Source: Candidatus Aegiribacteria sp. MLS_C (lineage in GTDB: Bacteria > Fermentibacterota > Fermentibacteria > Fermentibacterales > JCC-6). From it: a DNA stretch of 64,000 nucleotides. Under the pieces are notes generated by a model, which worked only from the letters and a program-made list of their open reading frames with translations, was not told where the DNA came from and did no database searches. Position numbers and translations under genes: made by a program. The stretch spans positions 56,240 to 120,239 of the forward strand of contig LQBI01000033.1 in the NCBI GenBank assembly GCA_002030045.1, read 5' to 3'. Shown here piece after piece: positions 1 through 64,000 of the stretch (position 1 is the stretch's first letter; every line of letters begins with the position of its first letter).

Positions 1-289
1 TCGCAGCCGCAAAATGCCTCCCGACCCAGAAGTCATGGTTTCCAGGCAGGAAATGGACGTTCCATCCGGCCCTGCTGAGTTCCCCCAGGGCCGCGAGGAC
101 CCTTTCATGTCCGGCAGGCACCACCGATCGGTACTCGAACCAGAAATCGAAGAGGTCCCCGAGTATCCAGAACTCTCCCGGATCATCCGCGCCGGCGAGT
201 TCCTTCAGGAAGGAGACGAGACGGTCCCTTCCCGGATGCTCCTCGGGCTCCGGGAACAGATGTGCGTCGCTAAGGAAATACCTGAACAT
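1..289 (-). CDS. lpxH: UDP-2,3-diacylglucosamine hydrolase, LpxH-type (partial, 3' end outside window)
   Basis: Hydrolyses UDP-2,3-diacylglucosamine to lipid X in lipid A synthesis, at the cytoplasmic face of the inner membrane. The first 96 codons are in the window and the gene runs off the left edge. The translation opens MFRYFLSDAHLFPEPEE, with the D-x-H metal-binding motif of calcineurin-like phosphoesterases. It continues with ILGDLFDFWFEYRSVVP (the GD motif, in the LpxH-specific form) and LPGNHDFWVG (the GNHD motif). The start ATG is at 289-287, preceded by a weak AGGGAT purine tract. Upstream lies a set of phased 20-bp palindromic units (321-400) that may control it. A general metallophosphoesterase is possible, but the FDFWFEYR stretch favours LpxH. 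It implies a lipid A-containing outer membrane. Confidence 0.85.
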   Translation of the reverse strand, partial: MFRYFLSDAHLFPEPEEHPGRDRLVSFLKELAGADDPGEFWILGDLFDFWFEYRSVVPAGHERVLAALGELSRAGWNVHFLPGNHDFWVGRHFAAA

Positions 290-320
290 GCCGATCCCTG
301 TCTGAATTGAATCGATTCGC

Positions 321-400
321 TCCTGGACAGGATAAGTCCCGCCTGAACAGGGAAGGTCCTGCCTGAACACGGTAAACCATGACCGAACACGAAAGACCGT
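321..400. repeat. Four 20-bp tandem units with a phased palindromic core
   Basis: Units occupy 321-340, 341-360, 361-380 and 381-400. Their cores are CCTGGACAGG (322-331), CCTGAACAGG (342-351), CCTGAACACG (362-371) and ACCGAACACG (382-391), each exactly 20 bp after the last. The first two cores are perfect CCTG-N2-CAGG palindromes and the others decay. They lie just upstream of the lpxH start (289, minus strand), so they are placed like an operator array two helical turns apart. Any regulatory role is inferred. Confidence 0.6.
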
Positions 401-431
401 CCATCATTTTCCGGGCCGGAAGCTTTCCAGG
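401..431 (-). repeat. Degenerate copy of the intergenic palindromic repeat, carrying a gene's stop codon
   Basis: Read on the minus strand, this segment aligns with the core shared by the repeats at 37131-37183 and 56847-56903: GGAAA, a short spacer, TTCCGG, then CCCGGAAAATG. It overlaps the 3' end of the lipoprotein gene, whose last codons and TGA stop (406-404) come from the repeat core. The match is partial and no outer inverted ends are visible. Confidence 0.45.
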
Positions 432-907
432 AGCCGTGAAGGCGAACCGAAACCGCTCTCCGAACGGGACTCTCCACCCGGGGAGAGGAGCATGGCGAAG
501 GGAAGGATGTCCGTCTCGACAGTACGCATGACGGACGAGTCGGCCAGGTATACAGGCAGCGAGATACCAAGGTCATTCACTATCCTCTGCGCGTGGTTCC
601 TGGACTCGGCATCGGGCTGTATCGGGATCGGGAGTACGGTGGAATCCAGTGATGCCAGGAAGAGGAGGTCTTCCCCCATCTCCCCGTAGAGTGCCAGTGG
701 CAGCCAGTAGTAGATGATGGCCGATCGTCCCGGCTGCAGGGCCAGCGTATCCCCTGCGGGGGCGAGTATGACACCGGGGAGCTGTACCGACAGTTCCGGG
801 GTCCCTGCCGGGTCAGCCGGTCCGGGATCCGCCTCCGTCTCTTCCGAACAGGACGGTGCGAGGATCAGCAGGCAGGATGCCAGTCCCAGGGCAGTTGATG
901 ACTTCAT
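404..907 (-). CDS. Lipoprotein with thioredoxin-like features, last gene of the sigma-factor operon
   Basis: A 167-residue predicted lipoprotein. The start MKSSTALGLASCLLILAPSC (907) is preferred to one 11 codons upstream because it begins a signal peptide ending in a lipobox-like A-P-S-C. The mature part has a stretch (LQPGRSAIIYYWLPLALYGE) followed by LLFLASLDS, resembling the strand-loop-helix of TlpA/peroxiredoxin-like proteins, but without a CXXC pair where the redox centre would be. It follows the membrane protein by about 29 bp and is the fourth gene after the ECF sigma factor. The thioredoxin-like fold is inferred. The extreme C-terminus and stop appear to derive from an intergenic repeat. 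Confidence 0.6.
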   Translation of the reverse strand: MKSSTALGLASCLLILAPSCSEETEADPGPADPAGTPELSVQLPGVILAPAGDTLALQPGRSAIIYYWLPLALYGEMGEDLLFLASLDSTVLPIPIQPDAESRNHAQRIVNDLGISLPVYLADSSVMRTVETDILPFAMLLSPGGESRSESGFGSPSRLLESFRPGK

Positions 908-936
908 CGAGTTCCTTCCAGGTGAGAGCCTTTCCC

Positions 937-1401
937 TCATCTTCCGGTGATGGAGGCCCAGGCTTCCTTAGGCCAGCTGCTACCGGTATCTCCGCTGACC
1001 AGAACGGCAAACCCGCCGTTAAAGGCCGCGAAATCAAAATCCAGGCCGTTCCAGGATGCGGATGGGGGGAGAGCCCGGATCCCTCCGGGGACGCTTATCC
1101 TCATCAGGACGTCGCCGGTGGATGTATCCCTTGCGGTTTGCACCATGAGGGGGTAGAGCCGATGACTGCCGAAGGCTACCGGACCACGGGGCGGAATGGC
1201 GCAAAGGCCCGGAGGTGCAGGGTTTCCGCCGATCTCGTCCTCAAGTGAAAGCTGGTATGCGTGGACCGCCATGGCCAGCGGGTCTCGGAAAGAGGTCATG
1301 GGTGCTCTGAAAAGGAAAGGAATGGAGATCAGGAGCGCAGCGCACAGGATGACCGCCGTCAACCGGTCCTTAGGTATTCGTCCGACATTTGTGTCATGCA
1401 T
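937..1401 (-). CDS. Single-pass membrane protein of the sigma-factor operon
   Basis: A 154-residue protein of unrecognised family. Residues 14-32 (TAVILCAALLISIPFLF region) form one membrane segment, followed by about 115 residues predicted outside the cytoplasm with several Pro/Gly turns. The start ATG (1401-1399) overlaps the end of the anti-sigma gene, so the two are translationally coupled. Its place after a zinc-finger anti-sigma factor that lacks its own membrane segment suggests that it may supply membrane anchoring or signal sensing. That role is inference from context. Confidence 0.6.
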   Translation of the reverse strand: MHDTNVGRIPKDRLTAVILCAALLISIPFLFRAPMTSFRDPLAMAVHAYQLSLEDEIGGNPAPPGLCAIPPRGPVAFGSHRLYPLMVQTARDTSTGDVLMRISVPGGIRALPPSASWNGLDFDFAAFNGGFAVLVSGDTGSSWPKEAWASITGR

Positions 1402-1615
1402 TTGCCAGGATGCTTTGTACTGCGCTCTGGAGTTCCGATGGAGCCGCCACGCTCATCGCGTTCCTTACGAAGGTCTGCATCTGCTGCGTCTGGAGGAAGA
1501 ACTTCCTGCAGTTCGGACAAGCGTCCAGATGGTCCATGAGGGGCTTCCTGTACTCGGCCCCGAGTTCTCCGGAAAGGTAATCATGCATGTGAAGATGGGC
1601 ATCCTCGCAGGTCAT
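1394..1615 (-). CDS. Zinc-finger (ZAS-type) anti-sigma factor
   Basis: A 73-residue soluble protein. It carries the zinc-binding anti-sigma motif H-x3-C-x2-C (HLDACPNC, about residues 29-36), with an N-terminal CEDAHLHMHDYLSGEL segment that normally gives the remaining zinc ligand. Such proteins hold an ECF sigma factor inactive through a four-helix domain. It starts one base after the sigma factor's stop and overlaps the next gene. Unlike many family members it has no transmembrane helix; the following gene does. Confidence 0.85.
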   Translation of the reverse strand: MTCEDAHLHMHDYLSGELGAEYRKPLMDHLDACPNCRKFFLQTQQMQTFVRNAMSVAAPSELQSAVQSILANA

Positions 1616-1616
1616 T

Positions 1617-2174
1617 CTAGCTCCCCCCCATTGCTATGTTCTTCCACTCGGCAAGAAGGTTCCTCAGGATAAGACGTCCCCTGTGTATCCTCGACCTCAC
1701 GGTTCCGATGGGAATCTCGAGTATTTCAGCTATATCGGCGTAGGAGAACCCCTGAACGTCGCAGAGTACAACCGCTTCGCGAAACTCGTCCGGAAGGCTT
1801 TCGATCGCGTTCACGATGTCCTCCTGAAGAAGATCGTCCAGGAACTTCATGCCGGGATCGGGACCCATCTTCTTGAGTTCCGCCACGTCTTCCCTGGCCA
1901 TCTGTTCTATCCACTCCCCGGCCATGCCGACGGGTTTCCTGCTGCTCTTGCGCAGCTTGTTGAGAAAAGTGTTCCTCATGATGGTGAACAACCAGGCCCC
2001 GGCATTTGTTCCTAGCGAGTACTGCTTCTCGGATCTCAGAGCGTTGAGATAGGTGTCCTGCACCAGGTCGGAGGCGTCCTCCCCGTTCCGTGTCAGGTGG
2101 ATCGCGTACCCGTACAGACGGTCCAGATGGCTCAGGACCTCCTTTTCGAATCTCTTTCGCCGAGTGCTCTTCAT
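1617..2174 (-). CDS. ECF (group 4) sigma-70 family RNA polymerase sigma factor
   Basis: A 185-residue sigma factor. Region 2 (about residues 10-75) includes DASDLVQDTYLNAL and GAWLFTIMRNTFLNKLRK, the core-binding and -10 recognition helices. Region 4 (about 115-170) has LPDEFREAVVLCDVQGFSY and a helix-turn-helix ending IPIGTVRSRIHRGR. The start at 2174 (MKSTRRKRFEKEV) is preferred to the longer frame because GGGAGAGGA lies immediately upstream. The next gene encodes its likely anti-sigma factor. Homologues are often rpoE/sigW-like stress regulators, but the signal cannot be deduced here. Confidence 0.92.
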   Translation of the reverse strand: MKSTRRKRFEKEVLSHLDRLYGYAIHLTRNGEDASDLVQDTYLNALRSEKQYSLGTNAGAWLFTIMRNTFLNKLRKSSRKPVGMAGEWIEQMAREDVAELKKMGPDPGMKFLDDLLQEDIVNAIESLPDEFREAVVLCDVQGFSYADIAEILEIPIGTVRSRIHRGRLILRNLLAEWKNIAMGGS

Positions 2175-2480
2175 TCCTCTCCCGTTCCGGGAATGCTCGC
2201 TCCAGGTGTCCCAGGACCGTAAACTACCAAAGTAATGGGTTCCGTGCCAATACCCGTTCTTTGCACTACCGGTTGTGGTACCCCCTTGCCAAAGGTACAA
2301 AATGTTGATAGTCTACCCCTGTCGACATGACTCAGTTCCGAGGGTTCCTGCAGGGGTGACCGGAGTCACGTTCCAGGTTCCCCGGACATGAAAGCTGGCC
2401 GAAGCGAATTATGCTTGGAACCGATTGATGTTTGGTATTCACGGGAGATTTCCCCCTGTTTAGTTCCGGGAGGGTGTTCC
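2175..2480. other. Divergent intergenic region between the ECF sigma gene and nrdJ
   Basis: About 306 bp with no convincing gene. It must hold the promoters of both divergent units. An imperfect inverted repeat (ACCCCTG near 2309, CAGGGGT near 2351) is present. No B12-riboswitch conserved box and no clear NrdR-type box could be recognised. A GGAAC (2243-2239, minus) with a downstream CGGTC is too widely spaced for a normal ECF promoter. Confidence 0.4.
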
Positions 2481-4898
2481 TTGGAGGATCTCCATCTTCA
2501 TAACGATTTGTTCGCAGGTACTGATGAGGAGAAGCGGGGTCCCGCCGTGGCCGAAGAGGCACCCGGCAGGCTCACCGGTCTGATTGAACCGGTCTTCAGC
2601 GAGAACGCTCTCAAAGTACTGAGGAAACGCTACCTCAAACGGTCCGTATCCGGTGAGGTACTCGAGGAGCCCGGCGACATGCTCATTCGAGTGGCCGAGG
2701 CGGTGGCTTCGGCCGAGGAGAAGTTCGGGAACGATGTGCAGCAGGCTACGGTCTCATTCTACAACCTGATGGCCAGAAAAGAGTTCCTGCCAAACTCGCC
2801 CACACTGATGAACGCCGGAAGGGAACTGGGCCAGCTTTCGGCCTGCTTCGTCATTCCGGTGGATGACAGCATGGAAAGCATCTTCACAGCCGTCAAGAAC
2901 ACCGCACTGATCCACAAGAGCGGAGGCGGGACGGGCTTCTCCTTCTCCAGGGTCAGACCCGCCAAGGACACCGTCATGTCGACCAGGGGAGTATCAAGCG
3001 GTCCTCTCTCGTTCATGACGGTCTTCGACCAGGCAACGGAGACGGTTAAGCAGGGTGGTGTCCGTAGGGGAGCCAACATGGCGGTTCTCAGGGTAGACCA
3101 CCCGGACATCGAGGAATTCATCAACATCAAGCGCAACATGGACAAGCTGAACAACTTCAACCTTTCTGTGGCCGCAACCGACGAATTCATGGACGCCGTC
3201 GAGAGGGGAACCACCTACAACCTGGTGAATCCCAGGGACGGTTCCGCGGCAGGTACCCGGGATGCGAACGAGATCTTCGACACCATCGTCGACTCGGCAT
3301 GGAGCGCGGGTGAGCCCGGCCTCGTCTTCATCGACAGGATCAACGACGCCAATCCCACTCCCCACGTCGGCTCGATAGAAGCCACCAATCCATGCGGCGA
3401 ACAGCCCCTGCTTCCATACGAGGCATGCAACCTGGGCTCTGTGAACGTTTCCCTGATGGTTGAGCAGTCGGAGTCCGGCAGTTGCGTCATGAACTGGAAC
3501 AAGCTGGAAAAGACGGTCAGGACAGCTGTCCGTTTCCTCGACGATGTGATCGAGATAAACCGCTACCCTCTGCCGGAGATCGCTGAGGTGGTGGCAGGCA
3601 ACAGGAAGATAGGACTCGGTGTCATGGGTTTCGCAGACCTTCTCTTCAAGCTTTCCATCCCATACGATTCGGAGGAGGCGCTGCTCTTCGCCGAGGAGCT
3701 TATGAGCTTCGTGGCGGAGAAGGGAAGGAAGGCCAGCATCGACCTTGCCGCTGAACGAGGCTCATTCCCGAACTTCAAGGGAAGCGTGTACGATAACAGG
3801 CACATGCCCGAATTGAGGAACGCCACGGTCACCACCATTGCGCCCACCGGTTCGATAGGCATACTGGCCGGCTGTTCCAGCGGAATAGAGCCCGTATTCG
3901 CACTGGCATTCACGCGGAAGAACCTGCTGGACCATGGTGACGAACTCCACGAGGTGGTTCCCGAGTTCGGCAGGATAGCCAGGGAGAAGGGCTTCTTCTC
4001 CGAGGATGTCTTATCGAGGGTAGCAGAGAAGGGTTCGTGCCAGGATATAGCCGAGATACCGAGGGAGGTCCAGAGGATCTTCGTTACCTCCCATGACATA
4101 TCCCCCGCCTATCATGTCAGGATGCAGGCGGCATTCCAGAAATACACCGACAATGCTGTCTCGAAAACTGTCAACATGCCGGAGAACGCCTCCAGGAAGA
4201 GTGTAGCCGAGGTCTTCAAACTTGCCAGACGTCTGGGGTGCAAGGGAATAACCGTCTACCGCGACAAGAGCCGGGACAAGCAGGTACTAAACCTTGCAAG
4301 GGCGAAGGAGGCGGAGAAGGCGGACGGCATGGCCCTGCCCTCGGTGCCGATAGGACCAAGGGACAGGGGCGACGTCACATCGGGGATCACCAAGCGCATC
4401 AGGACCGGGTGCGGAAAGCTCTACGTCACGATCAACACGGACGAGAACGGCCCGGTTGAACTCTTCTCGCAGATGGGCAAGGCCGGCGGCTGCGCCGCCA
4501 GCCAGTCGGAGGCCATCAGCCGGCTCGTGTCCCTGGCTCTCAGATCCAACATCCAGCCTGAAGCCATAGTAAAGGAACTCAAGGGTATCAGCTGCCACAG
4601 GGTAGTCTGGCAGGGAGGCAACCGGATACTCTCCTGCGCCGACGCCATCGGGCAGACCCTGGAATGGTACATCGAAGAGAAGATGGAGGCCTCAGGCCTG
4701 AAGAACTCCGGCGTCATCCAGTCAATCGAATCCGTGGTCCCGAATGATGAGGGGGAGTTCGACGATCAAACCGTCCAGGAGGAGGACGAGGCGGTTGAGA
4801 ACCTTGCCGGAGCATGCCCGATGTGCGGTGGACCCCTGAAGTACGAATCCGGATGCGTTGCCTGTGCTCTCAACTGCGGGTATTCCGAATGCGGATGA
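2481..4898 (+). CDS. nrdJ: Vitamin B12-dependent (class II) ribonucleoside-diphosphate reductase
   Basis: Makes deoxyribonucleotides using adenosylcobalamin radical chemistry, so it works with or without oxygen. About 805 residues from a TTG start at 2481, chosen for the GGGAGG seven bases upstream; an ATG at 2388 in the same frame lacks this. Visible motifs are the QLSACFV cysteine (about residue 123), KSGGGTGFSFSR, NPCGEQPLLPYEACNLGS (about 303-320) and TVTTIAPTGSIGIL. The C-terminal TSCPD-type domain has GCAASQSEAISRLVSLAL, followed by a zinc-ribbon tail (CPMCGG ... CALNCGYSECG) usual in NrdJ. A hairpin at 4921-4955 follows. Confidence 0.95.
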   Translation: MEDLHLHNDLFAGTDEEKRGPAVAEEAPGRLTGLIEPVFSENALKVLRKRYLKRSVSGEVLEEPGDMLIRVAEAVASAEEKFGNDVQQATVSFYNLMARKEFLPNSPTLMNAGRELGQLSACFVIPVDDSMESIFTAVKNTALIHKSGGGTGFSFSRVRPAKDTVMSTRGVSSGPLSFMTVFDQATETVKQGGVRRGANMAVLRVDHPDIEEFINIKRNMDKLNNFNLSVAATDEFMDAVERGTTYNLVNPRDGSAAGTRDANEIFDTIVDSAWSAGEPGLVFIDRINDANPTPHVGSIEATNPCGEQPLLPYEACNLGSVNVSLMVEQSESGSCVMNWNKLEKTVRTAVRFLDDVIEINRYPLPEIAEVVAGNRKIGLGVMGFADLLFKLSIPYDSEEALLFAEELMSFVAEKGRKASIDLAAERGSFPNFKGSVYDNRHMPELRNATVTTIAPTGSIGILAGCSSGIEPVFALAFTRKNLLDHGDELHEVVPEFGRIAREKGFFSEDVLSRVAEKGSCQDIAEIPREVQRIFVTSHDISPAYHVRMQAAFQKYTDNAVSKTVNMPENASRKSVAEVFKLARRLGCKGITVYRDKSRDKQVLNLARAKEAEKADGMALPSVPIGPRDRGDVTSGITKRIRTGCGKLYVTINTDENGPVELFSQMGKAGGCAASQSEAISRLVSLALRSNIQPEAIVKELKGISCHRVVWQGGNRILSCADAIGQTLEWYIEEKMEASGLKNSGVIQSIESVVPNDEGEFDDQTVQEEDEAVENLAGACPMCGGPLKYESGCVACALNCGYSECG

Positions 4899-4920
4899 TC
4901 CCTGCAGCCTCTCCCTCCGT

Positions 4921-4955
4921 GGTCTTCAGCTCCCGGCACCTTGCGCCTGAGGACC
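4921..4955 (+). terminator. Possible terminator after nrdJ
   Basis: GGTCTTCAG (4921-4929) can pair over nine positions (one G-U) with CTGAGGACC (4947-4955), 22 bp after the nrdJ stop. The tail GGATTTAGTT is only moderately T-rich, so termination is likely but not certain. Confidence 0.4.
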
Positions 4956-5020
4956 GGATTTAGTTAGACTTGCCCTCAAGACTGTCTTCCATCAAACCAA
5001 CACCGGAGGTGCGACTAGCC

Positions 5021-5236
5021 TTGGAGAAGACGATAAGGGACATAGAGAAGGGCCAGGACCTGATCAGGGTCGAACTGTCCGAGTTCAAGGGCAATCAGTA
5101 CATAGGTGCCCGCATCTACTTCATGGACGACAGGGGTGACTGGAAACCCACCAAGAAGGGGCTCACCCTCCCGCCGGAAACCATGGTCCAGGTCAGGGAC
5201 GCACTGAACGATGCTCTCGCCGAGATAGGCAGCTAG
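5021..5236 (+). CDS. Transcriptional coactivator p15/PC4-family ssDNA-binding protein
   Basis: A 71-residue protein matching the bacterial PC4-like fold: a helix (TIRDIEKGQD), then strands with VELSEFKGNQYIGARIYF, then DWKPTKKGLTLPPET, the diagnostic PTKKG motif, and a C-terminal dimerising helix. Family members bind single-stranded DNA or RNA as dimers. A TTG start at 5021 is chosen because GGAGG lies 11 bases upstream; a TTG 17 codons earlier has no ribosome-binding site and adds residues outside the fold. It lies between nrdJ and tex. Confidence 0.85.
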   Translation: MEKTIRDIEKGQDLIRVELSEFKGNQYIGARIYFMDDRGDWKPTKKGLTLPPETMVQVRDALNDALAEIGS

Positions 5237-5295
5237 GCGGGTCGCCGCCGGGTATTCCGGAGACCCATCCTGTACAGCAGTCTGAAGGTGGCGCC

Positions 5296-7434
5296 ATTAC
5301 AGACGGGATAGTATGTGCCGTAGCCGGGGAGACCGGGATCGATCCCGGCAGGGTATCCGCAGTTGCGGGACTGCTCGAGGGCGGCGCCACGGTGCCGTTC
5401 ATCGCCAGGTACCGCAAGGAGGCTACCGGAGGGCTGGACGAGGTATCCATCATCAACCTCAGGGACCGGCTCGATCAGCTGGCCAGGCTGGAGGAGAGGC
5501 GTAATTCGATACTCCGGTCGCTCCTTGAGAGGGAACTCCTCACCGACGAACTCAAGACCAGAATAATGGACGCAGGTACCCCGGCGGAGCTGGAGGACCT
5601 GTACCTGCCCTTCAGGCCAAAGCGGAGGACACGTGCCGCCATGGCAAGGGAGAAGGGACTCGAGCCCCTGGCCCGGAGGATATTCCGGCGGGAGGGAGGG
5701 GATCCGTTCCTGTACGCCGCCGGATTCATTGATCCCGGGAAGGGGGTGCTGACCGTTGAGGTAGCCATCGCGGGGGCCGGGGACATCATCGCCGAGTTCC
5801 TGGCGGAGGATCCTGACGTGAGGGAGAGATTGAGGCGGCTCTACTGGCGGGAAGGAATCTACAGCAGCAGATCAATAAGGGGCAGGGAAGAGGAGGGAGC
5901 CAACTTCAGGGACTATTTCGACTGGAGCGAGCCCGTGAGGAAGGCACCCTCCCACAGGGTGCTGGCGATGAGGAGGGGTGAGGACAGGAAGGTGCTGGCC
6001 CTGAAGGTCCTCGTACCCGAGGATCGGGCGCTGAAGCTTGTACTGAGGGACATTCACCTCGAGGAGGACTCACCCGAGGCTGGAATAATCGCCGCCGCCG
6101 CTTCAGACAGTCTGAGGAGGCTGCTGTCCCCTTCCATGGAGACGGAGACCAGGCTCCGCAGCAGGGAGGAGGCCGAAGACGAGGCGATAAGGGTCTTCGC
6201 CTCGAACCTGCGCAACCTCCTTCTTGCGCCCCCCCTGGGCCGAAAACCGGTGCTCGCGGTGGACCCTGGTTTCAGGACCGGCTGCAAGCTGGCCTGCCTG
6301 GACGGTAACGGCACACTGCTCGAACATGCCACCATATTCCCCTTCGGATCGGGGGATGCTGCGGAAAGGGCGGCCGGGACCGTCCTGGGTATGCTGTCCC
6401 GGCACCGTATCGGATTCGTCGCTGTGGGGAACGGCACCGCCGGGCGCGAGACGGAGTCCTTCATGCGCGGGCTTGCACTCCCCGAGGACTGCACATTGGT
6501 ATCTGCGAGCGAAAGCGGGGCCTCGGTCTATTCAGCCTCGCAGGCCGCCAGGGATGAGTTTCCCGACCTTGACATCACGGTAAGGGGAGCGGTCTCGATA
6601 GGCCGCCGCCTTCAGGACCCGCTTGCCGAACTGGTCAAGATAGATCCGGGTTCCATAGGGGTCGGTCAGTACCAGCACGACGTTGACCAGGCGAAACTGA
6701 GGAAAGCCCTGGACGATACCGTGGCAAGCTGTGTGAACAGCGTAGGCGTGGACCTGAACACCGCCAGCGTCCACCTTCTGGCTTACGTGTCGGGACTGAA
6801 CAGCTCCGTCGCAGCCGGCATCGTCAGGCGCAGGGTGGAGAGGGGGCCGTTCAGGACCCGCAAAGAGCTGATGGAAGTTAACGGCATGGGGCCGGTGAGC
6901 TTCCAGCAGTCAGCCGGGTTCCTTCGGATCAGGGACGGCGATGACCCCCTGGACGGGAGTGCCGTCCATCCGGAAAGGTATGCGCTGGTGGAGGAGATGG
7001 CATCCTCGGTGGGGGTCCCGGTCTCCACACTGCTGGCTTCCCCAGGGATCCGCAGCTCCGTCGACCTTGCCGGTTTCGTCAGGGACGGCATCGGCCTGCC
7101 CACCCTCCGGGATATAATGGACGAGCTGGAAAGACCGGGCAGGGACCCCCGGGAGACCTTCACCGTCTTCCGTTTCGCAGACGTTCACTCGATAGGCGAT
7201 CTGCAGGAGGGCATGGTCCTCCCAGGCATAGTCACCAACGTGACCAATTTCGGCGCGTTCGTTGACGTTGGTGTTCACCAGGACGGACTCGTGCACGTGA
7301 GCCGGATGTCCAGGAGCTTTGTAAGAAACCCTGCGGAGCTGGTCTCTGCAGGGGACAGGATAAGGGTCAGAGTGACCGGTGTGGACGAGGAGCGTGGAAG
7401 GATATCGCTGTCGATGGTCCTGGAAGGCGAATGA
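5296..7434 (+). CDS. tex: Tex family transcription accessory / S1 RNA-binding protein, apparently with a non-standard start codon
   Basis: Tex binds nucleic acid and influences transcription. The order is: N-terminal helical region with VPFIARYRKEATGGLDE and LEDLYLPFRPKRRTR; YqgF-like nuclease fold with LAVDPGFRTGCKLACL (about residue 320); tandem helix-hairpin-helix with GVDLNTASVHLLAYVSGL (about 486); and a C-terminal S1 domain from GMVLPGIVTNVTNFGAFVDV (about 634). The conserved block begins before the first GTG (5392), and no ATG, GTG or TTG occurs in frame between the stop at 5137-5139 and that GTG. ATT at 5296, with AAGGTGG four bases upstream, gives MTDGIVCAVAGE, which lines up with the usual Tex N-terminus. 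From ATT the length is 712 residues. Confidence 0.93.
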   Translation: MTDGIVCAVAGETGIDPGRVSAVAGLLEGGATVPFIARYRKEATGGLDEVSIINLRDRLDQLARLEERRNSILRSLLERELLTDELKTRIMDAGTPAELEDLYLPFRPKRRTRAAMAREKGLEPLARRIFRREGGDPFLYAAGFIDPGKGVLTVEVAIAGAGDIIAEFLAEDPDVRERLRRLYWREGIYSSRSIRGREEEGANFRDYFDWSEPVRKAPSHRVLAMRRGEDRKVLALKVLVPEDRALKLVLRDIHLEEDSPEAGIIAAAASDSLRRLLSPSMETETRLRSREEAEDEAIRVFASNLRNLLLAPPLGRKPVLAVDPGFRTGCKLACLDGNGTLLEHATIFPFGSGDAAERAAGTVLGMLSRHRIGFVAVGNGTAGRETESFMRGLALPEDCTLVSASESGASVYSASQAARDEFPDLDITVRGAVSIGRRLQDPLAELVKIDPGSIGVGQYQHDVDQAKLRKALDDTVASCVNSVGVDLNTASVHLLAYVSGLNSSVAAGIVRRRVERGPFRTRKELMEVNGMGPVSFQQSAGFLRIRDGDDPLDGSAVHPERYALVEEMASSVGVPVSTLLASPGIRSSVDLAGFVRDGIGLPTLRDIMDELERPGRDPRETFTVFRFADVHSIGDLQEGMVLPGIVTNVTNFGAFVDVGVHQDGLVHVSRMSRSFVRNPAELVSAGDRIRVRVTGVDEERGRISLSMVLEGE

Positions 7435-7452
7435 TATCGAACGGCCCCTCAG

Positions 7453-7833
7453 TCATCGAAGACGGAAGGTTTCCGGGATCAGCCCCTCGACAGTGAAGTA
7501 GCGGATGGAACCGTCGGTGGCAACAGCCACCGGCATGTCACCCTGGCAGAACTCGGCCAGCACCTGCCTGCAGGCTCCGCAGGGGACCGGATCGCCGTCG
7601 GGGGAGTATACCAGCAGCCCGCTGAAACTTCTCTTTCCTCCGGACACGGCCTTGAAAAGAGCGACCCTCTCGGCGCAGATGGTCAGGCCGTAGGAGGCAT
7701 TCTCCACATTGACGCCGGTGTGCAGGACACCCTCGGAGTCCTCCAGCACTGCGGCTACCCTGAACCCGGAATAGGGACAGTAGCAGTTTCCAAGTTCCGC
7801 CCTGGCCGCGTCCAGGAGCCTCTCGGCGTCCAT
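7453..7833 (-). CDS. cdd: Cytidine deaminase
   Basis: Deaminates cytidine and deoxycytidine to uridines in pyrimidine salvage. The 126-residue length is typical of the homotetrameric class. It shows NVENASYGLTICAERVAL, containing the catalytic C-A-E zinc ligand and glutamate, and PCGACRQVLAEF with the other two zinc cysteines. It is the last gene of a minus-strand unit with rqcH and a cyclic-nucleotide-binding protein, and converges on tex with 18 bp between stops. Confidence 0.95.
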   Translation of the reverse strand: MDAERLLDAARAELGNCYCPYSGFRVAAVLEDSEGVLHTGVNVENASYGLTICAERVALFKAVSGGKRSFSGLLVYSPDGDPVPCGACRQVLAEFCQGDMPVAVATDGSIRYFTVEGLIPETFRLR

Positions 7834-7838
7834 TCCGG

Positions 7839-8321
7839 TCAGAAGGTCCTCTCGATGAAGGGCAGCGACCGGAGCTTGTCGTTGGCGTTCCGCAGCCTGA
7901 TGGATATCACCTCGGAGAAGGCCCGGAATACCTTCAAACCTATCCTGGGATTCTCGTTCAGGATAGCCGATACCTCCGAGTGCTGGACCTTGGCCAGCTC
8001 GACCCTGGTGTGAGCGTAGACGGACGCGCTCCTGCTCATCCTGTCGAGAAGCACCATCTCGCCGAAGAAGTCGCCCGCCTCCAGTATTCCCAGTATCTGC
8101 TCTATTCCCTCGAAGGTCTTCTTGGTGACCCTTACCTTCCCCGAGAGGATGAGGAACAGCTGCTCCCCCGGATCATCCTCCCTTATTATGACGCTGTTGG
8201 GGGTCAATTCCGCATACCTGGCCTTATTCGTAAAAAGCTCCAGCTCCCCGGGCTCCAGTTGCTGGAAGAGGTAGGCGTTCCTGAAGACATCCAGGTGCTC
8301 GCTGGTGAATCCATCGCTCAT
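7839..8321 (-). CDS. Cyclic nucleotide-binding (Crp/CAP_ED) domain protein
   Basis: A 160-residue protein consisting of one cyclic-nucleotide-binding fold: FQQLEPGELELF, then SVIIREDDPGEQLFLILSGKVRV, then LGILEAGDFFGEMVLLD followed by RSASVYAHT. The phosphate-binding cassette GEMVLLDRMSRSASV resembles the canonical G-E-x-A-L...R-A form, with M replacing the usual A/S. There is no DNA-binding domain after it, so it is not a complete Crp regulator. The start at 8321 has GGAAGGA upstream and overlaps the end region of rqcH. The role is unknown. Confidence 0.8.
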   Translation of the reverse strand: MSDGFTSEHLDVFRNAYLFQQLEPGELELFTNKARYAELTPNSVIIREDDPGEQLFLILSGKVRVTKKTFEGIEQILGILEAGDFFGEMVLLDRMSRSASVYAHTRVELAKVQHSEVSAILNENPRIGLKVFRAFSEVISIRLRNANDKLRSLPFIERTF

Positions 8322-8325
8322 GTCG

Positions 8326-9942
8326 TCATTCCTTCCGCGGGGACCGTGCTCGCCTGCCGGGACCGCCGGCACCCAGGTCGATGAATATGGTCTTCTCCCT
8401 GGAATAGGTTACCTGTCCGGTCCTTCCATTCCTGACCCTGTTAACATACTGAACCCTGGTGTAGTCGACAGGTATGACCCCGGTGGAGACTCCGCTTCCT
8501 GAGGCGGCCAGGGCCGCTGCCTCCCTTATTACGCCGGCGGGCGGGTTTTCTCCTCTCCCATCGAGCTTGAGGACCACGTGTGCACCGGGTATCCCCCTGG
8601 CGTGCAGCCATATGTCGCCTCTCTTCCCGATCCTGAAGGTGACGACCTCGTTCTGCCTCGCGTTACGGCCCACGAAGCACCGCCACCCTTCTGAAAGCTC
8701 CCTCGGCAGCGGCTCGATCCCGTTTTTCCCATTGTTCACGGCGGATCTCCGCTGTCCCTCGAGCTTCAGATCGAGTTCCGCGATCCCCAGGGAGCCCGAT
8801 GACCCGATGGAAGACTCCAGATCATCTATGGCGGCAAGGGTCTCATTCAGCCGGGATTCCAGGCTTTGTCTCTCGAGGGTGCTGTTGGAGGCCTTCCTGA
8901 AGAACCTGGAGGCGTTGGCTTTGAGGGACCTGCAGGGTTTCAGGGGAATGGTGTGCTCCCTCCCTTCCCAGTCGGTCAGTCTTATCTCCTCCAGGCCCTT
9001 CCTGCCGCTGTCCTCCAGGGAGAGCAGCAGACTGCCCCATATTCGGTAGTCTTCCGGTGGGACCAGCCGGTCCAGAGCATTCCGAATGCGGTCTCTCCTG
9101 CTCCTGAGCCGCGAAAGCCTGGTGTTCAGGATTCCGCGCCAGGTTTCCAGTTTCTCCTCCCTGATACCGCGGACCCTTCCCGGCCCCTGATGCGATAGGG
9201 GATCCTCCAGAGGCCCTCCAGGTCCGAGCCTGACCGGCAGCGGGCCCTCCGGTCCCAGCCATGGACTGAACCTCCCTTCCAGGAGGTCCTTTTCGAGGGA
9301 CGCCAGCGCATCGGCCACCGGGACTCCTCTTGACCCTGCTTCCCGCAGGATTGCCCGGGCCGTCACCGGACCAACTCCCTCGAGCCTGCGGCAGAGGAGC
9401 CGGAAGGAAGCTCCGGAAGCCAGATCGGCCGCCAGTTCGGGGCTTGATGCCCAGCTTCCGGGAGGAAGACCCGAAGGGGGAGGAGGCACGTACCTGCTCC
9501 CGGGTACTACGGTCCTGTACCTGCTCATGTCACCGGTCACCCTGCGGGTGCAGGCTATTACGCGGCAGTCGTCCGACCTGACGAGAATGATGTTGGAATT
9601 CCTGCCGGTTGCCTCGAAGATGAGCCTGGTGTCAACGGCACCATAAAGGAGCCGGGTTCCGAACCGGAGTTCCAGGACCCTGTCGAAGCCCTGCTGGACA
9701 ACCTCCTCGACCACAGCCCCCCGGAGGTTGTCAGCCCAGACGTTCCCTAGGGGTTCGGACATTCCGGTCCGTTCTCCCCAGATCAGTCCCGGGCTGTCCG
9801 GACTGGCGCAGAGGGTCAGGGTCCCTCCCCGGAAGACCAGTCCTATCCCGTCCCTGACGGGTCTGTCCACTTCAAGGCAGACCTCGCCGCGGACCAGTCG
9901 GGAGACCAGCGGGACGATACAGCTCAGGTAGACACCCTCCAA
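8326..9942 (-). CDS. rqcH: NFACT/RqcH-type ribosome quality-control protein
   Basis: RqcH binds obstructed 50S subunits and adds C-terminal alanine tails to stalled nascent chains. The 538 residues show an NFACT-N domain (about 1-180, with FEATGRNSNIILV), a helix-hairpin-helix (GVGPVTARAILREAG), a long central coiled coil (about 250-400), and the NFACT-R domain with FVGRNARQNEVVTFRIGK then GDIWLHARGIPGAHVVLK. The start is TTG (9942) with AAGGGAG nine bases upstream, giving MEGVYLS, close to the M-D-G opening of the family. It has also been annotated as a fibronectin-binding protein. First gene of its unit. Confidence 0.9.
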   Translation of the reverse strand: MEGVYLSCIVPLVSRLVRGEVCLEVDRPVRDGIGLVFRGGTLTLCASPDSPGLIWGERTGMSEPLGNVWADNLRGAVVEEVVQQGFDRVLELRFGTRLLYGAVDTRLIFEATGRNSNIILVRSDDCRVIACTRRVTGDMSRYRTVVPGSRYVPPPPSGLPPGSWASSPELAADLASGASFRLLCRRLEGVGPVTARAILREAGSRGVPVADALASLEKDLLEGRFSPWLGPEGPLPVRLGPGGPLEDPLSHQGPGRVRGIREEKLETWRGILNTRLSRLRSRRDRIRNALDRLVPPEDYRIWGSLLLSLEDSGRKGLEEIRLTDWEGREHTIPLKPCRSLKANASRFFRKASNSTLERQSLESRLNETLAAIDDLESSIGSSGSLGIAELDLKLEGQRRSAVNNGKNGIEPLPRELSEGWRCFVGRNARQNEVVTFRIGKRGDIWLHARGIPGAHVVLKLDGRGENPPAGVIREAAALAASGSGVSTGVIPVDYTRVQYVNRVRNGRTGQVTYSREKTIFIDLGAGGPGRRARSPRKE

Positions 9943-10000
9943 TACCCTTTTCTCCCTTCGTTGCCTCTGTTCACGGGACGGCCGTGCTGACGATCGATTA

Positions 10001-10009
10001 TGTTAATAT
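10001..10009 (+). promoter_or_regulatory. Candidate extended -10 promoter for the yicC operon
   Basis: TGTTAATAT (10001-10009) has the form of an extended -10 element (TG, one base, then TAATAT), about 50 bp before the yicC ATG. No good -35 box is visible. It is the only AT-rich hexamer in the 117-bp divergent gap between rqcH and yicC. Confidence 0.35.
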
Positions 10010-10059
10010 ACTTCGTGACCGGCCCTTTCCATCGGACCATTCACAGCTGAAGGGACCTT

Positions 10060-10941
10060 ATGAGATCCATGACCGGATTCGGCCGAGGTACCGTAACGGG
10101 AGAAGGATATGCCGTGACCGTCGAGATCAAGTCGGTGAACCACAGGAGCCTCAGCCTGTCCGTAGGTTTGCCTGACGAACTCTCTTCCCTTGAACCGAGA
10201 GTGCGGCAGGCCGTTCAGGAGATGTTCTCCAGGGGCAGGATAAGGGTCGATGCAAGTCTCGAGACCTCGGGGATCGGGGGCAGCGGTCTGGTGCTGGATG
10301 TCGACGCCGCATCGGCCTATGTGGCTGCCGCGGAGAAGCTCCGGAGCGAGTACGGTGCTACGGGCGAGATACCCCTGTCCGTGTTCCTGGGACTTCCCGG
10401 TGTAATGAGAAAGGTCGAGGTATCCGATGCAGGTCAGGAAGAGCTGTCATCGGCATTTGAAAGTGCCCTGGAGCAGGCCCTCCTTCAGCTGGACACCACG
10501 CGTACAAGGGAGGGCGGCGACCTGGCAGCGTTCCTGATCGACCGTCTTCTGGCCATCGGTAACAAGGCCCGCCCGGTGACGGCGGCACAGAAGAGGACTG
10601 CGGGGGAACGTTTCGAGAGAATGAGGGAGAGAGTATCGGAACTGGCCTCCGAAGCGGGGATGGACACGGACAGGATGGCCCTGGAACTGGCACTGATGGC
10701 GGACAGAGGAGATGTTACCGAGGAGGTCCAGAGGCTTCTCAGCCATATAGACCACGCTCTGGAGACCATATCCGGAGGGTCCGGCCCGGTGGGCAGGAGG
10801 CTGGAGTTCATCATGCAGGAGATGCACAGGGAACTCAACACCATGGGCGCCAAGGTGGACGATGCCGGACTGGCCTCTGAAGTGGTGGACATGAAAAGCC
10901 TGCTGGCAACACTCAGGGAACAGGCAGCGAATGTGGAATGA
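10060..10941 (+). CDS. yicC: YicC/YloC family endoribonuclease
   Basis: A 293-residue protein opening MRSMTGFGRG, the signature of the YicC family, followed by VEIKSVNHRSLSLSVGLP. It closes with GRRLEFIMQEMHRELNTMGAKVDD, the conserved C-terminal block. Characterised homologues are endoribonucleases that act on small RNAs. AAGGGA lies six bases before the ATG. As in many bacteria it is immediately followed by gmk, here overlapping it by 11 bp, and it starts a long plus-strand operon. Confidence 0.92.
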   Translation: MRSMTGFGRGTVTGEGYAVTVEIKSVNHRSLSLSVGLPDELSSLEPRVRQAVQEMFSRGRIRVDASLETSGIGGSGLVLDVDAASAYVAAAEKLRSEYGATGEIPLSVFLGLPGVMRKVEVSDAGQEELSSAFESALEQALLQLDTTRTREGGDLAAFLIDRLLAIGNKARPVTAAQKRTAGERFERMRERVSELASEAGMDTDRMALELALMADRGDVTEEVQRLLSHIDHALETISGGSGPVGRRLEFIMQEMHRELNTMGAKVDDAGLASEVVDMKSLLATLREQAANVE

Positions 10942-12256
10942 GGGTCTGACCGTTCGTCCCGGACACGGCCGAATCCGTTTCGAATGCGGCGGGCTTTTCG
11001 TCCTTGCAGGTCCTTCCGGGGCGGGAAAGACCACTCTTGCCCACCACCTGGTGGACACGTTCGAGGGGACCGTTTTCTCGGTCTCGGCCACCACCAGGCC
11101 TCGAAGGGGAAGCGAGAGGGACGGTGTCGACTACTTCTTCGTCACCAGGGAGGATTTCCTGAATAGGATCCGTGAGGGGTATTTCCTGGAGCATGCGGAG
11201 GTGCACGGACACCTCTACGGCACGTGCGGCGACTGGGTCCGGCGGCAGCTGGCCTCGGGGCGCAGCGTGGTGCTGGACATAGACGTTCAGGGAGCGCTTC
11301 AGGTGAAGGCGGCTTTCCCGGCCTCCGTACTGGTGTTCATACTTCCTCCCGACCCCGAGACCCTTCGAGGCAGGCTGGAGAAGAGGGATACCGACGATCC
11401 GTCGGTGGTCGACCGCAGGATGGATGCGGCGGTCCGGGAAACCGGATGGATCGGGTCCTTCGATTACTTCGTAAGGAACGACGACCTGGACTCCGCCGGG
11501 CTCCAGGTTGAATCCATCTTCCGCGCCCGGTGTCTCGGGCTGGACGACATGGCCTTTCCGGCCGAGGCCCTTGCCCTCTGCCCCGATATTTTCAGCGGAA
11601 TCGAATACTGGGAAGGCAGGAGGGTCATAGTAACCTCGGGACCCACCAGGGAGCCCGTGGACGACGTGAGGTTCGTCTCCAACAGGTCCAGCGGCCTGAT
11701 GGGACGCTGCCTTGCCCAGGCCTTCAGGGATGCAGGCGCGGAGGTCCTCTTCGTCACCGGCCCCTCCTGCCACACCCCTCTCTGCGGCGTGGAGACCATC
11801 GGGATTGAGACCGCGGAAGACCTCATGGAGGTCCTTCTTCGTGAAACCGGAGGAGCGGACCTGCTGGCCATGGCCGCCGCCGTATCAGATTTCAGGCCCT
11901 CGTCAAGGGCCGAAGGCAAGCTGGAACGCTCGGAAGGCATGACACTTGAACTGGAGCCTACTCCCGACATACTTGAAACCCTCGGGGACAGGATACCGGA
12001 CATGTGCCCGGTGCTGGCCTTCGCACTGGAGTTCGGCCCGGACGGGCGCACACGGGCCGCGGAGAAGATGGTCAGGAAGGGGGCGGAAGCGGTATTCCAC
12101 AATCCGGGGGACGTTGAAGGCTCCGGTATGGAGAGCGGGGCGAACCAGGGTGAGCTGATGTTCCGCGACGGTTCGTCCCTGGAGGTGCCCAGGGCTTCCA
12201 AGAGGTACATCGCCCAGATACTGGCCGCCGCCATGGGACGCCGGCTGAGGACCTGA
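10931..12256 (+). CDS. Fused guanylate kinase and phosphopantothenoylcysteine synthetase (Gmk-CoaB)
   Basis: One 441-residue frame with two enzymes. Residues about 22-205 are guanylate kinase (GMP to GDP): P-loop GPSGAGKTT, SVSATTRPRRGSERDGVDY, and SVVLDIDVQGAL. Residues about 228-441 are the CoaB half of coenzyme A synthesis, joining cysteine to 4'-phosphopantothenate: RVIVTSGPTREPVDDVRF, the N-R-S-S-G-L-M-G motif, LLAMAAAVSDFRP, PTPDILETLG and KMVRKGAEAVFHN. No CoaC (decarboxylase) domain is present. No stop or frameshift lies between the halves. In many genomes gmk is followed by rpoZ and coaBC; here rpoZ is not seen and the two neighbours have merged. Confidence 0.9.
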   Translation: MWNEGLTVRPGHGRIRFECGGLFVLAGPSGAGKTTLAHHLVDTFEGTVFSVSATTRPRRGSERDGVDYFFVTREDFLNRIREGYFLEHAEVHGHLYGTCGDWVRRQLASGRSVVLDIDVQGALQVKAAFPASVLVFILPPDPETLRGRLEKRDTDDPSVVDRRMDAAVRETGWIGSFDYFVRNDDLDSAGLQVESIFRARCLGLDDMAFPAEALALCPDIFSGIEYWEGRRVIVTSGPTREPVDDVRFVSNRSSGLMGRCLAQAFRDAGAEVLFVTGPSCHTPLCGVETIGIETAEDLMEVLLRETGGADLLAMAAAVSDFRPSSRAEGKLERSEGMTLELEPTPDILETLGDRIPDMCPVLAFALEFGPDGRTRAAEKMVRKGAEAVFHNPGDVEGSGMESGANQGELMFRDGSSLEVPRASKRYIAQILAAAMGRRLRT

Positions 12257-12266
12257 GGAGGAGACC

Positions 12267-13001
12267 ATGGAAGGGGATAGGCGAAGGCCGGAAGGCAGGT
12301 CCGACCCGTTCTGGAACTCCGTGGCAAGCTTCGGCATCGAGGAGATCTTCGCTCTGCCGGATTGGATAGGCGAAGGGAAGACCGCTACTGCCCCGGTGGG
12401 AAGGGTCCCTTCCTCGATGGATGTCCAGACGGAACTGGCCGCCCTGGCGGAGAGGGTGGGTGACTGCCGTGGATGCAGGCTTTGCGAGGCCCGGAACTCC
12501 ATAGTCTTCGGAGGCGGCAATCCCTCGGCCGGCATACTGCTGATAGGCGAGGGTCCGGGTGCCAGCGAGGACGAGCGAGGAATACCCTTCGTGGGGAAGG
12601 CCGGTCAGCTGCTGGACAGGATACTGGAGTCCATCGGGCTGGACAGGGAGAGCGTCTACATAACGAACATCGTGAAATGCCGTCCGCCGAACAACAGGAC
12701 CCCATCCAGCGACGAGGTCGCCGCCTGCTGGTGGATACTCGAGGAGCAGATACGAATAATGGAACCGGGTGTGATAGTCACCCTGGGCGCACCGGCCAGC
12801 AGGACTATCATCGGGACCTCCGACGGCATCGGTCGGCTGAGGGGATCGGTGCACAGGTTCGGTGACATTCCCGTACTGCCCACCTACCACCCCGCCGCCC
12901 TGCTGCGAACGCAGGCCCTCAAACGTCCGGTATGGGAGGACATGAAGCTTCTCAGGACGCTTCTGAAGAAGCTGGGACTTCCCGGGAAGGGAGAGCCGTG
13001 A
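12267..13001 (+). CDS. Family 4 uracil-DNA glycosylase (iron-sulfur type)
   Basis: Removes uracil from DNA. Of 244 residues, the first 60 or so are a variable leader. The catalytic domain then starts with C-R-G-C-R-L-C-E-A-R, which carries 4Fe-4S ligands. Motif A is GEGPGASEDERGIPFVGKAG, followed by VYITNIVKCRPPNNRTP, an A-C-W-W cysteine, and the DNA-intercalating motif PTYHPAALLR (about residue 205). It begins 10 bp after gmk-coaB with GAGGAG upstream. Its TGA overlaps the dnaB ATG by one base. Confidence 0.92.
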   Translation: MEGDRRRPEGRSDPFWNSVASFGIEEIFALPDWIGEGKTATAPVGRVPSSMDVQTELAALAERVGDCRGCRLCEARNSIVFGGGNPSAGILLIGEGPGASEDERGIPFVGKAGQLLDRILESIGLDRESVYITNIVKCRPPNNRTPSSDEVAACWWILEEQIRIMEPGVIVTLGAPASRTIIGTSDGIGRLRGSVHRFGDIPVLPTYHPAALLRTQALKRPVWEDMKLLRTLLKKLGLPGKGEP

Positions 13002-14362
13002 TGGCCGAGGAAGCCGGACACAGGCCCCCTCAAAGCCTGGATGCGGAGAGGAGCGTCCTGGGAGCGATGCTCCTGGACCAGGAGCTGGCGGTGGAATCCC
13101 TCGATTCCCTCAACACTGAGGACTTCTTCGACCGCAAGCACAGGATGATATTCCAGGCCTGTCGGGAACTGGATTCAAGGAACAGCGTGATCGACATGGT
13201 CACGGTATCCGAGGAACTCTCAAGGCGGAAACACCTCGAGGAGGCGGGAGGTGTTGACTACCTCGCGTCCCTCACCGACGAGATCCCGCTCCTGTCCAAC
13301 GTGATGGAGTACATCAGGATAATCAGGGACAAGTCCATGCTGAGGCAGCTGCTGACCGTCAGCCGGGAGAGCATAAACGAGGTCCTCGAGAGCGGGGAGG
13401 ACGTCCAGGTCATCCTGGACAACGCCGCAAGCAAGGTAATGGCCATAACCGAGTCCAGGTCCTCCGGGGAGTTCCGGCCCATCTCACAGCTTGTCTCCAG
13501 GGCCATCGAGGAGCTGGAGAACCTCCGGAACACCAAGGAATACGTCACCGGTCTTCCCACCGGGTTCAAAGCCCTGGACAGAATGACCACCGGGTTCCAT
13601 ACGGGAGAGCTGATCATACTTGCCGCACGACCGGGAGTGGGCAAGACCAGCATGGCCCTTAACATGGCCGCCCACATAGCCAGGGAGACCGAGAGGGCCG
13701 TTGCGATATTCAGCCTGGAGATGTCCGACGAGAAGCTTACCACGAGGATGCTATGCGCCGACGCACACATCGGGACGAAGCCCATCATAGAGGGCACTCT
13801 GGCGCAGAAGTACATGTACGACCTGCAGGAAGCCGCCGACAGGCTTCAGAGGATGAACATCTTCATAGACGACAAGGCCGGTATCGGTTCCATGGAGGTG
13901 AGGGCAAAGGTCAGGAGCCTGAAACGCAGGGAGGACCTCTGCATGGTCTTCATCGACTACCTTCAGCTCATGAGGGGGGACGGGAAGGCCGAGAACAGGC
14001 AGCAGGAGATCGCACGCATATCCGGTGACCTGAAGGCCCTGGCCAAGGAGATGGAGATACCCGTCATGGCACTGTCCCAGCTCAGCAGGATGGCCACCAG
14101 GCGCAGCGGACCGCCGCAGCTCAGCGACCTTAGGGAGAGCGGGGCCATAGAGCAGGACGCCGATCTGGTCATGTTCCTTCACCAGCCCGCCTTCAGCGAG
14201 GAGGCGGAGGACGAGATGGGGGACGGCGTCGACTACTGGAACAGGGAGACCATACTGAAGATAGGGAAGCAGAGGAACGGTCCTCTCGGAAACATCCGGC
14301 TCAAGTTCAGGGCCGACATAACGAAGTTCTTCCCCGACGAGTCCGAAGAGGGCGAACTGTAG
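13001..14362 (+). CDS. dnaB: Replicative DNA helicase DnaB
   Basis: Hexameric 5'-3' helicase at the replication fork. Of 453 residues, the N-terminal domain (PQSLDAERSVLGAMLLDQE ... FFDRKHRMIFQA) precedes a RecA-like core with Walker A ARPGVGKTS (about residue 209), Walker B VFIDYLQLM, LSQLSR and the C-terminal SGAIEQDADLVMFLHQP. No intein is present. The ATG at 13001 overlaps the UDG stop (TGATG), and AAGGGAG precedes it. The longer frame starting at 12932 lies inside the UDG gene and lacks such support. Confidence 0.97.
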   Translation: MAEEAGHRPPQSLDAERSVLGAMLLDQELAVESLDSLNTEDFFDRKHRMIFQACRELDSRNSVIDMVTVSEELSRRKHLEEAGGVDYLASLTDEIPLLSNVMEYIRIIRDKSMLRQLLTVSRESINEVLESGEDVQVILDNAASKVMAITESRSSGEFRPISQLVSRAIEELENLRNTKEYVTGLPTGFKALDRMTTGFHTGELIILAARPGVGKTSMALNMAAHIARETERAVAIFSLEMSDEKLTTRMLCADAHIGTKPIIEGTLAQKYMYDLQEAADRLQRMNIFIDDKAGIGSMEVRAKVRSLKRREDLCMVFIDYLQLMRGDGKAENRQQEIARISGDLKALAKEMEIPVMALSQLSRMATRRSGPPQLSDLRESGAIEQDADLVMFLHQPAFSEEAEDEMGDGVDYWNRETILKIGKQRNGPLGNIRLKFRADITKFFPDESEEGEL

Positions 14363-14370
14363 GGAGTAGT

Positions 14371-15750
14371 TTGGCGAGGAAGAGGACGGTATTCTTCTGC
14401 AGCGAGTGCGGGGGGGAGTCATCAGGGTGGTCCGGGAAGTGCCCGCACTGCGGCGCCTGGAACACCATGGTGGAGGAAACTGTGACCGGCGGTCCCTCCA
14501 GGACCGGCATCCCCCCGGGAGAGGTCCCATCGCCCGTTCCGCTCGGCAGCATATCCCTCCAGGAGGGCGAGAGGCTGGTCTCGGGCCTGGAGGAGCTGGA
14601 CAGGGTGATGGGAGGCGGTGTCCTCAGGGGTTCGGTGAACCTGATAGGCGGGGAGCCCGGCATAGGGAAGAGCACGCTGATGCTCCAGGTGTCCGCGCTG
14701 ATGGCGGACCGGGGAGAGACGGTCCTGTACGCCACCGGAGAGGAATCTCCCGAGCAGGTGGCGGGAAGGGCCGGCAGGACCTCCTCCATGAGGGAAGGGG
14801 TAAGCGTGCTGGCGGCAACGGACCTGGACACGGTCCTGTCATGCCTTTCCAGGAACGGGTATACCATGCTGGTGGTCGACTCCATACAGACACTCTACTC
14901 CACGGACCTCTCGTCCGCTCCCGGTTCGGTCTCCCAGGTGAGGCACTGCACGTCGGAACTCATAAGGAACTGCAAGACGAGGGGCATGACCGCCTTCATC
15001 GTAGGTCACGTGAACAAGACCGGTTCCCTGGCCGGTCCCAAGGTCCTTGAACACCTGGTTGATTCCGTGGTATACTTCGAGGGCGAGGGGGACCGTGTCT
15101 ACAGGCTGCTGCGGGCCGCGAAGAACCGGTTCGGTTCCACCAACGAGCTGGGAGTCTTCGAGATGACCTCCGAAGGTCTCAGGAGCGTGAGCGAGGTGTC
15201 GGCCTACTTCCTGAGGAGGGATGACGCTCAGCGGAGCGGTACGGTGATAACCGCGGTGATGGAAGGTACCAGGCCTTTCCTGGTGGAGGTACAGGCCCTT
15301 ACCAGCACCACCAGGTACGGTTATCCCCAGAGGAGCGTGAACGGCATGGATTCCCGCCGGCTTCCGATGCTCCTCGCGGTTCTGGAGAAGCGGTGCGGAA
15401 TGGACCTGGGCAACCAGGACGTGTATGTCAACGTTGCCGGCGGGGCGAGCCTCGCGGACCCCGGGGCCGACCTGGGCGTATGTCTTGCGGTTGCGTCCAG
15501 CAGACTGGAGAAACCTGTCAGGAAAGGTGTTGTAGTAAGCAGCGAGATAGGTCTCGGCGGAGAGCTGAGACCGGTCACTCATTTCGACCTGAGGCTGAGG
15601 GAGTCCCTCAGTCTTGGATTCTCAATTCTCGCGGGGGCCTCCGCGGATGCGGACAGGTCCGGCGACGGGGCGGAGGGCTACGGTAATTTGTTCGATTCTA
15701 TCGAAGGCCTTCTCTCCGATATCAGAGAAAAAGGAGGAGACTGGTTATGA
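14371..15750 (+). CDS. radA: DNA repair protein RadA/Sms
   Basis: A RecA-related ATPase that promotes branch migration in recombination. The 459 residues have an N-terminal zinc finger (CSECGG ... CPHCGAW), Walker A GGEPGIGKST, the RadA-specific KNRFGSTNELGVFEM, and a C-terminal Lon-like domain with VYVNVAGGASLADPGADLGV and SSEIGLGGELR. The start is TTG at 14371 with AGGGAG upstream, eight bases after dnaB. It overlaps the next start by four bases. Confidence 0.97.
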   Translation: MARKRTVFFCSECGGESSGWSGKCPHCGAWNTMVEETVTGGPSRTGIPPGEVPSPVPLGSISLQEGERLVSGLEELDRVMGGGVLRGSVNLIGGEPGIGKSTLMLQVSALMADRGETVLYATGEESPEQVAGRAGRTSSMREGVSVLAATDLDTVLSCLSRNGYTMLVVDSIQTLYSTDLSSAPGSVSQVRHCTSELIRNCKTRGMTAFIVGHVNKTGSLAGPKVLEHLVDSVVYFEGEGDRVYRLLRAAKNRFGSTNELGVFEMTSEGLRSVSEVSAYFLRRDDAQRSGTVITAVMEGTRPFLVEVQALTSTTRYGYPQRSVNGMDSRRLPMLLAVLEKRCGMDLGNQDVYVNVAGGASLADPGADLGVCLAVASSRLEKPVRKGVVVSSEIGLGGELRPVTHFDLRLRESLSLGFSILAGASADADRSGDGAEGYGNLFDSIEGLLSDIREKGGDWL

Positions 15751-16742
15751 AGTTATCGGGCTGGGAAGTACGCGTACTTTTCATTCTCGTTCTCGGCCTG
15801 CTGGGGACATTCGCATTCGACGGCTTTTCCGTATCCCCCTGGTACGGGCTCACGGGCCTCGGCATAGGCATCGCAGCGGTTGCGCTGCAGGTGTCCTTCG
15901 TGAAGATACCGGCCGATGAGCTCATATACACCACCGTTGGCGCCATCATCGGCCTCGTTGCAGGGATACTCGTCCTTCTGGCCCTGAAGCTGGCCGACTT
16001 CCCCGAACCTGCCGACGGCGTGACCCCCCTGGTCATGATACCCTTCGCGTTCTCCTACGTCTTCGCCCACGTGGCGTTCACCAAGGGGAAGAAACTGGGT
16101 CTCATGGAGCGGGCTACCGAGGTGGAGACCCCTTCCGCCGCTCCCATTCTAGTAGATCTGACGGGCATGGTCGACGGCAGGGTGGCCGACATGGTGATAG
16201 CCGGGCTGATAAGGGGTCCCTTCATCCTGTCATCCACCCTGAAGTCCCGTCTGGAGGAGATGATAGAATCCGGAGACATAATAGAGAGGGGAAGGGGCAG
16301 AAGAGGGATGGAGACCCTGGAGAGACTTGAGGAGGCTGCGGGGAATTCCGGCGGTATCCAGCTCAGGGACTTCGGAAAACCCGACCGCGAGAAGTTCAGG
16401 ATGCTGGAGTTCATGCGGAAGGAGAGGTGCTCCCTCCTCAGCAGCGACAGCGAGCTGCTGGACATCGCGGCCAAGGAGGGCAACCACGTCATCAACCTGG
16501 AGGAGGTCGGCCCCGCTGCCAGACCCGTCGTCCTGCCCGGGGAGTTCCTCTCGCTCAAGCTGATAAGAAAGGGAAGGAACCCGAAGCAGGCGGTGGGATT
16601 CACGGAGGACGGCACGATGGTGGTGGTGGAGGATGCCGAGGAGCTGATCGGGAGCACCGTGGACGTGGAAGCTCACACGACCTTCAGGTCCACGGGCGGA
16701 ACGATGGTTTTCGCCAGGCTGAAGGAGCAGAACGGTAGCTGA
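15747..16742 (+). CDS. PIN/TRAM domain membrane protein (YacL-like)
   Basis: A 331-residue protein with four hydrophobic helices (residues 8-115), then a PIN nuclease-like domain (about 130-250: ILVDLTGMVDGRV, RGRRGMETL, LLSSDSELLDIA) and a C-terminal TRAM-like RNA-binding domain (PVVLPGEFLSLKLIRKGRNP ... VVVEDAEELIGSTVDV). This order matches YacL. The first aspartate (V-D-L-T) and the D of S-S-D-S are kept, but the glutamate normally after F-V-L-R appears replaced in FILSSTLKSRL, so nuclease activity is uncertain. The start overlaps radA by four bases with AGGAGGAGA upstream. Confidence 0.88.
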   Translation: MKLSGWEVRVLFILVLGLLGTFAFDGFSVSPWYGLTGLGIGIAAVALQVSFVKIPADELIYTTVGAIIGLVAGILVLLALKLADFPEPADGVTPLVMIPFAFSYVFAHVAFTKGKKLGLMERATEVETPSAAPILVDLTGMVDGRVADMVIAGLIRGPFILSSTLKSRLEEMIESGDIIERGRGRRGMETLERLEEAAGNSGGIQLRDFGKPDREKFRMLEFMRKERCSLLSSDSELLDIAAKEGNHVINLEEVGPAARPVVLPGEFLSLKLIRKGRNPKQAVGFTEDGTMVVVEDAEELIGSTVDVEAHTTFRSTGGTMVFARLKEQNGS

Positions 16743-16746
16743 TCCT

Positions 16747-17922
16747 ATGGAAGACCGCTCATGGGGCGCCGTCATCGTGGCGGCCGGTTCGGGCGTCAGG
16801 TTCGGAGCCGGCATTCCCAAGCAGTTCCTGAGACTGGGCGACAAGGCGGTGGTCGACTGGTCCCTCGGGGCCTTCATGTCCATCGGCGGAATCTCCGAGA
16901 TCGTTGTGGTGGTGCCGGGTGAAGCCGATTGGAGGAGATGGTGGAACCCTCCGGACGGAGTGGTCACAGTTCCCGGAGGAACCAGGAGGCAGGATTCCGT
17001 CATGTCGGGCCTCAGGGCGCTGGTGGGCTCGGAGTTCGTCCTGGTCCACGATGCTGCCAGGCCCCTGGTCCGGCGTGAGCTGATAGAGAGGGTGATGCTG
17101 GAGGCTCTCCGCAGCGGAGCCGCGGTCCCGGTGGTGCCCGTCCGTGATACGGTCAAGCGCCTGGACCCGGGGTCCTTCTTATCACCCACCGTTCCCAGGG
17201 AGGACCTCAGGTTCAGCCAGACCCCGCAGGCCTTCAGGCTGGACGAACTCAGGGAAGTCCTGGGGTCCTCCGGGGAAGTCACCGACGAGTGTTCCGCGAT
17301 GGAGTTCGCGGGAAGGCAGGTGGCCGCCGTCCCGGGGGATCCCCTCAACATGAAGATCACGGATCCGGTGGACCTGGGACTGGTCCGATGCATCGCAGGG
17401 GAAGGATATCGCGAGACCAGGACGGGAACCGGGCTTGATTTCCATCCCTTCGAGGACGGCAGGCCCCTCGTGCTGGCGGGATGCAGGCTGCGATCGGACC
17501 GCGGACTTGCAGGGCACTCGGACGGGGATGCAGTGCTGCATGCGGCATCGGACGCCATCCTGGCCGCCGCCAGGCTGGGCGACATCGGTGTGCATTTCCC
17601 CCCGGGCGATCCCGAGTGGAAGGACGCCGACAGCTCCCTGATGCTCGGACGGTGCGTAACCATGGCCCGGGAGGCGGGCTGGACCGTATCGCAGCTTGAC
17701 CTGACGATCATCGCCGTTACTCCGAGGATAGCTCCGATCAGGGACCTGGCCCTGGCCAGGCTGTCCGAGATAACGGGTCTGCCGGTCGAAAGGATATGGA
17801 TCAAGGGTACCACGACCAACAGCCTCGGCGACATCGGAAGGGGACTCGGTGTGGGATGCATGGCGCTGGCCGTCCTCGAGAGAACGCACCGGAATATACC
17901 TGCTGCCGGAAACAACCTTTGA
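16747..17922 (+). CDS. ispDF: Bifunctional IspD/IspF, MEP-pathway isoprenoid enzyme
   Basis: Two steps of the non-mevalonate isoprenoid pathway in one 391-residue protein. Residues 1-220 are IspD (CTP addition to MEP): VIVAAGSGVRFGAGIPKQFL, LVHDAARPLV, PVRDTVKR, FSQTPQAFR. Residues about 228-391 are IspF (cyclisation): RTGTGLDFHPFEDGRPLVLAG, HSDGDAVLHAASDAILAAA with the zinc-binding D-x-H and H, IGVHFPPGD, KGTTTNSLG. The fusion is known in several groups. It begins four bases after the PIN/TRAM gene, and its TGA overlaps the TTG start of dedA. Confidence 0.96.
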   Translation: MEDRSWGAVIVAAGSGVRFGAGIPKQFLRLGDKAVVDWSLGAFMSIGGISEIVVVVPGEADWRRWWNPPDGVVTVPGGTRRQDSVMSGLRALVGSEFVLVHDAARPLVRRELIERVMLEALRSGAAVPVVPVRDTVKRLDPGSFLSPTVPREDLRFSQTPQAFRLDELREVLGSSGEVTDECSAMEFAGRQVAAVPGDPLNMKITDPVDLGLVRCIAGEGYRETRTGTGLDFHPFEDGRPLVLAGCRLRSDRGLAGHSDGDAVLHAASDAILAAARLGDIGVHFPPGDPEWKDADSSLMLGRCVTMAREAGWTVSQLDLTIIAVTPRIAPIRDLALARLSEITGLPVERIWIKGTTTNSLGDIGRGLGVGCMALAVLERTHRNIPAAGNNL

Positions 17923-18530
17923 TAGAGAACCTGATAGAGTACCTTTCCGCCAATTCCCCGGGAACATGGGCCGTACCCCTGCTGGTATTGATCGCCTTCG
18001 CCGAGACCCTGTTCCCTCCGATCCCGGGCGACGTTCTGTTCATAGTCATGACGGGCTGGGCCCGTGCCGGAGGACTGCATCCGGCAGCGGCGGCCGCATG
18101 CGGGTTCGCGGGCTGCATGCTTGCCAGCTGCATTCTCTTCTACATCGGACACAGGCCTGGAAGGCAGTTCATAGAGGGCTGGCTGCAGGAGCGGGTGGAT
18201 CCTTCAAGGGTGGACAGGGCGAGAGAACTCGTTTCAAAGCACGGCCCCCTGGTTCTGGCCCTCAGCCGGTTCGTTCCAGGAATAAGGTCGCTGCTGGTGC
18301 TCATGGCCGGTTCATCGGGAATGCGTTTTGCCGTTGCAGCTGTTCCCGTAGCCTTCAGTGCTGCGGCATGGTACACCATCCTTTCGGCGGCTGGGTCGGT
18401 ACTCGGGAGGAGCCTTGATTCCGCCCGGGGTTTCATGGACGGCCTGGAACTACTGATCTGGGTCGTCCTGGGCGGTGCTGTCCTGTTCTTTCTCGCCTGG
18501 TGGCTGGTAACTGCAAGGAGGCGCGGATGA
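17919..18530 (+). CDS. DedA family membrane protein
   Basis: A 203-residue polytopic protein. It shows AETLFPPIPGDVLFIV, the re-entrant helix with the conserved acidic E-x-x-x-P-x-P, and ALSRFVPGIRSLLVLMAGSSGM, the family's F-x-R-x-x-P-G-x-R motif, followed by a C-terminal helix pair. DedA proteins support membrane homeostasis, and some flip phospholipids or undecaprenyl phosphate. The start is TTG at 17919, inside the ispDF stop (CTTTGA); the frame is open further upstream but only within ispF. It overlaps glgA by four bases. Confidence 0.88.
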   Translation: MIENLIEYLSANSPGTWAVPLLVLIAFAETLFPPIPGDVLFIVMTGWARAGGLHPAAAAACGFAGCMLASCILFYIGHRPGRQFIEGWLQERVDPSRVDRARELVSKHGPLVLALSRFVPGIRSLLVLMAGSSGMRFAVAAVPVAFSAAAWYTILSAAGSVLGRSLDSARGFMDGLELLIWVVLGGAVLFFLAWWLVTARRRG

Positions 18531-19945
18531 GGATACTTTTCGCGGCATCGGAGGTTTCTCCCTACGCCTCCACAGGAGGACTCGCCGGCGTGACCGGGTC
18601 GCTTCCGGCGGCCCTTGCCGGATGCGGGCACACTGCGGCTGCGGTGATGCCCTTCTACGGCTGCGTCGATCCTCCGGAGGACATGGTCTGGATAGGCAAC
18701 GGTCTGAGTACTTCGGCGGGTGAGGACTTCGGTGTCGCTGTCACCAGCCATCCGGTCGGTGGTTTTCCCGTATACCTCGTCAGGAGCGACGAGCACTTCT
18801 CGAGACCGGGGATCTACGGACCGGACCCCGAAAGCTCCTACCCCGACAACCACCGGCGCTTCTCCTTCTTCTGCCGTGCGGTGGTCTCTCTCTGTGAAGC
18901 GCTGCCGGAGCCCCCGGACATCGTCCACTGCCACGACTGGCAGACGGGCCTGGTGCCCGTATACCTCAGGAACAGCATAGGCCCAGCGGTGGTGTTCACC
19001 GTCCACAACCTTCATTTCCAGGGCAACTTCCCCCGGGATGTCTACCCGGCCACCAGACTGCCATGGTCCCTGTACGGGATGAAGGGGCTGGAGTTCTACG
19101 GCGACTTCAGCTTCATGAAGGGCGGACTCCTGTTCGCGGACAGCATCACCACAGTCAGTCCCACCTATTCCAGGGAGATCCGGACCGGTCAGTTCGGCGA
19201 GGGCATGGAGGGAGTCCTGGCGGTCCGTTCCCGAAGGCTTACGGGAATACTTAACGGAATAGACCACCGCAACTGGGATCCCGCTTCCGATCCCGCCCTT
19301 GCGGCGAATTTCAGCAGGGATTCCATATCTTCCAGGCACCGCTGCCGAAGCGAGCTGGCCGTAATCGCGGGACTTGACGGCCGGGGCCCGGTCGCGGGAA
19401 TGGTCTCGAGGCTGACCAGGCAGAAGGGACTGGACCTGCTCTTTCCGGTCATGGAGACGCTGGCCCGGGAAGGCGTGAACTTCGCCATCCTGGGAACCGG
19501 CGAGAGATCCTACGAGGAGGAGCTGCGGCGACTCATGCGCCGGTATTCGGGAAGGGTATCCGTGAAACTGGGTTACGACGACCTCATGGCCAGGAAGATC
19601 TTCGCCGGAAGCGACCTGGTACTCATGCCGAGCAGGTTCGAGCCCTGCGGTCTCGCCCAGATGATAGGGATGCGCTACGGCGCCGTCCCTCTGGTCAGGA
19701 ACACCGGAGGCCTGGCGGACACGGTAACCGACCTTGATGAGGGAGGATGCGGGTTCGTATTCCGGTCGCCCGACCCGGTATCGCTTCTCTCCGCCTTCCG
19801 GAGGGCTCTGGATTTGTATAATAGGAGGAACAGGTGGCCCTGGCTGGTCAAGAAGTGCATGGGGATCGACAATTCATGGGCCAGCAGGACAGCCTCCTAC
19901 GAGAAGGTCTACAGAGAGGCCATTGCATACAGAAGGGCGAGATGA
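18527..19945 (+). CDS. glgA: Glycogen/starch synthase, GT5 family
   Basis: Transfers glucose from ADP- or UDP-glucose to alpha-1,4-glucan. The 472 residues start MRILFAASEVSPYASTGGLA with AAGGAGG upstream. Starch-synthase catalytic domain (about 1-240: PDIVHCHDWQTGLVPVYL, VVFTVHNLHFQGNF, LNGIDHRNWDPASD) and glycosyltransferase-1 domain (about 285-455: VSRLTRQKGLDLL, PSRFEPCGLAQM, VRNTGGLADTV) are both present. The lysine of the usual K-T-G-G-L donor-binding motif is Ser here (A-S-T-G-G-L). No other glycogen gene is in the window. Confidence 0.93.
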   Translation: MRILFAASEVSPYASTGGLAGVTGSLPAALAGCGHTAAAVMPFYGCVDPPEDMVWIGNGLSTSAGEDFGVAVTSHPVGGFPVYLVRSDEHFSRPGIYGPDPESSYPDNHRRFSFFCRAVVSLCEALPEPPDIVHCHDWQTGLVPVYLRNSIGPAVVFTVHNLHFQGNFPRDVYPATRLPWSLYGMKGLEFYGDFSFMKGGLLFADSITTVSPTYSREIRTGQFGEGMEGVLAVRSRRLTGILNGIDHRNWDPASDPALAANFSRDSISSRHRCRSELAVIAGLDGRGPVAGMVSRLTRQKGLDLLFPVMETLAREGVNFAILGTGERSYEEELRRLMRRYSGRVSVKLGYDDLMARKIFAGSDLVLMPSRFEPCGLAQMIGMRYGAVPLVRNTGGLADTVTDLDEGGCGFVFRSPDPVSLLSAFRRALDLYNRRNRWPWLVKKCMGIDNSWASRTASYEKVYREAIAYRRAR

Positions 19946-20691
19946 GAACCTCGAGTGGAACCGTATCCTCACTGATGACGGTCTTCACCCAGTTCTGGAG
20001 ACCTGCGGGTTCCTACCGGCTCCTGCTGGACGTAAGATCCGCCGGCATCGCCATGATAGCCTCCATCATCGTGATCTCGGTGGCAGGATACCTCCCGGCT
20101 GTGCTGGTGAACTGGCAGGAACTCGAGACCGAATGGCGTTCACAGCGGGTCCCCGAACTGCTGGAGGATGGCCGGACCGCGGCCGAGGCCGACAGCATGG
20201 TCACAGGCGAGATGGACGACATGCGGAGCATGGCCGGGAACCTTCCCATGGCCCGTCTCGTGGAACGGGGCATACTGGCCGTTCTGGCCGGGCTGACCGC
20301 CTTCGGAGTTGTCTACGCGGTGGAGGGAAGGAAGGTGGGCAGGCTGACCGACTATTTTACATCCTCGGTGCTTTCCCAGTCCGCCTACATGCTATCGGGG
20401 GCCGTACTAGTAGTCCTGGTGGGTCTTCTGGACGTGCCTCCCGATGCCAGGCTGAACCTGTCCATACTTGTTCCGGTGGACACTCCGGATCCCTCGAGGC
20501 TCCACGTGTTCGTCTTCAGGTTCCTGGAGAGCCTGGACATACCCTCGGTTGTCTGCCTGCTTCTCTGGGGCACCGGTCTCGCGGCCATGACGGGAAGGGA
20601 CAGGACCTGGGGTCTCAGGCTGGTCTTCTCCGTCTATTTGCTCGGTATACTGCTGATCTCGCTGCCGGTGATGTTCGCTCCGGCCGCATGA
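19942..20691 (+). CDS. Yip1-like integral membrane protein
   Basis: A 249-residue protein with about five hydrophobic segments (IAMIASIIVISVAGYLP, LAVLAGLTAFGVVYAV, LSGAVLVVLVGLL, VVCLLLWGTGLAAM, LVFSVYLLGILLISLP). The opening TVFTQFWRPAGSYRLLLD and this topology resemble bacterial Yip1-domain proteins. A loop of about 75 residues, rich in charged residues, separates the first two segments. The ATG at 19942 overlaps the glgA stop; upstream in-frame sequence belongs to glgA. It precedes a TolC-type protein. Function unknown. Confidence 0.7.
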   Translation: MRTSSGTVSSLMTVFTQFWRPAGSYRLLLDVRSAGIAMIASIIVISVAGYLPAVLVNWQELETEWRSQRVPELLEDGRTAAEADSMVTGEMDDMRSMAGNLPMARLVERGILAVLAGLTAFGVVYAVEGRKVGRLTDYFTSSVLSQSAYMLSGAVLVVLVGLLDVPPDARLNLSILVPVDTPDPSRLHVFVFRFLESLDIPSVVCLLLWGTGLAAMTGRDRTWGLRLVFSVYLLGILLISLPVMFAPAA

Positions 20692-20710
20692 CTGGAACGG
20701 AGCTTTCCCT

Positions 20711-22006
20711 ATGAGGACAACGGCTTTTGTCATGGTACTGGTCTTCGGCGCCCTGCACGCGGGAGCCGACTCCCTCTCCCTGGACCTGTCGGCCTGGGTT
20801 GCCCTTGCCATGGAGAATTCCCCGCAGATGGACATCTCCTCCGCGGACCTCCTGTCTTCAAGGGCTTCATTGAGGTCCGCCCGGTCCTTCCTCTGGCCCT
20901 CGCTCATCCTCAATTCCTCCGCAAGGCGCACCTGGAGTTCCGCCCCGGACATGTCCGGAGGCTACACGGATACCGACAACACCACCTGGTCCATATCCGC
21001 CGGACTATCACAGGAACTCCTCGCATCGGGGGGCGGCAGCTGGCTCCGTCTTTCGGGGAGCAGGCGCTCCCTTCAGGCGGCTGAGTTCGACAGGGACCAG
21101 GCCGGGCTGGAGCTTACGATGGACGTGATAGTCGCCTACTACGGCGTAGTGGAGTCGATGGGTCTCCTCTCTTCGGCTCGGCGGTCCCTGGAGAGGAGCG
21201 CGGAACAGCTGAACAGGACGGGCTCCCTGTACGGCATCGGAGGTGCCACCAGCCTGGAGATGATACAGGCTGAGGTGCAGCAGAGTACCGACAGCCTGAC
21301 GGTGCTGCAGAGGGAGCTGGCGGTGTCTGATTCCTACACCGAGCTGCGCAGGGTGACAGGTGTGACGGGTTCTGACTTCCTTGTTGACCGGAACGCCGTG
21401 CTGCAACCTGTAACCGTTTCCACGGCAATGGCGTACGACCTGGATATCTCCGGTAACAGGTCCCTGGCGGCTTCCGAACAGAGGCTGGCAGCTGCTGAGT
21501 ACACATACCGCGCCACAGGCCGTTCCTACTGGCCGACTCTGACCGCGGGAAGCGGCTGGAGCTGGAGCAGCGACGAGCTGGAATTCGATGATTTCTCCGA
21601 CAGGGACAGCTGGAACGTCAGCCTGTCACTGCAGTGGACCCTCTTCGACGGTTTCGACAGGGAGGCGATGATACAGTCCGCCAGGGCTTCCATGCTCCGC
21701 CAGCAGGCGACCCACGAATCCCTTCAGAATTCCGTGGTCAGTTCCATAGTGACCGCCAGGGACAACCTGGTGAATTCCATCAGGAGCTGGGAACTCTCGC
21801 TGCAGGTCCTTAACCAGGCGAACGAACAGCTGAGGCTCTCGATGATGAGCTACGACCTGGGGAGCATCTCCCTGCTGGACCTGCTGGATGCGCAGTCGTC
21901 GGTGGCATCCGCCGAGGCGTCGGTGGAGTCGTCCCGCGTCTCCTGCCTCATCGCCGAAGCCAGGCTGATGGTCCTCCTGGGCAGGACCCCGAGGCTCGGT
22001 GAATAG
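20711..22006 (+). CDS. TolC family outer membrane efflux protein
   Basis: A 431-residue protein with a signal peptide (MRTTAFVMVLVFGALHAGAD). It has two structural repeats rich in Ser/Ala/Leu heptads typical of TolC helices, for example SLDLSAWVALAMENSPQM and the second-repeat YDLGSISLLDLLDAQSS. Such proteins form trimeric outer-membrane tunnels for efflux or type I secretion. No membrane-fusion protein or pump is adjacent; the preceding gene is Yip1-like. A GGAG lies 12 bp upstream. A terminator-like hairpin follows at 22021-22037. Confidence 0.9.
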   Translation: MRTTAFVMVLVFGALHAGADSLSLDLSAWVALAMENSPQMDISSADLLSSRASLRSARSFLWPSLILNSSARRTWSSAPDMSGGYTDTDNTTWSISAGLSQELLASGGGSWLRLSGSRRSLQAAEFDRDQAGLELTMDVIVAYYGVVESMGLLSSARRSLERSAEQLNRTGSLYGIGGATSLEMIQAEVQQSTDSLTVLQRELAVSDSYTELRRVTGVTGSDFLVDRNAVLQPVTVSTAMAYDLDISGNRSLAASEQRLAAAEYTYRATGRSYWPTLTAGSGWSWSSDELEFDDFSDRDSWNVSLSLQWTLFDGFDREAMIQSARASMLRQQATHESLQNSVVSSIVTARDNLVNSIRSWELSLQVLNQANEQLRLSMMSYDLGSISLLDLLDAQSSVASAEASVESSRVSCLIAEARLMVLLGRTPRLGE

Positions 22007-22020
22007 GCCCCGGAGGGGGT

Positions 22021-22037
22021 TGCCTTTCTCGAAGGCA
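22021..22037 (+). terminator. Terminator-like hairpin after tolC
   Basis: TGCCTT (22021-22026), loop TCTCG, AAGGCA (22032-22037), followed by CTCATTTAGAATTT. A short stem with a moderately T-rich tail; probably the end of the yicC-tolC operon. Confidence 0.4.
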
Positions 22038-22051
22038 CTCATTTAGAATTT

Positions 22052-22073
22052 CGGTGGTTGTTTTCCGCCACCG
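22052..22073 (+). promoter_or_regulatory. Leader hairpin just before the fabD ribosome-binding site
   Basis: CGGTGG (22052-22057) and CCACCG (22068-22073) pair around a 10-base loop; TAGGAGG follows four bases later. A structure abutting the ribosome-binding site could modulate fabD translation. That effect is inferred from position only. Confidence 0.35.
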
Positions 22074-22086
22074 TTAGGAGGATTCG

Positions 22087-23016
22087 ATGGGAAGACTAGC
22101 ATTTCTGTTCCCAGGTCAGGCTTCACAGAGCGTGGGTATGGACAGGTTCCTCTGGGATTATCCCGATGCGGTGGATTTCCTCGAGCGCATCGATGAGATG
22201 ACCGGCGTGCACAAGCTCAGCAGCATCATAGCGGAAGGTCCGGCCGAGCTGCTTACCAGGACCGACAATGTCCAGCCCGCCATTACCATGGTAAGCCTTG
22301 CCACCATGAACGTCCTGGTGGCCGCAGGTGTGAAGCCCGAGGGAACCGCGGGGCACAGTCTGGGGGAGTATTCGGCCCTCGTGACCGCAGGGGTGCTTCT
22401 TCCGGAGATAGCGGCCAAGCTGACCCGTATTCGGGGGGAACTCATGCAGGAGTGCGCAAACAGGCACCCGGGGGGAATGCTGGCCCTTATCGGAATCAGC
22501 CTTGAAGCGGCGGAAGAATGCGTTGTCGAGGCTTCCTCCATGGGTCCCGTGGGTATAGCCAACGTGAACTCGGAAGGGCAGGTCGTCATCTCCGGTGCAA
22601 GGAACCCGCTGAACAGGGCCGGAGTACTCTGCAGGGAGAAGGGGGCCAGGAAGGTCGTACCGCTGGAGGTTTCCGGCGCCTGGCATTCCCCTCTCATGAA
22701 GGACGCGGCAAAGGGCCTCGAGAGCGCCCTGGACGATGCCGGCTTCTACGAACCCGAGATGCCGGTGGTATCGAACGTCACCGCGGACCTTATCAGGAGT
22801 GGCGACGAGGCCAAGAGGCTGCTGAGAGAGCAGATAATCTCGCCGGTACTCTGGGCCGCCTCGATGCAGAAGCTTCGAAGGAGCGGGTTCGACACATTCG
22901 TCGAGGTCGGTCCCGGAAGGGTCCTCCAGGGACTCATGAAGAGGATGGAGGGCGTAAGGGTATTCGGCACCCACGACCGGGAAGCGCTGGAAGAGACAAT
23001 AAAGACCCTCACCTAG
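22087..23016 (+). CDS. fabD: Malonyl-CoA:ACP transacylase
   Basis: Loads malonyl groups onto acyl carrier protein for fatty-acid synthesis. The 309 residues begin MGRLAFLFPGQASQSVGM, with QPAITMVSLA, the nucleophile motif AGHSLGEYSAL (catalytic Ser), the GMLALIG and NSEGQVVISG segments, and the catalytic His in VSGAWHSPLM. TAGGAGG lies eight bases before the ATG. No other fab gene is adjacent in the window. It converges on the ThiD-Nudix gene. Confidence 0.96.
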   Translation: MGRLAFLFPGQASQSVGMDRFLWDYPDAVDFLERIDEMTGVHKLSSIIAEGPAELLTRTDNVQPAITMVSLATMNVLVAAGVKPEGTAGHSLGEYSALVTAGVLLPEIAAKLTRIRGELMQECANRHPGGMLALIGISLEAAEECVVEASSMGPVGIANVNSEGQVVISGARNPLNRAGVLCREKGARKVVPLEVSGAWHSPLMKDAAKGLESALDDAGFYEPEMPVVSNVTADLIRSGDEAKRLLREQIISPVLWAASMQKLRRSGFDTFVEVGPGRVLQGLMKRMEGVRVFGTHDREALEETIKTLT

Positions 23017-23032
23017 GTCCAGCCGGGTTCCG

Positions 23033-23053
23033 GAGCCGTTCAATCAGCCGGCT
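23033..23053. terminator. Possible shared terminator between fabD and the ThiD-Nudix gene
   Basis: GAGCCG and CGGCTC can pair around an eight- to nine-base loop in the 66-bp convergent gap. No T-rich tail follows on either strand, so this is a weak candidate. Confidence 0.25.
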
Positions 23054-23082
23054 CGGATCGCGTTCGAGGCATCAGGGTCCGT

Positions 23083-24372
23083 TCAGCCGCCGGACATAGA
23101 CCTGAGGAGCCTGTCATGGGCTCTGAAGGCCAGATCAGGTAAAGGGTCCAGGGGGACCCAGAGAACCTCCGAGGCATCGTCGCCCGGCCTGATGTCGCCT
23201 GACCATTCCCTTACCTCCAGGGCCATCAGAAGTATGCTTCCGTAGGCGGTGCTGTCCGTTTCGATCCGGAACAGTCCTGCGTCCTCCATGCGAAGACCCG
23301 TCTCCTCCATCAGTTCCCTGCCGCCGCACTGCAGGGGGGTCTCTTCCAGTTCCATGAAACCACCGGGAAGGCAGAGCATGCCCATTCCGGGAGGCACCGC
23401 CCTCCTGACCAGCAGCACGCTGTCGTCCCGACGCAGGATAAGAGCCACTGCGGGAAGCGGGTTCCGGTAGTGGACGAAGCCGCATTTCCTGCAGTACAGG
23501 TGTCCCTCCGGTCCCGGAAGCCTCGCCATGTCCGATCCGCAGTGGGCGCAGTAGGCGGGGGGCGAGTAGAACGACTTCCCGTCGATCACCGCCGGAGGCG
23601 GGAAGGCGCCGGGAGAACGCCCCGGGAGGAAGCCGTGGATTCGCGCCATCCGCCTCGTTATGCTCTTCTCCACGAAGCTCCTCGCAGCCTCGACCGATGC
23701 CTCGAGGTCGAATCCCAGCAGCAGCATGGATGCGCAGGCACTTGCCAGTGTGCATCCCGTTCCATGCACGGTTTCACGGGTGATCCGGGTGCCCCGGAAG
23801 GTCCTGGTGGTTTCCCGGGTCAGCAGGACGTCGCAGGGGTCTCCTGACAGGTGCCCACCCTTGACAAGGACCGCTCCGGCTCCCATTTCCATTATGCGTC
23901 TTGCAGCCTCGGACATGGACTCCACCGAGTCAACGGGGTCGATTCCAGACAGCAGTGCCGCTTCATCCGTATTCGGCGTGACCAGGTCGGCCAGCGGAAG
24001 CAGCCTCTCCTTCACGACCTTCAGTGTTCCCCCGTCCACGAGGATACTGCCGGCTCCCGAGGCGATCACCGGGTCCATCACGAAGAAAGAATCCGGAAGG
24101 CATTCCTCGAGGAAATCGGCAAGGGCGAGTGCGTTCTCCGTACTTCCGAGCATTCCCGTCTTCACCGCCGGGACCGGTCCGTCGTCCACCACAGAGCGCA
24201 TCTGGGCCTTCAGGAACACCGGGTCCACGGGGCTCCATGACAGGACCCTGGCGCTGTCCTGCACCGTGAGGGCGGATACCACCGGGCAGCCGTGGACGCC
24301 CATGGCGGACGCGCTCATAAGGTCCGCCGGCAGTCCCGCACCGCCGCTTGGGTCCGTGCCCCCGACCAGCAT
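23083..24372 (-). CDS. Fusion of HMP/HMP-P kinase (ThiD) with a zinc-ribbon Nudix hydrolase
   Basis: One 429-residue frame. Residues 1-250 are ThiD, which phosphorylates hydroxymethylpyrimidine in thiamine synthesis: GGTDPSGGAGLPADL, VMDPVIASGAG, PNTDEAALLSG, VLVKGGHL, and the anion-hole HGTGCTLASA (203-212). Residues 270-429 are a Nudix hydrolase with a zinc ribbon (C275, C278, C294, C297), like NudC-type enzymes. A perfect Nudix box spans G338-L360 (GX5EX7REUXEEXGU, with REL-MEE-TGL). Both active sites look intact. The start is ATG 24372 with GGAGAGGG upstream. No other thiamine gene is adjacent. The Nudix substrate is unknown. Confidence 0.9.
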   Translation of the reverse strand: MLVGGTDPSGGAGLPADLMSASAMGVHGCPVVSALTVQDSARVLSWSPVDPVFLKAQMRSVVDDGPVPAVKTGMLGSTENALALADFLEECLPDSFFVMDPVIASGAGSILVDGGTLKVVKERLLPLADLVTPNTDEAALLSGIDPVDSVESMSEAARRIMEMGAGAVLVKGGHLSGDPCDVLLTRETTRTFRGTRITRETVHGTGCTLASACASMLLLGFDLEASVEAARSFVEKSITRRMARIHGFLPGRSPGAFPPPAVIDGKSFYSPPAYCAHCGSDMARLPGPEGHLYCRKCGFVHYRNPLPAVALILRRDDSVLLVRRAVPPGMGMLCLPGGFMELEETPLQCGGRELMEETGLRMEDAGLFRIETDSTAYGSILLMALEVREWSGDIRPGDDASEVLWVPLDPLPDLAFRAHDRLLRSMSGG

Positions 24373-24452
24373 GAGTACCCTCTCCGTTCTCCACCTCCGT
24401 CGGGCCGATATACCTGCATAGCATAGTCTGTTTTCAGCCTCCGATTATTAAC

Positions 24453-24458
24453 TATACT
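24453..24458 (+). promoter_or_regulatory. Candidate -10 box (TATACT) ahead of tamA
   Basis: The divergent gap between the ThiD-Nudix gene and tamA is AT-rich around 24440-24480 and contains TATACT (24453-24458) and TATATT (24472-24477 region). No convincing -35 was found, so strand and exact promoter remain open. Confidence 0.25.
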
Positions 24459-24494
24459 TGCTCGACCGTATATTTTCGAGTACCATGTAGGCTG

Positions 24495-26357
24495 GTGCCG
24501 CCGCGGCGCAGGCATCGGCGAGCACCCTCACGTCAATCGTCGAAGGGGGACGTTACAGTCCTATGTCCGGTCCGAACAGTGGGTAGACTCGCGGTCATAC
24601 TCCCCGTGCTGCTGATAGCGGCCGTCGCAGTGGCGGACATCGAAGAACCGAGGGTCGACTCCATTCTTGTGACGGGCCCGTTGCCTGTCTCGGCGGGCAA
24701 ACTCCTGGATGGAAGCGGTCTCGAGAGGGGGGTATCCCTGCTCAGGATCACGCCTGTACAGGTGACCGACTGGCTGACGGCGAACCTGGAATCCCTTGGT
24801 TATCTGGATGCGGAGGTATACGTACAGTGGCCGTTATGGGACGATGAGGTCAACATAGTCAGGGTCGAGGTGGAGCCCGGTCTGCGCAGCCTTCTCTCGG
24901 GACTGGTCTTCGAGGGAGCCACGGTCTTTCCCGCCGATTCAATGGCCGGACTGTATCCGAGAAGTCCCGGGGAGCCCATAACTCCCGAGGACACGATTAC
25001 TTTCAGGAATTCGATACTATCCCTCTACGACCGGAGGGGCTTCGTGTACACGGATGTCGACATGGAGCTGATGAGCCTGCAGGACACCAGCGGCACGTCA
25101 GCTTACCGCGCCCTGCTGTGTCATATCGAAGAGGACAGGCAGGCATTCCTCGATACCGTCACGGTCAGGGGTCTCGATACGGTCCGTCGCAAAGTGGTCA
25201 CTCGCGAGCTGCTGCTGCAGCCGGGTGACAGCCTTGACATGGAGCTGCTGAGACAGTCCGTGTCCAACATCTACGCCCTGGGCCTGTTCCAGGAGGTCCG
25301 TTTCGACTATACGCCCCATGCCGATGACAGCAGCCTGGTGGACCTCTCGATATCCGTGACCGAGAGCGACTACAGGAGGGTGGACCTGGGCACGGGATAC
25401 GTTTCTCCCTCTGCGGTCTTCGGCAGCGTCAGCTGGATGCATCCCAACATAATGGGCAACAACCAGCGGCTGACGATCGGCATCTACATGCTTGAGTACG
25501 TGGGCTCCAGGGAAGGCCGGCAGATCGAGCCGCAGGTCATCTACGAGGAGCCCTGGCTCTTCTCCTCCAGGTGGAGGTGGCAGCTGAAGCTAGGCTACCT
25601 CTACATCTCCACTCCCGGCATCAGGCAGAGAAGCTACTCCCTTACGTCGACCTTCGCCCGGCAGCTCACCGAGAACCTCCTGTTCTCAGCGGGATACAGC
25701 CTCGAGTACGAGAAGTACAACGAATGGGTGGACGAAGCCTTCACCTCCTACGACTGGAGGACCACGTCGAGCATTTCCGCCACCCTGATACACGACACCC
25801 GGAGTCCCTTCCTCGATCCCGTCAGGGGGCACTGGATGATGGGGGAGGCGAAACTCTCCGGAGGGCTCCTGGGAGGGAACGACTACTACCGCCTGAGAAG
25901 CGAGGCCAGGCTGTTCCTTCCTCTCAGCGGGGATTTCGTCCTGGCGGGACGGACAAGGCTCGGAGGGGCTTTCCCGTACGGTGACGACGAGTCGGTCCCC
26001 CCGGACGACAGGTTCTTCCTGGGAGGCGGCACCACTGTCAGGGGCTATCCCTTCAACTCCCTGGGTCCTGAGGACGACGAGGGGAACCCCATCGGTGGAA
26101 GGGTGGAGGCCCTGGGCAACCTGGAGGTGAGGGTCAGGGTGGCGGGCAACTTCGGCGTTGTTCTTTTCGCGGACGCCGGCGGTGTATGGAGATACCTCGA
26201 CGAGGTGAGCCTGGATACCTCCGGATTCGGCATCGGAGCAGGTCTCCGCTACCATACGGTCTTCGGCCCGATCAGACTGGACTACGGATTCGCCCCCACC
26301 TGGAGGAACTCCCTGGAGAGGGGCAGGATCTACATCGGGATCGGTCATGTCTTCTAG
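24495..26357 (+). CDS. tamA: Omp85-family outer membrane assembly protein, TamA-like
   Basis: Outer-membrane insertase of the BamA/TamA superfamily. Frame of up to 620 residues: a signal-like segment (VGRLAVILPVLLIAAVAVAD), about three POTRA domains (residues 50-300, for example RVDSILVTGPLPVSAGKLL and DTVTVRGLDTVRRKVVTRELLL), then a 16-strand-type barrel ending RIYIGIGHVF. The conserved loop-6 motif is present as GGGTTVRGYPFNSLG. Three POTRAs and an adjacent tamB favour TamA over BamA. The start is uncertain: GTG 24495 gives a basic 28-residue leader, while GTG 24579 starts directly at the signal peptide; neither has a strong ribosome-binding site. Confidence 0.88.
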   Translation: MPPRRRHRRAPSRQSSKGDVTVLCPVRTVGRLAVILPVLLIAAVAVADIEEPRVDSILVTGPLPVSAGKLLDGSGLERGVSLLRITPVQVTDWLTANLESLGYLDAEVYVQWPLWDDEVNIVRVEVEPGLRSLLSGLVFEGATVFPADSMAGLYPRSPGEPITPEDTITFRNSILSLYDRRGFVYTDVDMELMSLQDTSGTSAYRALLCHIEEDRQAFLDTVTVRGLDTVRRKVVTRELLLQPGDSLDMELLRQSVSNIYALGLFQEVRFDYTPHADDSSLVDLSISVTESDYRRVDLGTGYVSPSAVFGSVSWMHPNIMGNNQRLTIGIYMLEYVGSREGRQIEPQVIYEEPWLFSSRWRWQLKLGYLYISTPGIRQRSYSLTSTFARQLTENLLFSAGYSLEYEKYNEWVDEAFTSYDWRTTSSISATLIHDTRSPFLDPVRGHWMMGEAKLSGGLLGGNDYYRLRSEARLFLPLSGDFVLAGRTRLGGAFPYGDDESVPPDDRFFLGGGTTVRGYPFNSLGPEDDEGNPIGGRVEALGNLEVRVRVAGNFGVVLFADAGGVWRYLDEVSLDTSGFGIGAGLRYHTVFGPIRLDYGFAPTWRNSLERGRIYIGIGHVF

Positions 26358-29300
26358 CAGGGCCGGCGGGAAGCTGCGGAAGTGGACCAGGGCGGCCCTT
26401 CTGGGCTTCCTCCTTCTGGCTGTCTCGTTCTACGTCCTGCTCGCCGCCGGACTGCTGGGGGAAGTTCCCGGCACCATAGCGGGAGCCCTCGCCTCGGGCG
26501 ACTCACTGGAGATCTCATTCAGGGGTCTTCGTACGGACCTGTTCTGGAACACTTCCGCGGATACGGTCAGAGTACTGACCGACAGCGGGCTGGAGGTGGT
26601 GGTGGCCGGGGCCGATATCGGCGGCAGCGTGACGGACTATCTTCTCAACGGTCACGTGGGAATGGTGACCGTCGAGAGCCTCTTCATAGGTCTTCCGGAG
26701 GACAGCGGGGATGAGGGGGGCGCCGACTCCCTCGTCGCCGTACTCGAGAGCATAGATAAGGGAATAGTGGTCTCCACGGAGCTGCTCCTGCTGGAATACG
26801 GCACCATAAGGGACCCGTCGGGCGTGGTCCTGGACTCGATGTACCTGCGGTGTTCGATAGACAGGATAGCCGGAGTGCACCTCCAGGTCGACTCCGCCGG
26901 AGTATACCTGCCCGGTCTCGGGGGTATCGGAGGCAGTGGAGAACTCAGCCTGGTGGATGGCACGGTCTCTACGGAAGGCTTCAACATCAGGGGCATTCCG
27001 GGAGAGCTGCGTCTGACAGGTTCGCTGTACGGGGCGGAGGAGAGGCTCTCGATTGAGTTCTCCGGCTCCGCATCAACCGAGGCCATGGACTCGCCCGTGG
27101 ACGTGTCCGCGGTGCTGGAGGGCACTCTCGACGGCCGCCTCCCCGACCTGAAGGTGGGTCTTGCTCTCCGCGACGGAACAGCATCCGCCTTCGGAAGGGA
27201 GTTCGAGTTCAGTGCAGACACACTGATTGTCAGCATGGACAGCATCCGGGTCGGTCAGCTGATCGCTTCAACGGCCGGCCTGTCGCTCAATGCCGGCGGC
27301 AGGCTCGCGCTGGAGGACATGTCGTGGGAGGCATCCGTCGATATGGGCATGTACGGCCTGGATCTCTCCAGTGTCCTGACCGGCGCGTTCGGCAGCAGCA
27401 TCACAGGAACCCTGAGCGCCGACCTTCACGGAAGGGGCACGGAAGGAACAGGCGGCAGGGCCGTGCTCGACCTGACGAACTCCACCGTTTCGGTTGTCAG
27501 CATTCCGTCGCTGCACCTGGACGCATCCCTGGAGGAAAACGACCTCAGGATAGAGGGCAACATGGCAGCCGGAGGCGGTACTGTCTCCCTGAGGGGAAGC
27601 AGCAGGCTCGGTCCCGACCGTCTTCCCGAAACATGGAACCTGTCCGCCGACGGAACAGTGGACGACCTCTCCTTCATCAGGCGGCTATTCCACGCAGACC
27701 TGCCTGAAGTATCCTACGCATGGTTCTCCCTGAACGGCAGCGGGACCAGGTTCGGCGCGGACCTGAGGGGGAGTACCGGGATCCGGGGCTTCAGGGCGTC
27801 GGGCGTGCGGGCGGACATGCTGTCCTTCAGCGGAGAAGTCTCCTACGCAGCCGGAAGGGGTGGCAGCCTGCCCTCCGCATTCGGGTTCCTAGGGGAGGTC
27901 CGGATGACCGGGTTCTCAACCGGTGGCCTCGAAGTGGATACTGCCGTTGTCTCCGGTTCATTCAACTCCTCGGGGACCTCCATGAGCGCTCAGGGGGTCG
28001 TGTCCCTGGACAGCCTCAGGGTAGCTTCGCAGGTACTGGCGCTGCAGGCTGCGATCGAGGCGGACGGGAACAGGATCACGGTGAGCGACCTGCTGTTCAC
28101 GGCTTCCGGGGAGAGGCAGTACAGCGGCGACCTGCAGGTCTCGCTTGGAGATACCGTATTCCTGGACCTCCGTGACCTCCGGGCGGTGCACTCGAAGCTC
28201 AGGCTGATCAACGACGGTTCGCTGTCCGTATTCTTCACCGATGGTTCAGTCGTGCTCGATACTCTGTGGATAGATCCTCCTGTAGGAAGGCTGGGGCTTT
28301 CCGGAAGGATGGGTGAGGAGGGCCTGTCTGCAAGGGCGGAGGTCGATAACCTGGACCTCACTTCCCTCAGCGCGATAGCCGGTCTGCCTGCAGACATGTC
28401 CGGAGTGGGGAGCTTCGAGGTTGCCTACAGGAGTGATACGGCAGGTGTTCACGGGTCCTTCACGGGAAGGATACTGTCGCCCTCGTACGGTCAGTTCAGC
28501 ATGGACAGCATCACCATCGACATATCCTCCTCCGGCTCTTCGCTCACGGTCAACGGGATCTACGCATGGCATGACGGCGTGAGGTCCGGTCTGCAGCTAA
28601 GGGCGAATGACGCCTGGACCGGTACCGAGGTCTCCATCCTTGGCGACAGGCTCGAGTGGATGGAGATGGAGGTGAACGATATCGGCGACTGGCTTTTCTA
28701 CGTGCTTCCCCTCCCGGTCAGGACCATGGGCGCCAGTGTGTCGGCCAGGGTCGAATACCGTCGGAACGGGAACGGCTACGACCTGCAGATGCAGGCCTCC
28801 GCCAGGATAGACAGGCTCTTCATAACAATCCTGGGAGTGGAACTCCCCAACGTGAACTTCTACCTGAGCTACCCCGACTCCTCCGCCGCCGGCTACAACA
28901 CCAGGTTCACCACAGGTTCCGGCAGCGCCGAAACTGGGAACTTCTCCTCCACTTGGCGTGCGGACGTTCAAAGCATCTTCCCGTTCCGAATGGGTGAGTA
29001 CTCCATGCGGTCCGACCTCACGGAGATGCGGATAGCCATTCCGGGAATAGGCGCCGTCATCTGCTCCGGAGAGCTTCTGAGCCGCGGTGACGGCCTTGAC
29101 GTAAGGCCCATGCTGTCAGGCAAGATCAGGGTCCTGGAGGGGGCGGTGGGCATACCGCAGCCTGTCACGGCCTCATCGGGAGAAGGTTCCGGTGAGATGC
29201 CCTTCGACCTTTCCATCGATGTTTCTGGCACAGGCGGCATATGGTTCAGGACCAGCTTCGCCGACATAGAGATGTCCCTGAAGCTGAGGATACTCACGCT

Positions 29301-29958
29301 GGAGAACATGCCGACCGTCAACGGCACAGTATCCGCGGTGAGGGGCAGGATAACGCTACTGCAGAGGGATTTCCAGATAACTGAAGGAACGGTCACTGTC
29401 TTTCAGGGGCATCCTCCCTCCATTCAGCTGAACATAGAGGCTGCCACCAGGGTGAGGAGCAGCATAAGCCAGCAGGAGTACGAGATCACCGTCCTGATAC
29501 ACGGTGATGCTGAGAACCCGGAGGTGACCCTGACCGGGATCGGTCCCGCGGGCCGGATTTCGCAGGAGGACATACTCACGCTGCTGGCCGCCGGGGTGAC
29601 CTACGGAGAGATGCAGCAGCTGAACTCCTCCGCGATCCGGACCGAGGTGGAGAACGTGGCCCAGAGCATGCTGGGGAACATGCTCGCCAGGAACATCCGC
29701 CGCGAGATCGGGCTCGATACCTTCGAGATCTCGCCCGAGCTGCTGGCTGACACCACCAGCCTGGTGCTCAACGTGGGCAAGTACGTACTGCCGGACCTTT
29801 ACGTATCCTACAAGGACGACGTGTTCTCCGGCGACCCTGGCACCGTCAGCGCACAGTACTTCTTCAGTTCCGACCTTTACGTGGAAGGATCATCGAGGAC
29901 CACATTCCATGGCTACCTCGAACCGACGATAGAACTCCATTACACCATCCGCTACTGA
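26347..29958 (+). CDS. tamB: TamB-like translocation/assembly protein (AsmA-like bridge)
   Basis: A 1203-residue protein. An N-terminal membrane anchor (AALLGFLLLAVSFYVLLAAG) is followed by a very long beta-rich region of repeating amphipathic strands. The conserved TamB C-terminal domain has TVFQGHPPSIQLNIEA, ENPEVTLTGIGPAGRISQEDI, LTLLAAGVTYGEMQQL and DLYVSYKDDVFSGDPGTVS. TamB proteins span the periplasm and are linked to outer-membrane protein assembly and anterograde phospholipid transport. The length is close to the E. coli protein. The start overlaps tamA by 11 bp, so they form one unit. Confidence 0.92.
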   Translation: MSSSRAGGKLRKWTRAALLGFLLLAVSFYVLLAAGLLGEVPGTIAGALASGDSLEISFRGLRTDLFWNTSADTVRVLTDSGLEVVVAGADIGGSVTDYLLNGHVGMVTVESLFIGLPEDSGDEGGADSLVAVLESIDKGIVVSTELLLLEYGTIRDPSGVVLDSMYLRCSIDRIAGVHLQVDSAGVYLPGLGGIGGSGELSLVDGTVSTEGFNIRGIPGELRLTGSLYGAEERLSIEFSGSASTEAMDSPVDVSAVLEGTLDGRLPDLKVGLALRDGTASAFGREFEFSADTLIVSMDSIRVGQLIASTAGLSLNAGGRLALEDMSWEASVDMGMYGLDLSSVLTGAFGSSITGTLSADLHGRGTEGTGGRAVLDLTNSTVSVVSIPSLHLDASLEENDLRIEGNMAAGGGTVSLRGSSRLGPDRLPETWNLSADGTVDDLSFIRRLFHADLPEVSYAWFSLNGSGTRFGADLRGSTGIRGFRASGVRADMLSFSGEVSYAAGRGGSLPSAFGFLGEVRMTGFSTGGLEVDTAVVSGSFNSSGTSMSAQGVVSLDSLRVASQVLALQAAIEADGNRITVSDLLFTASGERQYSGDLQVSLGDTVFLDLRDLRAVHSKLRLINDGSLSVFFTDGSVVLDTLWIDPPVGRLGLSGRMGEEGLSARAEVDNLDLTSLSAIAGLPADMSGVGSFEVAYRSDTAGVHGSFTGRILSPSYGQFSMDSITIDISSSGSSLTVNGIYAWHDGVRSGLQLRANDAWTGTEVSILGDRLEWMEMEVNDIGDWLFYVLPLPVRTMGASVSARVEYRRNGNGYDLQMQASARIDRLFITILGVELPNVNFYLSYPDSSAAGYNTRFTTGSGSAETGNFSSTWRADVQSIFPFRMGEYSMRSDLTEMRIAIPGIGAVICSGELLSRGDGLDVRPMLSGKIRVLEGAVGIPQPVTASSGEGSGEMPFDLSIDVSGTGGIWFRTSFADIEMSLKLRILTLENMPTVNGTVSAVRGRITLLQRDFQITEGTVTVFQGHPPSIQLNIEAATRVRSSISQQEYEITVLIHGDAENPEVTLTGIGPAGRISQEDILTLLAAGVTYGEMQQLNSSAIRTEVENVAQSMLGNMLARNIRREIGLDTFEISPELLADTTSLVLNVGKYVLPDLYVSYKDDVFSGDPGTVSAQYFFSSDLYVEGSSRTTFHGYLEPTIELHYTIRY

Positions 29959-29990
29959 AATTCCGGATCGGATGGACTTCCGCTCAGGTC

Positions 29991-30665
29991 CTACCGGCCG
30001 GTGGCTGGGTACCGGACCGCCTCTTCCTCGGAGACTTCCCAGGTTCCCAGGGAGTTCAGGCGGAGTTCACCCCGGTCTGCTCGAGAGCCGGATTCAGGGA
30101 TCATCTCGTATGCTATCAGGGAATCGCTCAGCCATTCCGCTTCCGCAGGGGCACGTGCGTCCTCCAGCGCAAGGTACTCCTGGACGGGGCCCTCTTCCTC
30201 AACACGCCAGATTTCGATGCCGGTATCCATGTGCCCGGTCGCGAGATCGCTGAAGGCACACAGGAGCCTGGTCCCTCCGGGGCTGGGTACCGGCCGTCCG
30301 ATGGAGCGCCGGGTGGTTCCATTTCCTGCGCTGACCAGAAGCCAGCTGGAGAAGTCCCATTCCATTCTCCAGACGACCCATATCCTCTGGTCGGGCAGCC
30401 AGTCCGTCAGCAGGTTGAACGATCCGAAGCCGGATTCCGCTACGCCCGCCGTATCCGAGAAGACCAGCGTGTCTCCCGGGTCGGTCACCAGGCAGAGGGT
30501 AAGAGTATCGGGCCTGAAGGCCGTTCCTCCCGATTCCTCCAGCAGCTGGTTCTCCGCGGCGAGGCGCAGCGGCCCTGCGACGTTGCATTCTACCGTGTAG
30601 TAGTTCCCTCCGGAAGAGGCGGTCGAAAGCAGGAGAGCCGGGCCTATCCAGCATGACAACCTCAC
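29991..30665 (-). CDS. Secreted protein of unknown function
   Basis: A 224-residue protein with a probable signal peptide (VRLSCWIGPALLLSTASS). The rest alternates short beta strands, with WVVWRMEWDFSSWLLVSAG and AFSDLATGHMDTGIEIWRV reminiscent of beta-propeller blades, but no family is recognised. The start is GTG 30665, overlapping the previous stop (GTGA), with AGGGGGG upstream; the longer frame to 30854 lies inside the upstream gene. It is translated with the LprI-like gene. Confidence 0.6.
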   Translation of the reverse strand: MRLSCWIGPALLLSTASSGGNYYTVECNVAGPLRLAAENQLLEESGGTAFRPDTLTLCLVTDPGDTLVFSDTAGVAESGFGSFNLLTDWLPDQRIWVVWRMEWDFSSWLLVSAGNGTTRRSIGRPVPSPGGTRLLCAFSDLATGHMDTGIEIWRVEEEGPVQEYLALEDARAPAEAEWLSDSLIAYEMIPESGSRADRGELRLNSLGTWEVSEEEAVRYPATGR

Positions 30666-31171
30666 GGGCGGTACCCCCCTATGGCCTGCAACCCCAGCAT
30701 TCCCGTGTCGGGCGAGGCGCCGTCCGTCAGCCGCTCCTCGTCTAGCATACGGGTGTAGGAGACGATCTTCTGCCATCGGTATAAGGCCAGGACGTACCCG
30801 TACTCGTAGCCCCTGGCCGTTCCGTCGTATCGGACGCCCTCCGACGTGTCCCACCAGACCCGCTCCTCACAGAGCATCGCCCAGAGTTCGCTGTACTCCA
30901 GGAAGGCCGAGTGCGACCGGTCGAGGCATTCAAGGAGGTCCGGCGCCTCTGAATACAGCTCCCGAAGTTCAAGGTAGAGACTGTCGACCGCCGAGGCAAG
31001 GGAGTCCAGGTAGGCCGATGTCAGCATCTTGACCTCGAAGTTCGTCGCTGCCTGGCCGCAGTAGGCGACCAGGGACAGCCGGTAGATGTCAGGTTCACCG
31101 TAGGTCCCGGTCACCCCGGCCACGGAGTCGTCCACACCAAGAAGCGAGAGTACCGTCAGAATACATACCAT
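30662..31171 (-). CDS. Secreted protein resembling lysozyme-inhibitor LprI N-terminal domain
   Basis: A 169-residue protein with a signal-like N-terminus (MVCILTVLSLLGVDDSVAG). The helical middle (VKMLTSAYLDSLASAVDSLY, then LLECLDRSHSAFLEYSELWA, then M-L-C-E-E) follows the pattern of DUF1311/LprI proteins: paired helices ending in a conserved W/F-x-Y/F...C. The resemblance is by eye and weak. GGAAGGA lies about 11 bp before the ATG. An 8-bp perfect inverted repeat (31193-31218) sits in the leader. The gene is coupled to the secreted protein downstream. Confidence 0.5.
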   Translation of the reverse strand: MVCILTVLSLLGVDDSVAGVTGTYGEPDIYRLSLVAYCGQAATNFEVKMLTSAYLDSLASAVDSLYLELRELYSEAPDLLECLDRSHSAFLEYSELWAMLCEERVWWDTSEGVRYDGTARGYEYGYVLALYRWQKIVSYTRMLDEERLTDGASPDTGMLGLQAIGGYRP

Positions 31172-31192
31172 GGGCTGCTCATCCTTCCGCCG

Positions 31193-31218
31193 GTCTCAGG
31201 GAGAATGCGTCCTGAGAC
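31193..31218. promoter_or_regulatory. Perfect inverted repeat in the leader of the LprI-like gene
   Basis: GTCTCAGG (31193-31200) and CCTGAGAC (31211-31218) are perfect inverted 8-mers around a 10-base spacer, 22 bp before the start of the minus-strand gene at 31171. A second inverted pair, CAGTAT/ATACTG, flanks about 31226-31253. Operator or RNA hairpin; function inferred from position. Confidence 0.4.
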
Positions 31219-31284
31219 AGGGAACAGTATTGCTTTGGAGAAATGAAGATACTGACTATGCGAACCCTGGTACAAGTTACAGAG

Positions 31285-31310
31285 GAACCCCGCCCCGGGG
31301 GGCGGGGTTC
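31285..31310 (-). terminator. Strong GC-rich hairpin, terminator of the subtilase gene
   Basis: GAACCCCGCCCC (31285-31296) and GGGGCGGGGTTC (31299-31310) form a 12-bp perfect stem, 24 bp past the end of the minus-strand protease gene. The minus-strand tail is CTCTGTAACTTG; the plus-strand tail is GCTCTTTA. It lies on the protease side of the next gene's leader. Confidence 0.7.
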
Positions 31311-31333
31311 GCTCTTTACCTAAAACCGCAGCG

Positions 31334-33085
31334 CTACCTCAGTATGGTGAACCTCAACACCGCGGAACCCTCGGTTGATGATGCGACGAGGAAGTACACC
31401 CCGTTGCCCATTCCTTCCGGGACGCCCCAGGTGAAGCTGTGGCTGCCCGAGGAGAGGGGACCGGCGTGCACCGTACCTGTGATCCTGCCGGTGATGTCGT
31501 AGACCGATATCTCGACGGGTACGGCTGAACCGGTGTAGAGGTCGAACATCACGGAAGTACGGGCGGGGTTCTCGCCGGCACGGGCCAGGAGCAGTCCGCC
31601 GGGACCGCCCTGCTGCGTTCCGCCTGCCACAGGCACCTCAAGGGCGGCCTGGACGGCCTCCAGCGCCTGGACCCTTCCTGATCCGAAGATGTTGTCCTTC
31701 CCTGTATCCCCCAGGTCAAGGGCGGTGACCTCTATGATGGAGTCCACCTGCGCGGGGGAAAGGCTCGGGTTCGCCTGGAGCACCAGCGCCATGACACCGG
31801 CCAGATGGGGGGTCGCCATGGACGTGCCGCTCATTGTTGTGTATCCGGAGGGGTTCGAGTAGTTGCAGCTTACTATGTCCACGCCCGGACCCGATATGTC
31901 GGGGTCTATAAGGCCGATGTCCGGAGAGGCATCCGGATAGTCGAACCAGGGCGAGTCGTACATCCAGGTGGAATATCCTACGCTGGAGAAATAGGCGATG
32001 TTGTCGTTGGAATCGGTTGCGCCAACCGTCACGACCGCGGAAAGACCGCCGGAGGTGGTCTGCTCGGGGTGAAGCCATGGAGGAGGACAGTCTCCCGGGG
32101 TCCTGATGTCGCCCCAGCTGTAGGGATCGCCGCTCTCGTTGCCGGCGGCTATGGAGTGGCAGATGCCTGCGGCAAGGATGTTCTGCTCGGATTCCCTCCA
32201 GGTTGCCCTGTCGGGACTGGCGGACTGGGGCCAGCCGAGGGAGGTGGAGATGACGTCCGCCTCGAAGTCGATGCTGAACTGGAAGGCTTCCCAAACGTCC
32301 AGCTCGTCGCTGAAGGACACCCCTACCCTGAGGGCCATGATGGTGGCTCCGGGAGCAACTCCTGTCTGAGTGCCTGCGGTGCCGTCACCGGCGACGCTCC
32401 CTGCACAGTGGGTGCCATGACCGTAGGTGTCCATGGGGTCACCGTCGTCGTCGTCGAAGTCCCAGCCGTAGTGGTAACCCGCGGGGGTGTCGTGCCACAT
32501 GTTGTTGTGAAGGTCGAGGTGGTTGTAGTTGACACCGGTATCCACAACGCTGACCAGCACGCCGGAGCCGTCGTAACCCAGCGCCCATACGTCATCCGCG
32601 CCTATCTTGGATACGCCCCACGCAATGTCCCTGGAGCCTTCCTCCATGGTCGCCGGACGGACATCCACCGGCTCGATCAGGGCGCTGCTGACGTTCACCG
32701 GACGGACGAAAAGCACGTCGTCCCTCATCGCGATCTCCCGTATCACGTCGGAGGAGAGCCTTGCGCCGACCGCGTTGACGATCCAGAGTGGACGGACGTC
32801 CCTAACCATGTCGCCGCCGTACTGACCCAGCTGGGCCAGTATGCCCTCCTGGGCGGATGCCGCCCTGTCCTTCATGACCTGTGCCGCGAACTCGCGGCGC
32901 TCGTCCCTGGTCATGCCCTGCGTGGCCCGGGCGATGTAATCGGTATCCACAGTTCCCTCCGGCTTTATGAGGACGTAGTGGAGTTCCGTGTGGTCTGAAC
33001 TCTCCATTGCCTCGATGAGCCCGGGGGAGATGACACCGGACATGGCCGCCGAAGCCGCTATGAGAACAATGCTCACGTATTTCAT
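31334..33085 (-). CDS. Secreted subtilisin-like serine protease (S8) with type IX-like C-terminal domain
   Basis: A 583-residue secreted protease. Signal peptide MKYVSIVLIAASAAMSG; an I9-type propeptide (LHYVLIKPEGTVDTDYIARA); then the catalytic triad: Asp in VSVVDTGVNYNHLDL, His in YGHGTHCAGSVAGDG, Ser in MSGTSMATPHLAGVMAL. The last 80 or so residues (ISVYDITGRITGTVHAG ... GNGVYFLVASS) have the beta-sandwich pattern of type IX sorting domains. The start at 33085 has AAAGG upstream; the frame is open 67 codons further, but a good sigma-70 promoter (33172-33200) lies there. It is followed by a strong terminator. Confidence 0.93.
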   Translation of the reverse strand: MKYVSIVLIAASAAMSGVISPGLIEAMESSDHTELHYVLIKPEGTVDTDYIARATQGMTRDERREFAAQVMKDRAASAQEGILAQLGQYGGDMVRDVRPLWIVNAVGARLSSDVIREIAMRDDVLFVRPVNVSSALIEPVDVRPATMEEGSRDIAWGVSKIGADDVWALGYDGSGVLVSVVDTGVNYNHLDLHNNMWHDTPAGYHYGWDFDDDDGDPMDTYGHGTHCAGSVAGDGTAGTQTGVAPGATIMALRVGVSFSDELDVWEAFQFSIDFEADVISTSLGWPQSASPDRATWRESEQNILAAGICHSIAAGNESGDPYSWGDIRTPGDCPPPWLHPEQTTSGGLSAVVTVGATDSNDNIAYFSSVGYSTWMYDSPWFDYPDASPDIGLIDPDISGPGVDIVSCNYSNPSGYTTMSGTSMATPHLAGVMALVLQANPSLSPAQVDSIIEVTALDLGDTGKDNIFGSGRVQALEAVQAALEVPVAGGTQQGGPGGLLLARAGENPARTSVMFDLYTGSAVPVEISVYDITGRITGTVHAGPLSSGSHSFTWGVPEGMGNGVYFLVASSTEGSAVLRFTILR

Positions 33086-33171
33086 TGCCCGCCTTTCCCG
33101 GCACCGGGCGCCGCGGGCGACCGGCGACCGCAGTTGATTAAGGATCCTTTGAAAAGGAATACTCTCATAAA

Positions 33172-33200
33172 AGTATAGTTCCCCGCAGGGCCGCAGACAA
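33172..33200 (-). promoter_or_regulatory. Sigma-70-type promoter of the subtilase gene
   Basis: On the minus strand TTGTCT (33200-33195), a 17-base spacer, and TATACT (33177-33172). Transcription would start near 33165, giving a leader of about 80 nt before the ATG at 33085, and this supports that start. Confidence 0.6.
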
Positions 33201-33328
33201 TGGCGGGGCAAATCCGCATTCCTGCCCCGCCCCGGAGAATGCAGGCAACCACGGATCCATCCGCAGCCCTGTCCGGAACGGGGCATGGTCCTGGTTTCAG
33301 AGGGCGCTCCCGAATTGGATCGGGAGGG
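33201..33328. other. Gap between the HIT gene and the subtilase promoter
   Basis: No gene. It contains an inverted repeat, CTCCCGA (33306-33312) with TCGGGAG (33319-33325), just past the HIT stop on the minus strand. This could end HIT transcription, although no T-run follows. Confidence 0.3.
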
Positions 33329-33718
33329 TCACTTCCTATAGGAGCCCGGATAGGCCCTCTTCTCCGGTATCACCCCCCGAATGCCGCCCCTGGGATCGTC
33401 CACGTCCCTCTCGAACCTGGGAATGAGGTGTATATGGACGTGGGGTATCGTCTGGCCGGCGGCGGCTCCCTCGTTGACGCCTATATTGTAGCCGTCCGCC
33501 GCGAGGGACCTCTCCAGCTGCTGCTTCCTGAAGATCAGGGCCCTGGAGAACGACCTGAGTTCATCCTCCGTGGCCTCGAAGATGCTGGAGAAATGCCTGA
33601 AGGGTATGATAAGGGTGTGGGAGGGGGAGACGGGATAGAGGTCCCTTATGACGTAAACGTTCTCATCCTTCCAGATTATTCTGTCATCCTCCGGTTCGCA
33701 GAAAGGACAATTCTCCAT
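33329..33718 (-). CDS. HIT family nucleotide hydrolase
   Basis: A 129-residue histidine-triad protein. It begins MENCPFCEPEDDRIIWKDE, typical of bacterial HIT proteins with an N-terminal C-x-x-C zinc pair, continues with SHTLIIPFRHFSSIFE, and has the triad HVHIHLIPRF (H-x-H-x-H) near residue 95. Such enzymes hydrolyse nucleoside phosphoramidates or adenylylated compounds. GGAGGG lies before the ATG. Confidence 0.93.
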   Translation of the reverse strand: MENCPFCEPEDDRIIWKDENVYVIRDLYPVSPSHTLIIPFRHFSSIFEATEDELRSFSRALIFRKQQLERSLAADGYNIGVNEGAAAGQTIPHVHIHLIPRFERDVDDPRGGIRGVIPEKRAYPGSYRK

Positions 33719-33763
33719 GATTCACCCTCCGTGGGTTGACGGTGACCGGTCCCTTTTTCACAT

Positions 33764-34504
33764 ATGATAATGCAATATTCGAAGGCGGACGGCAACGGGA
33801 GGACGTATCTGAAGGGATTCAGGGAGCCGGAAGGGGATTTCTTCCGGAGCGGCGCGGTACAGCTGGCGCGGGAGCTTATAGGATGTCTCCTCCGGCGGGA
33901 GACTGCCCGCGGGCCTCTCTCAGGAATGATAGTGGAGACTGAGGCATATACCGCCGACGACCCGGCCAGTCACTCCTTCCGCGGTAGGACTTCCAGGAAC
34001 TGGCCAATGTTCGAGGGAGGCGGTCTGGCGTACGTATACCTGATATACGGGGTACACAACTGCTTCAACGTTACCGCAGGAAAAGAGGGCAGCGGTCAGG
34101 CCGTACTCGTCAGGGCGCTCCATCCCATGGAAGGGCTGGGAATAATGAGGGCGAACAGAGGTGGCGGTCCGGAATCCAGGTTCTGCAGCGGTCCCGGAAA
34201 GCTCTGCCAGGCCCTGGACATAGACAGGCGTTTCAACGGGGTACGTCTTGGAGAAGGCGGGCTTGGGCTGCTGGTCCCGGATGGCGGAAGAGGACATTCG
34301 ATATCCGTCGACCGCAGGATAGGTATCAGCAGGGGGACCGATCTCGGACGTAGGTTCCTCCTGGAGGGTTCACCCTGGGTTTCAAGAGGACGACGACCCG
34401 ACCCGGCCGTTACCGAGGAGTACCCTGAAGGCCAGGATGGACAGTCCTACCCCTTCGAGGACCGCGAAGAAGGCGTACACGTCCCCGTGAAGCGGGCCAC
34501 CTGA
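33764..34504 (+). CDS. 3-methyladenine DNA glycosylase (AAG/MPG family)
   Basis: Excises alkylated purines from DNA. Family blocks: MIVETEAYTADDPASHSF with the catalytic Glu, RNWPMFEGGGLAYVYLIYG, GQAVLVRALHPMEGL, CSGPGKLCQALDIDR, and RIGISRG near the end. Normal family members stop soon after the G-x-P-W-V-S-R segment (about 34388); this frame continues 39 codons, antisense to the end of the neighbouring permease gene. The start is doubtful: ATG 33764 has no ribosome-binding site and lies in a -10-like TATGAT, while CTG 33809 has GGGAGG six bases upstream and gives a normal N-terminus (LKGFREPEGDFF). Confidence 0.9.
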   Translation: MIMQYSKADGNGRTYLKGFREPEGDFFRSGAVQLARELIGCLLRRETARGPLSGMIVETEAYTADDPASHSFRGRTSRNWPMFEGGGLAYVYLIYGVHNCFNVTAGKEGSGQAVLVRALHPMEGLGIMRANRGGGPESRFCSGPGKLCQALDIDRRFNGVRLGEGGLGLLVPDGGRGHSISVDRRIGISRGTDLGRRFLLEGSPWVSRGRRPDPAVTEEYPEGQDGQSYPFEDREEGVHVPVKRAT

Positions 34505-35086
34505 TCCTGCGGCCCATTCCATGGTCCACAGCGGATAGCCCTGGAGTACCAGGATACGGAAGACTCCCGTACCCGCCCATGAAACCGTGGAGGCCTGCGC
34601 AAGGAAACCGGCCAGTCCGGCCAGGTATCCGCTCAGTCCAAAGTATCTCTCGAGCAGCACGACGGAGGAGAGGGCTGTCAGCGGAGAGAAGACAGCGACT
34701 GTCCAGACCTGCCAGGGATACCCTTCGCCTCCGGAGGAACCCGACAGCAGGAGGATCACTGCGGGAAGTGCACCGGCCAGCGCCGGAAGCGCCATCTCAG
34801 CCAGGACGAGAGCGGATCGGCCCGCCATCGAACCGGAGAGGATGTCCGAAAGGGAGGTCCTGTCCTCTGAACCCGCCCAGCCTGCAATGAAGGCTGCCGG
34901 AAGGCACCACGTAACCGCGGATACGGAGAAGGGCAGAAGGGGCAGGGACCCGCCGCCGGGAAGCAGCCAGGCCGCCAGGGGTGCGCCCAGGACCACCCAG
35001 GAGAAGTACTCCCTGGAAACGGCCCGCTGAAACATCCAGCGGAAGACGGACAGCGTTATCCTCAGATACCCAGGTCTTCGCCGCAA
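34382..35086 (-). CDS. Membrane protein, probable ABC transporter permease partner
   Basis: A 234-residue protein with about six hydrophobic helices (SWVVLGAPLAAWLLPG, SAVTWCLPAAFIAGWAG, MALPALAGALPAVILLLSG, VAVFSPLTALSSVVLLE, LAGLAGFLAQASTVSWAG, FFAVLEGVGLSILAFRVLL). The layout suits an ABC-2-type permease but no family motif is certain. It overlaps the degenerate ABC ATPase gene by 25 bp upstream, so the two are translated together. Its 3' end overlaps the convergent glycosylase gene by 123 bp. Confidence 0.65.
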   Translation of the reverse strand: MRRRPGYLRITLSVFRWMFQRAVSREYFSWVVLGAPLAAWLLPGGGSLPLLPFSVSAVTWCLPAAFIAGWAGSEDRTSLSDILSGSMAGRSALVLAEMALPALAGALPAVILLLSGSSGGEGYPWQVWTVAVFSPLTALSSVVLLERYFGLSGYLAGLAGFLAQASTVSWAGTGVFRILVLQGYPLWTMEWAAGSGGPLHGDVYAFFAVLEGVGLSILAFRVLLGNGRVGSSSS

Positions 35087-36006
35087 AACAGGTCCGCCTC
35101 TCCGGTATCCTCGTCAAGGTTGAGATGATTCAGGATCGCCTTGATGGAAGGCGGCCGCACCTCCAGTCCGGCGATCTGTCTGGAGTTTGCCCTTGCCAGA
35201 CTGACCAGGTTGGTCACAGCTGCGCTGAGCCCTCCATGGACGAACTCGAAGCCGCCGCTCACCGCGACTATGTCCCTTGCTCCCGGCAGGCTCTCCATAA
35301 CGTCCCTTGGAAGGGCGGGGAAGAACCTGACCCTGAGCCGCATGAGCCTTGCCGCAGTGGAGGCCAGTTCTCCGAACCTCAGTATCCTCCTGACCTCGTT
35401 CACGTCGCAGAGAGCTATCCGGTCGGCAGACCGGGGAATGAATTCCAGCCCCGGGACAGAGACCACCACCGCTCCGCCGCCCCGGCAGAACTCCTCTAGG
35501 AGAGGATGCAGTTCCGGCGGACAGGGTCCCTGCAGGACCATGACGGATGGTATGGAAAGACATGCGGCGGCGAAGGCCGCCATGTACCTGGTCCCCCCGG
35601 GAAGACGGCGAACCCGGGAGTTTGCGAAGTCTTCGAGGGAGCACCACTCCAGCACCTGCGGGATCATCTCCCCGGCCCTCTTCCTGCGGTGTCCGGCGGC
35701 GGCAGCCGAGAGTTCCAGGTGCTGCAGCAGCGTCATTCCCGGAGGACACGTGAAGTCCTCGGGCACGTACTGCACGTTTGCACCGGCGCCCTTTTCCAAG
35801 GGCTGGCCATTACCGTCCCCGAGAAGGACCCTTCCGGAAAAGGGGGAACTCCTTCCGGCCAGTACCCTGCACAGGTCCCCCGCTACCGTGTCGGGCCCTC
35901 CAAGCAGGACGAGCATGGAACCGGCAAGGAGAGCGAGGTCCAGCGGTTCACGGGAACCGTCCCGGACCCTCAGCTCATCGGTGCTAAGCAGGACCGACGA
36001 ATCCAT
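35062..36006 (-). CDS. ABC transporter ATP-binding-like protein with degenerate catalytic motifs
   Basis: A 314-residue protein with the outline of an ABC ATPase: LALLAGSMLVLLGGPDTVAG where the P-loop should be (36-45), FTCPPGMTLLQHLELSAAA as in the helical domain, RRLPGGTRYMAAFAAACL at the signature position, and PSVMVLQGPCPP at Walker B. The P-loop lysine and Ser/Thr are missing, the signature is LPGG rather than LSGG, and the Walker B D-E is Q-G. ATP hydrolysis is therefore unlikely. The start ATG 36006 has GGGAG eight bases upstream (a GTG at 36015 is also possible). Paired with the membrane protein downstream. Confidence 0.7.
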   Translation of the reverse strand: MDSSVLLSTDELRVRDGSREPLDLALLAGSMLVLLGGPDTVAGDLCRVLAGRSSPFSGRVLLGDGNGQPLEKGAGANVQYVPEDFTCPPGMTLLQHLELSAAAAGHRRKRAGEMIPQVLEWCSLEDFANSRVRRLPGGTRYMAAFAAACLSIPSVMVLQGPCPPELHPLLEEFCRGGGAVVVSVPGLEFIPRSADRIALCDVNEVRRILRFGELASTAARLMRLRVRFFPALPRDVMESLPGARDIVAVSGGFEFVHGGLSAAVTNLVSLARANSRQIAGLEVRPPSIKAILNHLNLDEDTGEADLFCGEDLGI

Positions 36007-36039
36007 AATGGTCACTCCCGGTATATGAAGGCCGCGGGT

Positions 36040-37032
36040 TCAGAAGGTGGTGTTCCTCAGGCTCCGTTCCGCCATCTCCAGGGCCCGGACGACCGAGAGA
36101 CCCTCCTCTCCGGAGGATCTCGGCTTCCTGCCCTCCTCGATGCTGGCGAGGAATTCCTCCATCTCCGCCGCCAGAGGCTCGTCGGTGGACAGCTTGGGGG
36201 ACAGTATGTCACCTGTCCTGTAGGTAAGCTGGTACTCGCCGAAGGTCTCTGGCTCGATTACCTCCACTCCCTTGTCGTATATCTTGACCTTCTCGATGGG
36301 CTCGGTGTCATCGTACACCAGCATCTTGCTGCTTCCGACGATGACCGTCCGCCTGAGCTTCGAGGGAGCGAGCCACGCCACCTGGACGTTGCCCGTGCTG
36401 CCGCTGGGGAAGGCCAGGTTGATGAAGGCGACGTCGGGAATGCCCTCCAGCACGTACGCATGCCCGAAGGCGCTTACGCTTGAAGGTTCCTCTCCCAGCC
36501 AGTAGAAGAGCATCGAGAAGTCGTGGGGGGCAAGGTCCCATATCACCGACACGTCCTTCTGGTGCAGCCCGAGGTTCACCCTGCTGGCGGTGATGAAGTA
36601 GATTTCGCCCAGCTCGCCGCTGTCTATTATCTCCTTGGTCTTGATCACCGGGGGAGAGAACATGAAGGTGTGTCCGACCATGGTCACCAGTTTGAGCCTC
36701 CGGCCCAGTTCCACCAGCTCCTCGGCCTCTACCACGCTGGCGGCGAAGGGCTTTTCGACGAAGACGTGCTTCCCGGCTTCCAGTGCCCTCCTGGCAAGGG
36801 GGTAGTGGGATGAGACCCCGGTTGCGACAACCACGGCATCGAGTCCATCGTCTCCGAATACCTCTCCGCAGTCCGGCGTGCAGTAAAGGTCGGGATACCT
36901 GGACCTCATCCTCTCGGCGCGGGCGGGATCCGAGTCGCACATGACGATCCTGCCGCATCTACTGTTGGTGTACAGGTTCCGCAGCAGGTTAGGTCCCCAG
37001 TAGCCGAGGCCTATTATTCCTACGTTAACCAT
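36040..37032 (-). CDS. Gfo/Idh/MocA family NAD(P)-dependent oxidoreductase
   Basis: A 330-residue dehydrogenase. Rossmann N-terminus MVNVGIIGLGYWGPNLLRN (G-x-G-x-x-G), DAVVVATGVSSHYPLARRAL, the catalytic E-K-P-F-A in HVFVEKPFAASV, and a C-terminal sheet domain with WDLAPHDFSMLFYW. Members oxidise sugars, inositol or sugar-nucleotide intermediates; the segment SVIWDLAPHD recalls enzymes acting on UDP-sugars for glycan synthesis, but the substrate cannot be fixed. The start 37032 has AAGGGA upstream. It heads the minus-strand group with the ABC-like genes. Confidence 0.9.
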   Translation of the reverse strand: MVNVGIIGLGYWGPNLLRNLYTNSRCGRIVMCDSDPARAERMRSRYPDLYCTPDCGEVFGDDGLDAVVVATGVSSHYPLARRALEAGKHVFVEKPFAASVVEAEELVELGRRLKLVTMVGHTFMFSPPVIKTKEIIDSGELGEIYFITASRVNLGLHQKDVSVIWDLAPHDFSMLFYWLGEEPSSVSAFGHAYVLEGIPDVAFINLAFPSGSTGNVQVAWLAPSKLRRTVIVGSSKMLVYDDTEPIEKVKIYDKGVEVIEPETFGEYQLTYRTGDILSPKLSTDEPLAAEMEEFLASIEEGRKPRSSGEEGLSVVRALEMAERSLRNTTF

Positions 37033-37078
37033 TCGATTCCCTTCTTCGGTGTGTTTCCCGTGGCATTCCAATCAAAAT

Positions 37079-37107
37079 AAACTACAACGCGCGTGCCTGA
37101 CAGTAAA
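37079..37107 (-). promoter_or_regulatory. Candidate promoter of the Gfo/Idh/MocA gene
   Basis: Minus strand TTTACT (37107-37102), 17-base spacer, TAGTTT (37084-37079). Both boxes are imperfect, but the spacing is ideal and the site is 47 bp before the start codon. Confidence 0.3.
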
Positions 37108-37130
37108 GCATCATCGGACCGGGCCATTAT

Positions 37131-37183
37131 GACGCATTCTGGTGCCGGCCGGAAACATGTTCCGGGCCCGGAAAATGGGACAT
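37131..37183 (+). repeat. Palindromic intergenic repeat, copy A
   Basis: Carries GGTGCCGGCCGGAAAC, then A-TGTTCCGGG, then CCCGGAAAATGGGACA. It matches the 57-bp copy at 56847-56903 (inverted) at nearly every position of the core. The 5' end (GACGCATTC) has diverged from the TGTCYCA end, so the outer inverted repeat is broken here. It lies in the 307-bp gap between divergent Gfo/Idh/MocA and clpB genes. Confidence 0.75.
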
Positions 37184-37220
37184 TCCGGAAAGCTGTTCCG
37201 GGCTGCGGGAAATGCCCCGG
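37183..37220 (+). repeat. Degenerate second copy of the palindromic repeat, in tandem with copy A
   Basis: TTCCGGAAAGCTGTTCCGGG, followed by C-TGCGGGAAATG, aligns with the repeat core (CCGGAAA, two variable bases, TGTTCCGGG, GG-AAAATG). It directly follows copy A in the same orientation. The rest of the gap to clpB (37221-37339) holds no recognisable feature apart from the clpB ribosome-binding site. Confidence 0.5.
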
Positions 37221-37339
37221 AGCGGGAAAAGGAATATCCAGCCATCGTTCGGAGGTCTTCGAGGACTCGCGTTCATGGATCGCGTGCATCATCGTCTGGC
37301 AGGTTGTATGCTTGCATATATACGATGGGAGGTAACCGA

Positions 37340-39925
37340 ATGAATTTCGACAAGCTCACGATAAAGTCAAGGGAGGCGATACAGGAGTCCGGCCGAATGG
37401 CCATCGAGGCCGGCAATCCGGAGATATCCACGGTACACCTGGCAGCCGTCCTCATCGACGACGCCGACAGCGTGGTCACAGGGGTCCTGGACAGTCTCGA
37501 GATTAACAGACAGGCACTCAGGGACGAGATATCAGGCCTTCTCGGTTCACTGCCCAGGACCAGCGGCGGGTCGGAACCGAGGATGACCGTCGGACTGGCA
37601 AGAGTGCTGGGCTCCGCCGAGAAGACTGCGGCGAAGATGAAGGACGAGTACGTGGCCAGGGAGCATCTGTTCCTGGGCCTGCTGGGTGCCGGCGACGCCG
37701 TTTCCGCGGTACTGGAGTCAAGGGGCGTCACCGAGAGGGATTTCCTGGAGGCGCTGGCCTCGGTAAGGGGTTCCGCAAGGATAAGCAGCGAATCGGCCGA
37801 GTCAACATACAAGGCTCTCGAGAAGTTTACCCGCGACCTGACGGCAATGGCCCGTCGGGAGAAGCTCGATCCCGTCATCGGAAGGGACGACGAGATACGG
37901 AGGGTCATGCAGGTCCTGGGCCGCAGGAGGAAGAACAACCCGGTACTCATCGGAGAACCCGGCGTAGGCAAGACCGCCATAGTGGAGGGACTGGCCCGAA
38001 GGATTGCCGAGGGTGACGTTCCCGAGACGCTCAGGGACAAGAGCGTCATGGCCCTGGACATGGGAGCCCTGGTGGCAGGGGCCAAGTTCAGGGGCGAGTT
38101 CGAGGAGCGTCTGAAGGCAGTGCTGAAGGAGATCGCCGATGCCGAGGGGAAGATAATCCTGTTCATAGACGAGATGCACACCCTCGTGGGAGCGGGAGCA
38201 GCCGAGGGAGCAGTGGACGCGGCCAACATGCTGAAACCCTCCCTTGCCAGGGGAGAACTGCACTGCATAGGTGCAACTACGCTGGACGAGTACCGCAAGC
38301 ACATCGAGAAGGACGCGGCCCTCGAGAGGCGTTTCCAGCCGGTGATTGTGACAGCTCCATCTGTTGAGGACACGGTCAGCATACTGAGGGGTCTTCGCGA
38401 CAGGTACGAGAGCCACCATGGGATCATCATACAGGATGCTGCACTCATGGCGGCGGCAACCCTCTCCAACAGGTACATCACCGACAGGTTCCTTCCCGAC
38501 AAGGCCATCGACCTGATAGACGAGGCCGCAAGCAGGCTGAGGATCGAGATCGACAGCATGCCTGAATCCATCGACGAGATCAGACGCAGGATGATGAGAC
38601 TGGAGATCGAGAGGGAGGGGCTCCGCAGGGAGGGCGAGGAGGACTGCCGGGAGGAACTGAGGCAGATTGAGAAGGAACTGGCGGAACTCTCGGAGGAGAG
38701 AGCATCCCTGGAAATGAAGTGGAAGAACGAGAAGGAGTTGATCGACAGGATCCGGGACAACGCCAGGAAGATCGAGGACCTCAGGGGGCAGTCCAAGATA
38801 GCCGAACGCCAGGGTGACCTGGAGAAGGTCGCCGAGATAAGGTACGGGAGGATAAGAGAACTGGAGGATGAGTCGGTACAGCTCAAGGAGAGGCTGGATG
38901 AGATCCAGAAGGATGGTTCGCTCCTTTCAGAGGAGATAACTCCCGAGGACATAGCCGAGGTGGTCTCCAGATGGACGGGAGTCCCGGTATCCAGGCTCCT
39001 TGAAAGTGAGAAGCAGCGTCTTCTGACCCTCGAGAAGGAACTCCACAGGAGGGTTGTAGGTCAGGACGAGGCTGTCACGGCTGTGGCCGAGGCCGTACGC
39101 CGTTCGAGGGCCAGCGTGCAGGACCCCAACCGGCCCCTGGGCAGTTTCGTCTTCATGGGTCCCACTGGAGTGGGGAAGACGGAGCTGGCAAGATCCCTCG
39201 CGGATTTCCTCTTTGACGACGAGAACGCACTGGTCAGGATAGACATGAGCGAATTCATGGAGAAACACTCGGTATCCAGGCTGATAGGAGCCCCTCCAGG
39301 ATATGTGGGTTACGACGAGGGAGGTTACCTGACCGAGGCCGTGAGACGAAGGCCATACTCCGTGGTCCTCTTCGACGAGATCGAGAAGGCACACATGCAG
39401 GTGTTCAATGTCTTCCTCCAGATACTGGACGAGGGAAGGCTCACCGACGGTCAGGGAAGGACCGTGGACTTCAGGAACACCGTTATCATCATGACCAGCA
39501 ACATAGGAAGCGACTGGATAGCGGAAGGCGCCGGGAAGCTGACCCAGGAGGAGCTTTCGGACAGGGCCAAGAGGGAGCTGGGGGTTCACTTCAGGCCCGA
39601 ATTCCTTAACAGGATAGACGACGTGATAGTCTTCAGGCCCCTGGGGAGGGAGGAACTCCGGGAGATAGTCGGCATACAGCTGAGGAGGCTCAACAGGGTC
39701 CTCAGGGAGCAGAACCTGGTGCTTGAACCCACCGAGGCGGCTCTTGACCTGCTGGCGCACCTGGGCTACGATCCGGCATTCGGGGCTCGTCCCCTCAAGA
39801 GGGTCATTCAGAAGCATGTTCAGAACGAACTGGCGGACTCCATCATCTCCGGTGACATTCATCCCGGGCAGAAGGTGGTGCTCGATGTCGTGGACGGTGA
39901 ACTGAGACTGGGACCCTCTGAGTAA
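37340..39925 (+). CDS. clpB: ATP-dependent disaggregase ClpB
   Basis: Hsp100 chaperone that, with DnaK, extracts proteins from aggregates. 861 residues from ATG 37340 (GGGAGG upstream; the frame is open 66 codons further but through the repeats). Clp-N repeats (1-140), AAA-1 with Walker [10 protein letters not shown] (about 208) and [13 protein letters not shown], a full-length coiled-coil middle domain (about 405-525, rich in E/K/R heptads) that distinguishes ClpB from ClpA, then AAA-2 with GPTGVGKTE (about 610), [11 protein letters not shown] and the C-terminal [11 protein letters not shown]. No CIRCE element or clear heat-shock promoter was seen upstream. Confidence 0.96.
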
Positions 39926-39934
39926 GGGAAGGTC

Positions 39935-40735
39935 TTGAAGGCCGCGATTCTGGTCCTGGCGGGTTACCTGGCAGCAGACATATTCCTGGAGGGAGGCGTC
40001 GCAGCCGCCGCGGTCATAGGACTGTCGGTATTGGAGTTCCTGTTCATCCTCGTGTTCAGGGGGGAGAGACACGCCTCCCTGCTCATCGAGGGCGTGGTCC
40101 TGGCGCTTGTCCTGACAGCCGGACACTTTCTGGCATCCGCGGGCTACCCGGGCTCGGAGTACGTCCTGCTGGAATTCGTACTGGGAGCCACCCTCCTGGT
40201 ATCTGCCCTCGCTGGAAGACCGTGGCTTGCGTCCCTGATGAGAAGGTTCCCCGGATTCTCCCCGGAAGAAGGCCGGCTGGGATCGGTCTCGAAGGACATG
40301 GGTACTATGTTCCTGCTGCACGGCGCGTTCACGGGAGCCTGGCTGGTCCTGGAGGGCGGGATCGATGTCCCTGTCGCATTGGGCTCTTTTGCCCTCCTCT
40401 ACCTCCTTGTCGTCATCCGTACCAGGTCGAGGCTGGGACACGAGACGTTAAGTGGAATGCCCCGCCTGATCGTGGAGGATGAGAGAAGAGCCGTGCTTGT
40501 TTCCGGCGGAAGGCGTCTGGGAACGCTGGAGGTTGAAATCGGGAGAGTTGCTATCGCCCGTCGGTTCCGGGTCGGGGAGGGTGTGGAGATGCACCGGTTC
40601 CTGGCAGACCTGGAGAAGGCGTTGCGAAGCAGCGGCTGCCTCAGCGTGAGGATAGCCGAATGGGATGGCGATACCCTTCCCCTGGAGATCTCCGGTTACA
40701 TTGAGTCCCCCGCGGGATGGACAAGACGCCTCTGA
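39935..40735 (+). CDS. Polytopic membrane protein of unknown function
   Basis: A 266-residue protein. About six hydrophobic segments occupy residues 1-165 (for example AAILVLAGYLAADIFLEGG, VVLALVLTAGHFLASAG, MFLLHGAFTGAWLVLEGG, SFALLYLLVVIRTRS), followed by a soluble alpha/beta tail of about 100 residues. The membrane part loosely recalls YciB/septation-protein-A-like proteins, but this is not secure. The start is TTG 39935 with AAGGGAAGG upstream, nine bases after clpB. Its stop abuts the stop of the convergent next gene with no base between. Confidence 0.6.
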   Translation: MKAAILVLAGYLAADIFLEGGVAAAAVIGLSVLEFLFILVFRGERHASLLIEGVVLALVLTAGHFLASAGYPGSEYVLLEFVLGATLLVSALAGRPWLASLMRRFPGFSPEEGRLGSVSKDMGTMFLLHGAFTGAWLVLEGGIDVPVALGSFALLYLLVVIRTRSRLGHETLSGMPRLIVEDERRAVLVSGGRRLGTLEVEIGRVAIARRFRVGEGVEMHRFLADLEKALRSSGCLSVRIAEWDGDTLPLEISGYIESPAGWTRRL

Positions 40736-41272
40736 TCAGCTGACACCACCCGAATACTCCTTCACGGCGAGGGAGGTCAGTATCGACAGCTCGTCGGCGA
40801 ACTGCCTCAGTTCCCTCGTAGATTTTCCGAAGGCCAGGGGTACGCGCCTGTCATCCGCCGTAAGCAGGTAGACCAGCGCATGGCCCTTCCCATCCCCGTA
40901 GGCGCTGACGTTCTCTTCGGTCATCTGGATGCCGATCTCCTTCAGGTCGGCGATGCCCATCGTACGCCGGGGACCTCTGGAGACCCTGTAGGAGAGGGTT
41001 CCCCCGGTCTGATCCACCACTACACCGGATCCATGACCCCTCCCGGCGAGAATGCCGGCCAGGACGGAACTGAACAGGAAAACAGAGCCTATCACGAGAA
41101 ATGGAAGGACTTCCTTGATGTCGATGCCTCTGCTGCCCGAGCTGAAGTAGATCGCCGCAAGCAGAACCAGGGGAAGGGCGGCAAGTGTGAATCTGGCTGC
41201 GCCCGACCTGCTCTGGAGTCCGGGAACGCCCCGTGAGACGTACCTGTCATCCTTCTGCTGAAAATAGTCCAT
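40736..41272 (-). CDS. Two-helix membrane protein with a PH-like C-terminal domain
   Basis: A 178-residue protein of unrecognised family. Two membrane helices (ARFTLAALPLVLLAAIYFSS and LPFLVIGSVFLFSSVLAGIL) are followed by strands (GVVVDQTGGTLSYRVSRG, TMGIADLKEIGIQM, HALVYLLTADDRRVPLA) and a helix (STRELRQFADELSILTSLAV), a pattern seen in bacterial PH-domain membrane proteins. GGGAGG precedes the ATG. A sigma-70-like promoter is at 41329-41357. Confidence 0.6.
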   Translation of the reverse strand: MDYFQQKDDRYVSRGVPGLQSRSGAARFTLAALPLVLLAAIYFSSGSRGIDIKEVLPFLVIGSVFLFSSVLAGILAGRGHGSGVVVDQTGGTLSYRVSRGPRRTMGIADLKEIGIQMTEENVSAYGDGKGHALVYLLTADDRRVPLAFGKSTRELRQFADELSILTSLAVKEYSGGVS

Positions 41273-41328
41273 ATGAACCTCCCGACATATCGGAACCGCA
41301 GATCACCCGGTACTGTTACAGCTTCGTG

Positions 41329-41357
41329 AATATAGACCCCGGGGCCGATAGTCCCAA
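41329..41357 (-). promoter_or_regulatory. Sigma-70-type promoter for the PH-like membrane protein
   Basis: Minus strand TTGGGA (41357-41352), 17-base spacer, TATATT (41334-41329), about 57 bp before the start codon at 41272. Confidence 0.45.
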
Positions 41358-41402
41358 AGGTGGACGGGTTGTATATTCAGCCGACCGAACCGGGGAGGAA
41401 GC

Positions 41403-42983
41403 ATGAGAAGGTCCATCGCCGTCATTCGGGCAGCCATCCTCCTGGCGGCCTTAGCGCAGCTGCCGGTCTCCTGCAGCGAACCCGCCGGTCCGCCGGATGC
41501 TCAGGGGCCGACGCAGTCGGTGCTCACGGTCACCCTGCTGCAGGAGGGTGACGCTGCGGGAAGAGTCTCGGTGCGGGCACCCCAATTCGATGGAGGCGGC
41601 AGGTACGCATACCGGGCCTCCGCCGTCTGGACCCAGTGTCCCGACGACGATTTCGCGTGGTACGCCATCTACAGGTCCGGGACCCCCGGAATAGCGTCCG
41701 ATCCCGGACTTGCAGATACCAGCATCGTCTTCTCCGGCGTTTCCAGTACCTCCTGGACCGACCAGGGCCTGCAGGAGGGTGAGACTTACTACTACGCAGT
41801 GCGCACCGTGGACCGGGATGACCTTGAAGCATGGAGCAACGAGGAGACTGTTCAGGTACCCCCTGCCGAACCGCCCTCACCGTCCGTACTTTCCGGTTCC
41901 TATACCGGTGACGGGACCTTCGGCCAGATCACCCTGGGCTGGACCCGGTGTCTCGAAGGCGATTTCTCAAGCTACCGCCTCTTCAGGTCCGATGACCCGG
42001 ACATCCAGTCAAATCCCTCTTCTGCGGTCCTCATAGCCGAGATCGAGGATGTCTCGGTGCTCGAGTACCAGGACAACGCGGTGGAAGGCCTGAAGACATA
42101 TTATTACGCGCTTCTGACGCTGGACGACACCGACCTGGGTTCATGGAGCAACGAGGTCGCGGTCTCAACCCCCGACCTCACTCCAAGGCTCACAGTGTTC
42201 TTCATAGATCCCTCCTACGGTAGCTATTCGGGGGACGCCATCCTACTGAGGACCCCGGGCGGGAACCACTACGTCATAGACGGCGGGGACAGGGGAAGCG
42301 GCTGGAGCTGCGGACTTGAAAGGGTAGTCCCCATACTGGACAGCCTGGGAGTCGACAGCCTTGACGGTATCGTAGGAACGCATCCCCACGCCGACCATAT
42401 CGGCGGACTGATAGGGATCCTTGAGACACTGCCCGTGGACGCAGTCTGGGACTCCGGCTTCCCATACACCACCTCCACCTATTACGAGTACCTCGACGCC
42501 ATATGGGCCAACGGTTCCGACTACATAACCCCCAGGAGGGGGGATGTGCTGGACTGGGACGATGACCTTGTCGTGGAGTGCCTGCATCCCGACGATCCGC
42601 TTGGGGATGATGCCAACAACGCTTCTGTGGTGCTTCGGGTGACCTTCCAGGATGTAACGTTCCTTTTCACAGGAGACCTGGAGAGCAGCGGCGGTGAGGA
42701 CGACATACTCTATGCCCTTGCCCAGGGGCAGATAGGCGATATCTCCGCGGACGTGCTCAAGGTTGGTCACCACGGCTCCCACACATCCACCTCGCAGGAC
42801 TGGCTGGTCGCGGTGGACCCATCCATGGCCGCGATCGAGGTTGGGTCGGGGAATCCCTACGGCCATCCTCATGCCGAGGTAATCGGAAGACTGCAGGATC
42901 ACGGTACCGACATATACAGGACCGACCTCGACGGGACCTTCGTCATATCCACAGACGGGAGCGACCTCCAGGTCTACCCCTGA
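41403..42983 (+). CDS. Lipoprotein with fibronectin type III repeats and a ComEC-like metallo-beta-lactamase domain
   Basis: A 526-residue exported protein. The signal peptide ends in L-P-V-S-C, a lipobox, so it is probably a lipoprotein. Two FN3-like modules follow (about 60-160 and 165-260; each ends ETYYYAVRT/KTYYYALLT ... SNEV). The C-terminal half (about 265-526) is an MBL-fold hydrolase: DAILLRTPGGNHYVIDGGD, the zinc motif THPHADHIGG, VTFLFTGDLE, and VLKVGHHGSHTSTSQDWL, as in the ComEC C-terminal domain and related extracellular phosphodiesterases. GGGGAGG precedes the ATG. The substrate is unknown; an extracellular nuclease or phosphodiesterase is plausible. Confidence 0.85.
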   Translation: MRRSIAVIRAAILLAALAQLPVSCSEPAGPPDAQGPTQSVLTVTLLQEGDAAGRVSVRAPQFDGGGRYAYRASAVWTQCPDDDFAWYAIYRSGTPGIASDPGLADTSIVFSGVSSTSWTDQGLQEGETYYYAVRTVDRDDLEAWSNEETVQVPPAEPPSPSVLSGSYTGDGTFGQITLGWTRCLEGDFSSYRLFRSDDPDIQSNPSSAVLIAEIEDVSVLEYQDNAVEGLKTYYYALLTLDDTDLGSWSNEVAVSTPDLTPRLTVFFIDPSYGSYSGDAILLRTPGGNHYVIDGGDRGSGWSCGLERVVPILDSLGVDSLDGIVGTHPHADHIGGLIGILETLPVDAVWDSGFPYTTSTYYEYLDAIWANGSDYITPRRGDVLDWDDDLVVECLHPDDPLGDDANNASVVLRVTFQDVTFLFTGDLESSGGEDDILYALAQGQIGDISADVLKVGHHGSHTSTSQDWLVAVDPSMAAIEVGSGNPYGHPHAEVIGRLQDHGTDIYRTDLDGTFVISTDGSDLQVYP

Positions 42984-43113
42984 ACCCGGCGGTTACGTTT
43001 TCCCGTGGAATTCGCGTTGACTTGGGCCCGGATATGGGTCATCTTTCCATGCACCGTATCTTAGAATGGGCATCTATCTCATCTACCCACAACACGAACC
43101 GGGAGGTCTGTAA

Positions 43114-43365
43114 GTGAGCGAACACAGGGAATACCCGTTTCCCGAGATCGATCCGGATATCTGCAAGGGATGCAGACTTTGCGTTGCCGCATGCCCGACG
43201 GATGTTCTGGTGATCTCTCCGAAACTGAACTCGAAGGGGTTCCATTATTCGGAGTACGTAGGCCAGGGGTGTATCGGATGCGGAAACTGCTTCTACGTCT
43301 GCCCCGAACCCAGCGCGGTGACGGTCTACCTGAAAGGCTACGTGCCTGAAGAGGAGGTGAGCTGA
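43114..43365 (+). CDS. korD: 2-oxoacid:ferredoxin oxidoreductase, delta (ferredoxin-like) subunit
   Basis: An 83-residue protein with two 4Fe-4S motifs: C-K-G-C-R-L-C-V-A-A-C-P (residues 18-29) and C-I-G-C-G-N-C-F-Y-V-C-P (51-62). It passes electrons from the TPP subunit to ferredoxin. The start is GTG 43114 with GGGAGG upstream. The ATG of the alpha subunit follows its stop directly. First gene of a three-gene unit, korD-korA-korBC. Confidence 0.92.
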   Translation: MSEHREYPFPEIDPDICKGCRLCVAACPTDVLVISPKLNSKGFHYSEYVGQGCIGCGNCFYVCPEPSAVTVYLKGYVPEEEVS

Positions 43366-44418
43366 ATGCCGAGGAAACTGATGAAGGGGAACCATGCCGC
43401 TGTCTATGGTGCCGCTCTTGCCGGATGCCAGGCCTACTACGGTTATCCCATAACCCCGGCCAGCGAGATAGCCGAATCGGCTGCCGCCATCTTCCCCAAG
43501 CTGGGCAGGACATTCCTGCAGGCTGAGAGCGAGGTGGCGGCGATCAACATGGTCTACGGTGCCGCCGGCTGCGGTCTGAGGGTCATGACCGGCAGTTCGG
43601 GTCCCGGCATCAGCCTGAAGCAGGAGGGGCTGTCATACTGTGCAGGCTCCGCGCTGCCCTGCGTGGTTGTCGACATCATGAGGGGCGGTCCCGGACTCGG
43701 GAACATAGGCCCGGAGCAGGGAGACTACAACCAGGTGGTCAAGGGAGGCGGACACGGCAACTTCAAGAACATCGTCCTGGCTCCCAATTCGGCCCAGGAG
43801 ATGTGCGACCTGACGATGCTGGCCTTCGAGCTGGCCGACAAGTACCGCAACCCGGTATTCGTTCTCACCGACGGCGTGATAGGTCAGATGATGGAAGCCG
43901 TGGAACTCCCCGAACCGGTCTCGGAACTGCCGGACAAGAGCGACTGGGCGGTCGGGGGAACGGCGGATTCCCGTCACCTGATCAATTCCATCTATCTCGA
44001 TCATGACGACCTGGAATGGTGGAACATGGAGCTTGCGAAGAAGTACGAGACCGTGGAGAAGAACGAGGTCAGGTTCGAGGAGTACAAGATGGAAGATGCC
44101 GAGATCGTCGCTATCGGCTATGGAAGCGCCAGCAGGGTGCTCCGCTCAGCGGTGGACCTTGCCAGGAGGAAGGGTGTCAGGCTTGGCATGTTCAGGCCCA
44201 TCACGCTCTTCCCCTTCCCGAAGGACCAGCTGGCGGCGCTTCCCGACAGGGACCTCAAGGGCATCATCACTGTGGAGATGTCCAACGGTCAGCTGGTGAA
44301 CGACGTGAACCTCGCCCTGAGAGGCAGGATGATTTCCGACCTTCACATGAGAATGGGCGGCAACGTTCCCTCCGCCCTGGAGATCGTCGAGAAGGTCTCC
44401 GAACTGTACGGGGTGTGA
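43366..44418 (+). CDS. korA: 2-oxoacid:ferredoxin oxidoreductase, alpha subunit (VorB/KorA-like)
   Basis: A 350-residue subunit carrying the pyrimidine-binding and transketolase C-terminal-like domains. [20 protein letters not shown] and [12 protein letters not shown] are the family opening; [18 protein letters not shown] and [18 protein letters not shown] are conserved. The enzyme converts a 2-oxoacid plus CoA to acyl-CoA, CO2 and reduced ferredoxin. It could act on 2-oxoglutarate or on branched-chain 2-oxoacids; sequence alone does not decide. It is separated from korBC by two bases. Confidence 0.92.
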
Positions 44419-44420
44419 TC

Positions 44421-45860
44421 ATGGCACAGAAGACTGTACTCAGAAAGCCCAAAGGTTTCATAGACGTATACAAGTACAAGCCCGGCGAGGAGAAGGACAG
44501 GACCCACTACTGTCCCGGCTGCGGCCACGGCATCATCCACAAGCTGATAGCCGAGGCCCTGGAGGATTTCGACATAGTCGAGAAGTCCATCGTCATAAGC
44601 CCTGTGGGCTGCAGCGTCTTCGCATACTATTACTTCGACACCGGGAACCTCCAGGTGGCACACGGAAGGGCTCCCGCCGTGGGGACCGCCGTTTCGAGGG
44701 CCAATCCCGATTCCGTCGTGATAAGTTACCAGGGCGACGGAGACCTTGCCGCAATAGGCGGGAACAACATACTCCAGGCGGCCAACAGGGGAGAGAACAT
44801 GGTGGTGGTCTTCGTGAACAACGCCATCTACGGGATGACCGGCGGCCAGATGGCTCCCACGACCCTCACCGGACAGAAGACTACGACCACGCCGTACGGA
44901 AGGAACCCGGTTACCGACGGTTATCCGCTGCAGATGTGCGAGCTGATAAGCCAGCTGACCGCACCGGTCTACGTTACGCGGACATCTCTCCATGACATGC
45001 CCGGCATAAGGAAGGCCAGGGCCGCCATCCGCAAGGGCATACAGAACGCCATGGACAGGAAGGGGTTCTCCTTCGTGGAGGTCCTGAGCATGTGTCCCAG
45101 CGGCTGGAAGATGGAACCGGTACAGGCTCAGGATTGGATAAGGGACAGGATGCTCGAGAGGTTCCCCACCGGTACCTTCAGGGACAGCTCAGACGAGGCT
45201 GTGAGAATAGAGAGGCCCGTCCCTGTGATGGACCCGGAAAAGGTCAAGGAGATACTTGGCTACGAGAGCCTCAAGACCTCGAACCTGAAAAAGAATCCCA
45301 ACGCCCTCTTCAACAAGGTTGCCCTCAGGGTAGCCGGCTTCGGCGGACAGGGGATCATGTCCACCGGAATAGCCCTGGCGAACGTAGGGATGGAATACGG
45401 TTACAAGGTCAGCTGGCTGCCTTCCTACGGACCCGAGATGCGGGGCGGGACAGCCAACTGCTCCGTCAAGGTCCAGGAGGAGACCATCGGAGCAGCCGAG
45501 TGTACCGAACCCAACATGGTCATTGCCATGAACCAGCCCAGCCTCGAGAAGTTCGAGAGGATCCTGGTGCCTGACGGAGTGCTGATGTACAACAGCACTC
45601 TCATAGAAGTAGAGCCGACGAGGAAGGACCTCCGCGTCTATCCGATCCCGGTCACCGGCATGGCCGACGCACTCGGTGACACCAGGGTCCAGAGCATGGT
45701 CAACGTCGGCGCTTTTGCTGCTATTACCGGCATGTTCGACCCCGGCGAGATAAGCGGGCTCATGTCGTCGCTCTTCGGTGGCAAGTCAGAGAAGGTGATA
45801 CAGCTCAACGAGGAAGCTGTCAGGAAGGGTTACGATTACGTCAGGGAGAACTTTTCCTGA
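44421..45860 (+). CDS. korBC: 2-oxoacid:ferredoxin oxidoreductase, fused beta and gamma subunits
   Basis: A 479-residue fusion. Residues 1-285 are the TPP-binding beta subunit: HYCPGCGHGIIHKLIAEAL, SPVGCSVFAYYYFD, the TPP motif GDGDLAAIGGNN (G-D-G-D ... N), and AIYGMTGGQMAPTT. Residues about 295-479 are the gamma subunit: VALRVAGFGGQGIMSTGIAL, WLPSYGPEMRGGTANCSV, and MVNVGAFAAITGMF. Separate genes are usual, but this join occurs in some anaerobes. The start ATG 44421 follows korA closely; the longer upstream frame lies inside korA. A strong hairpin follows. Confidence 0.93.
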   Translation: MAQKTVLRKPKGFIDVYKYKPGEEKDRTHYCPGCGHGIIHKLIAEALEDFDIVEKSIVISPVGCSVFAYYYFDTGNLQVAHGRAPAVGTAVSRANPDSVVISYQGDGDLAAIGGNNILQAANRGENMVVVFVNNAIYGMTGGQMAPTTLTGQKTTTTPYGRNPVTDGYPLQMCELISQLTAPVYVTRTSLHDMPGIRKARAAIRKGIQNAMDRKGFSFVEVLSMCPSGWKMEPVQAQDWIRDRMLERFPTGTFRDSSDEAVRIERPVPVMDPEKVKEILGYESLKTSNLKKNPNALFNKVALRVAGFGGQGIMSTGIALANVGMEYGYKVSWLPSYGPEMRGGTANCSVKVQEETIGAAECTEPNMVIAMNQPSLEKFERILVPDGVLMYNSTLIEVEPTRKDLRVYPIPVTGMADALGDTRVQSMVNVGAFAAITGMFDPGEISGLMSSLFGGKSEKVIQLNEEAVRKGYDYVRENFS

Positions 45861-45877
45861 CGATGCTCTGAACGGAT

Positions 45878-45905
45878 CCCGGGCGGCGGCCGACCGCCGC
45901 CCGGG
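45878..45905 (+). terminator. GC-rich hairpin, terminator of the kor operon
   Basis: CCCGGGCGGCGG (45878-45889) and CCGCCGCCCGGG (45894-45905) form a 12-bp perfect stem with a four-base loop, 17 bp after the korBC stop. The tail CCTTCACC is not T-rich. The next gene converges, so the hairpin may serve both. Confidence 0.6.
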
Positions 45906-45969
45906 CCTTCACCCGGTATCGATTCGGTCAGTTCCTCGCCGGTCATGAGCTGTACGTACCGGAGAACCA

Positions 45970-47766
45970 TCAGTCCAGCAGTACAAGCCTCGTATTGAGC
46001 AGCATTCCCCCGGATCCCATCGTACAGAGGTAGATCCCCGGGGGGATTTCCGGGAACGACACCTGGCTGGCACCCTGCTGGAATATCCCGTCCCTCTTCC
46101 CCACCAACCTTCCCGATATGTCGAACACCCTTACGGAGGCCTCCAGTTGTTCCGGCGTGCTGATAATGAGGAGGATCGCGCCTGAAGAGGGATTATGCGA
46201 CGGTCGGAGGGAGATCCCGCCAGGCAGGGGACCTTGGACCCCGAGGGGATCCCAGGAGACCGATATAAGATCCACTGAAGGCGTTAACGACGGATCCGTG
46301 GTGGACATCACGATCCTGTACTGCAGGTACCTGGAGCCGTCCTCCAGTATGCCCTCGAGACCGGCCGGCGGCCGGAGGGTGTCCGACCATTCCCCCATCA
46401 GCTCATGGTTCTCGGAGCACCGGAGCTGACAGCCCACCGATGTCCCCACTGGCAGCTCGGCATCGATCGTGAGCATGTCCCAGTCCGGCTGGTCCTGGGT
46501 GTCCAGGATGCTGGATTCGATGAAGCCTTCGGAGTATGATGCCAGGTTCCACCAGGTTATCGCGTCATCCAGGTATGCGGCGCCTGTCGGGTCGGGGGTG
46601 CCGTTCCCGTCCATGTCCGCGGCGCAGACCCCGCAGCCGTCCTCGAAGGAGCCGTCCAGCATGTGCTCGGACCAGGAGCCCCCTGCGCCGTCCAGGTTCT
46701 CCCACCAGAGGATCTCCTCTGTGTTGAAGGAGACCGTCAGCACATCCCGGTCTCCATCGCCGTCCAGGTCTGCTCCATGGACATCATGGGCTCCCGGGAA
46801 GCTTCCGTCTATGACGTGCATTTCCCAGGCAGTCCCCGATCCGGAGGTGTTCTCCCACCAGACTACCTCATCGTAGCCCGTTCCTATCACGTCGATGTCT
46901 CCGTCGCCGTCCAGGTCGCAGGGATCCAGGCACCTTGGATCCATGATGCCCGATCCTATCTGATGCTGCGTCCACGATGTTCCCTGTCCGTCCAGGTTCT
47001 CCCACCAGCAGCAGGTCATGAGATCGAAAAGCGATGCGATGAGATCGGTATCGCCGTCCAGGTCAAGGTCCGTTCCCTGGACGAAGTATGGATTCCCGCC
47101 TCCCGTATGGACTGTGTTCTCCGTCCATGAAGAACCTGAACCGTCGACGTTGCGCCACCAGACCATCCGCTCCCCGTAGTACTCGGCGGTGACCGCGTCC
47201 CTCCACCCGTCTCCGTCCACATCGCTGCAGTCGACGTAGTAGACGTCCGAACCTGCCTGGGTCACTGTATGGGCGATCCAGTAGGACCCGGATCCTTCGA
47301 CGTTCTCGAACCAGGCCACGGTGCCCCCGCCTCCGCAGGCCAGCACGTCGCAGTCGCCGTCCGAATCGATGTCCCCGGAGGTCGCTCTCCTGACCATAGG
47401 CATGTCGTCGATCCCGTACCGGATCCACTGGGTGCCGGAGCCGCCGGTGTTCCTCCACCATGCCACCCCGGCATCGGACATCGCTCCGCCGAGGACGTCC
47501 GTGCTTCCGTCACCGTCTATATCGCAGGCATCGACGCTGAAAGCTCCGTCGAAGGAGTCGGTGACATGGTGCTCGAGGAGTTCTCCCTCGATGGTCAGCT
47601 GGCCGGGTGAGGAGAAGGGATCGATGCCCGAGTCGAAATGGAAGTCCGTGCCCCAGTCAGTTACAGGCCCCAGCACCCCTGGTGTTCCGGACCAGTCGTC
47701 CTGAACCGCGGTACCCGCTGCGGCAGCTGTCACCAGCAGGGGAAGGAGTCCGATGTGACACTTCAT
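45970..47766 (-). CDS. Secreted FG-GAP/VCBS repeat protein with type IX-like C-terminal domain
   Basis: A 598-residue exported protein (signal MKCHIGLLPLLVTAAAAGTA). Seven or so repeats of about 45 residues each contain D-x-D-G-D calcium-binding loops (for example ACDIDGDGSTDVLGG, DIDSDGDCDVLACG, DLDGDGDIDVIGTG) followed by W-W-x-N, so a seven-bladed propeller is likely. The C-terminal 80 residues (GISLRPSHNPSSG ... VRVFDISGRLVG ... IPPGIYLCTM) form a type IX sorting-like domain. Likely on the cell surface or released; ligand unknown. Confidence 0.88.
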   Translation of the reverse strand: MKCHIGLLPLLVTAAAAGTAVQDDWSGTPGVLGPVTDWGTDFHFDSGIDPFSSPGQLTIEGELLEHHVTDSFDGAFSVDACDIDGDGSTDVLGGAMSDAGVAWWRNTGGSGTQWIRYGIDDMPMVRRATSGDIDSDGDCDVLACGGGGTVAWFENVEGSGSYWIAHTVTQAGSDVYYVDCSDVDGDGWRDAVTAEYYGERMVWWRNVDGSGSSWTENTVHTGGGNPYFVQGTDLDLDGDTDLIASLFDLMTCCWWENLDGQGTSWTQHQIGSGIMDPRCLDPCDLDGDGDIDVIGTGYDEVVWWENTSGSGTAWEMHVIDGSFPGAHDVHGADLDGDGDRDVLTVSFNTEEILWWENLDGAGGSWSEHMLDGSFEDGCGVCAADMDGNGTPDPTGAAYLDDAITWWNLASYSEGFIESSILDTQDQPDWDMLTIDAELPVGTSVGCQLRCSENHELMGEWSDTLRPPAGLEGILEDGSRYLQYRIVMSTTDPSLTPSVDLISVSWDPLGVQGPLPGGISLRPSHNPSSGAILLIISTPEQLEASVRVFDISGRLVGKRDGIFQQGASQVSFPEIPPGIYLCTMGSGGMLLNTRLVLLD

Positions 47767-47808
47767 TCTGGGTCTACCCTTTCCGGCAGCGGCTGAAGGG
47801 AACAGCCC

Positions 47809-48252
47809 TCAGAGCCAGGGCCTGACGGACAGGGTGTAGTCCTGTATCTCCCCGGGATCGAAGAAAAGAGCGATCTCCCTCTGAGCGGACTCTGGAGAAT
47901 CGGAGGCATGTATCATGTTGTGTCCGGGGCTGGTGGCGAAATCCCCCCTGATGGAACCCGGATCGGCTTCCGCCGGGTCGGTAGCCCCCACGGTGGTTCG
48001 TACTATGCTCACCGCTCCCGGCGATTCCAGGATCATGATGACCGATGGTCCGCTGGTGATGAAGGTAATCAGGTCCTTGTAGAATTCCCTGCCCCTGTGG
48101 GTGCGGTAGTGTTCCTCCGCCAGCTGGCGGGTTATTAGCATCATCTTCATGGCAGTGATCTTCATGCCCCGCCTCTCGAACCTTAAGATCAGCTCTCCCA
48201 CGAGTCCCCTCTGTATGGCGTTGGGTTTCAGTATCACCAGTGTCTGCTCCAT
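47809..48252 (-). CDS. ndk: Nucleoside diphosphate kinase
   Basis: Transfers gamma-phosphate between nucleoside di- and triphosphates. 147 residues: MEQTLVILKPNAIQRGLVGE, FERRGMKITAMKMM, and the active site GHNMIHASDSPESAQREI containing the phosphohistidine. The usual H-G-S-D is H-A-S-D here. The start 48252 has AAAGGGGA upstream; the longer frame to 48375 overlaps the divergent promoter region and adds nothing conserved. Confidence 0.95.
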   Translation of the reverse strand: MEQTLVILKPNAIQRGLVGELILRFERRGMKITAMKMMLITRQLAEEHYRTHRGREFYKDLITFITSGPSVIMILESPGAVSIVRTTVGATDPAEADPGSIRGDFATSPGHNMIHASDSPESAQREIALFFDPGEIQDYTLSVRPWL

Positions 48253-48275
48253 TCGGTCCCCTTTCGGCTGGGCGG

Positions 48276-48304
48276 AAGATACAGTCATCGTTCCGGACGT
48301 GCAA
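48276..48304 (-). promoter_or_regulatory. Candidate sigma-70 promoter of ndk
   Basis: Minus strand TTGCAC (48304-48299), 17-base spacer, TATCTT (48281-48276), 24 bp before the ndk ATG. Each box matches four of six consensus positions. Confidence 0.4.
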
Positions 48305-48306
48305 CA

Positions 48307-48335
48307 TTGATTTTGCTCATTGGTGCTCTTATCAT
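48307..48335 (+). promoter_or_regulatory. Sigma-70-type promoter of the outer-membrane protein gene
   Basis: TTGATT (48307-48312), 17-base spacer, TATCAT (48330-48335). Transcription would start near 48342, ahead of AAAGGA and the ATG at 48370, which supports that start over the upstream one at 48307. Confidence 0.55.
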
Positions 48336-48369
48336 TGCTGGTACACGTTTTCCACTGAAAGGACCCCTC

Positions 48370-49494
48370 ATGCATCAGTATTCCTTTTACCGTTCCGACC
48401 TGACAAAGCGCTGTGGAGCAGTATCTCTCCTCCTGCTCCCGGTACTCCTTCTGATTCCCGCGGCATCATGGGGCTACGGTTTCCATGACGCCCTCACCTA
48501 CGGTAATACCATCGATGTCATAAGCATCAGGTCAGCCGCCATGGTCGGGATCAGGGTGTTCGGTTCAAGCGGGGCCAGCGCTGTCTTCATGAATCCCTCG
48601 AACCTCCACTATCTGCCGACCTTCCACTTGGAGGTCTCAACTTCCGCCGTCTCATGGACGGAGGAGGTGGTGGACAGCACCAGCGTTGTACAGAGGTCCG
48701 ACAGGGGTCTGGGTTCCCTCTCGGGAGCGGCAGCCTGCAGACTGGGCTCGAGGACCGTCGTCGGAATAGGTCTGGCAAAGGTATCCGATTTCCAGTACAA
48801 CGGCACCCATTTCCTTCCCGAGAACCCATCCCATCCCGGGATCGACATCATAGAGACCCTGAATGCCACGGGAGGTCTCTGGGAGGCCCTCTGCGGTTTC
48901 TCCTGGTCCCCCTCCGAATACCTCTCCGCAGGAGTGTCCGGCGGATTGCGCTTCGGGGAGGTCACCTATGATTACTCCTACGACGAAAAGTTCACTCCCG
49001 AGGTTGATTCATCGTACACCTGGAGCTGGGACCTCTCCGAACCCTGCTTCCATGCCGGGGCGGAAATGGGTGACGAGGTCCTGGGAGCAGGGGTCTGCTA
49101 CACCTCAGGAACCAGCGACAGGTACCACGACAGGCTTTCCATCGCGGGCAGGGCCACTGCCGAGCACATAGGTAACACCACCATGATCTTCGAGGGGGAA
49201 ATAGTGGCCCCGTTCGACAGGAATTACTTCAAGGGAAAGCTCGGTATCGAGACTCCCATAAGACGCAGCATAAGTCTTCTGGCCGGAGTTGGCTTCAACG
49301 AGGGCGAGAACATGAACAGGGTCGGCATGGCGTTCTCCGTGGGTGGCAACTACAGAACCGACAGGTTCACTCTTGACCTGGCCCTTTCCAACATAAACAG
49401 ATCAAGGGTCAGCACTTCCTTTCCGGAGGAGTACTCGGACTACGTGGACGACTCATGGACCCAGTTCTGCATTGGGCTGAACTACCTGATCTGA
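48370..49494 (+). CDS. Outer membrane beta-barrel protein (PorV/FadL-like)
   Basis: A 374-residue exported protein with a signal peptide (SLLLLPVLLLIPAASWG). The start of the mature chain (DALTYGNTIDVISIRSAAM ... GASAVFMNPSNLHYL) has the small-residue plug and F-M-N-P motif seen in FadL/PorV-type proteins (A-x-x-x-x-N-P). Alternating strands continue to the C-terminus, which ends in an aromatic-rich strand (WTQFCIGLNYLI). PorV-like proteins serve type IX secretion in relatives, but a solute channel is equally possible. Confidence 0.7.
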   Translation: MHQYSFYRSDLTKRCGAVSLLLLPVLLLIPAASWGYGFHDALTYGNTIDVISIRSAAMVGIRVFGSSGASAVFMNPSNLHYLPTFHLEVSTSAVSWTEEVVDSTSVVQRSDRGLGSLSGAAACRLGSRTVVGIGLAKVSDFQYNGTHFLPENPSHPGIDIIETLNATGGLWEALCGFSWSPSEYLSAGVSGGLRFGEVTYDYSYDEKFTPEVDSSYTWSWDLSEPCFHAGAEMGDEVLGAGVCYTSGTSDRYHDRLSIAGRATAEHIGNTTMIFEGEIVAPFDRNYFKGKLGIETPIRRSISLLAGVGFNEGENMNRVGMAFSVGGNYRTDRFTLDLALSNINRSRVSTSFPEEYSDYVDDSWTQFCIGLNYLI

Positions 49495-49543
49495 CCCCGG
49501 CCGCCTTTGGAGCCCGGGTGCGGCAGCCACCGGAACAGGAATT

Positions 49544-52500
49544 ATGATGAGGAACGGAACCGCAGGGGTCCCCGCTTCCCGTGGATGGCTAAGGATCACA
49601 TGGAGTCCCGAATCCGGGGTCTCCATGGTCTCCGGTGACAGCGAGGGTCTGCTTGGCGTAAGCGCGAGAAGACTGGTCAGGTCAGCCGAACCGCTCACGC
49701 TATTGCCCTCGGAAATCTCGGGAATCCTGGCGTCGGGTCTGCCGGATGTGCCTGTATACCTGGCCACCTCAATCATGTCCGGCAGCGTATGCACCATCGG
49801 CAGCCACGCAGAGGTGGTCCTGTTCGGTATACCCGGCCTTCAGGGCAGGAGCGACGTCATGATAGACGAGCTGGGGGCCGGGATCTTGGGCACCGACAGG
49901 AACGGGGTGATCAATCTCTGGAACAAGAGCATGTCAAGCATGTTCAGGGTTCCTCAGCAGCACGTCAAGGGAAAGGCCATACAGGACGTACTGGTTTCCC
50001 CGGTACTGTACTCCTGGGAGAATGTCATAAAGATGGTTCTGGAGGGGAAGCAGATGAAAATTGTCTGCCGCCCCGACGCCCAGAGAAGGATAGAGTGCAA
50101 CTTCACGCTGGGCGGAAACGGTGTGATAGGAACCTGCTTCGATACAACGGAGAGCTTCCAGGCCGAGAACAGGTTGCGGACCAGCAGGAAGATGAATCAG
50201 GCTTACTTCCATTCGGTGAGCACAGGACTGGTGCTGTTCGACAAGGACTACAGGATCCTGGTCGCCAACCGGTCTTTCGGAAGGGTGTTCGGGCTTGTGG
50301 AGAACCTCCTCGGCATGCACCTTCAAGAGATACTGCCCAGCGAGAGCTACGAGATAATGGAGGATCTGGCCCGACCCTTCTTTTCAGGCAACACATTCGA
50401 GAAGGAGGAGGGCAGGACGGCCTATTTCACCCTTCCCGACAGGAGTACGAGGGTCATTCTGCAGGACGTCCATCCCATCGTCGAGGATTCGGGTGAGGTC
50501 TTCTACGCCGTGGGAATATTCGAGGACATCTCCGAGATCACGATCCTCAGAGAGAACTACGTAAAGCACGTAGAGACGGTCAGAGGACTCAACGGCTTCT
50601 TCGAGATGCTCCAGTCAGGCCGTGCGCTGAACAGCGGCGAGATATGCGAGAAACTCAGGGAATGCCTGGCAGCTGATGCAGTTGCACTCTACCTCACCGA
50701 TCCCGTGTCCGACAACAGGCTGTCAGGACGTTCAAAGGGATGGCCGGAGGATTCCCCCGAGGTCTTCCAGGAACTGAGATTCGCACCGGTGATGATGGAT
50801 AAGGGTTCCGGCTGCAGGCTCTCGGGTGAGGATCAGGGCGTGCTGGCGGGGCTGTTCAGCAGCTGTCTGGTTTTTCCGCTGGAATCAGAGAGGAAGAGCT
50901 TCGGTTACCTCGTTGTCTCGTATAGAGGCAGCGAACCGGCCACCGACGTCTTCCCCATGGCGGAGATAGCTTCGGGAATGATCCGTTCCTATCTCGGGAT
51001 CGTTGAGTATGAGACCGAGACGGAGCATCTGGATCTTCTCTGCATGAGGCAGAATGAACTCATCGCCAGGCTGGTCGATTCACTGGACATCCCGGTGGCC
51101 ATATTCCGAATGGACTGGTCCGTGGTCATATGGAACACTCCCATGGAGGAAATCACCGGTGTCTCACCGGACCTCGCGACAGGCCGCCCGGAGCTGGCGG
51201 CCAACATTCTCTTCAACGGCCTCGGAGGGCTCAGCTCGGCCCAGAAGCTCCTGAGGAGCGATTCATCTGATTTCCCTGAATCGTGGGTAGTTGAGAACCA
51301 GGACGGCGAAAGCACAAGGTGCACATGGAGGATTCTCAGGACCGAATCGGTGGAAGGAAGGAACCTGGAACCGGTTATCATCCTGGCGGGAGTGAAGTCC
51401 GGTGACGTGCACAGCATAAACGCAGCGCGAAGGGCGGCGGAGACCTATTCAGCCCTGAGCAGGGGGACATCCTCCCTCCTTGCGGCATCGGACAGGAATC
51501 GCGTGGAGGAGGCTGCGGCCACGGCACTCCTGGATATTTCGGGCGCATCCCGGGTCACAGTGAGAATCAGAGGGATCAAGCCGGTAACGAGGACGTCCTA
51601 CGATCTCACACCCGAAGAATCGACGGATTACTGGACTCTTCCCATTGAGACCGAGACAGAGGTCATCGGCGAGTGCCAGTTCCATGGAGGCAGGGAGTAC
51701 GCCATGATGAAGGATTTCCTGAAGAATGTGGCCAGGACCTGCGTGGAATTGGAGAAGTCGGCAGTCGGCAGGAAATTTGCTTTCCTGGCGGAAAGGGCGG
51801 CGGGCAGGTTCCTCATAACCAACAGTAAAGGCAGGATACTCCTGTCTACCTGGACGGAAGGTCAGGAAGGATCGGTTTCCAACCGGACAATCTTCGACAT
51901 GTTCTCCGGCACCGAGTGGCAGATACTGGATGCTGCCATTACCGGGGTCCAGACCAAGGGCAGGCTTGACCTTTCACTGACATCGACGGAAGGGCAGGAT
52001 GTTCAGATGGCGGCTGTGACCCTGGATGGTCACGAGGGGGAGATTCTCATCATATGGTGGCCCGTTTCTGATCCTTCCTACAAGAGGGCCCTGGAGAACA
52101 TGGAAATGGCCAGGAGATCGGGTAACGCTCTTCGCGACATGCTCGACCATCTGCTGGAATCCATCGACCTGAGCTTCTCCAGGGTCAAGGAAGTCCTGAA
52201 TCCGGACCATCCCGTGGCCTCGCTGCTGAATACGTCCGGTTACGCCTTCGAGGGTATGAGGAAGGGCTACTACTATGTGAGGCTCATGCAGACGGCGATG
52301 AACACGGTCCCCGGAAGAGTCGACGTGGAGGAACTGCTGAACGGAGTAATGTCCTGTCTGGTCGATAGAGGGCTCGACTCTCCCGACGTCACGATCACGG
52401 GCAGTCTCTCCGACATATCAGGCCAGCCCGAACTGATAAGGGAGATCGTCACCAGGCTTTGTATGCTGGTCTGCGACAGGTCGGCACCCGTCATTGCAGT

Positions 52501-52777
52501 ATCCGTGGTCAGACGTTGCAGCCTGCATACGCCGCAGGGCCCGCGGGAAGGTCCTGAGCAGTACACGCAGCTCGAACTCAGGACAGTGGACGGAGGTCGG
52601 TACAGGGGTATTCCGCTGGAAGTCGAGGAGCATCAGGGCCAGTGGAACTTCGAGTCCGGCATCGATCCGGCGTCCGAGATCAGGCTGCTCTCTCTGGTTC
52701 TCAGCCTTTCGGGAGGTTATCTCCGGAGGTCCGAGAAGAGCGGCAACCTTCTCATTCTCCTTCCCTGCTCCGACTGA
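49544..52777 (+). CDS. Multi-PAS/GAF sensor protein with a degenerate histidine-kinase-like C-terminus
   Basis: A 1077-residue cytoplasmic protein without clear membrane helices. PAS domains lie at about 105-210 (LGAGILGTDRNGVINLWN), 220-340 (STGLVLFDKDYRILVANRSF) and 510-625 (PVAIFRMDWSVVIWNTPME). GAF-like regions are at about 350-490 and 640-750. The final 220 residues follow the DHp/ATPase layout (GNALRDMLDHLLESIDLSF; GQPELIREIVTRLCMLV; SLVLSLSGGYLRRSEKSGN). However, there is no H-E/D phosphoacceptor box, and the N, G1 and G2 boxes of the ATPase are missing. Output is therefore unknown. AGGAATT precedes the ATG. Confidence 0.75.
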   Translation: MMRNGTAGVPASRGWLRITWSPESGVSMVSGDSEGLLGVSARRLVRSAEPLTLLPSEISGILASGLPDVPVYLATSIMSGSVCTIGSHAEVVLFGIPGLQGRSDVMIDELGAGILGTDRNGVINLWNKSMSSMFRVPQQHVKGKAIQDVLVSPVLYSWENVIKMVLEGKQMKIVCRPDAQRRIECNFTLGGNGVIGTCFDTTESFQAENRLRTSRKMNQAYFHSVSTGLVLFDKDYRILVANRSFGRVFGLVENLLGMHLQEILPSESYEIMEDLARPFFSGNTFEKEEGRTAYFTLPDRSTRVILQDVHPIVEDSGEVFYAVGIFEDISEITILRENYVKHVETVRGLNGFFEMLQSGRALNSGEICEKLRECLAADAVALYLTDPVSDNRLSGRSKGWPEDSPEVFQELRFAPVMMDKGSGCRLSGEDQGVLAGLFSSCLVFPLESERKSFGYLVVSYRGSEPATDVFPMAEIASGMIRSYLGIVEYETETEHLDLLCMRQNELIARLVDSLDIPVAIFRMDWSVVIWNTPMEEITGVSPDLATGRPELAANILFNGLGGLSSAQKLLRSDSSDFPESWVVENQDGESTRCTWRILRTESVEGRNLEPVIILAGVKSGDVHSINAARRAAETYSALSRGTSSLLAASDRNRVEEAAATALLDISGASRVTVRIRGIKPVTRTSYDLTPEESTDYWTLPIETETEVIGECQFHGGREYAMMKDFLKNVARTCVELEKSAVGRKFAFLAERAAGRFLITNSKGRILLSTWTEGQEGSVSNRTIFDMFSGTEWQILDAAITGVQTKGRLDLSLTSTEGQDVQMAAVTLDGHEGEILIIWWPVSDPSYKRALENMEMARRSGNALRDMLDHLLESIDLSFSRVKEVLNPDHPVASLLNTSGYAFEGMRKGYYYVRLMQTAMNTVPGRVDVEELLNGVMSCLVDRGLDSPDVTITGSLSDISGQPELIREIVTRLCMLVCDRSAPVIAVSVVRRCSLHTPQGPREGPEQYTQLELRTVDGGRYRGIPLEVEEHQGQWNFESGIDPASEIRLLSLVLSLSGGYLRRSEKSGNLLILLPCSD

Positions 52778-52807
52778 CCTCCGGGTTACCTGAATGGTGT
52801 TCGGAGC

Positions 52808-52836
52808 TTTACCCGGGGAGCCTTTCTGGTCATACT
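52808..52836 (+). promoter_or_regulatory. Candidate promoter of leuS
   Basis: TTTACC (52808-52813), 17-base spacer, CATACT (52831-52836), 43 bp before the leuS start. The -35 overlaps the distal arm of a 6-bp hairpin (CCGGGT at 52781, ACCCGG at 52811) that could end the upstream gene. No T-box leader was recognised. Confidence 0.3.
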
Positions 52837-52878
52837 ACCGACTCATGCTGAAGGATACCCATCTTTCGGAGGGCTGAT

Positions 52879-55338
52879 TTGGACCGCTACGATTTCGAAA
52901 AGCTGCAGAGAAAATGGAAACCCGTATGGGCTTCCATGGGTCTCTACAGGACCGGCACGGACCCTGACAGGGAGCCTTTCTACTGTCTCGACTACTTCCC
53001 TTATCCATCAGGCGCCGGCCTATCCGTGGGGCATTGCAAGAACTACATCCCGACGGACGTCATCAGCCGGAAGAAGAGAATGGACGGCTACAACGTGCTT
53101 CATCCCATGGGTTGGGACGCCTTCGGACAGCCTGCGGAGGAGTACGCCATAAAGACCGGCACACATCCTTCAGAAGTCACACGGATCAACACGGACACAT
53201 ACAGAAGGCAGATGAAACTGATCGAGACCAGCTACGACTGGGAGAGGGAGATCAATTCCAGCGATCCCGACTACTACAGGTGGACCCAGTACTTCTTCAT
53301 CCTTCTCTTCGACAGGGGGCTGGCCTACCAGAGGGAGAACGACCAGATGTGGTGTCCCAGCTGCAGAATAGTCCTTTCCAACGAGGAGGCTGCAGGCGGG
53401 ATCTGCTGGAGATGCAATGGCCAGGTCACCAGGAAGAAACTGACTCAGTGGTTCTTCAGAATAACGGACTACGCAGACAGGCTTCTGGAAGACCTGGAGG
53501 AACTGGACTGGCCGGAGGGAATAAAGGCCATGCAGCGTAACTGGATCGGGAAATCCACAGGGGCCGAGGTGGATTTCGCGGTGAGGAATCCCGAGACCGG
53601 TGAGGAATACAGGCTCCCCGTCTACACGACCCGCCTGGATACCATCTACGGCGCCACCTTCTGCGTGCTTGCACCGGAACATCCTGATCTGGAGAGGATG
53701 GTCACCTCGAAGCAGCGTGACAGGGTCCTGGAGTACGCCTCCGCCGCGAGATCGAGGAGCGATCTTGAGCGTGCAGCGGCCGCCGAGCGGGAGAAGACAG
53801 GTGTATTCACCGGGTGCTCCGCCGTGAACCCCTTCAACGGGGAGGAGATTCCCCTGTACGTGGCGGACTACGTTCTTGCAGGGTACGGGACCTCGGCCAT
53901 AATGGCCGTTCCCGCCCATGACGAGAGGGACCATGCATTCGCCTCGAAGTACGGCATTCCGATAGTGGAGGTGATAGCTCCCGGAGGCGTTCCTCAGGGG
54001 GTCTCGGAGTCGGCTACGGTGGCCGATGGTCAGCTCCTGAACAGCGGCAGGTTCGACGGGATGGATTCGGCGGAGGCCAGGATCGGAATGGCCCGTTATG
54101 CGGAGGAGATGGGCTTCGGAAGGCCTGACACAAGGTATCGGATTCGGGACTGGCTGGTCTCCAGGCAGCGGTACTGGGGTGCGCCGATTCCCGTAATCCA
54201 CTGTGAGAAATGCGGCGCCGTGCCCGACAGGAACCTTCCTGTACTCCTTCCGGAGATGGAGGACTTCGAGCCTGATGACTCGGGCAGGTCACCACTTGCA
54301 AGGGTGGAGGAATGGGTCAGCACGAGTTGTCCGGTCTGCGGAGGTCCCGCGAGGAGGGACACTGATACGATGGCGGGTTTTGTCTGCTCATCCTGGTACT
54401 TCCTGAGGTTCGCTTCTCCCCGGGAGGATGACCGTCCCTTCGATCCCGAGGCGGTAAGGTACTGGCTGCCGGTGGACCTCTACGTCGGGGGTGCGGAGCA
54501 CGCGGTGATGCACCTCATCTATGCCAGGTTCTGGACCAAGGTTATGTACGATGCGGGCATGCTGGATTTCACCGAACCCTTCGCCGTGCTGAAGAACCAG
54601 GGGATGATACTGGGTGCCGACGGACAGAAGATGTCCAAGTCAAAGGGCAACGTGGTCACTCCCGACGAGATGGTTGAGAAGTACGGGGTGGACGCCCTGA
54701 GGCTGTACATACTCTTCATGGGTCCCTTCGAGGCGGAGCTGGAATGGAGCGAGGAAGGCATCGCGGGTACCTACAGGTTCCTGAAGAGGGTCTGGACGGT
54801 GTTCACCGAAACCGCAGGGGCGGTCACGGGAGCTGAGGATCCCGACCTCATGGCGGAACTCCGTTACCAGACTGCAAGGACCCTCAAGAAGGTGACCGAG
54901 GATATCGACGGTTTCGCCTTCAATACTGCCGTTGCGGCACTGATGGAGTTCGTCAACTTCCTTTCCTCAAGCAGAGAAAGGGCGGGGAAGGCCGGGAGCC
55001 TGTGGAGGGAATCACTTAGAAGACTGCTTGTCATAATGGCGCCCATGACCCCCTTCATGTCCGAGGAACTCTGGCACAGGATGGGATTCGAAGGTGACAC
55101 GGTCTTCCACCAGCCATGGCCTTACTGGGAAGAGGAAGACCTTGTCCTCGACACCGTCGAGGTGGTGGTCCAGGTTAGGGGCAGGATCCGCGGAAGGATG
55201 ACCGTTTCCCCGGAAGCCTCCGAGGACGAGGTGCGCAGGAGGGCCCTGCAGCTGGACAGGATAGTCGAGATCCTGGACGGCGCCGAACCCCGCAGGGTGA
55301 TCGTGGTCCCGGGAAAACTGGTCAACATAATCCCCTGA
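52879..55338 (+). CDS. leuS: Leucyl-tRNA synthetase
   Basis: Class I synthetase charging tRNA-Leu. 819 residues: HIGH-type motif YPSGAGLSVGHCKNY (about 42-56), zinc/editing insertion with the threonine-rich VYTTRLDTIYGATF and the editing motif GYGTSAIMAVPAHDERD, catalytic DWLVSRQRYWGAPIP, CP core, and KMSKS as GQKMSKSKGN (about 584). The C-terminal anticodon and linker domains are complete. The start is TTG 52879 with GGAGGG upstream. It leads a cluster with a small membrane protein, a flavin-type protein, OsmC and a cupin. Confidence 0.97.
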   Translation: MDRYDFEKLQRKWKPVWASMGLYRTGTDPDREPFYCLDYFPYPSGAGLSVGHCKNYIPTDVISRKKRMDGYNVLHPMGWDAFGQPAEEYAIKTGTHPSEVTRINTDTYRRQMKLIETSYDWEREINSSDPDYYRWTQYFFILLFDRGLAYQRENDQMWCPSCRIVLSNEEAAGGICWRCNGQVTRKKLTQWFFRITDYADRLLEDLEELDWPEGIKAMQRNWIGKSTGAEVDFAVRNPETGEEYRLPVYTTRLDTIYGATFCVLAPEHPDLERMVTSKQRDRVLEYASAARSRSDLERAAAAEREKTGVFTGCSAVNPFNGEEIPLYVADYVLAGYGTSAIMAVPAHDERDHAFASKYGIPIVEVIAPGGVPQGVSESATVADGQLLNSGRFDGMDSAEARIGMARYAEEMGFGRPDTRYRIRDWLVSRQRYWGAPIPVIHCEKCGAVPDRNLPVLLPEMEDFEPDDSGRSPLARVEEWVSTSCPVCGGPARRDTDTMAGFVCSSWYFLRFASPREDDRPFDPEAVRYWLPVDLYVGGAEHAVMHLIYARFWTKVMYDAGMLDFTEPFAVLKNQGMILGADGQKMSKSKGNVVTPDEMVEKYGVDALRLYILFMGPFEAELEWSEEGIAGTYRFLKRVWTVFTETAGAVTGAEDPDLMAELRYQTARTLKKVTEDIDGFAFNTAVAALMEFVNFLSSSRERAGKAGSLWRESLRRLLVIMAPMTPFMSEELWHRMGFEGDTVFHQPWPYWEEEDLVLDTVEVVVQVRGRIRGRMTVSPEASEDEVRRRALQLDRIVEILDGAEPRRVIVVPGKLVNIIP

Positions 55339-55352
55339 GAGGATGCCGGAGC

Positions 55353-55538
55353 ATGCTGGATGCTCTCTGGAGGCTTGTTGGAAGGCTTGTTTCGCTGGCG
55401 GGCCGTTTACTCTCCGGCACCATAGGTCTCGTACTCCTGGTCCTCGGAGCGGTACTCTGCCTGACCGTCATCGGAGCCGCCATCGGCATCCCACTGGTTA
55501 TTCTGGGTGTGCTGCTCCTGGTCAGGAGCCTCTTCTGA
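55353..55538 (+). CDS. Small two-helix membrane protein
   Basis: A 61-residue hydrophobic protein. An amphipathic start (MLDALWRLVGRLVSLAGRLL) is followed by two membrane segments (GTIGLVLLVLGAVLCLTVIG and IGIPLVILGVLLLVRSL). It lies 14 bp after leuS with GAGAGGATG upstream, and 19 bp before the next gene. Function unknown; tight spacing and codon pattern support a real gene. Confidence 0.6.
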   Translation: MLDALWRLVGRLVSLAGRLLSGTIGLVLLVLGAVLCLTVIGAAIGIPLVILGVLLLVRSLF

Positions 55539-55557
55539 CGTTGAAGGGGTTCACGAA

Positions 55558-56037
55558 GTGAGAAGAACGGACCTTGCCGTGACCGATCCCCGAATGATGG
55601 AGGCGGTCCTCCGCCGGGGCCTGGTATGCAGGCTGGGACTCCTGAGGGAAGGGCTTCCCTATATCGTTCCCCTGAGCTACGGATACGAGGATGGATGTCT
55701 GTACTTCCACTGCGCCGGGGAGGGTCTGAAGCTTGAATGCATAAGGGAATGCCGCAGGGTATGCTTCCAGGTCGACTGCGGGGTGCGGGTCAGGGAGGCG
55801 GCGGAGGCCTGCGGATGGACCATGGACTATTCCAGCGTAATCGGTTACGGAACGGTCAGCGAGATTGAGGACTGCGAAGAGAAAATGAGGGCGCTCCGAA
55901 TACTGATGGGTCACTACTCGGGAAGGGAGGACTGGGAAATACCCGCCTCGCTGCTTGATACGACCACCGTACTGAAGCTTCCCATCGACAGTATGACGGG
56001 CAAGAGTTCCACAGGCGGACCTGAAGAAGACGAATGA
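55558..56037 (+). CDS. Pyridoxamine 5'-phosphate oxidase-like (NimA-type) flavin-binding protein
   Basis: A 159-residue split-barrel protein. VCRLGLLREGLPYIVPLSYGY, LYFHCAGEGLKLECIRECRRVCFQV and YSSVIGYGTVSEIEDCEEKMRALRIL follow the NimA/5-nitroimidazole-resistance-like pattern; the two-residue step after I-V-P and the FHCA-x-G segment resemble the flavin site. The start GTG 55558 has AAGGGG nine bases upstream; an earlier in-frame ATG lies inside the preceding gene. Its stop overlaps the osmC start. Confidence 0.82.
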   Translation: MRRTDLAVTDPRMMEAVLRRGLVCRLGLLREGLPYIVPLSYGYEDGCLYFHCAGEGLKLECIRECRRVCFQVDCGVRVREAAEACGWTMDYSSVIGYGTVSEIEDCEEKMRALRILMGHYSGREDWEIPASLLDTTTVLKLPIDSMTGKSSTGGPEEDE

Positions 56038-56435
56038 TGGAGATGGATATTACCTTCGGCGGCGGGAAACGCGTGGATGCCATCTTCGACGGCTTTACAG
56101 TAAGGACTGACCAGTCACGGTCAGGCGGAGGGGAGGGTTCTGCTCCGGAACCCTTCGATCTCTTCTTCGCTTCCCTGGGAACCTGCGCCGGCATCTACGT
56201 CCTTTCCTTCTGCCAGCACCACGGCCTTCCCTGGGAGGGCATAAGGCTGGTCCAGAGGACCGAGAGGGAACCCGGCAGCGGAATGTACGAGAAGCTGGAG
56301 ATCGACATAATCGTTCCGAAGAGTTTTCCGGAGAAGTACCACAAGGCGCTGGTCCGGTCGGCGGAGCAGTGTACCGTGAAGAAGCACGTCGCAGTCGGGC
56401 TGCCGGAGTTCCGCGTGGCCGTGAGGACCTGCTGA
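56034..56435 (+). CDS. OsmC/Ohr-family protein
   Basis: A 133-residue OsmC-fold protein: GEGSAPEPFDLFFASLGTCAGIYVLSF has the family's P-x-E/D-L-x-x-x-S-L-x-x-C with the first reactive cysteine (in T-C-A-G). A second cysteine in EQCTVKKHVA lies at the partner position. Such proteins reduce organic peroxides through paired thiols. The Ohr-specific Arg is not clear, so the OsmC/YhfA branch is likely. It overlaps the flavin-type gene by four bases. Confidence 0.88.
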   Translation: MMEMDITFGGGKRVDAIFDGFTVRTDQSRSGGGEGSAPEPFDLFFASLGTCAGIYVLSFCQHHGLPWEGIRLVQRTEREPGSGMYEKLEIDIIVPKSFPEKYHKALVRSAEQCTVKKHVAVGLPEFRVAVRTC

Positions 56436-56449
56436 TCGGAGGAGAAGAA

Positions 56450-56788
56450 ATGCGGGTGATCAGGTACGACGATATTCCCGAGACGAAGGTGGAGAGCGAG
56501 GGAGCGGTGGGTGTGGGCATAAGGGTGCTCATCGGGGAGGAGAACGGAGCGCCGAACTTCATTATGAGGAGATTCTCCGTTCAGCCCGGAGGACGGACCC
56601 CGTTCCACAGCCATTCATGGGAGCACGAGGTGTTCGTGCTTGAGGGCAGGGGAGAGGCGGTCCGGGGGACGGACTCCTATCCCATCGAGAGCGGTTCAGC
56701 GGTACTGGTGGTCCCGAACGAGGAGCACAGCTTCAGGAACACCGGGGACGAACCCCTCGTGTTCCTCTGCATCATCCCCATCGTCTGA
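56450..56788 (+). CDS. Cupin-domain protein
   Basis: A 112-residue single-domain cupin. Motif 1 is FHSHSWEHEVFVLEGRGE (G-x-H-x-H-x-x-x-E-x-x-x-V-L-x-G type) and motif 2 is VVPNEEHSFRNTGDEPL, giving a complete 3-His/1-Glu metal site. The substrate cannot be told. The start 56450 has GGAGGAGAAG upstream. A repeat (copy B) begins two bases after its stop. Confidence 0.9.
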   Translation: MRVIRYDDIPETKVESEGAVGVGIRVLIGEENGAPNFIMRRFSVQPGGRTPFHSHSWEHEVFVLEGRGEAVRGTDSYPIESGSAVLVVPNEEHSFRNTGDEPLVFLCIIPIV

Positions 56789-56790
56789 AA

Positions 56791-56826
56791 TGTCCCATTC
56801 TGGTGCCGGGCCCGGAAAATGGGACA
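56791..56826 (+). repeat. Short form of the palindromic intergenic repeat, copy B
   Basis: Begins TGTCCCATT (56791-56799) and ends AATGGGACA (56818-56826), a perfect 9-bp inverted pair. The centre is CTGGTGCCGGGCCCGGAA. Compared with copies A and C it lacks an internal block of about 20 bp (GGCCGGAAAC-R-TGTTCCGG). It starts two bases after the cupin stop. Confidence 0.8.
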
Positions 56827-56846
56827 TTTCCAGTATTGGGTTGTTC

Positions 56847-56903
56847 GATGTCTCATTTTCCGGACCCGGAACACGTTTCCGGCCGGCACCAATGTGAGAC
56901 ATC
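56847..56903 (-). repeat. Full-length palindromic intergenic repeat, copy C (inverted)
   Basis: 57 bp with perfect 9-bp ends GATGTCTCA (56847-56855) and TGAGACATC (56895-56903). Read on the minus strand the interior is GGTGCCGGCCGGAAAC, G-TGTTCCGGG, TCCGGAAAA, nearly identical to copy A. It is inverted relative to copy B, 20 bp away, so the RNA across both can form a long hairpin between two convergent genes. Its end reaches the stop codon of the hydrolase gene (TGA at 56904-56902). Confidence 0.85.
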
Positions 56904-57990
56904 ATTCGGTCAGGGAGGTTATCCATTCCTGTGCTTCCAGCAGCACAGGCCCGCTGACGGCATGGACGCCTACCCAGCTCCTGAACTCCACGTCCGCTCC
57001 CAGCCCCTGAAGGATCTCCACCGTCTCAAGCCCCGCCTCCACGTCCACCGACTGGTCCATGGTCCCGTTGGCCACGAAGGCGTGGAGCCCCGAAAGGTCA
57101 CCCACCTCCGACATGTCAACGAGTGTAGTGTCCAGCCTTCCGGCAAAGCCGATCAGGCCGGCGAACTCCTCCGGGTAGTACATTCCCGTCGTCCAGGTGA
57201 GCCCGCACCCCTGCGAGAAACCGAACAGGAACACCTCCGACACCGGGTACCGCTGCTTCAGCTCCCGCACCGCGGACATGACGTAGTCGGCGGAGATCCT
57301 GTCCCGGGCCCTGACGTCGAGTGAGTCGTCCCATGGCAGGAACCAGGAGTACCCTGTCATGTTGTTCTCCATGAAGGGGTAGGGGGCCCTTGGGCAGGCG
57401 TATATGAAATCGGGCATGTAGAACCTGTCCCAGAGCCCGATGAAGCTCTCCGGTGAGTCCCCGTAACCGTGGAGCCCTACAACGAGGGGGTACCTGTAGC
57501 AGGGATCGTAGCCATCCGGGAGTTCCACCAGGCACGGGAAGGAGGCCGTTCCCGGGAACAGGAACGGTTCCCCGGAGTACTCCGGGGCTTCTCCGACGGC
57601 AGCCGCTATGTGTTCCATCGCTCCCTGGAAATACGGATCGTTCCTCACACCGTCGAAATCGGGGTCTTCTCGGACGTAGTCGAGGTCGCGATAACCTGCT
57701 ATCACTGCTCTCTGCAGATATAGCGCCGCGAGTTCCGCATCCCCCATGAGAGCGTAGCAGCATGCCAAGTTGTAGATGGAGACCTCGTCGTCGATGTTCC
57801 TCGAGAGAGCGGCCAGGTAGTACCTCACCGCCAGGGGATAGTTGGCGTCTCCGTAGGCTTCCGCCGCCGTTTCCAGGTAAGTGCCGAGGTCGGCATCGAG
57901 GAAGTCCCCGGCAGCGGGGTCCAGGGGATCTATCTCCGCCGGCGTGAGAAGCTGCAGGACTGCCAGGAGAAGATGAACGGGACTCGTCAT
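56902..57990 (-). CDS. Alpha/beta hydrolase (phospholipase/carboxylesterase type) with TPR-like N-terminus
   Basis: A 362-residue protein. A signal-like start (MTSPVHLLLAVLQLL) and a TPR-like helical part (about 35-110: YPLAVRYYLAALSRNIDDEV, YNLACCYALMGDAELAALYL) precede an esterase domain: YPLVVGLHGYGDSPESFIGL, the nucleophile GFSQGCGLTWT (G-x-S-x-G), an Asp near FVANGTMDQSVDV and a His in WVGVHAVSG. Likely periplasmic or membrane-anchored; substrate unknown. The ATG overlaps the upstream gene's TGA. The 3' end abuts repeat copy C. Confidence 0.83.
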   Translation of the reverse strand: MTSPVHLLLAVLQLLTPAEIDPLDPAAGDFLDADLGTYLETAAEAYGDANYPLAVRYYLAALSRNIDDEVSIYNLACCYALMGDAELAALYLQRAVIAGYRDLDYVREDPDFDGVRNDPYFQGAMEHIAAAVGEAPEYSGEPFLFPGTASFPCLVELPDGYDPCYRYPLVVGLHGYGDSPESFIGLWDRFYMPDFIYACPRAPYPFMENNMTGYSWFLPWDDSLDVRARDRISADYVMSAVRELKQRYPVSEVFLFGFSQGCGLTWTTGMYYPEEFAGLIGFAGRLDTTLVDMSEVGDLSGLHAFVANGTMDQSVDVEAGLETVEILQGLGADVEFRSWVGVHAVSGPVLLEAQEWITSLTE

Positions 57991-59135
57991 GGTCCCTCTT
58001 CAAGCTCGAAGACGAATACCTTGGGATAGTCCAGGGGGTCCCTGTCGCAGGCGAGGTATCCGCCGGCATCTATCATGAAATCAGGCCTGGTGACCGGCGT
58101 GAAAGGAACGTCGGTCACCGCATGGAACAGCAGTTCCCCGGAATAGTCGTAGACCCTGAACAGGGGGGAGTCGCCGTTGCCCATCTCCACCCATATCCTG
58201 CTCTCCCCGTCCACCCCGATGGAGGATACCACGTTCCTATAGGGGTAGACATCCTCGACCCTGTCCACGCTGGAAACGGCCTCACCGTCGGATATCTGGA
58301 TGGAGAGGGAGAGAGAGCCAGCATCGATCTCCGCCTGCGTGAGAGGGGTCCTCTCGCACGGTTCGACCATGCTGAGGAACTCCTCCCCGCCAGGACCGAA
58401 GCCGCTTACCGAGAACAGCGTGTCGGATACCTCAGCGATGAAGACGCTTCCGTCGGGACCGACCGCGAAGTCCAGTTCGGGACCTCTCTGCAGGGTGGCC
58501 TGCCCCTCATCCATGCTGATGTTCAGGTCCATGGGCAGGCTGAAGTAGGTCCGGTCAGCCTCGGCGGAATCCGACCAACTGCTGACCTCGAGAGTTGCAT
58601 CCATCTGTCCTTCCGTCATCGCCATGGCCATGGACTCCCCGATGAAGGTCCCGTCGGGACCTCCCTCGATGTTCATGGGAGGGGTCGGGAAGAAATCCCG
58701 CATGGCCCCTGCGTAGACCCCCTCGGAATCGAAGAAGGATATGCTCCCCGCTATTGCGTCAGCGACAGCGTACCCGCCGTCGGACATCAGGGCGAAGTTG
58801 ATGGGGAGCATGAACTCCCCGGGACCGGGACCCGAAGCCCCGATGTTCCTTATGAAGAGACCCTCCGGTGAATAGACCGATAGGCAGGAACGCTGGACAT
58901 CCAGCACCACTATCTCTCCGCCGCCGTTGTGGCCGGCCTCCATGAGCATGCCGAACACGTAGGCGCTGTCGCCCATCTCCACGCCTATGGTATCGATCAG
59001 TGCCAGGACCAGCGTATCCGCATCCGCCGGGGAGGAAGGCTCCGTCCCTTCTTCCCGCTGCTCCCCTCCGCCGCAGGCCATGCCCGCCAGCAGGACGACC
59101 ACGGAGATGGATGCTGCCGAATTACTGAATCTCAT
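57987..59135 (-). CDS. Six-bladed beta-propeller (NHL-like) lipoprotein
   Basis: A 382-residue protein with a lipoprotein signal (ISVVVLLAGMACGGG). The body has propeller-like repeats: EIVVLDVQRSCLSVYSPEGLFIRNIG, GGYAVADAIAGSISFFDSEGVY, DGSVFIAEVSDTLFSVSGFG and DGESRIWVEMGNGDSPLFRVYDYSGELLFH. This matches the six-bladed propeller (6-bladed NHL-type) proteins common in FCB bacteria. The start ATG 59135 has GAGGGGG upstream. It is coupled to the hydrolase (ATGA overlap), 10 bp after the preceding gene. Confidence 0.78.
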   Translation of the reverse strand: MRFSNSAASISVVVLLAGMACGGGEQREEGTEPSSPADADTLVLALIDTIGVEMGDSAYVFGMLMEAGHNGGGEIVVLDVQRSCLSVYSPEGLFIRNIGASGPGPGEFMLPINFALMSDGGYAVADAIAGSISFFDSEGVYAGAMRDFFPTPPMNIEGGPDGTFIGESMAMAMTEGQMDATLEVSSWSDSAEADRTYFSLPMDLNISMDEGQATLQRGPELDFAVGPDGSVFIAEVSDTLFSVSGFGPGGEEFLSMVEPCERTPLTQAEIDAGSLSLSIQISDGEAVSSVDRVEDVYPYRNVVSSIGVDGESRIWVEMGNGDSPLFRVYDYSGELLFHAVTDVPFTPVTRPDFMIDAGGYLACDRDPLDYPKVFVFELEEGP

Positions 59136-59145
59136 TATTACCCCC

Positions 59146-59670
59146 TCAGTCGGATCCCCCGTCATGGGGACGCGGGTAGACTTCCTCGATATCCTCGAAG
59201 GCTTCCCTGCCAATGAGGAATTCATAATCCAGGAAACTCTCCGGTGTCTCGCAGTTGCCGCCCGGTCTCCAGTCGGGCCCCGGGGGCGGGTACCAGTGGA
59301 CTTCCCCTCCGCTGCCGACGCCCCTGGCGATGAGCACGAAAGGAGTGCCTCCGTCCTCTACCCCGACCCGGAAGGTGCCGTACTCACGGCCCTGGATGTC
59401 GGCCCTCCAGAGCCCGTCCAGGAGGTAACCTGCAAGGGGGGCCTCGATCCTCATGATGGAACAGAAGAGGATATCCTCTCCGCCGGCTTCCTCCAGTTCT
59501 TCCAGGGCTGCGGCCAGGGCCTCCTCCAGTGCCGTGTCCCCGAGCTGCACAGCCAGAAGGACGACCTCCTCTCCCGGGTACAGGTAGTCGTCGAAGGGTA
59601 TCGGCTGGCCGTCATACTCCGCAGCGGCAATCGGGACCATGATCAGCGCCAGGATGAATGCATAACTCAT
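59146..59670 (-). CDS. Secreted protein of unknown function
   Basis: A 174-residue protein with a signal peptide (MSYAFILALIMVPIAAAEYD). The rest shows an acidic helix (TALEEALAAALEELEEAGGED) and strands (EYGTFRVGVEDGGTPFVLIARG), with no recognised family. Two cysteines are far apart. The start at 59670 is chosen because GGAGG lies five bases upstream; an ATG four codons earlier overlaps that site. First gene of the group with the propeller lipoprotein and hydrolase. Confidence 0.6.
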   Translation of the reverse strand: MSYAFILALIMVPIAAAEYDGQPIPFDDYLYPGEEVVLLAVQLGDTALEEALAAALEELEEAGGEDILFCSIMRIEAPLAGYLLDGLWRADIQGREYGTFRVGVEDGGTPFVLIARGVGSGGEVHWYPPPGPDWRPGGNCETPESFLDYEFLIGREAFEDIEEVYPRPHDGGSD

Positions 59671-59796
59671 ATAGACCTCCATTCGACCGGCGATGTCCCG
59701 GCGGTGACAGACTGCGTGTCCTTCTCATGACCGCATACCGATAGTATAGACCGCCAAGGAAGGTTTCCGTTACGGGAGATGCACAAACTCAGGAGG

Positions 59797-61068
59797 TCAG
59801 CTGTCCCCTGATCCGCCCTCCTCCACGGTAGGTTCGCCGAGTTCCTGAACCCTGCGGAGACCCGGGAACAGTTTCAGCCATGCGGCAACCACCAGCAGGG
59901 TACCTGTGCCTCCGCTGACCACCGAGACTATCGGGTTCCATAGATGGGCCACCAGTCCCGACTCGAAACCTCCAAGCTCGTTGGAGGAACCTATGAAAAT
60001 GAAGTTCACCGCGGACACCCTCCCCCGCATGTGGTTCGGCGTCCTGAGCTGTACCAGCGTATGTCTTATTACCACGCTGATGTTGTCGAAGAAACCGGTG
60101 AGGAAGAGCATGGCCCAGGAGAGCCAGAAACTCCTTGAAAGCCCGAAGACTATCGTGGCCAAGCCGAAGGCGGCCACCGAGGAGAACAGCGACCTGCCGG
60201 CCCTGCGGAGGGGAGGCCTGTGCGCGAGGATGAGAGCCATGGCGATGGAACCGGCCGCAGGCGCAGCCCTGAGCCAGCCCAGCACCTCTTCTGGCGATAG
60301 ACCGAAGGGGGGAGAGGTGATGATGTCCCTGGCGAATACCGGCAGCAGGTACACGGCCCCGCCCAGGAACACGGCGAAGAGATCGAGCGATATGCTTCCC
60401 AGGATCAGCTTCCTGTCCCACACGAACCTGATCCCCTCCATCACCTGCCTGAACATCCGGCCCCTGGTACTCCTGGAAGCATCCGGGATGGTCATCCTGG
60501 AGAGCAGGGTTATGTACACGGTGGTGGTAGCGGCGCTGAACATGTATGCCAGGGGAATGCTGCGGGTAATTATGAAACCGCCCACCATGGGACCGACAAC
60601 CGCCGAGAGCTGGTTCAGAGTCGACCGCCATTTCACGGCTCCCTCGAACTGGTTCTCCGGGACAACCAGGGGAAGCAGGGCCGTACTTGCGGGAGTGGCT
60701 ATCCTGTGGAAGGTGGCGTCCAGGAAGAGCAGGACATACATCCACTCTATGGAGCCTTTCGTGTAGCTGAAGAGCGCCAGTGCGAGGGATGTGAGGGTCG
60801 TTCCCACGAGCCCGGAGACCATGACGCTGCGCCGGTCGAAGACGTCGGCCAGGTAACCCGCCGGAAGCGTGAACAGCAGCATGGGTATCGCCTGGGTGAG
60901 ACCGATGAGCCCCAGCATGATCGCCTGGTCCGTCCGCTGGTACATCTCCCACCCGATGGCCAGACTCTGGGCCGCAGTCCCGATGTGGACCAGCGTTCCG
61001 CCCAGGATGAGGCTTCTGAAGGCCCTTATCCTGAACACGCCGTAAGGACTGTGACCTGAAGGGCTCAC
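59797..61068 (-). CDS. MFS transporter (MFS_3 / EntS-like)
   Basis: A 423-residue, 12-helix transporter. FRSLILGGTLVHIGTAAQSLAIGWEMY is the family opening, TLPAGYLADVFDRRSVMV is the loop 2-3 motif (G-x-L-A-D-x-x-D-R-R), and NQFEGAVKWRSTLNQLSAVVGPMVGG is typical of the MFS_3 group. Relatives export siderophores or drugs. The start GTG 61068 gives a short cytoplasmic N-terminus; no strong ribosome-binding site is present (CGGGGACGG nearby). Substrate unknown. Confidence 0.88.
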   Translation of the reverse strand: MSPSGHSPYGVFRIRAFRSLILGGTLVHIGTAAQSLAIGWEMYQRTDQAIMLGLIGLTQAIPMLLFTLPAGYLADVFDRRSVMVSGLVGTTLTSLALALFSYTKGSIEWMYVLLFLDATFHRIATPASTALLPLVVPENQFEGAVKWRSTLNQLSAVVGPMVGGFIITRSIPLAYMFSAATTTVYITLLSRMTIPDASRSTRGRMFRQVMEGIRFVWDRKLILGSISLDLFAVFLGGAVYLLPVFARDIITSPPFGLSPEEVLGWLRAAPAAGSIAMALILAHRPPLRRAGRSLFSSVAAFGLATIVFGLSRSFWLSWAMLFLTGFFDNISVVIRHTLVQLRTPNHMRGRVSAVNFIFIGSSNELGGFESGLVAHLWNPIVSVVSGGTGTLLVVAAWLKLFPGLRRVQELGEPTVEEGGSGDS

Positions 61069-61215
61069 GGTTCCGTCCCCGCCGTTCCGGTCGGGACTTC
61101 ACCGTCCTCGGGACGACGGCGGATCATGTACTCCCAATCTTCGGTTCGTGCGAACTCCGCAAACATTATCCATCGGACCCGAAAGGGAAAGCCCGGTGCC
61201 GCTCGAGAGCCGGGT

Positions 61216-61243
61216 TTGACAGCGGCCGGGGAATCCGTATCAT
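61216..61243 (+). promoter_or_regulatory. Sigma-70 promoter of the BNR-repeat gene
   Basis: TTGACA (61216-61221, consensus), 16-base spacer, TATCAT (61238-61243). It gives a leader of about 38 nt before the ATG at 61288. The best-matching promoter in the window. Confidence 0.65.
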
Positions 61244-61287
61244 AGAAACGAGAGACGCTTTTCACAGGTACGATTACGGAGGATGAG

Positions 61288-63498
61288 ATGCACACCATTG
61301 CGATACTGCTGAGTATGCTTTCGATGTTCACCAGCCCGGAGACAGGCTGCGTTCTGCCGGTCCATGACGGGCCGATCCAGGGGTTCGCTGTGGCCGGCGG
61401 ACCTCCCGCTTCCTCAGGTTACGGCGAATGGACCGGATCCGGCCCCTGGGGAGGAAACATCAAGGGACTGGCAACCTCCCCGGCAGACAGCACCGTGGTC
61501 ATTGCCGGCTGCGGCTTCTCCATGGCCTCCGACGCGGGAGGCATCTGGCGCAGCACCGACGGCGGCGTCACCTGGACCGGCAGCGAACTGAACCCCATAC
61601 AGGTGAACGCAGTATGTTCCGGAGGGCTTTCCGATCCCTACACCTTCTACGCGGGGACCAGGACTGGACTGTACGTCTCCGTGGACAACGGCGTCAGCTG
61701 GTCGCCGGTCCTGGGAATGCCCACCCAGTACGTCATAGGCATTGGGGTCAACTGCTACGACCCGGACATCCTGATCGCAGGGCTCTCGTCAGGCAACGGC
61801 ATAAGGAGGTCCACCGACGGCGGCGACACCTGGCAGGAGGTGGGCCTCAGTCAGGGTTACATGAAGGGTTTCGGATGCGACCCACAGCATCCCGACACCA
61901 TGTACGTGGCCATGTCGGGACTCGACTGGTCCGTCTACCGCTCCACCGACTGGGGCGCGACCTGGTCTCCGGTGGGGCCGGCGGGTTCCGGTTGGGGACT
62001 CCTGGTTGCTCCCTTCGGCTCCGGCGAGACCATCATCGCCACCACCTCCGACGGCTTCTACATGAGCACCGACAGCGGAACCAGCTGGGACCTGGTGGTC
62101 CCCGGCACCAGCTACGCCCCGGCGGTGAGCGACGGCTCCAACCTCTACGCTCCCGTCATATCCGACGGAGGGGTATACGAGAGCGTCGACGGCGGAGCCA
62201 CATGGGACCTCAATACCTGGGGCATCGTGGCATCATACTGGCAGGCCGGCTGCGCCAGTTCCATGGGGTATCTGGCCGGGCACTACGGAGGGATATACAG
62301 GACTCCCGCCACAGGCAGCTGCTACACAGTATCGCAGGAGGGAGTATCCAACGCCTTCGTGCACACGGTGTCCTACGATTCGGCGGACGGCGTCCTGCTG
62401 GCTGGAGGCGAGCACCACGGTCTCTGGAGGAGCTTGGACGACGGGCAGACCTGGGAGATAGTAGACCCGGGTCCGGCCAGCTGGGTCATATACGACATCG
62501 CACCGGAGTCCGACATGCAATACACCGGCCCGGTGAGGTACGCCGCCACAGACGACGGAGTCTTCAGGTCTGATGATTCAGGCGACACCTGGGCACAGGT
62601 CGGGCTCTCAGGCACGCAGGTCTCCAGCGTGGCCTTCGATCCCGAAGACCCGGAAAGGGCCTGGGCAGGGACCGCCTCCTCCGGAATACAATACACTACC
62701 GACGGCGGGGCAGGCTGGGCCCCGGGCAGCGGCCTGCCATTCGCCCTCTACCCCTCCATCGAACTCATCGACCTGCCCTCCGGGGACCTCAGGGTGCTGG
62801 CGGCCTTCCAGCAGCTGGGCGGAGGGGTCTACTACTCCGACGACGGCGGGCTCACCTACAGCCTCTCATCCGTGCCGGGCACCTACCATCCGGACCTGTC
62901 CGCCAGGATGGGGCCGGATCCCATGGCCTACCTGGCCACCGACGGCGGTGTCTACAGGTCCTGGGACAGGGGAGCGACCTGGGAGGCCTGCCCCGGTTCC
63001 TCCGGACTCATGTGGACGGTACAGGGCAGCCTGAACGACAACGTCTTCGCCGGCACAAACGGGAACGGCGTCAGGTGGAGCCCCGACCTGGGCGACACCT
63101 GGCAGCCGCTGAACTCGGGAATAGAGAGCAGGGTCGTATGGGACGTGGTCTACGGGGACGGCCCCACGCAGCTGTTCGCCGGGCTCCGCGGATTCGGGGT
63201 CGTGGAACTCACCGACGACCAGCTGGGCATGGGACAGGAAACCGGACCGACCGGCGGAATTGCCGTCTCCGTGTATCCGAATCCTTCGATGGGCAGTGTC
63301 ACTCTCTCGGTTGCTGGACCGGAGAGCGGCGCATCGGTGTCAGTGTACTCCTCGGAGGGCAGGCTCATCTACAGCTCCCCTGCAGGCGACGGGGAGAGCC
63401 TGGTATGGGATCCTCAGGACGCTCCTTCGGGCATCTACCTGGTCAGGGCGTCCGACGGATCACGGACCGTCAGTTCGAAGCTTGTGCTGATACGGTAG
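61288..63498 (+). CDS. Secreted BNR/Asp-box repeat propeller protein with type IX-like C-terminal domain
   Basis: A 736-residue exported protein (signal MHTIAILLSMLSMFT). Many Asp-box motifs of the form S-x-D-G-G-x-T-W occur about every 45 residues (STDGGVTW, SVDNGVSW, STDGGDTW, STDWGATW, STDSGTSW, SVDGGATW, SLDDGQTW, SDDSGDTW), suggesting a large or double propeller like VPS10/sialidase-type proteins. No catalytic sialidase residues are evident. The C-terminal 85 residues (VSVYPNPSMGSVTLSV ... PSGIYLVRASDGS) are a type IX sorting-like domain. GGAGGATGAG precedes the ATG. Confidence 0.9.
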   Translation: MHTIAILLSMLSMFTSPETGCVLPVHDGPIQGFAVAGGPPASSGYGEWTGSGPWGGNIKGLATSPADSTVVIAGCGFSMASDAGGIWRSTDGGVTWTGSELNPIQVNAVCSGGLSDPYTFYAGTRTGLYVSVDNGVSWSPVLGMPTQYVIGIGVNCYDPDILIAGLSSGNGIRRSTDGGDTWQEVGLSQGYMKGFGCDPQHPDTMYVAMSGLDWSVYRSTDWGATWSPVGPAGSGWGLLVAPFGSGETIIATTSDGFYMSTDSGTSWDLVVPGTSYAPAVSDGSNLYAPVISDGGVYESVDGGATWDLNTWGIVASYWQAGCASSMGYLAGHYGGIYRTPATGSCYTVSQEGVSNAFVHTVSYDSADGVLLAGGEHHGLWRSLDDGQTWEIVDPGPASWVIYDIAPESDMQYTGPVRYAATDDGVFRSDDSGDTWAQVGLSGTQVSSVAFDPEDPERAWAGTASSGIQYTTDGGAGWAPGSGLPFALYPSIELIDLPSGDLRVLAAFQQLGGGVYYSDDGGLTYSLSSVPGTYHPDLSARMGPDPMAYLATDGGVYRSWDRGATWEACPGSSGLMWTVQGSLNDNVFAGTNGNGVRWSPDLGDTWQPLNSGIESRVVWDVVYGDGPTQLFAGLRGFGVVELTDDQLGMGQETGPTGGIAVSVYPNPSMGSVTLSVAGPESGASVSVYSSEGRLIYSSPAGDGESLVWDPQDAPSGIYLVRASDGSRTVSSKLVLIR

Positions 63499-63521
63499 AC
63501 GGGCCGGGAAGCCGGTAACGG

Positions 63522-63552
63522 AAGAAGGGCGGGAGGATATCCCGCCCTTCTT
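63522..63552 (+). terminator. Strong terminator after the BNR-repeat gene
   Basis: AAGAAGGGCGGGA (63522-63534) and TCCCGCCCTTCTT (63540-63552) form a 13-bp perfect stem with a five-base loop. The tail AACTGACTTTGCTTTTT becomes T-rich 8-17 bases later. Confidence 0.8.
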
Positions 63553-63603
63553 AACTGACTTTGCTTTTTAGTGCAAGATGCATATACTATTATTAATGGC
63601 CTT

Positions 63604-64000
63604 TCAAAATTTTGCATCCACAAGATCTCTTATCCTGAGGAACATGTATTCCTGATCCCTGAGGCCACAGGTGTTCTTCAACAGCCTTCTGATCTTTCCA
63701 TTGAAAGCTTCCAGCTTTGCCGATGTGAGCGGCCACTTGAACCAGTTCAGGATGTGCTCCTTCATTCTGATGAGCCACTTTGCAGTGTTCTCAAACACTT
63801 TCACGCCGGAGTTTTCTGCCTTGATGAGCCAGTTATCCAGGTGTCTGCTCGCCTCACTTCTGGTTTTCAAAGACCAGAGTGAGGAGAGCTCTTCCTTGAG
63901 ATAGTAGGCGATGTACAGGGGCTGATTGTTCCTCAGGGCCTCATCCAGAGCTTCCATGCTGTTAACCTGGAGATTGCCCCTGCTGGTGAGCAGTAGCCAC
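63604..64000 (-). mobile_element. ISL3-family transposase, C-terminal part (5' end outside window)
   Basis: The frame is open from the right edge to TGA at 63606-63604. The first in-window codons read LLLTSRGNLQVNSMEALDEA and then YYLKEELSSLW, the helical region near the end of the DDE catalytic domain. It closes with FKWPLTSAKLEAFNGKIRRL and GLRDQEYMFLRIRDL, the conserved E-x-x-N-x-K-I-K and G-x-R-x-x-x-x-x-x-R-I blocks of ISL3 transposases. An internal ATG at 63957 is not the true start. Base composition is clearly more AT-rich than the neighbouring genes, consistent with transfer. The element's end must lie between the terminator (63552) and 63604; no inverted repeat can be assigned from one end. 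Confidence 0.85.

Follow-up and report, generated by a model that had tools for sequence, protein, structure and literature searches.

The palindromic repeats in the 64,000-nucleotide stretch of DNA analysed here (the window) are very probably the non-autonomous, REP/REPIN-like hairpin ends of a vertically inherited, single-copy HUH-Y1 transposase, and they most likely occupy chromosomal sites that persist while repeat families replace one another. The hairpins are most likely copied by the transposase that they flank. The genome under study (G000, 2.98 Mb) was compared with that of a sister species (G006) and with 17 further genomes of the genus. The copies present in the window and their neighbouring genes are:

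37128..37184, plus strand: long (57 bp) copy, found by sequence, BLAST and the covariance model
37185..37232, plus strand: decayed extra tail unit, found by by-eye comparison, boundary approximate
37325..39925, plus strand: clpB, to the right of the copy at 37131
56450..56788, plus strand: Cupin_2 gene, left neighbour of the REPIN (context, outside the element)
56789..56828, plus strand: short (40 bp) copy AATGTCCCATTCTGGTGCCGGGCCCGGAAAATGGGACATT, found by sequence and the covariance model
56847..56903, minus strand: long (57 bp) inverted copy, found by sequence, BLAST and the covariance model
56789..56903, no strand: REPIN-like inverted pair, heads outward, occupying the entire gap between two convergent stop codons
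56902..57990, minus strand: convergent gene with Abhydrolase_2 and a TPR end domain, right neighbour of the REPIN

The copies that the original prediction had placed near 37131-37183, 56791-56826 and 56847-56903 were recovered at 37128-37184 (+), 56789-56828 (+) and 56847-56903 (-), with the 9-bp ends GATGTCTCA/TGAGACATC and TGTCCCATT/AATGGGACA as it gave them. The first of them carries a degenerate head, TGACGCATT, on the left and the tail AATGGGACATT on the right, and is flanked by divergent genes coding for a GFO/IDH/MocA oxidoreductase (36040-37032, -) and ClpB. The adjoining segment 37183-37220, previously taken for a degenerate tandem copy, is best interpreted as one more, decayed, unit of the kind that makes up the intact 54-55 bp tandem arrays at C31:50336 and C24:125570; it reads TTCCGGGCTGCGG...CCCGGAGCGGGAAAAG and by eye resembles their units. 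A further suspected site, 401-431, was absent from the genome BLAST matches and from those of the covariance model at E<=10. The short copy begins right behind the TGA of the cupin-domain gene, and the head end of the inverted copy contributes to the TGA stop (56904-56902) of the convergent alpha/beta-hydrolase-like gene. Complementarity between the two long copies reaches 84% over 58 nt.

The repeats in the window are real and belong to a small family of 40-57 bp DNA hairpins. The genome-wide search that the original prediction had proposed, together with one of close relatives, was run with a covariance model and yielded 19 copies at 12 loci in G000; about 14 copies were present in G006, and none of the 17 other genomes gave a match at E<=0.05. 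Since 19 copies occur in G000 and none in any of these 17, the repeats are not a product of chance. The copy number (19) is low beside classical REPs and was counted against the main explanation. The unit is a palindrome with 11-bp ends, AATGTCYCATT..CTGGTGCCGGGCCYGG..AATGRGACATT, and genome-wide the inverted ends are AATGTCCCATT/AATGGGACATT. An inner hairpin is present in the 57 bp form and missing in the 40 bp form. Copies often form head-outward inverted pairs (REPIN geometry), with close pairs at several loci and many copies single. The bases outside the 11-bp ends are unconserved and reveal no fixed target motif; the TGA that is frequent ahead of the head accompanies stop codons. At one of the 12 loci examined an IS remnant sits between two copies (C35:89155/90103).

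Membership in two known REP classes was considered and rejected. GTAG/GTGG was not found at the hairpin foot in the consensus or in the listed copies. CGTC-tagged REPs have an unpaired CGTC/TGTC tag, an 8-9 bp stem and a CCA tail; in the present repeats TGTC is paired with GACA, and the CCA tail is missing.

The copies fold better than shuffled sequences (three intact ones at z about -3.5, -4.2 and -3.9, the 37131 copy at -2.5), but without covariation: no measure rose above shuffled columns, either with the 19 G000 copies or with 16. The varying stem pair is C-G in 10 copies, T-A in 3 and mismatched in 6, and a second pair is broken in 9/19. Because paired changes do not exceed those in shuffles, the earlier argument for compensatory evolution of the stem is unsupported. 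The original prediction had named as grounds for abandoning it a family of only these few copies without covariation; many more copies were found, and covariation was not seen.

A search for a RAYT with matching ends revealed one candidate cognate transposase. The gene is present in a single copy outside the window, at G000:C13:47372-48241, between an SHMT-like gene (identified by profile search) and an unknown 455-aa gene. It is bracketed by inverted copies of the repeat with the same head-outward geometry as the family's own pairs, and the bracket is repeated around a 56%-identical orthologue in G006. The protein matched Pfam Y1_Tnp (45.3 bits, cut-off 23) and, at C-terminal residues 250-282, HTH_23 (26.9 bits, cut-off 24.6), a domain not reported in the transposases of four relatives. 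NCBIfam NF047646 REP_Tyr_transpos was the sole match in its library, at 71.1 bits, 9 bits under the cut-off of 80. The translation contains the motif HYH (SNHYHLMV) and the tyrosine of KYIVLNP; a sequence search for relatives of solved structure gave none at E<=0.01. From its HUH/Y1 domain and C-terminal HTH, the transposase is predicted to belong to the TIR-associated RAYTs ("TIRYT"). Four more Y1_Tnp genes are present in G000, with different or unclear flanks, and one of their products may act on the repeats in trans.

In most genomes of the genus an orthologous transposase is flanked by the same genes; the transposase is vertically inherited at one locus in single copy. Across the genus its tree divides exactly by flanking-repeat type, into clades with TGTCCC repeats (G000 and G006; 100/98), GGKGCCGGRCCTAACAT repeats (8 genomes; 93/95) and TTAGCATT repeats (3 genomes; 100/100). 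The REPIN-like pairs, the transposase bracket, its recurrence in the sister species and the match between clade and repeat type thus support a REP/REPIN/MITE reading. The proposed kind, REP/BIME or a tiny MITE, therefore holds as REPIN-like pairs bracketing a HUH tyrosine transposase in two species; the GTAG/GTGG tag of classical REPs is absent.

The positions of the repeats were then compared between species, with clpB and the gene at 56902..57990 serving to locate the orthologous sites of the two window loci. Ten of the 12 G000 loci are common to other species. Six of these, both window loci among them, hold in the other species inverted repeats that look unrelated and belong to sister RAYT families, of the type found in G001/G005/G017/G018. 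A clean site at clpB in G003 resembles a deletion, not an ancestral empty site. Repeats of different families sometimes sit nested in one another's loops; two families are nested or juxtaposed at 9/19 loci in G001, 2/9 in G011 and 4/20 in G015 (chance about 0.001 or less each). Remnants of an older family lie beside newer repeats in G015 (GGCCCC) and in G009/G012 (collapsed GGGGCC..CCCC); these sites were therefore occupied earlier. The chances appear evenly balanced that the genus possesses fixed 'hairpin stations' on the chromosome, largely at the 3' ends of genes, which are inherited across species while their occupant families are transient and exchanged. Exchange could proceed by within-genome homogenisation, which would make repeats match the current RAYT, or by insertion of another RAYT family into the loop of a resident hairpin, whose outer arms would then decay. 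The parts of the literature available to us contain no earlier description of such turnover of REP populations.

The same sites could instead be very strong insertion hot spots, palindromic or stop-codon sites which RAYT families enter independently and without long residence. Unrelated families are indeed nested and adjacent, and orthologous copies of G000 and G006 resemble each other no more than copies picked at random do (permutation P 0.83), a 1-nt difference between the two species being fixed (14/14 vs 0/19). However, in-place homogenisation within a genome predicts an identical pattern, and the older-family remnants in G015 and G009/G012 indicate earlier occupation. We regard independent entry as a real possibility, though the balance falls somewhat against it.

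In 18/33 copies the head is no more than 18 nt away from a stop codon, against an expectation of about 7% (p about 5e-13). This adjacency, together with the retention of positions between species despite sequence differences, would also suit host regulatory hairpins, kept by selection for 3'-end processing, termination or translation attenuation and linked to the transposase only secondarily; E. coli REPs located <=15 nt from a stop codon are reported to stall ribosomes (PMC12306157). Yet presence of the repeats tracks one transposase lineage exactly, and copies bracket that gene. Compensatory pairing is missing, no intrinsic terminator was found at 56600-57100, and the window pair has no terminator-like T-run. 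The clpB copy, being between divergent genes, is away from any gene 3' end. A regulatory origin is thus unlikely; a regulatory function can be present in addition, as an exapted role. It is very improbable that the repeats are MITEs belonging to a conventional DDE insertion sequence whose terminal inverted repeats measure 9-11 bp. The inverted ends, the internally shortened copies and the IS remnant at C35 speak for this reading; against it, a Y1 (HUH) transposase is bracketed by these very ends in two species, no motif is conserved outside the 11-bp ends and IS-like remnants occur at just 1 of 12 loci.

For the preferred explanation, hairpin ends of a HUH-Y1 transposase, we infer cutting and copying of the following kind. 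In single-stranded DNA, for example the lagging-strand template, an element or element pair would fold into a hairpin, which the transposase would recognise, cleave at the foot via its catalytic tyrosine and join as a copy at another place; pairs may also disappear or collapse. Copies would settle mainly at the 3' ends of genes and often right at stop codons, places in which insertion may be harmless or the hairpin useful to the host. Sites would then be long inherited, with the occupying family changing along with the transposase or, alternatively, through nested insertion by another RAYT family.

These findings bear on how REPs and REPINs persist over millions of years though most insertions should harm. 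Orthologous hairpin sites, sequence change along with the transposase and nesting by rival families make it testable in this genus whether sites are kept by selection, targeted as existing hairpins or converted in place.

Among known systems, REPtrons of Pseudomonas and E. coli (Bertels and Rainey 2011, PMC3116915; Corneloup 2021, PMC8266576) share with the present system inverted pairs and tandem clusters of short palindromes, intergenic placement often just behind stop codons, and a single-copy, vertically inherited transposase. They differ in having GTAG/GTGG 5' of the hairpin and hundreds of copies, compared to tens here. RAYT 'orthogroups' (Nunvar 2013, PMC3686654) are likewise described as syntenic orthologous RAYTs with different flanking REP classes, as at the SHMT-like locus; the portion of that paper available to us concerns RAYT flanks and contains no conserved dispersed sites with swapped families. 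The TIRs described for ORF 1152 of S. maltophilia (PMC3733652), another organism, are likewise dispersed, self-complementary and near each other; the likeness is drawn from their description.

A better fit for the elements than classical REPs is the class of RAYT-like transposases flanked by TIRs (TIRYT/TIRtron; Di Nocera 2013, PMC3733652), probably the same as TnpAREP subclass 2.1 (Quentin 2018, PMC6006769). In the terms of that class the repeats would be TIRs of a TIRtron that have become dispersed. It combines a RAYT-like HUH-Y1 domain with an extra C-terminal HTH (HTH_23, HTH_28 or Bac_DnaA_C), its flanks are inverted repeats rather than GTAG REPs, and these can be dispersed as dimers or clusters. 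The GGGG-starting TIRs of sister lineages (GGGGCC/GGGGTC) are near the published GGGGWSAS, whereas those of G000/G006 start with AATGTCCC and depart from it; the motif is not strictly defining, because only some TIRYT TIRs are described as having it (PMC3733652). In contrast to that class, every G000/G006 unit is itself a palindrome; the present analysis also documents numerous dispersed pairs, placement at gene ends, conserved sites and nesting. The TIR-flanked RAYT branch, near whose subclass 2.1 genes an earlier survey found no REP-like sequences (PMC6006769), would gain dispersed REPIN-like families.

In its own genome (G000; 2.98 Mb, 35 contigs) the window was placed at C33:56240-120239. 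BLAST and a covariance model showed that three of the copies named in the original prediction are one repeat:

37128-37184, plus strand: long copy (sequence, BLAST, covariance model)
56789-56828, plus strand: short copy (sequence, covariance model)
56847-56903, minus strand: long copy (sequence, BLAST, covariance model)

A further copy predicted at 401-431 was absent from the BLAST matches and from the covariance model results at E<=10. The two long copies are 84% mutually complementary across 58 nt, and the pair 56789-56903 exactly occupies the space separating two convergent stop codons. The sequence to the right of 37184 is similar to a decayed tandem unit, intact units of which (54-55 bp period) are found at C31:50336 and C24:125570. 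At both of these loci the units have roughly ATTCCGGGCTKCGGAARCATGTTCCGGGCCCGG in common, are separated by locus-specific spacers and lie beside a short copy.

A search of the whole genome and its relatives, suggested with the original prediction, extended the family beyond the window. The covariance model, whose copy numbers are lower bounds, detected at least 19 copies at 12 loci in G000 and about 14 or more in G006, another genome of the genus. The other 17 genus genomes, a natural negative control, had no copy at E<=0.05 (E-values being rough) among at most 150 candidates scored per genome. Since the relatives are draft genomes with many repeat matches at contig ends, copies are undercounted. 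The family consensus is AATGTCYCATTCTGGTGCCGGGCCYGGAAAATGRGACATT; about 17 additional bases, CCGGAAACATGTTCCGG, make an inner hairpin in the long form. One base of the GG preceding AAAATG is missing from all 14 G006 copies and from none of the 19 own copies. A G006 copy at C39:35561 is a perfect or near-perfect 39-bp palindrome (CCATTCCGGTGCCAGGCACCGGAATGG); other G006 copies differ. An apparent broken IS transposase is surrounded by a pair of copies in opposite orientation, spaced 950 bp, at G000:C35:89155-90142.

When folded as single-stranded DNA, intact copies performed better than shuffles, and the palindrome is real. A compensatory change on both arms had been proposed: T-A does replace C-G in three copies, but the same pair is mismatched in 6/19. 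Another stem pair is broken in 9/19 own copies. None of the covariation measures exceeded column shuffles in the 19 own copies, which give no support for selection on pairing.

A transposase with matching ends, probably of the REP-associated (RAYT) kind anticipated earlier, was found on C13, where a short copy (plus strand) and a long copy (minus strand) about 1 kb apart enclose an ORF for a 290-aa protein. In this bracket, as in paired copies elsewhere, heads (AATGTCYCATTCTGGTGCC) point outward and tails inward. The protein contains Y1_Tnp (45.3 bits) and HTH_23 (26.9 bits) domains and scores 71 bits against the RAYT model, the cut-off of which is 80. Flank comparison of all five Y1_Tnp genes in G000, with one gene near a contig end (L022) judged by eye instead of by script, revealed the TGTCCC-type bracket only at this gene. 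Inverted sequences flanking the other four (on C31, C35, C13 and C33) are their own or unclear; an example from the C33 gene is ACGGGGTCGTACGTTACTTCGGGTCACTT, perfect over 29 nt. At four loci from the same order or domain (L049, L051, L052, L054), the inverted ends of Y1_Tnp genes often carry a 7-10 bp direct repeat, e.g. TTAAACTTTAAACTT and CTTCAGATGCTTCAGATGC. The nearest genus relative of the 290-aa transposase, at 56%, comes from G006 and likewise has the TGTCCC-type bracket; relatives at 40-49% have inverted ends of other kinds. The transposase tree agrees with repeat type in every labelled genome, its deep order being unsure with long branches. In most genomes of the genus the genes to either side are orthologues, the left one SHMT-like (81-89% identical) and the right one a 455-aa unknown; the transposase was therefore inherited in place.

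Repeats are concentrated at gene ends. In G000 and G006 together, the head lies no more than 18 nt from a stop codon in 18/33 copies, compared to about 7% of random intergenic points in the window; with the tail side included, 22/33 copies are near a stop codon versus 13% expected. These expectations come from a home-made gene caller applied to the single 64 kb window, and the copies are not fully independent. REPs shortly after stop codons are already known in E. coli (PMC12306157).

Neighbour genes of the own loci were compared with those of repeat loci in five relatives. The same family is present at the orthologous gap in G006 for 9/12 own loci, and a sister family, GGKGCCGGRCCTAACATNTAAACATT, at 6/12 in G001, G005, G017 or G018; in total, 10/12 loci are common to other species. 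The gap upstream of clpB, which holds the 37128 copy, contains an inverted pair or clear half-pair in 12 of the 17 genomes read, and these fall into four or more sequence types. Collapsed GGGGCC..CCCC remnants are left there in G009 and G012, and G003 is clean, probably through deletion. At the site of the 56789-56903 pair, between cupin and hydrolase-like genes, the type present is TGTCCC in G000, GGGGTCGGATCTTACATTTTAACATC in G006, GGGGCCGGACCTAACATC in G013, GGGGTCGGGYCTCGAATCTTAGCGTT in G016, GGGGTCGTATCTTGAATTTTGGCATT next to a GGCCCC remnant in G015, and in G001 the GGGGTCGTATCTTGAATTTTGGCATT type within the loop of the GGGGCC type. Orthologous copies of G000 and G006 resemble each other no more than random pairs do (P 0.83). 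Sister-family arm tips at four loci (in G006, G010, G007 and G015) carry short outward ladders, the flank plus GGGGTC or GGCCCC two to three times over, as if by repeated nicking or slippage.

In several genomes (e.g. G005:C77, G015:C67) copies of the GGGGTCGTATCTTGAATTTTGGCATT family enclose a second RAYT paralogue. Loci of this family lie within, or at most 60 bp from, a sister-family locus in 9/19 cases in G001, 2/9 in G011 and 4/20 in G015, the chance of such placement being 0.001 or less per locus. Two clean loop insertions share an identical loop sequence and 3-nt offset. At five loci (L169 and L175 on G001:C15 and C153, L170, L172, L177), a REPIN of one RAYT family is in or directly beside an arm of another's REPIN.

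By analogy with TnpAREP and IS200/IS605 proteins, the transposase would recognize the repeat hairpin in single-stranded DNA, cut at the hairpin foot by means of its tyrosine and copy the repeat into new sites. Genome comparison suggests that sites last longer than the families occupying them and that one family may replace another either by nested insertion followed by outer-arm decay or by homogenisation within one genome. Sites may be retained through targeting, selection at gene ends or chance survival.

REP dimers within unrelated palindromes were reported earlier (PMC3733652), so nesting per se is not new, and syntenic RAYTs with differing REP classes are already known (PMC3686654). No description of conserved dispersed sites with swapped families was found in the part of the open-licence literature covered, which is weak evidence that these sites are the novel element. 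Classical GTAG REPs are ruled out by absence of the tag, and CGTC REPs by the TGTC of the repeats being paired. The repeats and transposase would work in the manner of REPIN/RAYT systems. The TIR-associated RAYT-like class, TIRYT (PMC3733652, PMC6006769), is probably TnpAREP subclass 2.1. Its GGGGWSAS motif is missing from the TIR of the G000/G006 lineage; the C-terminal HTH and flanking inverted repeats of the transposase fit the class, and by these features it appears to belong with TIRYT.
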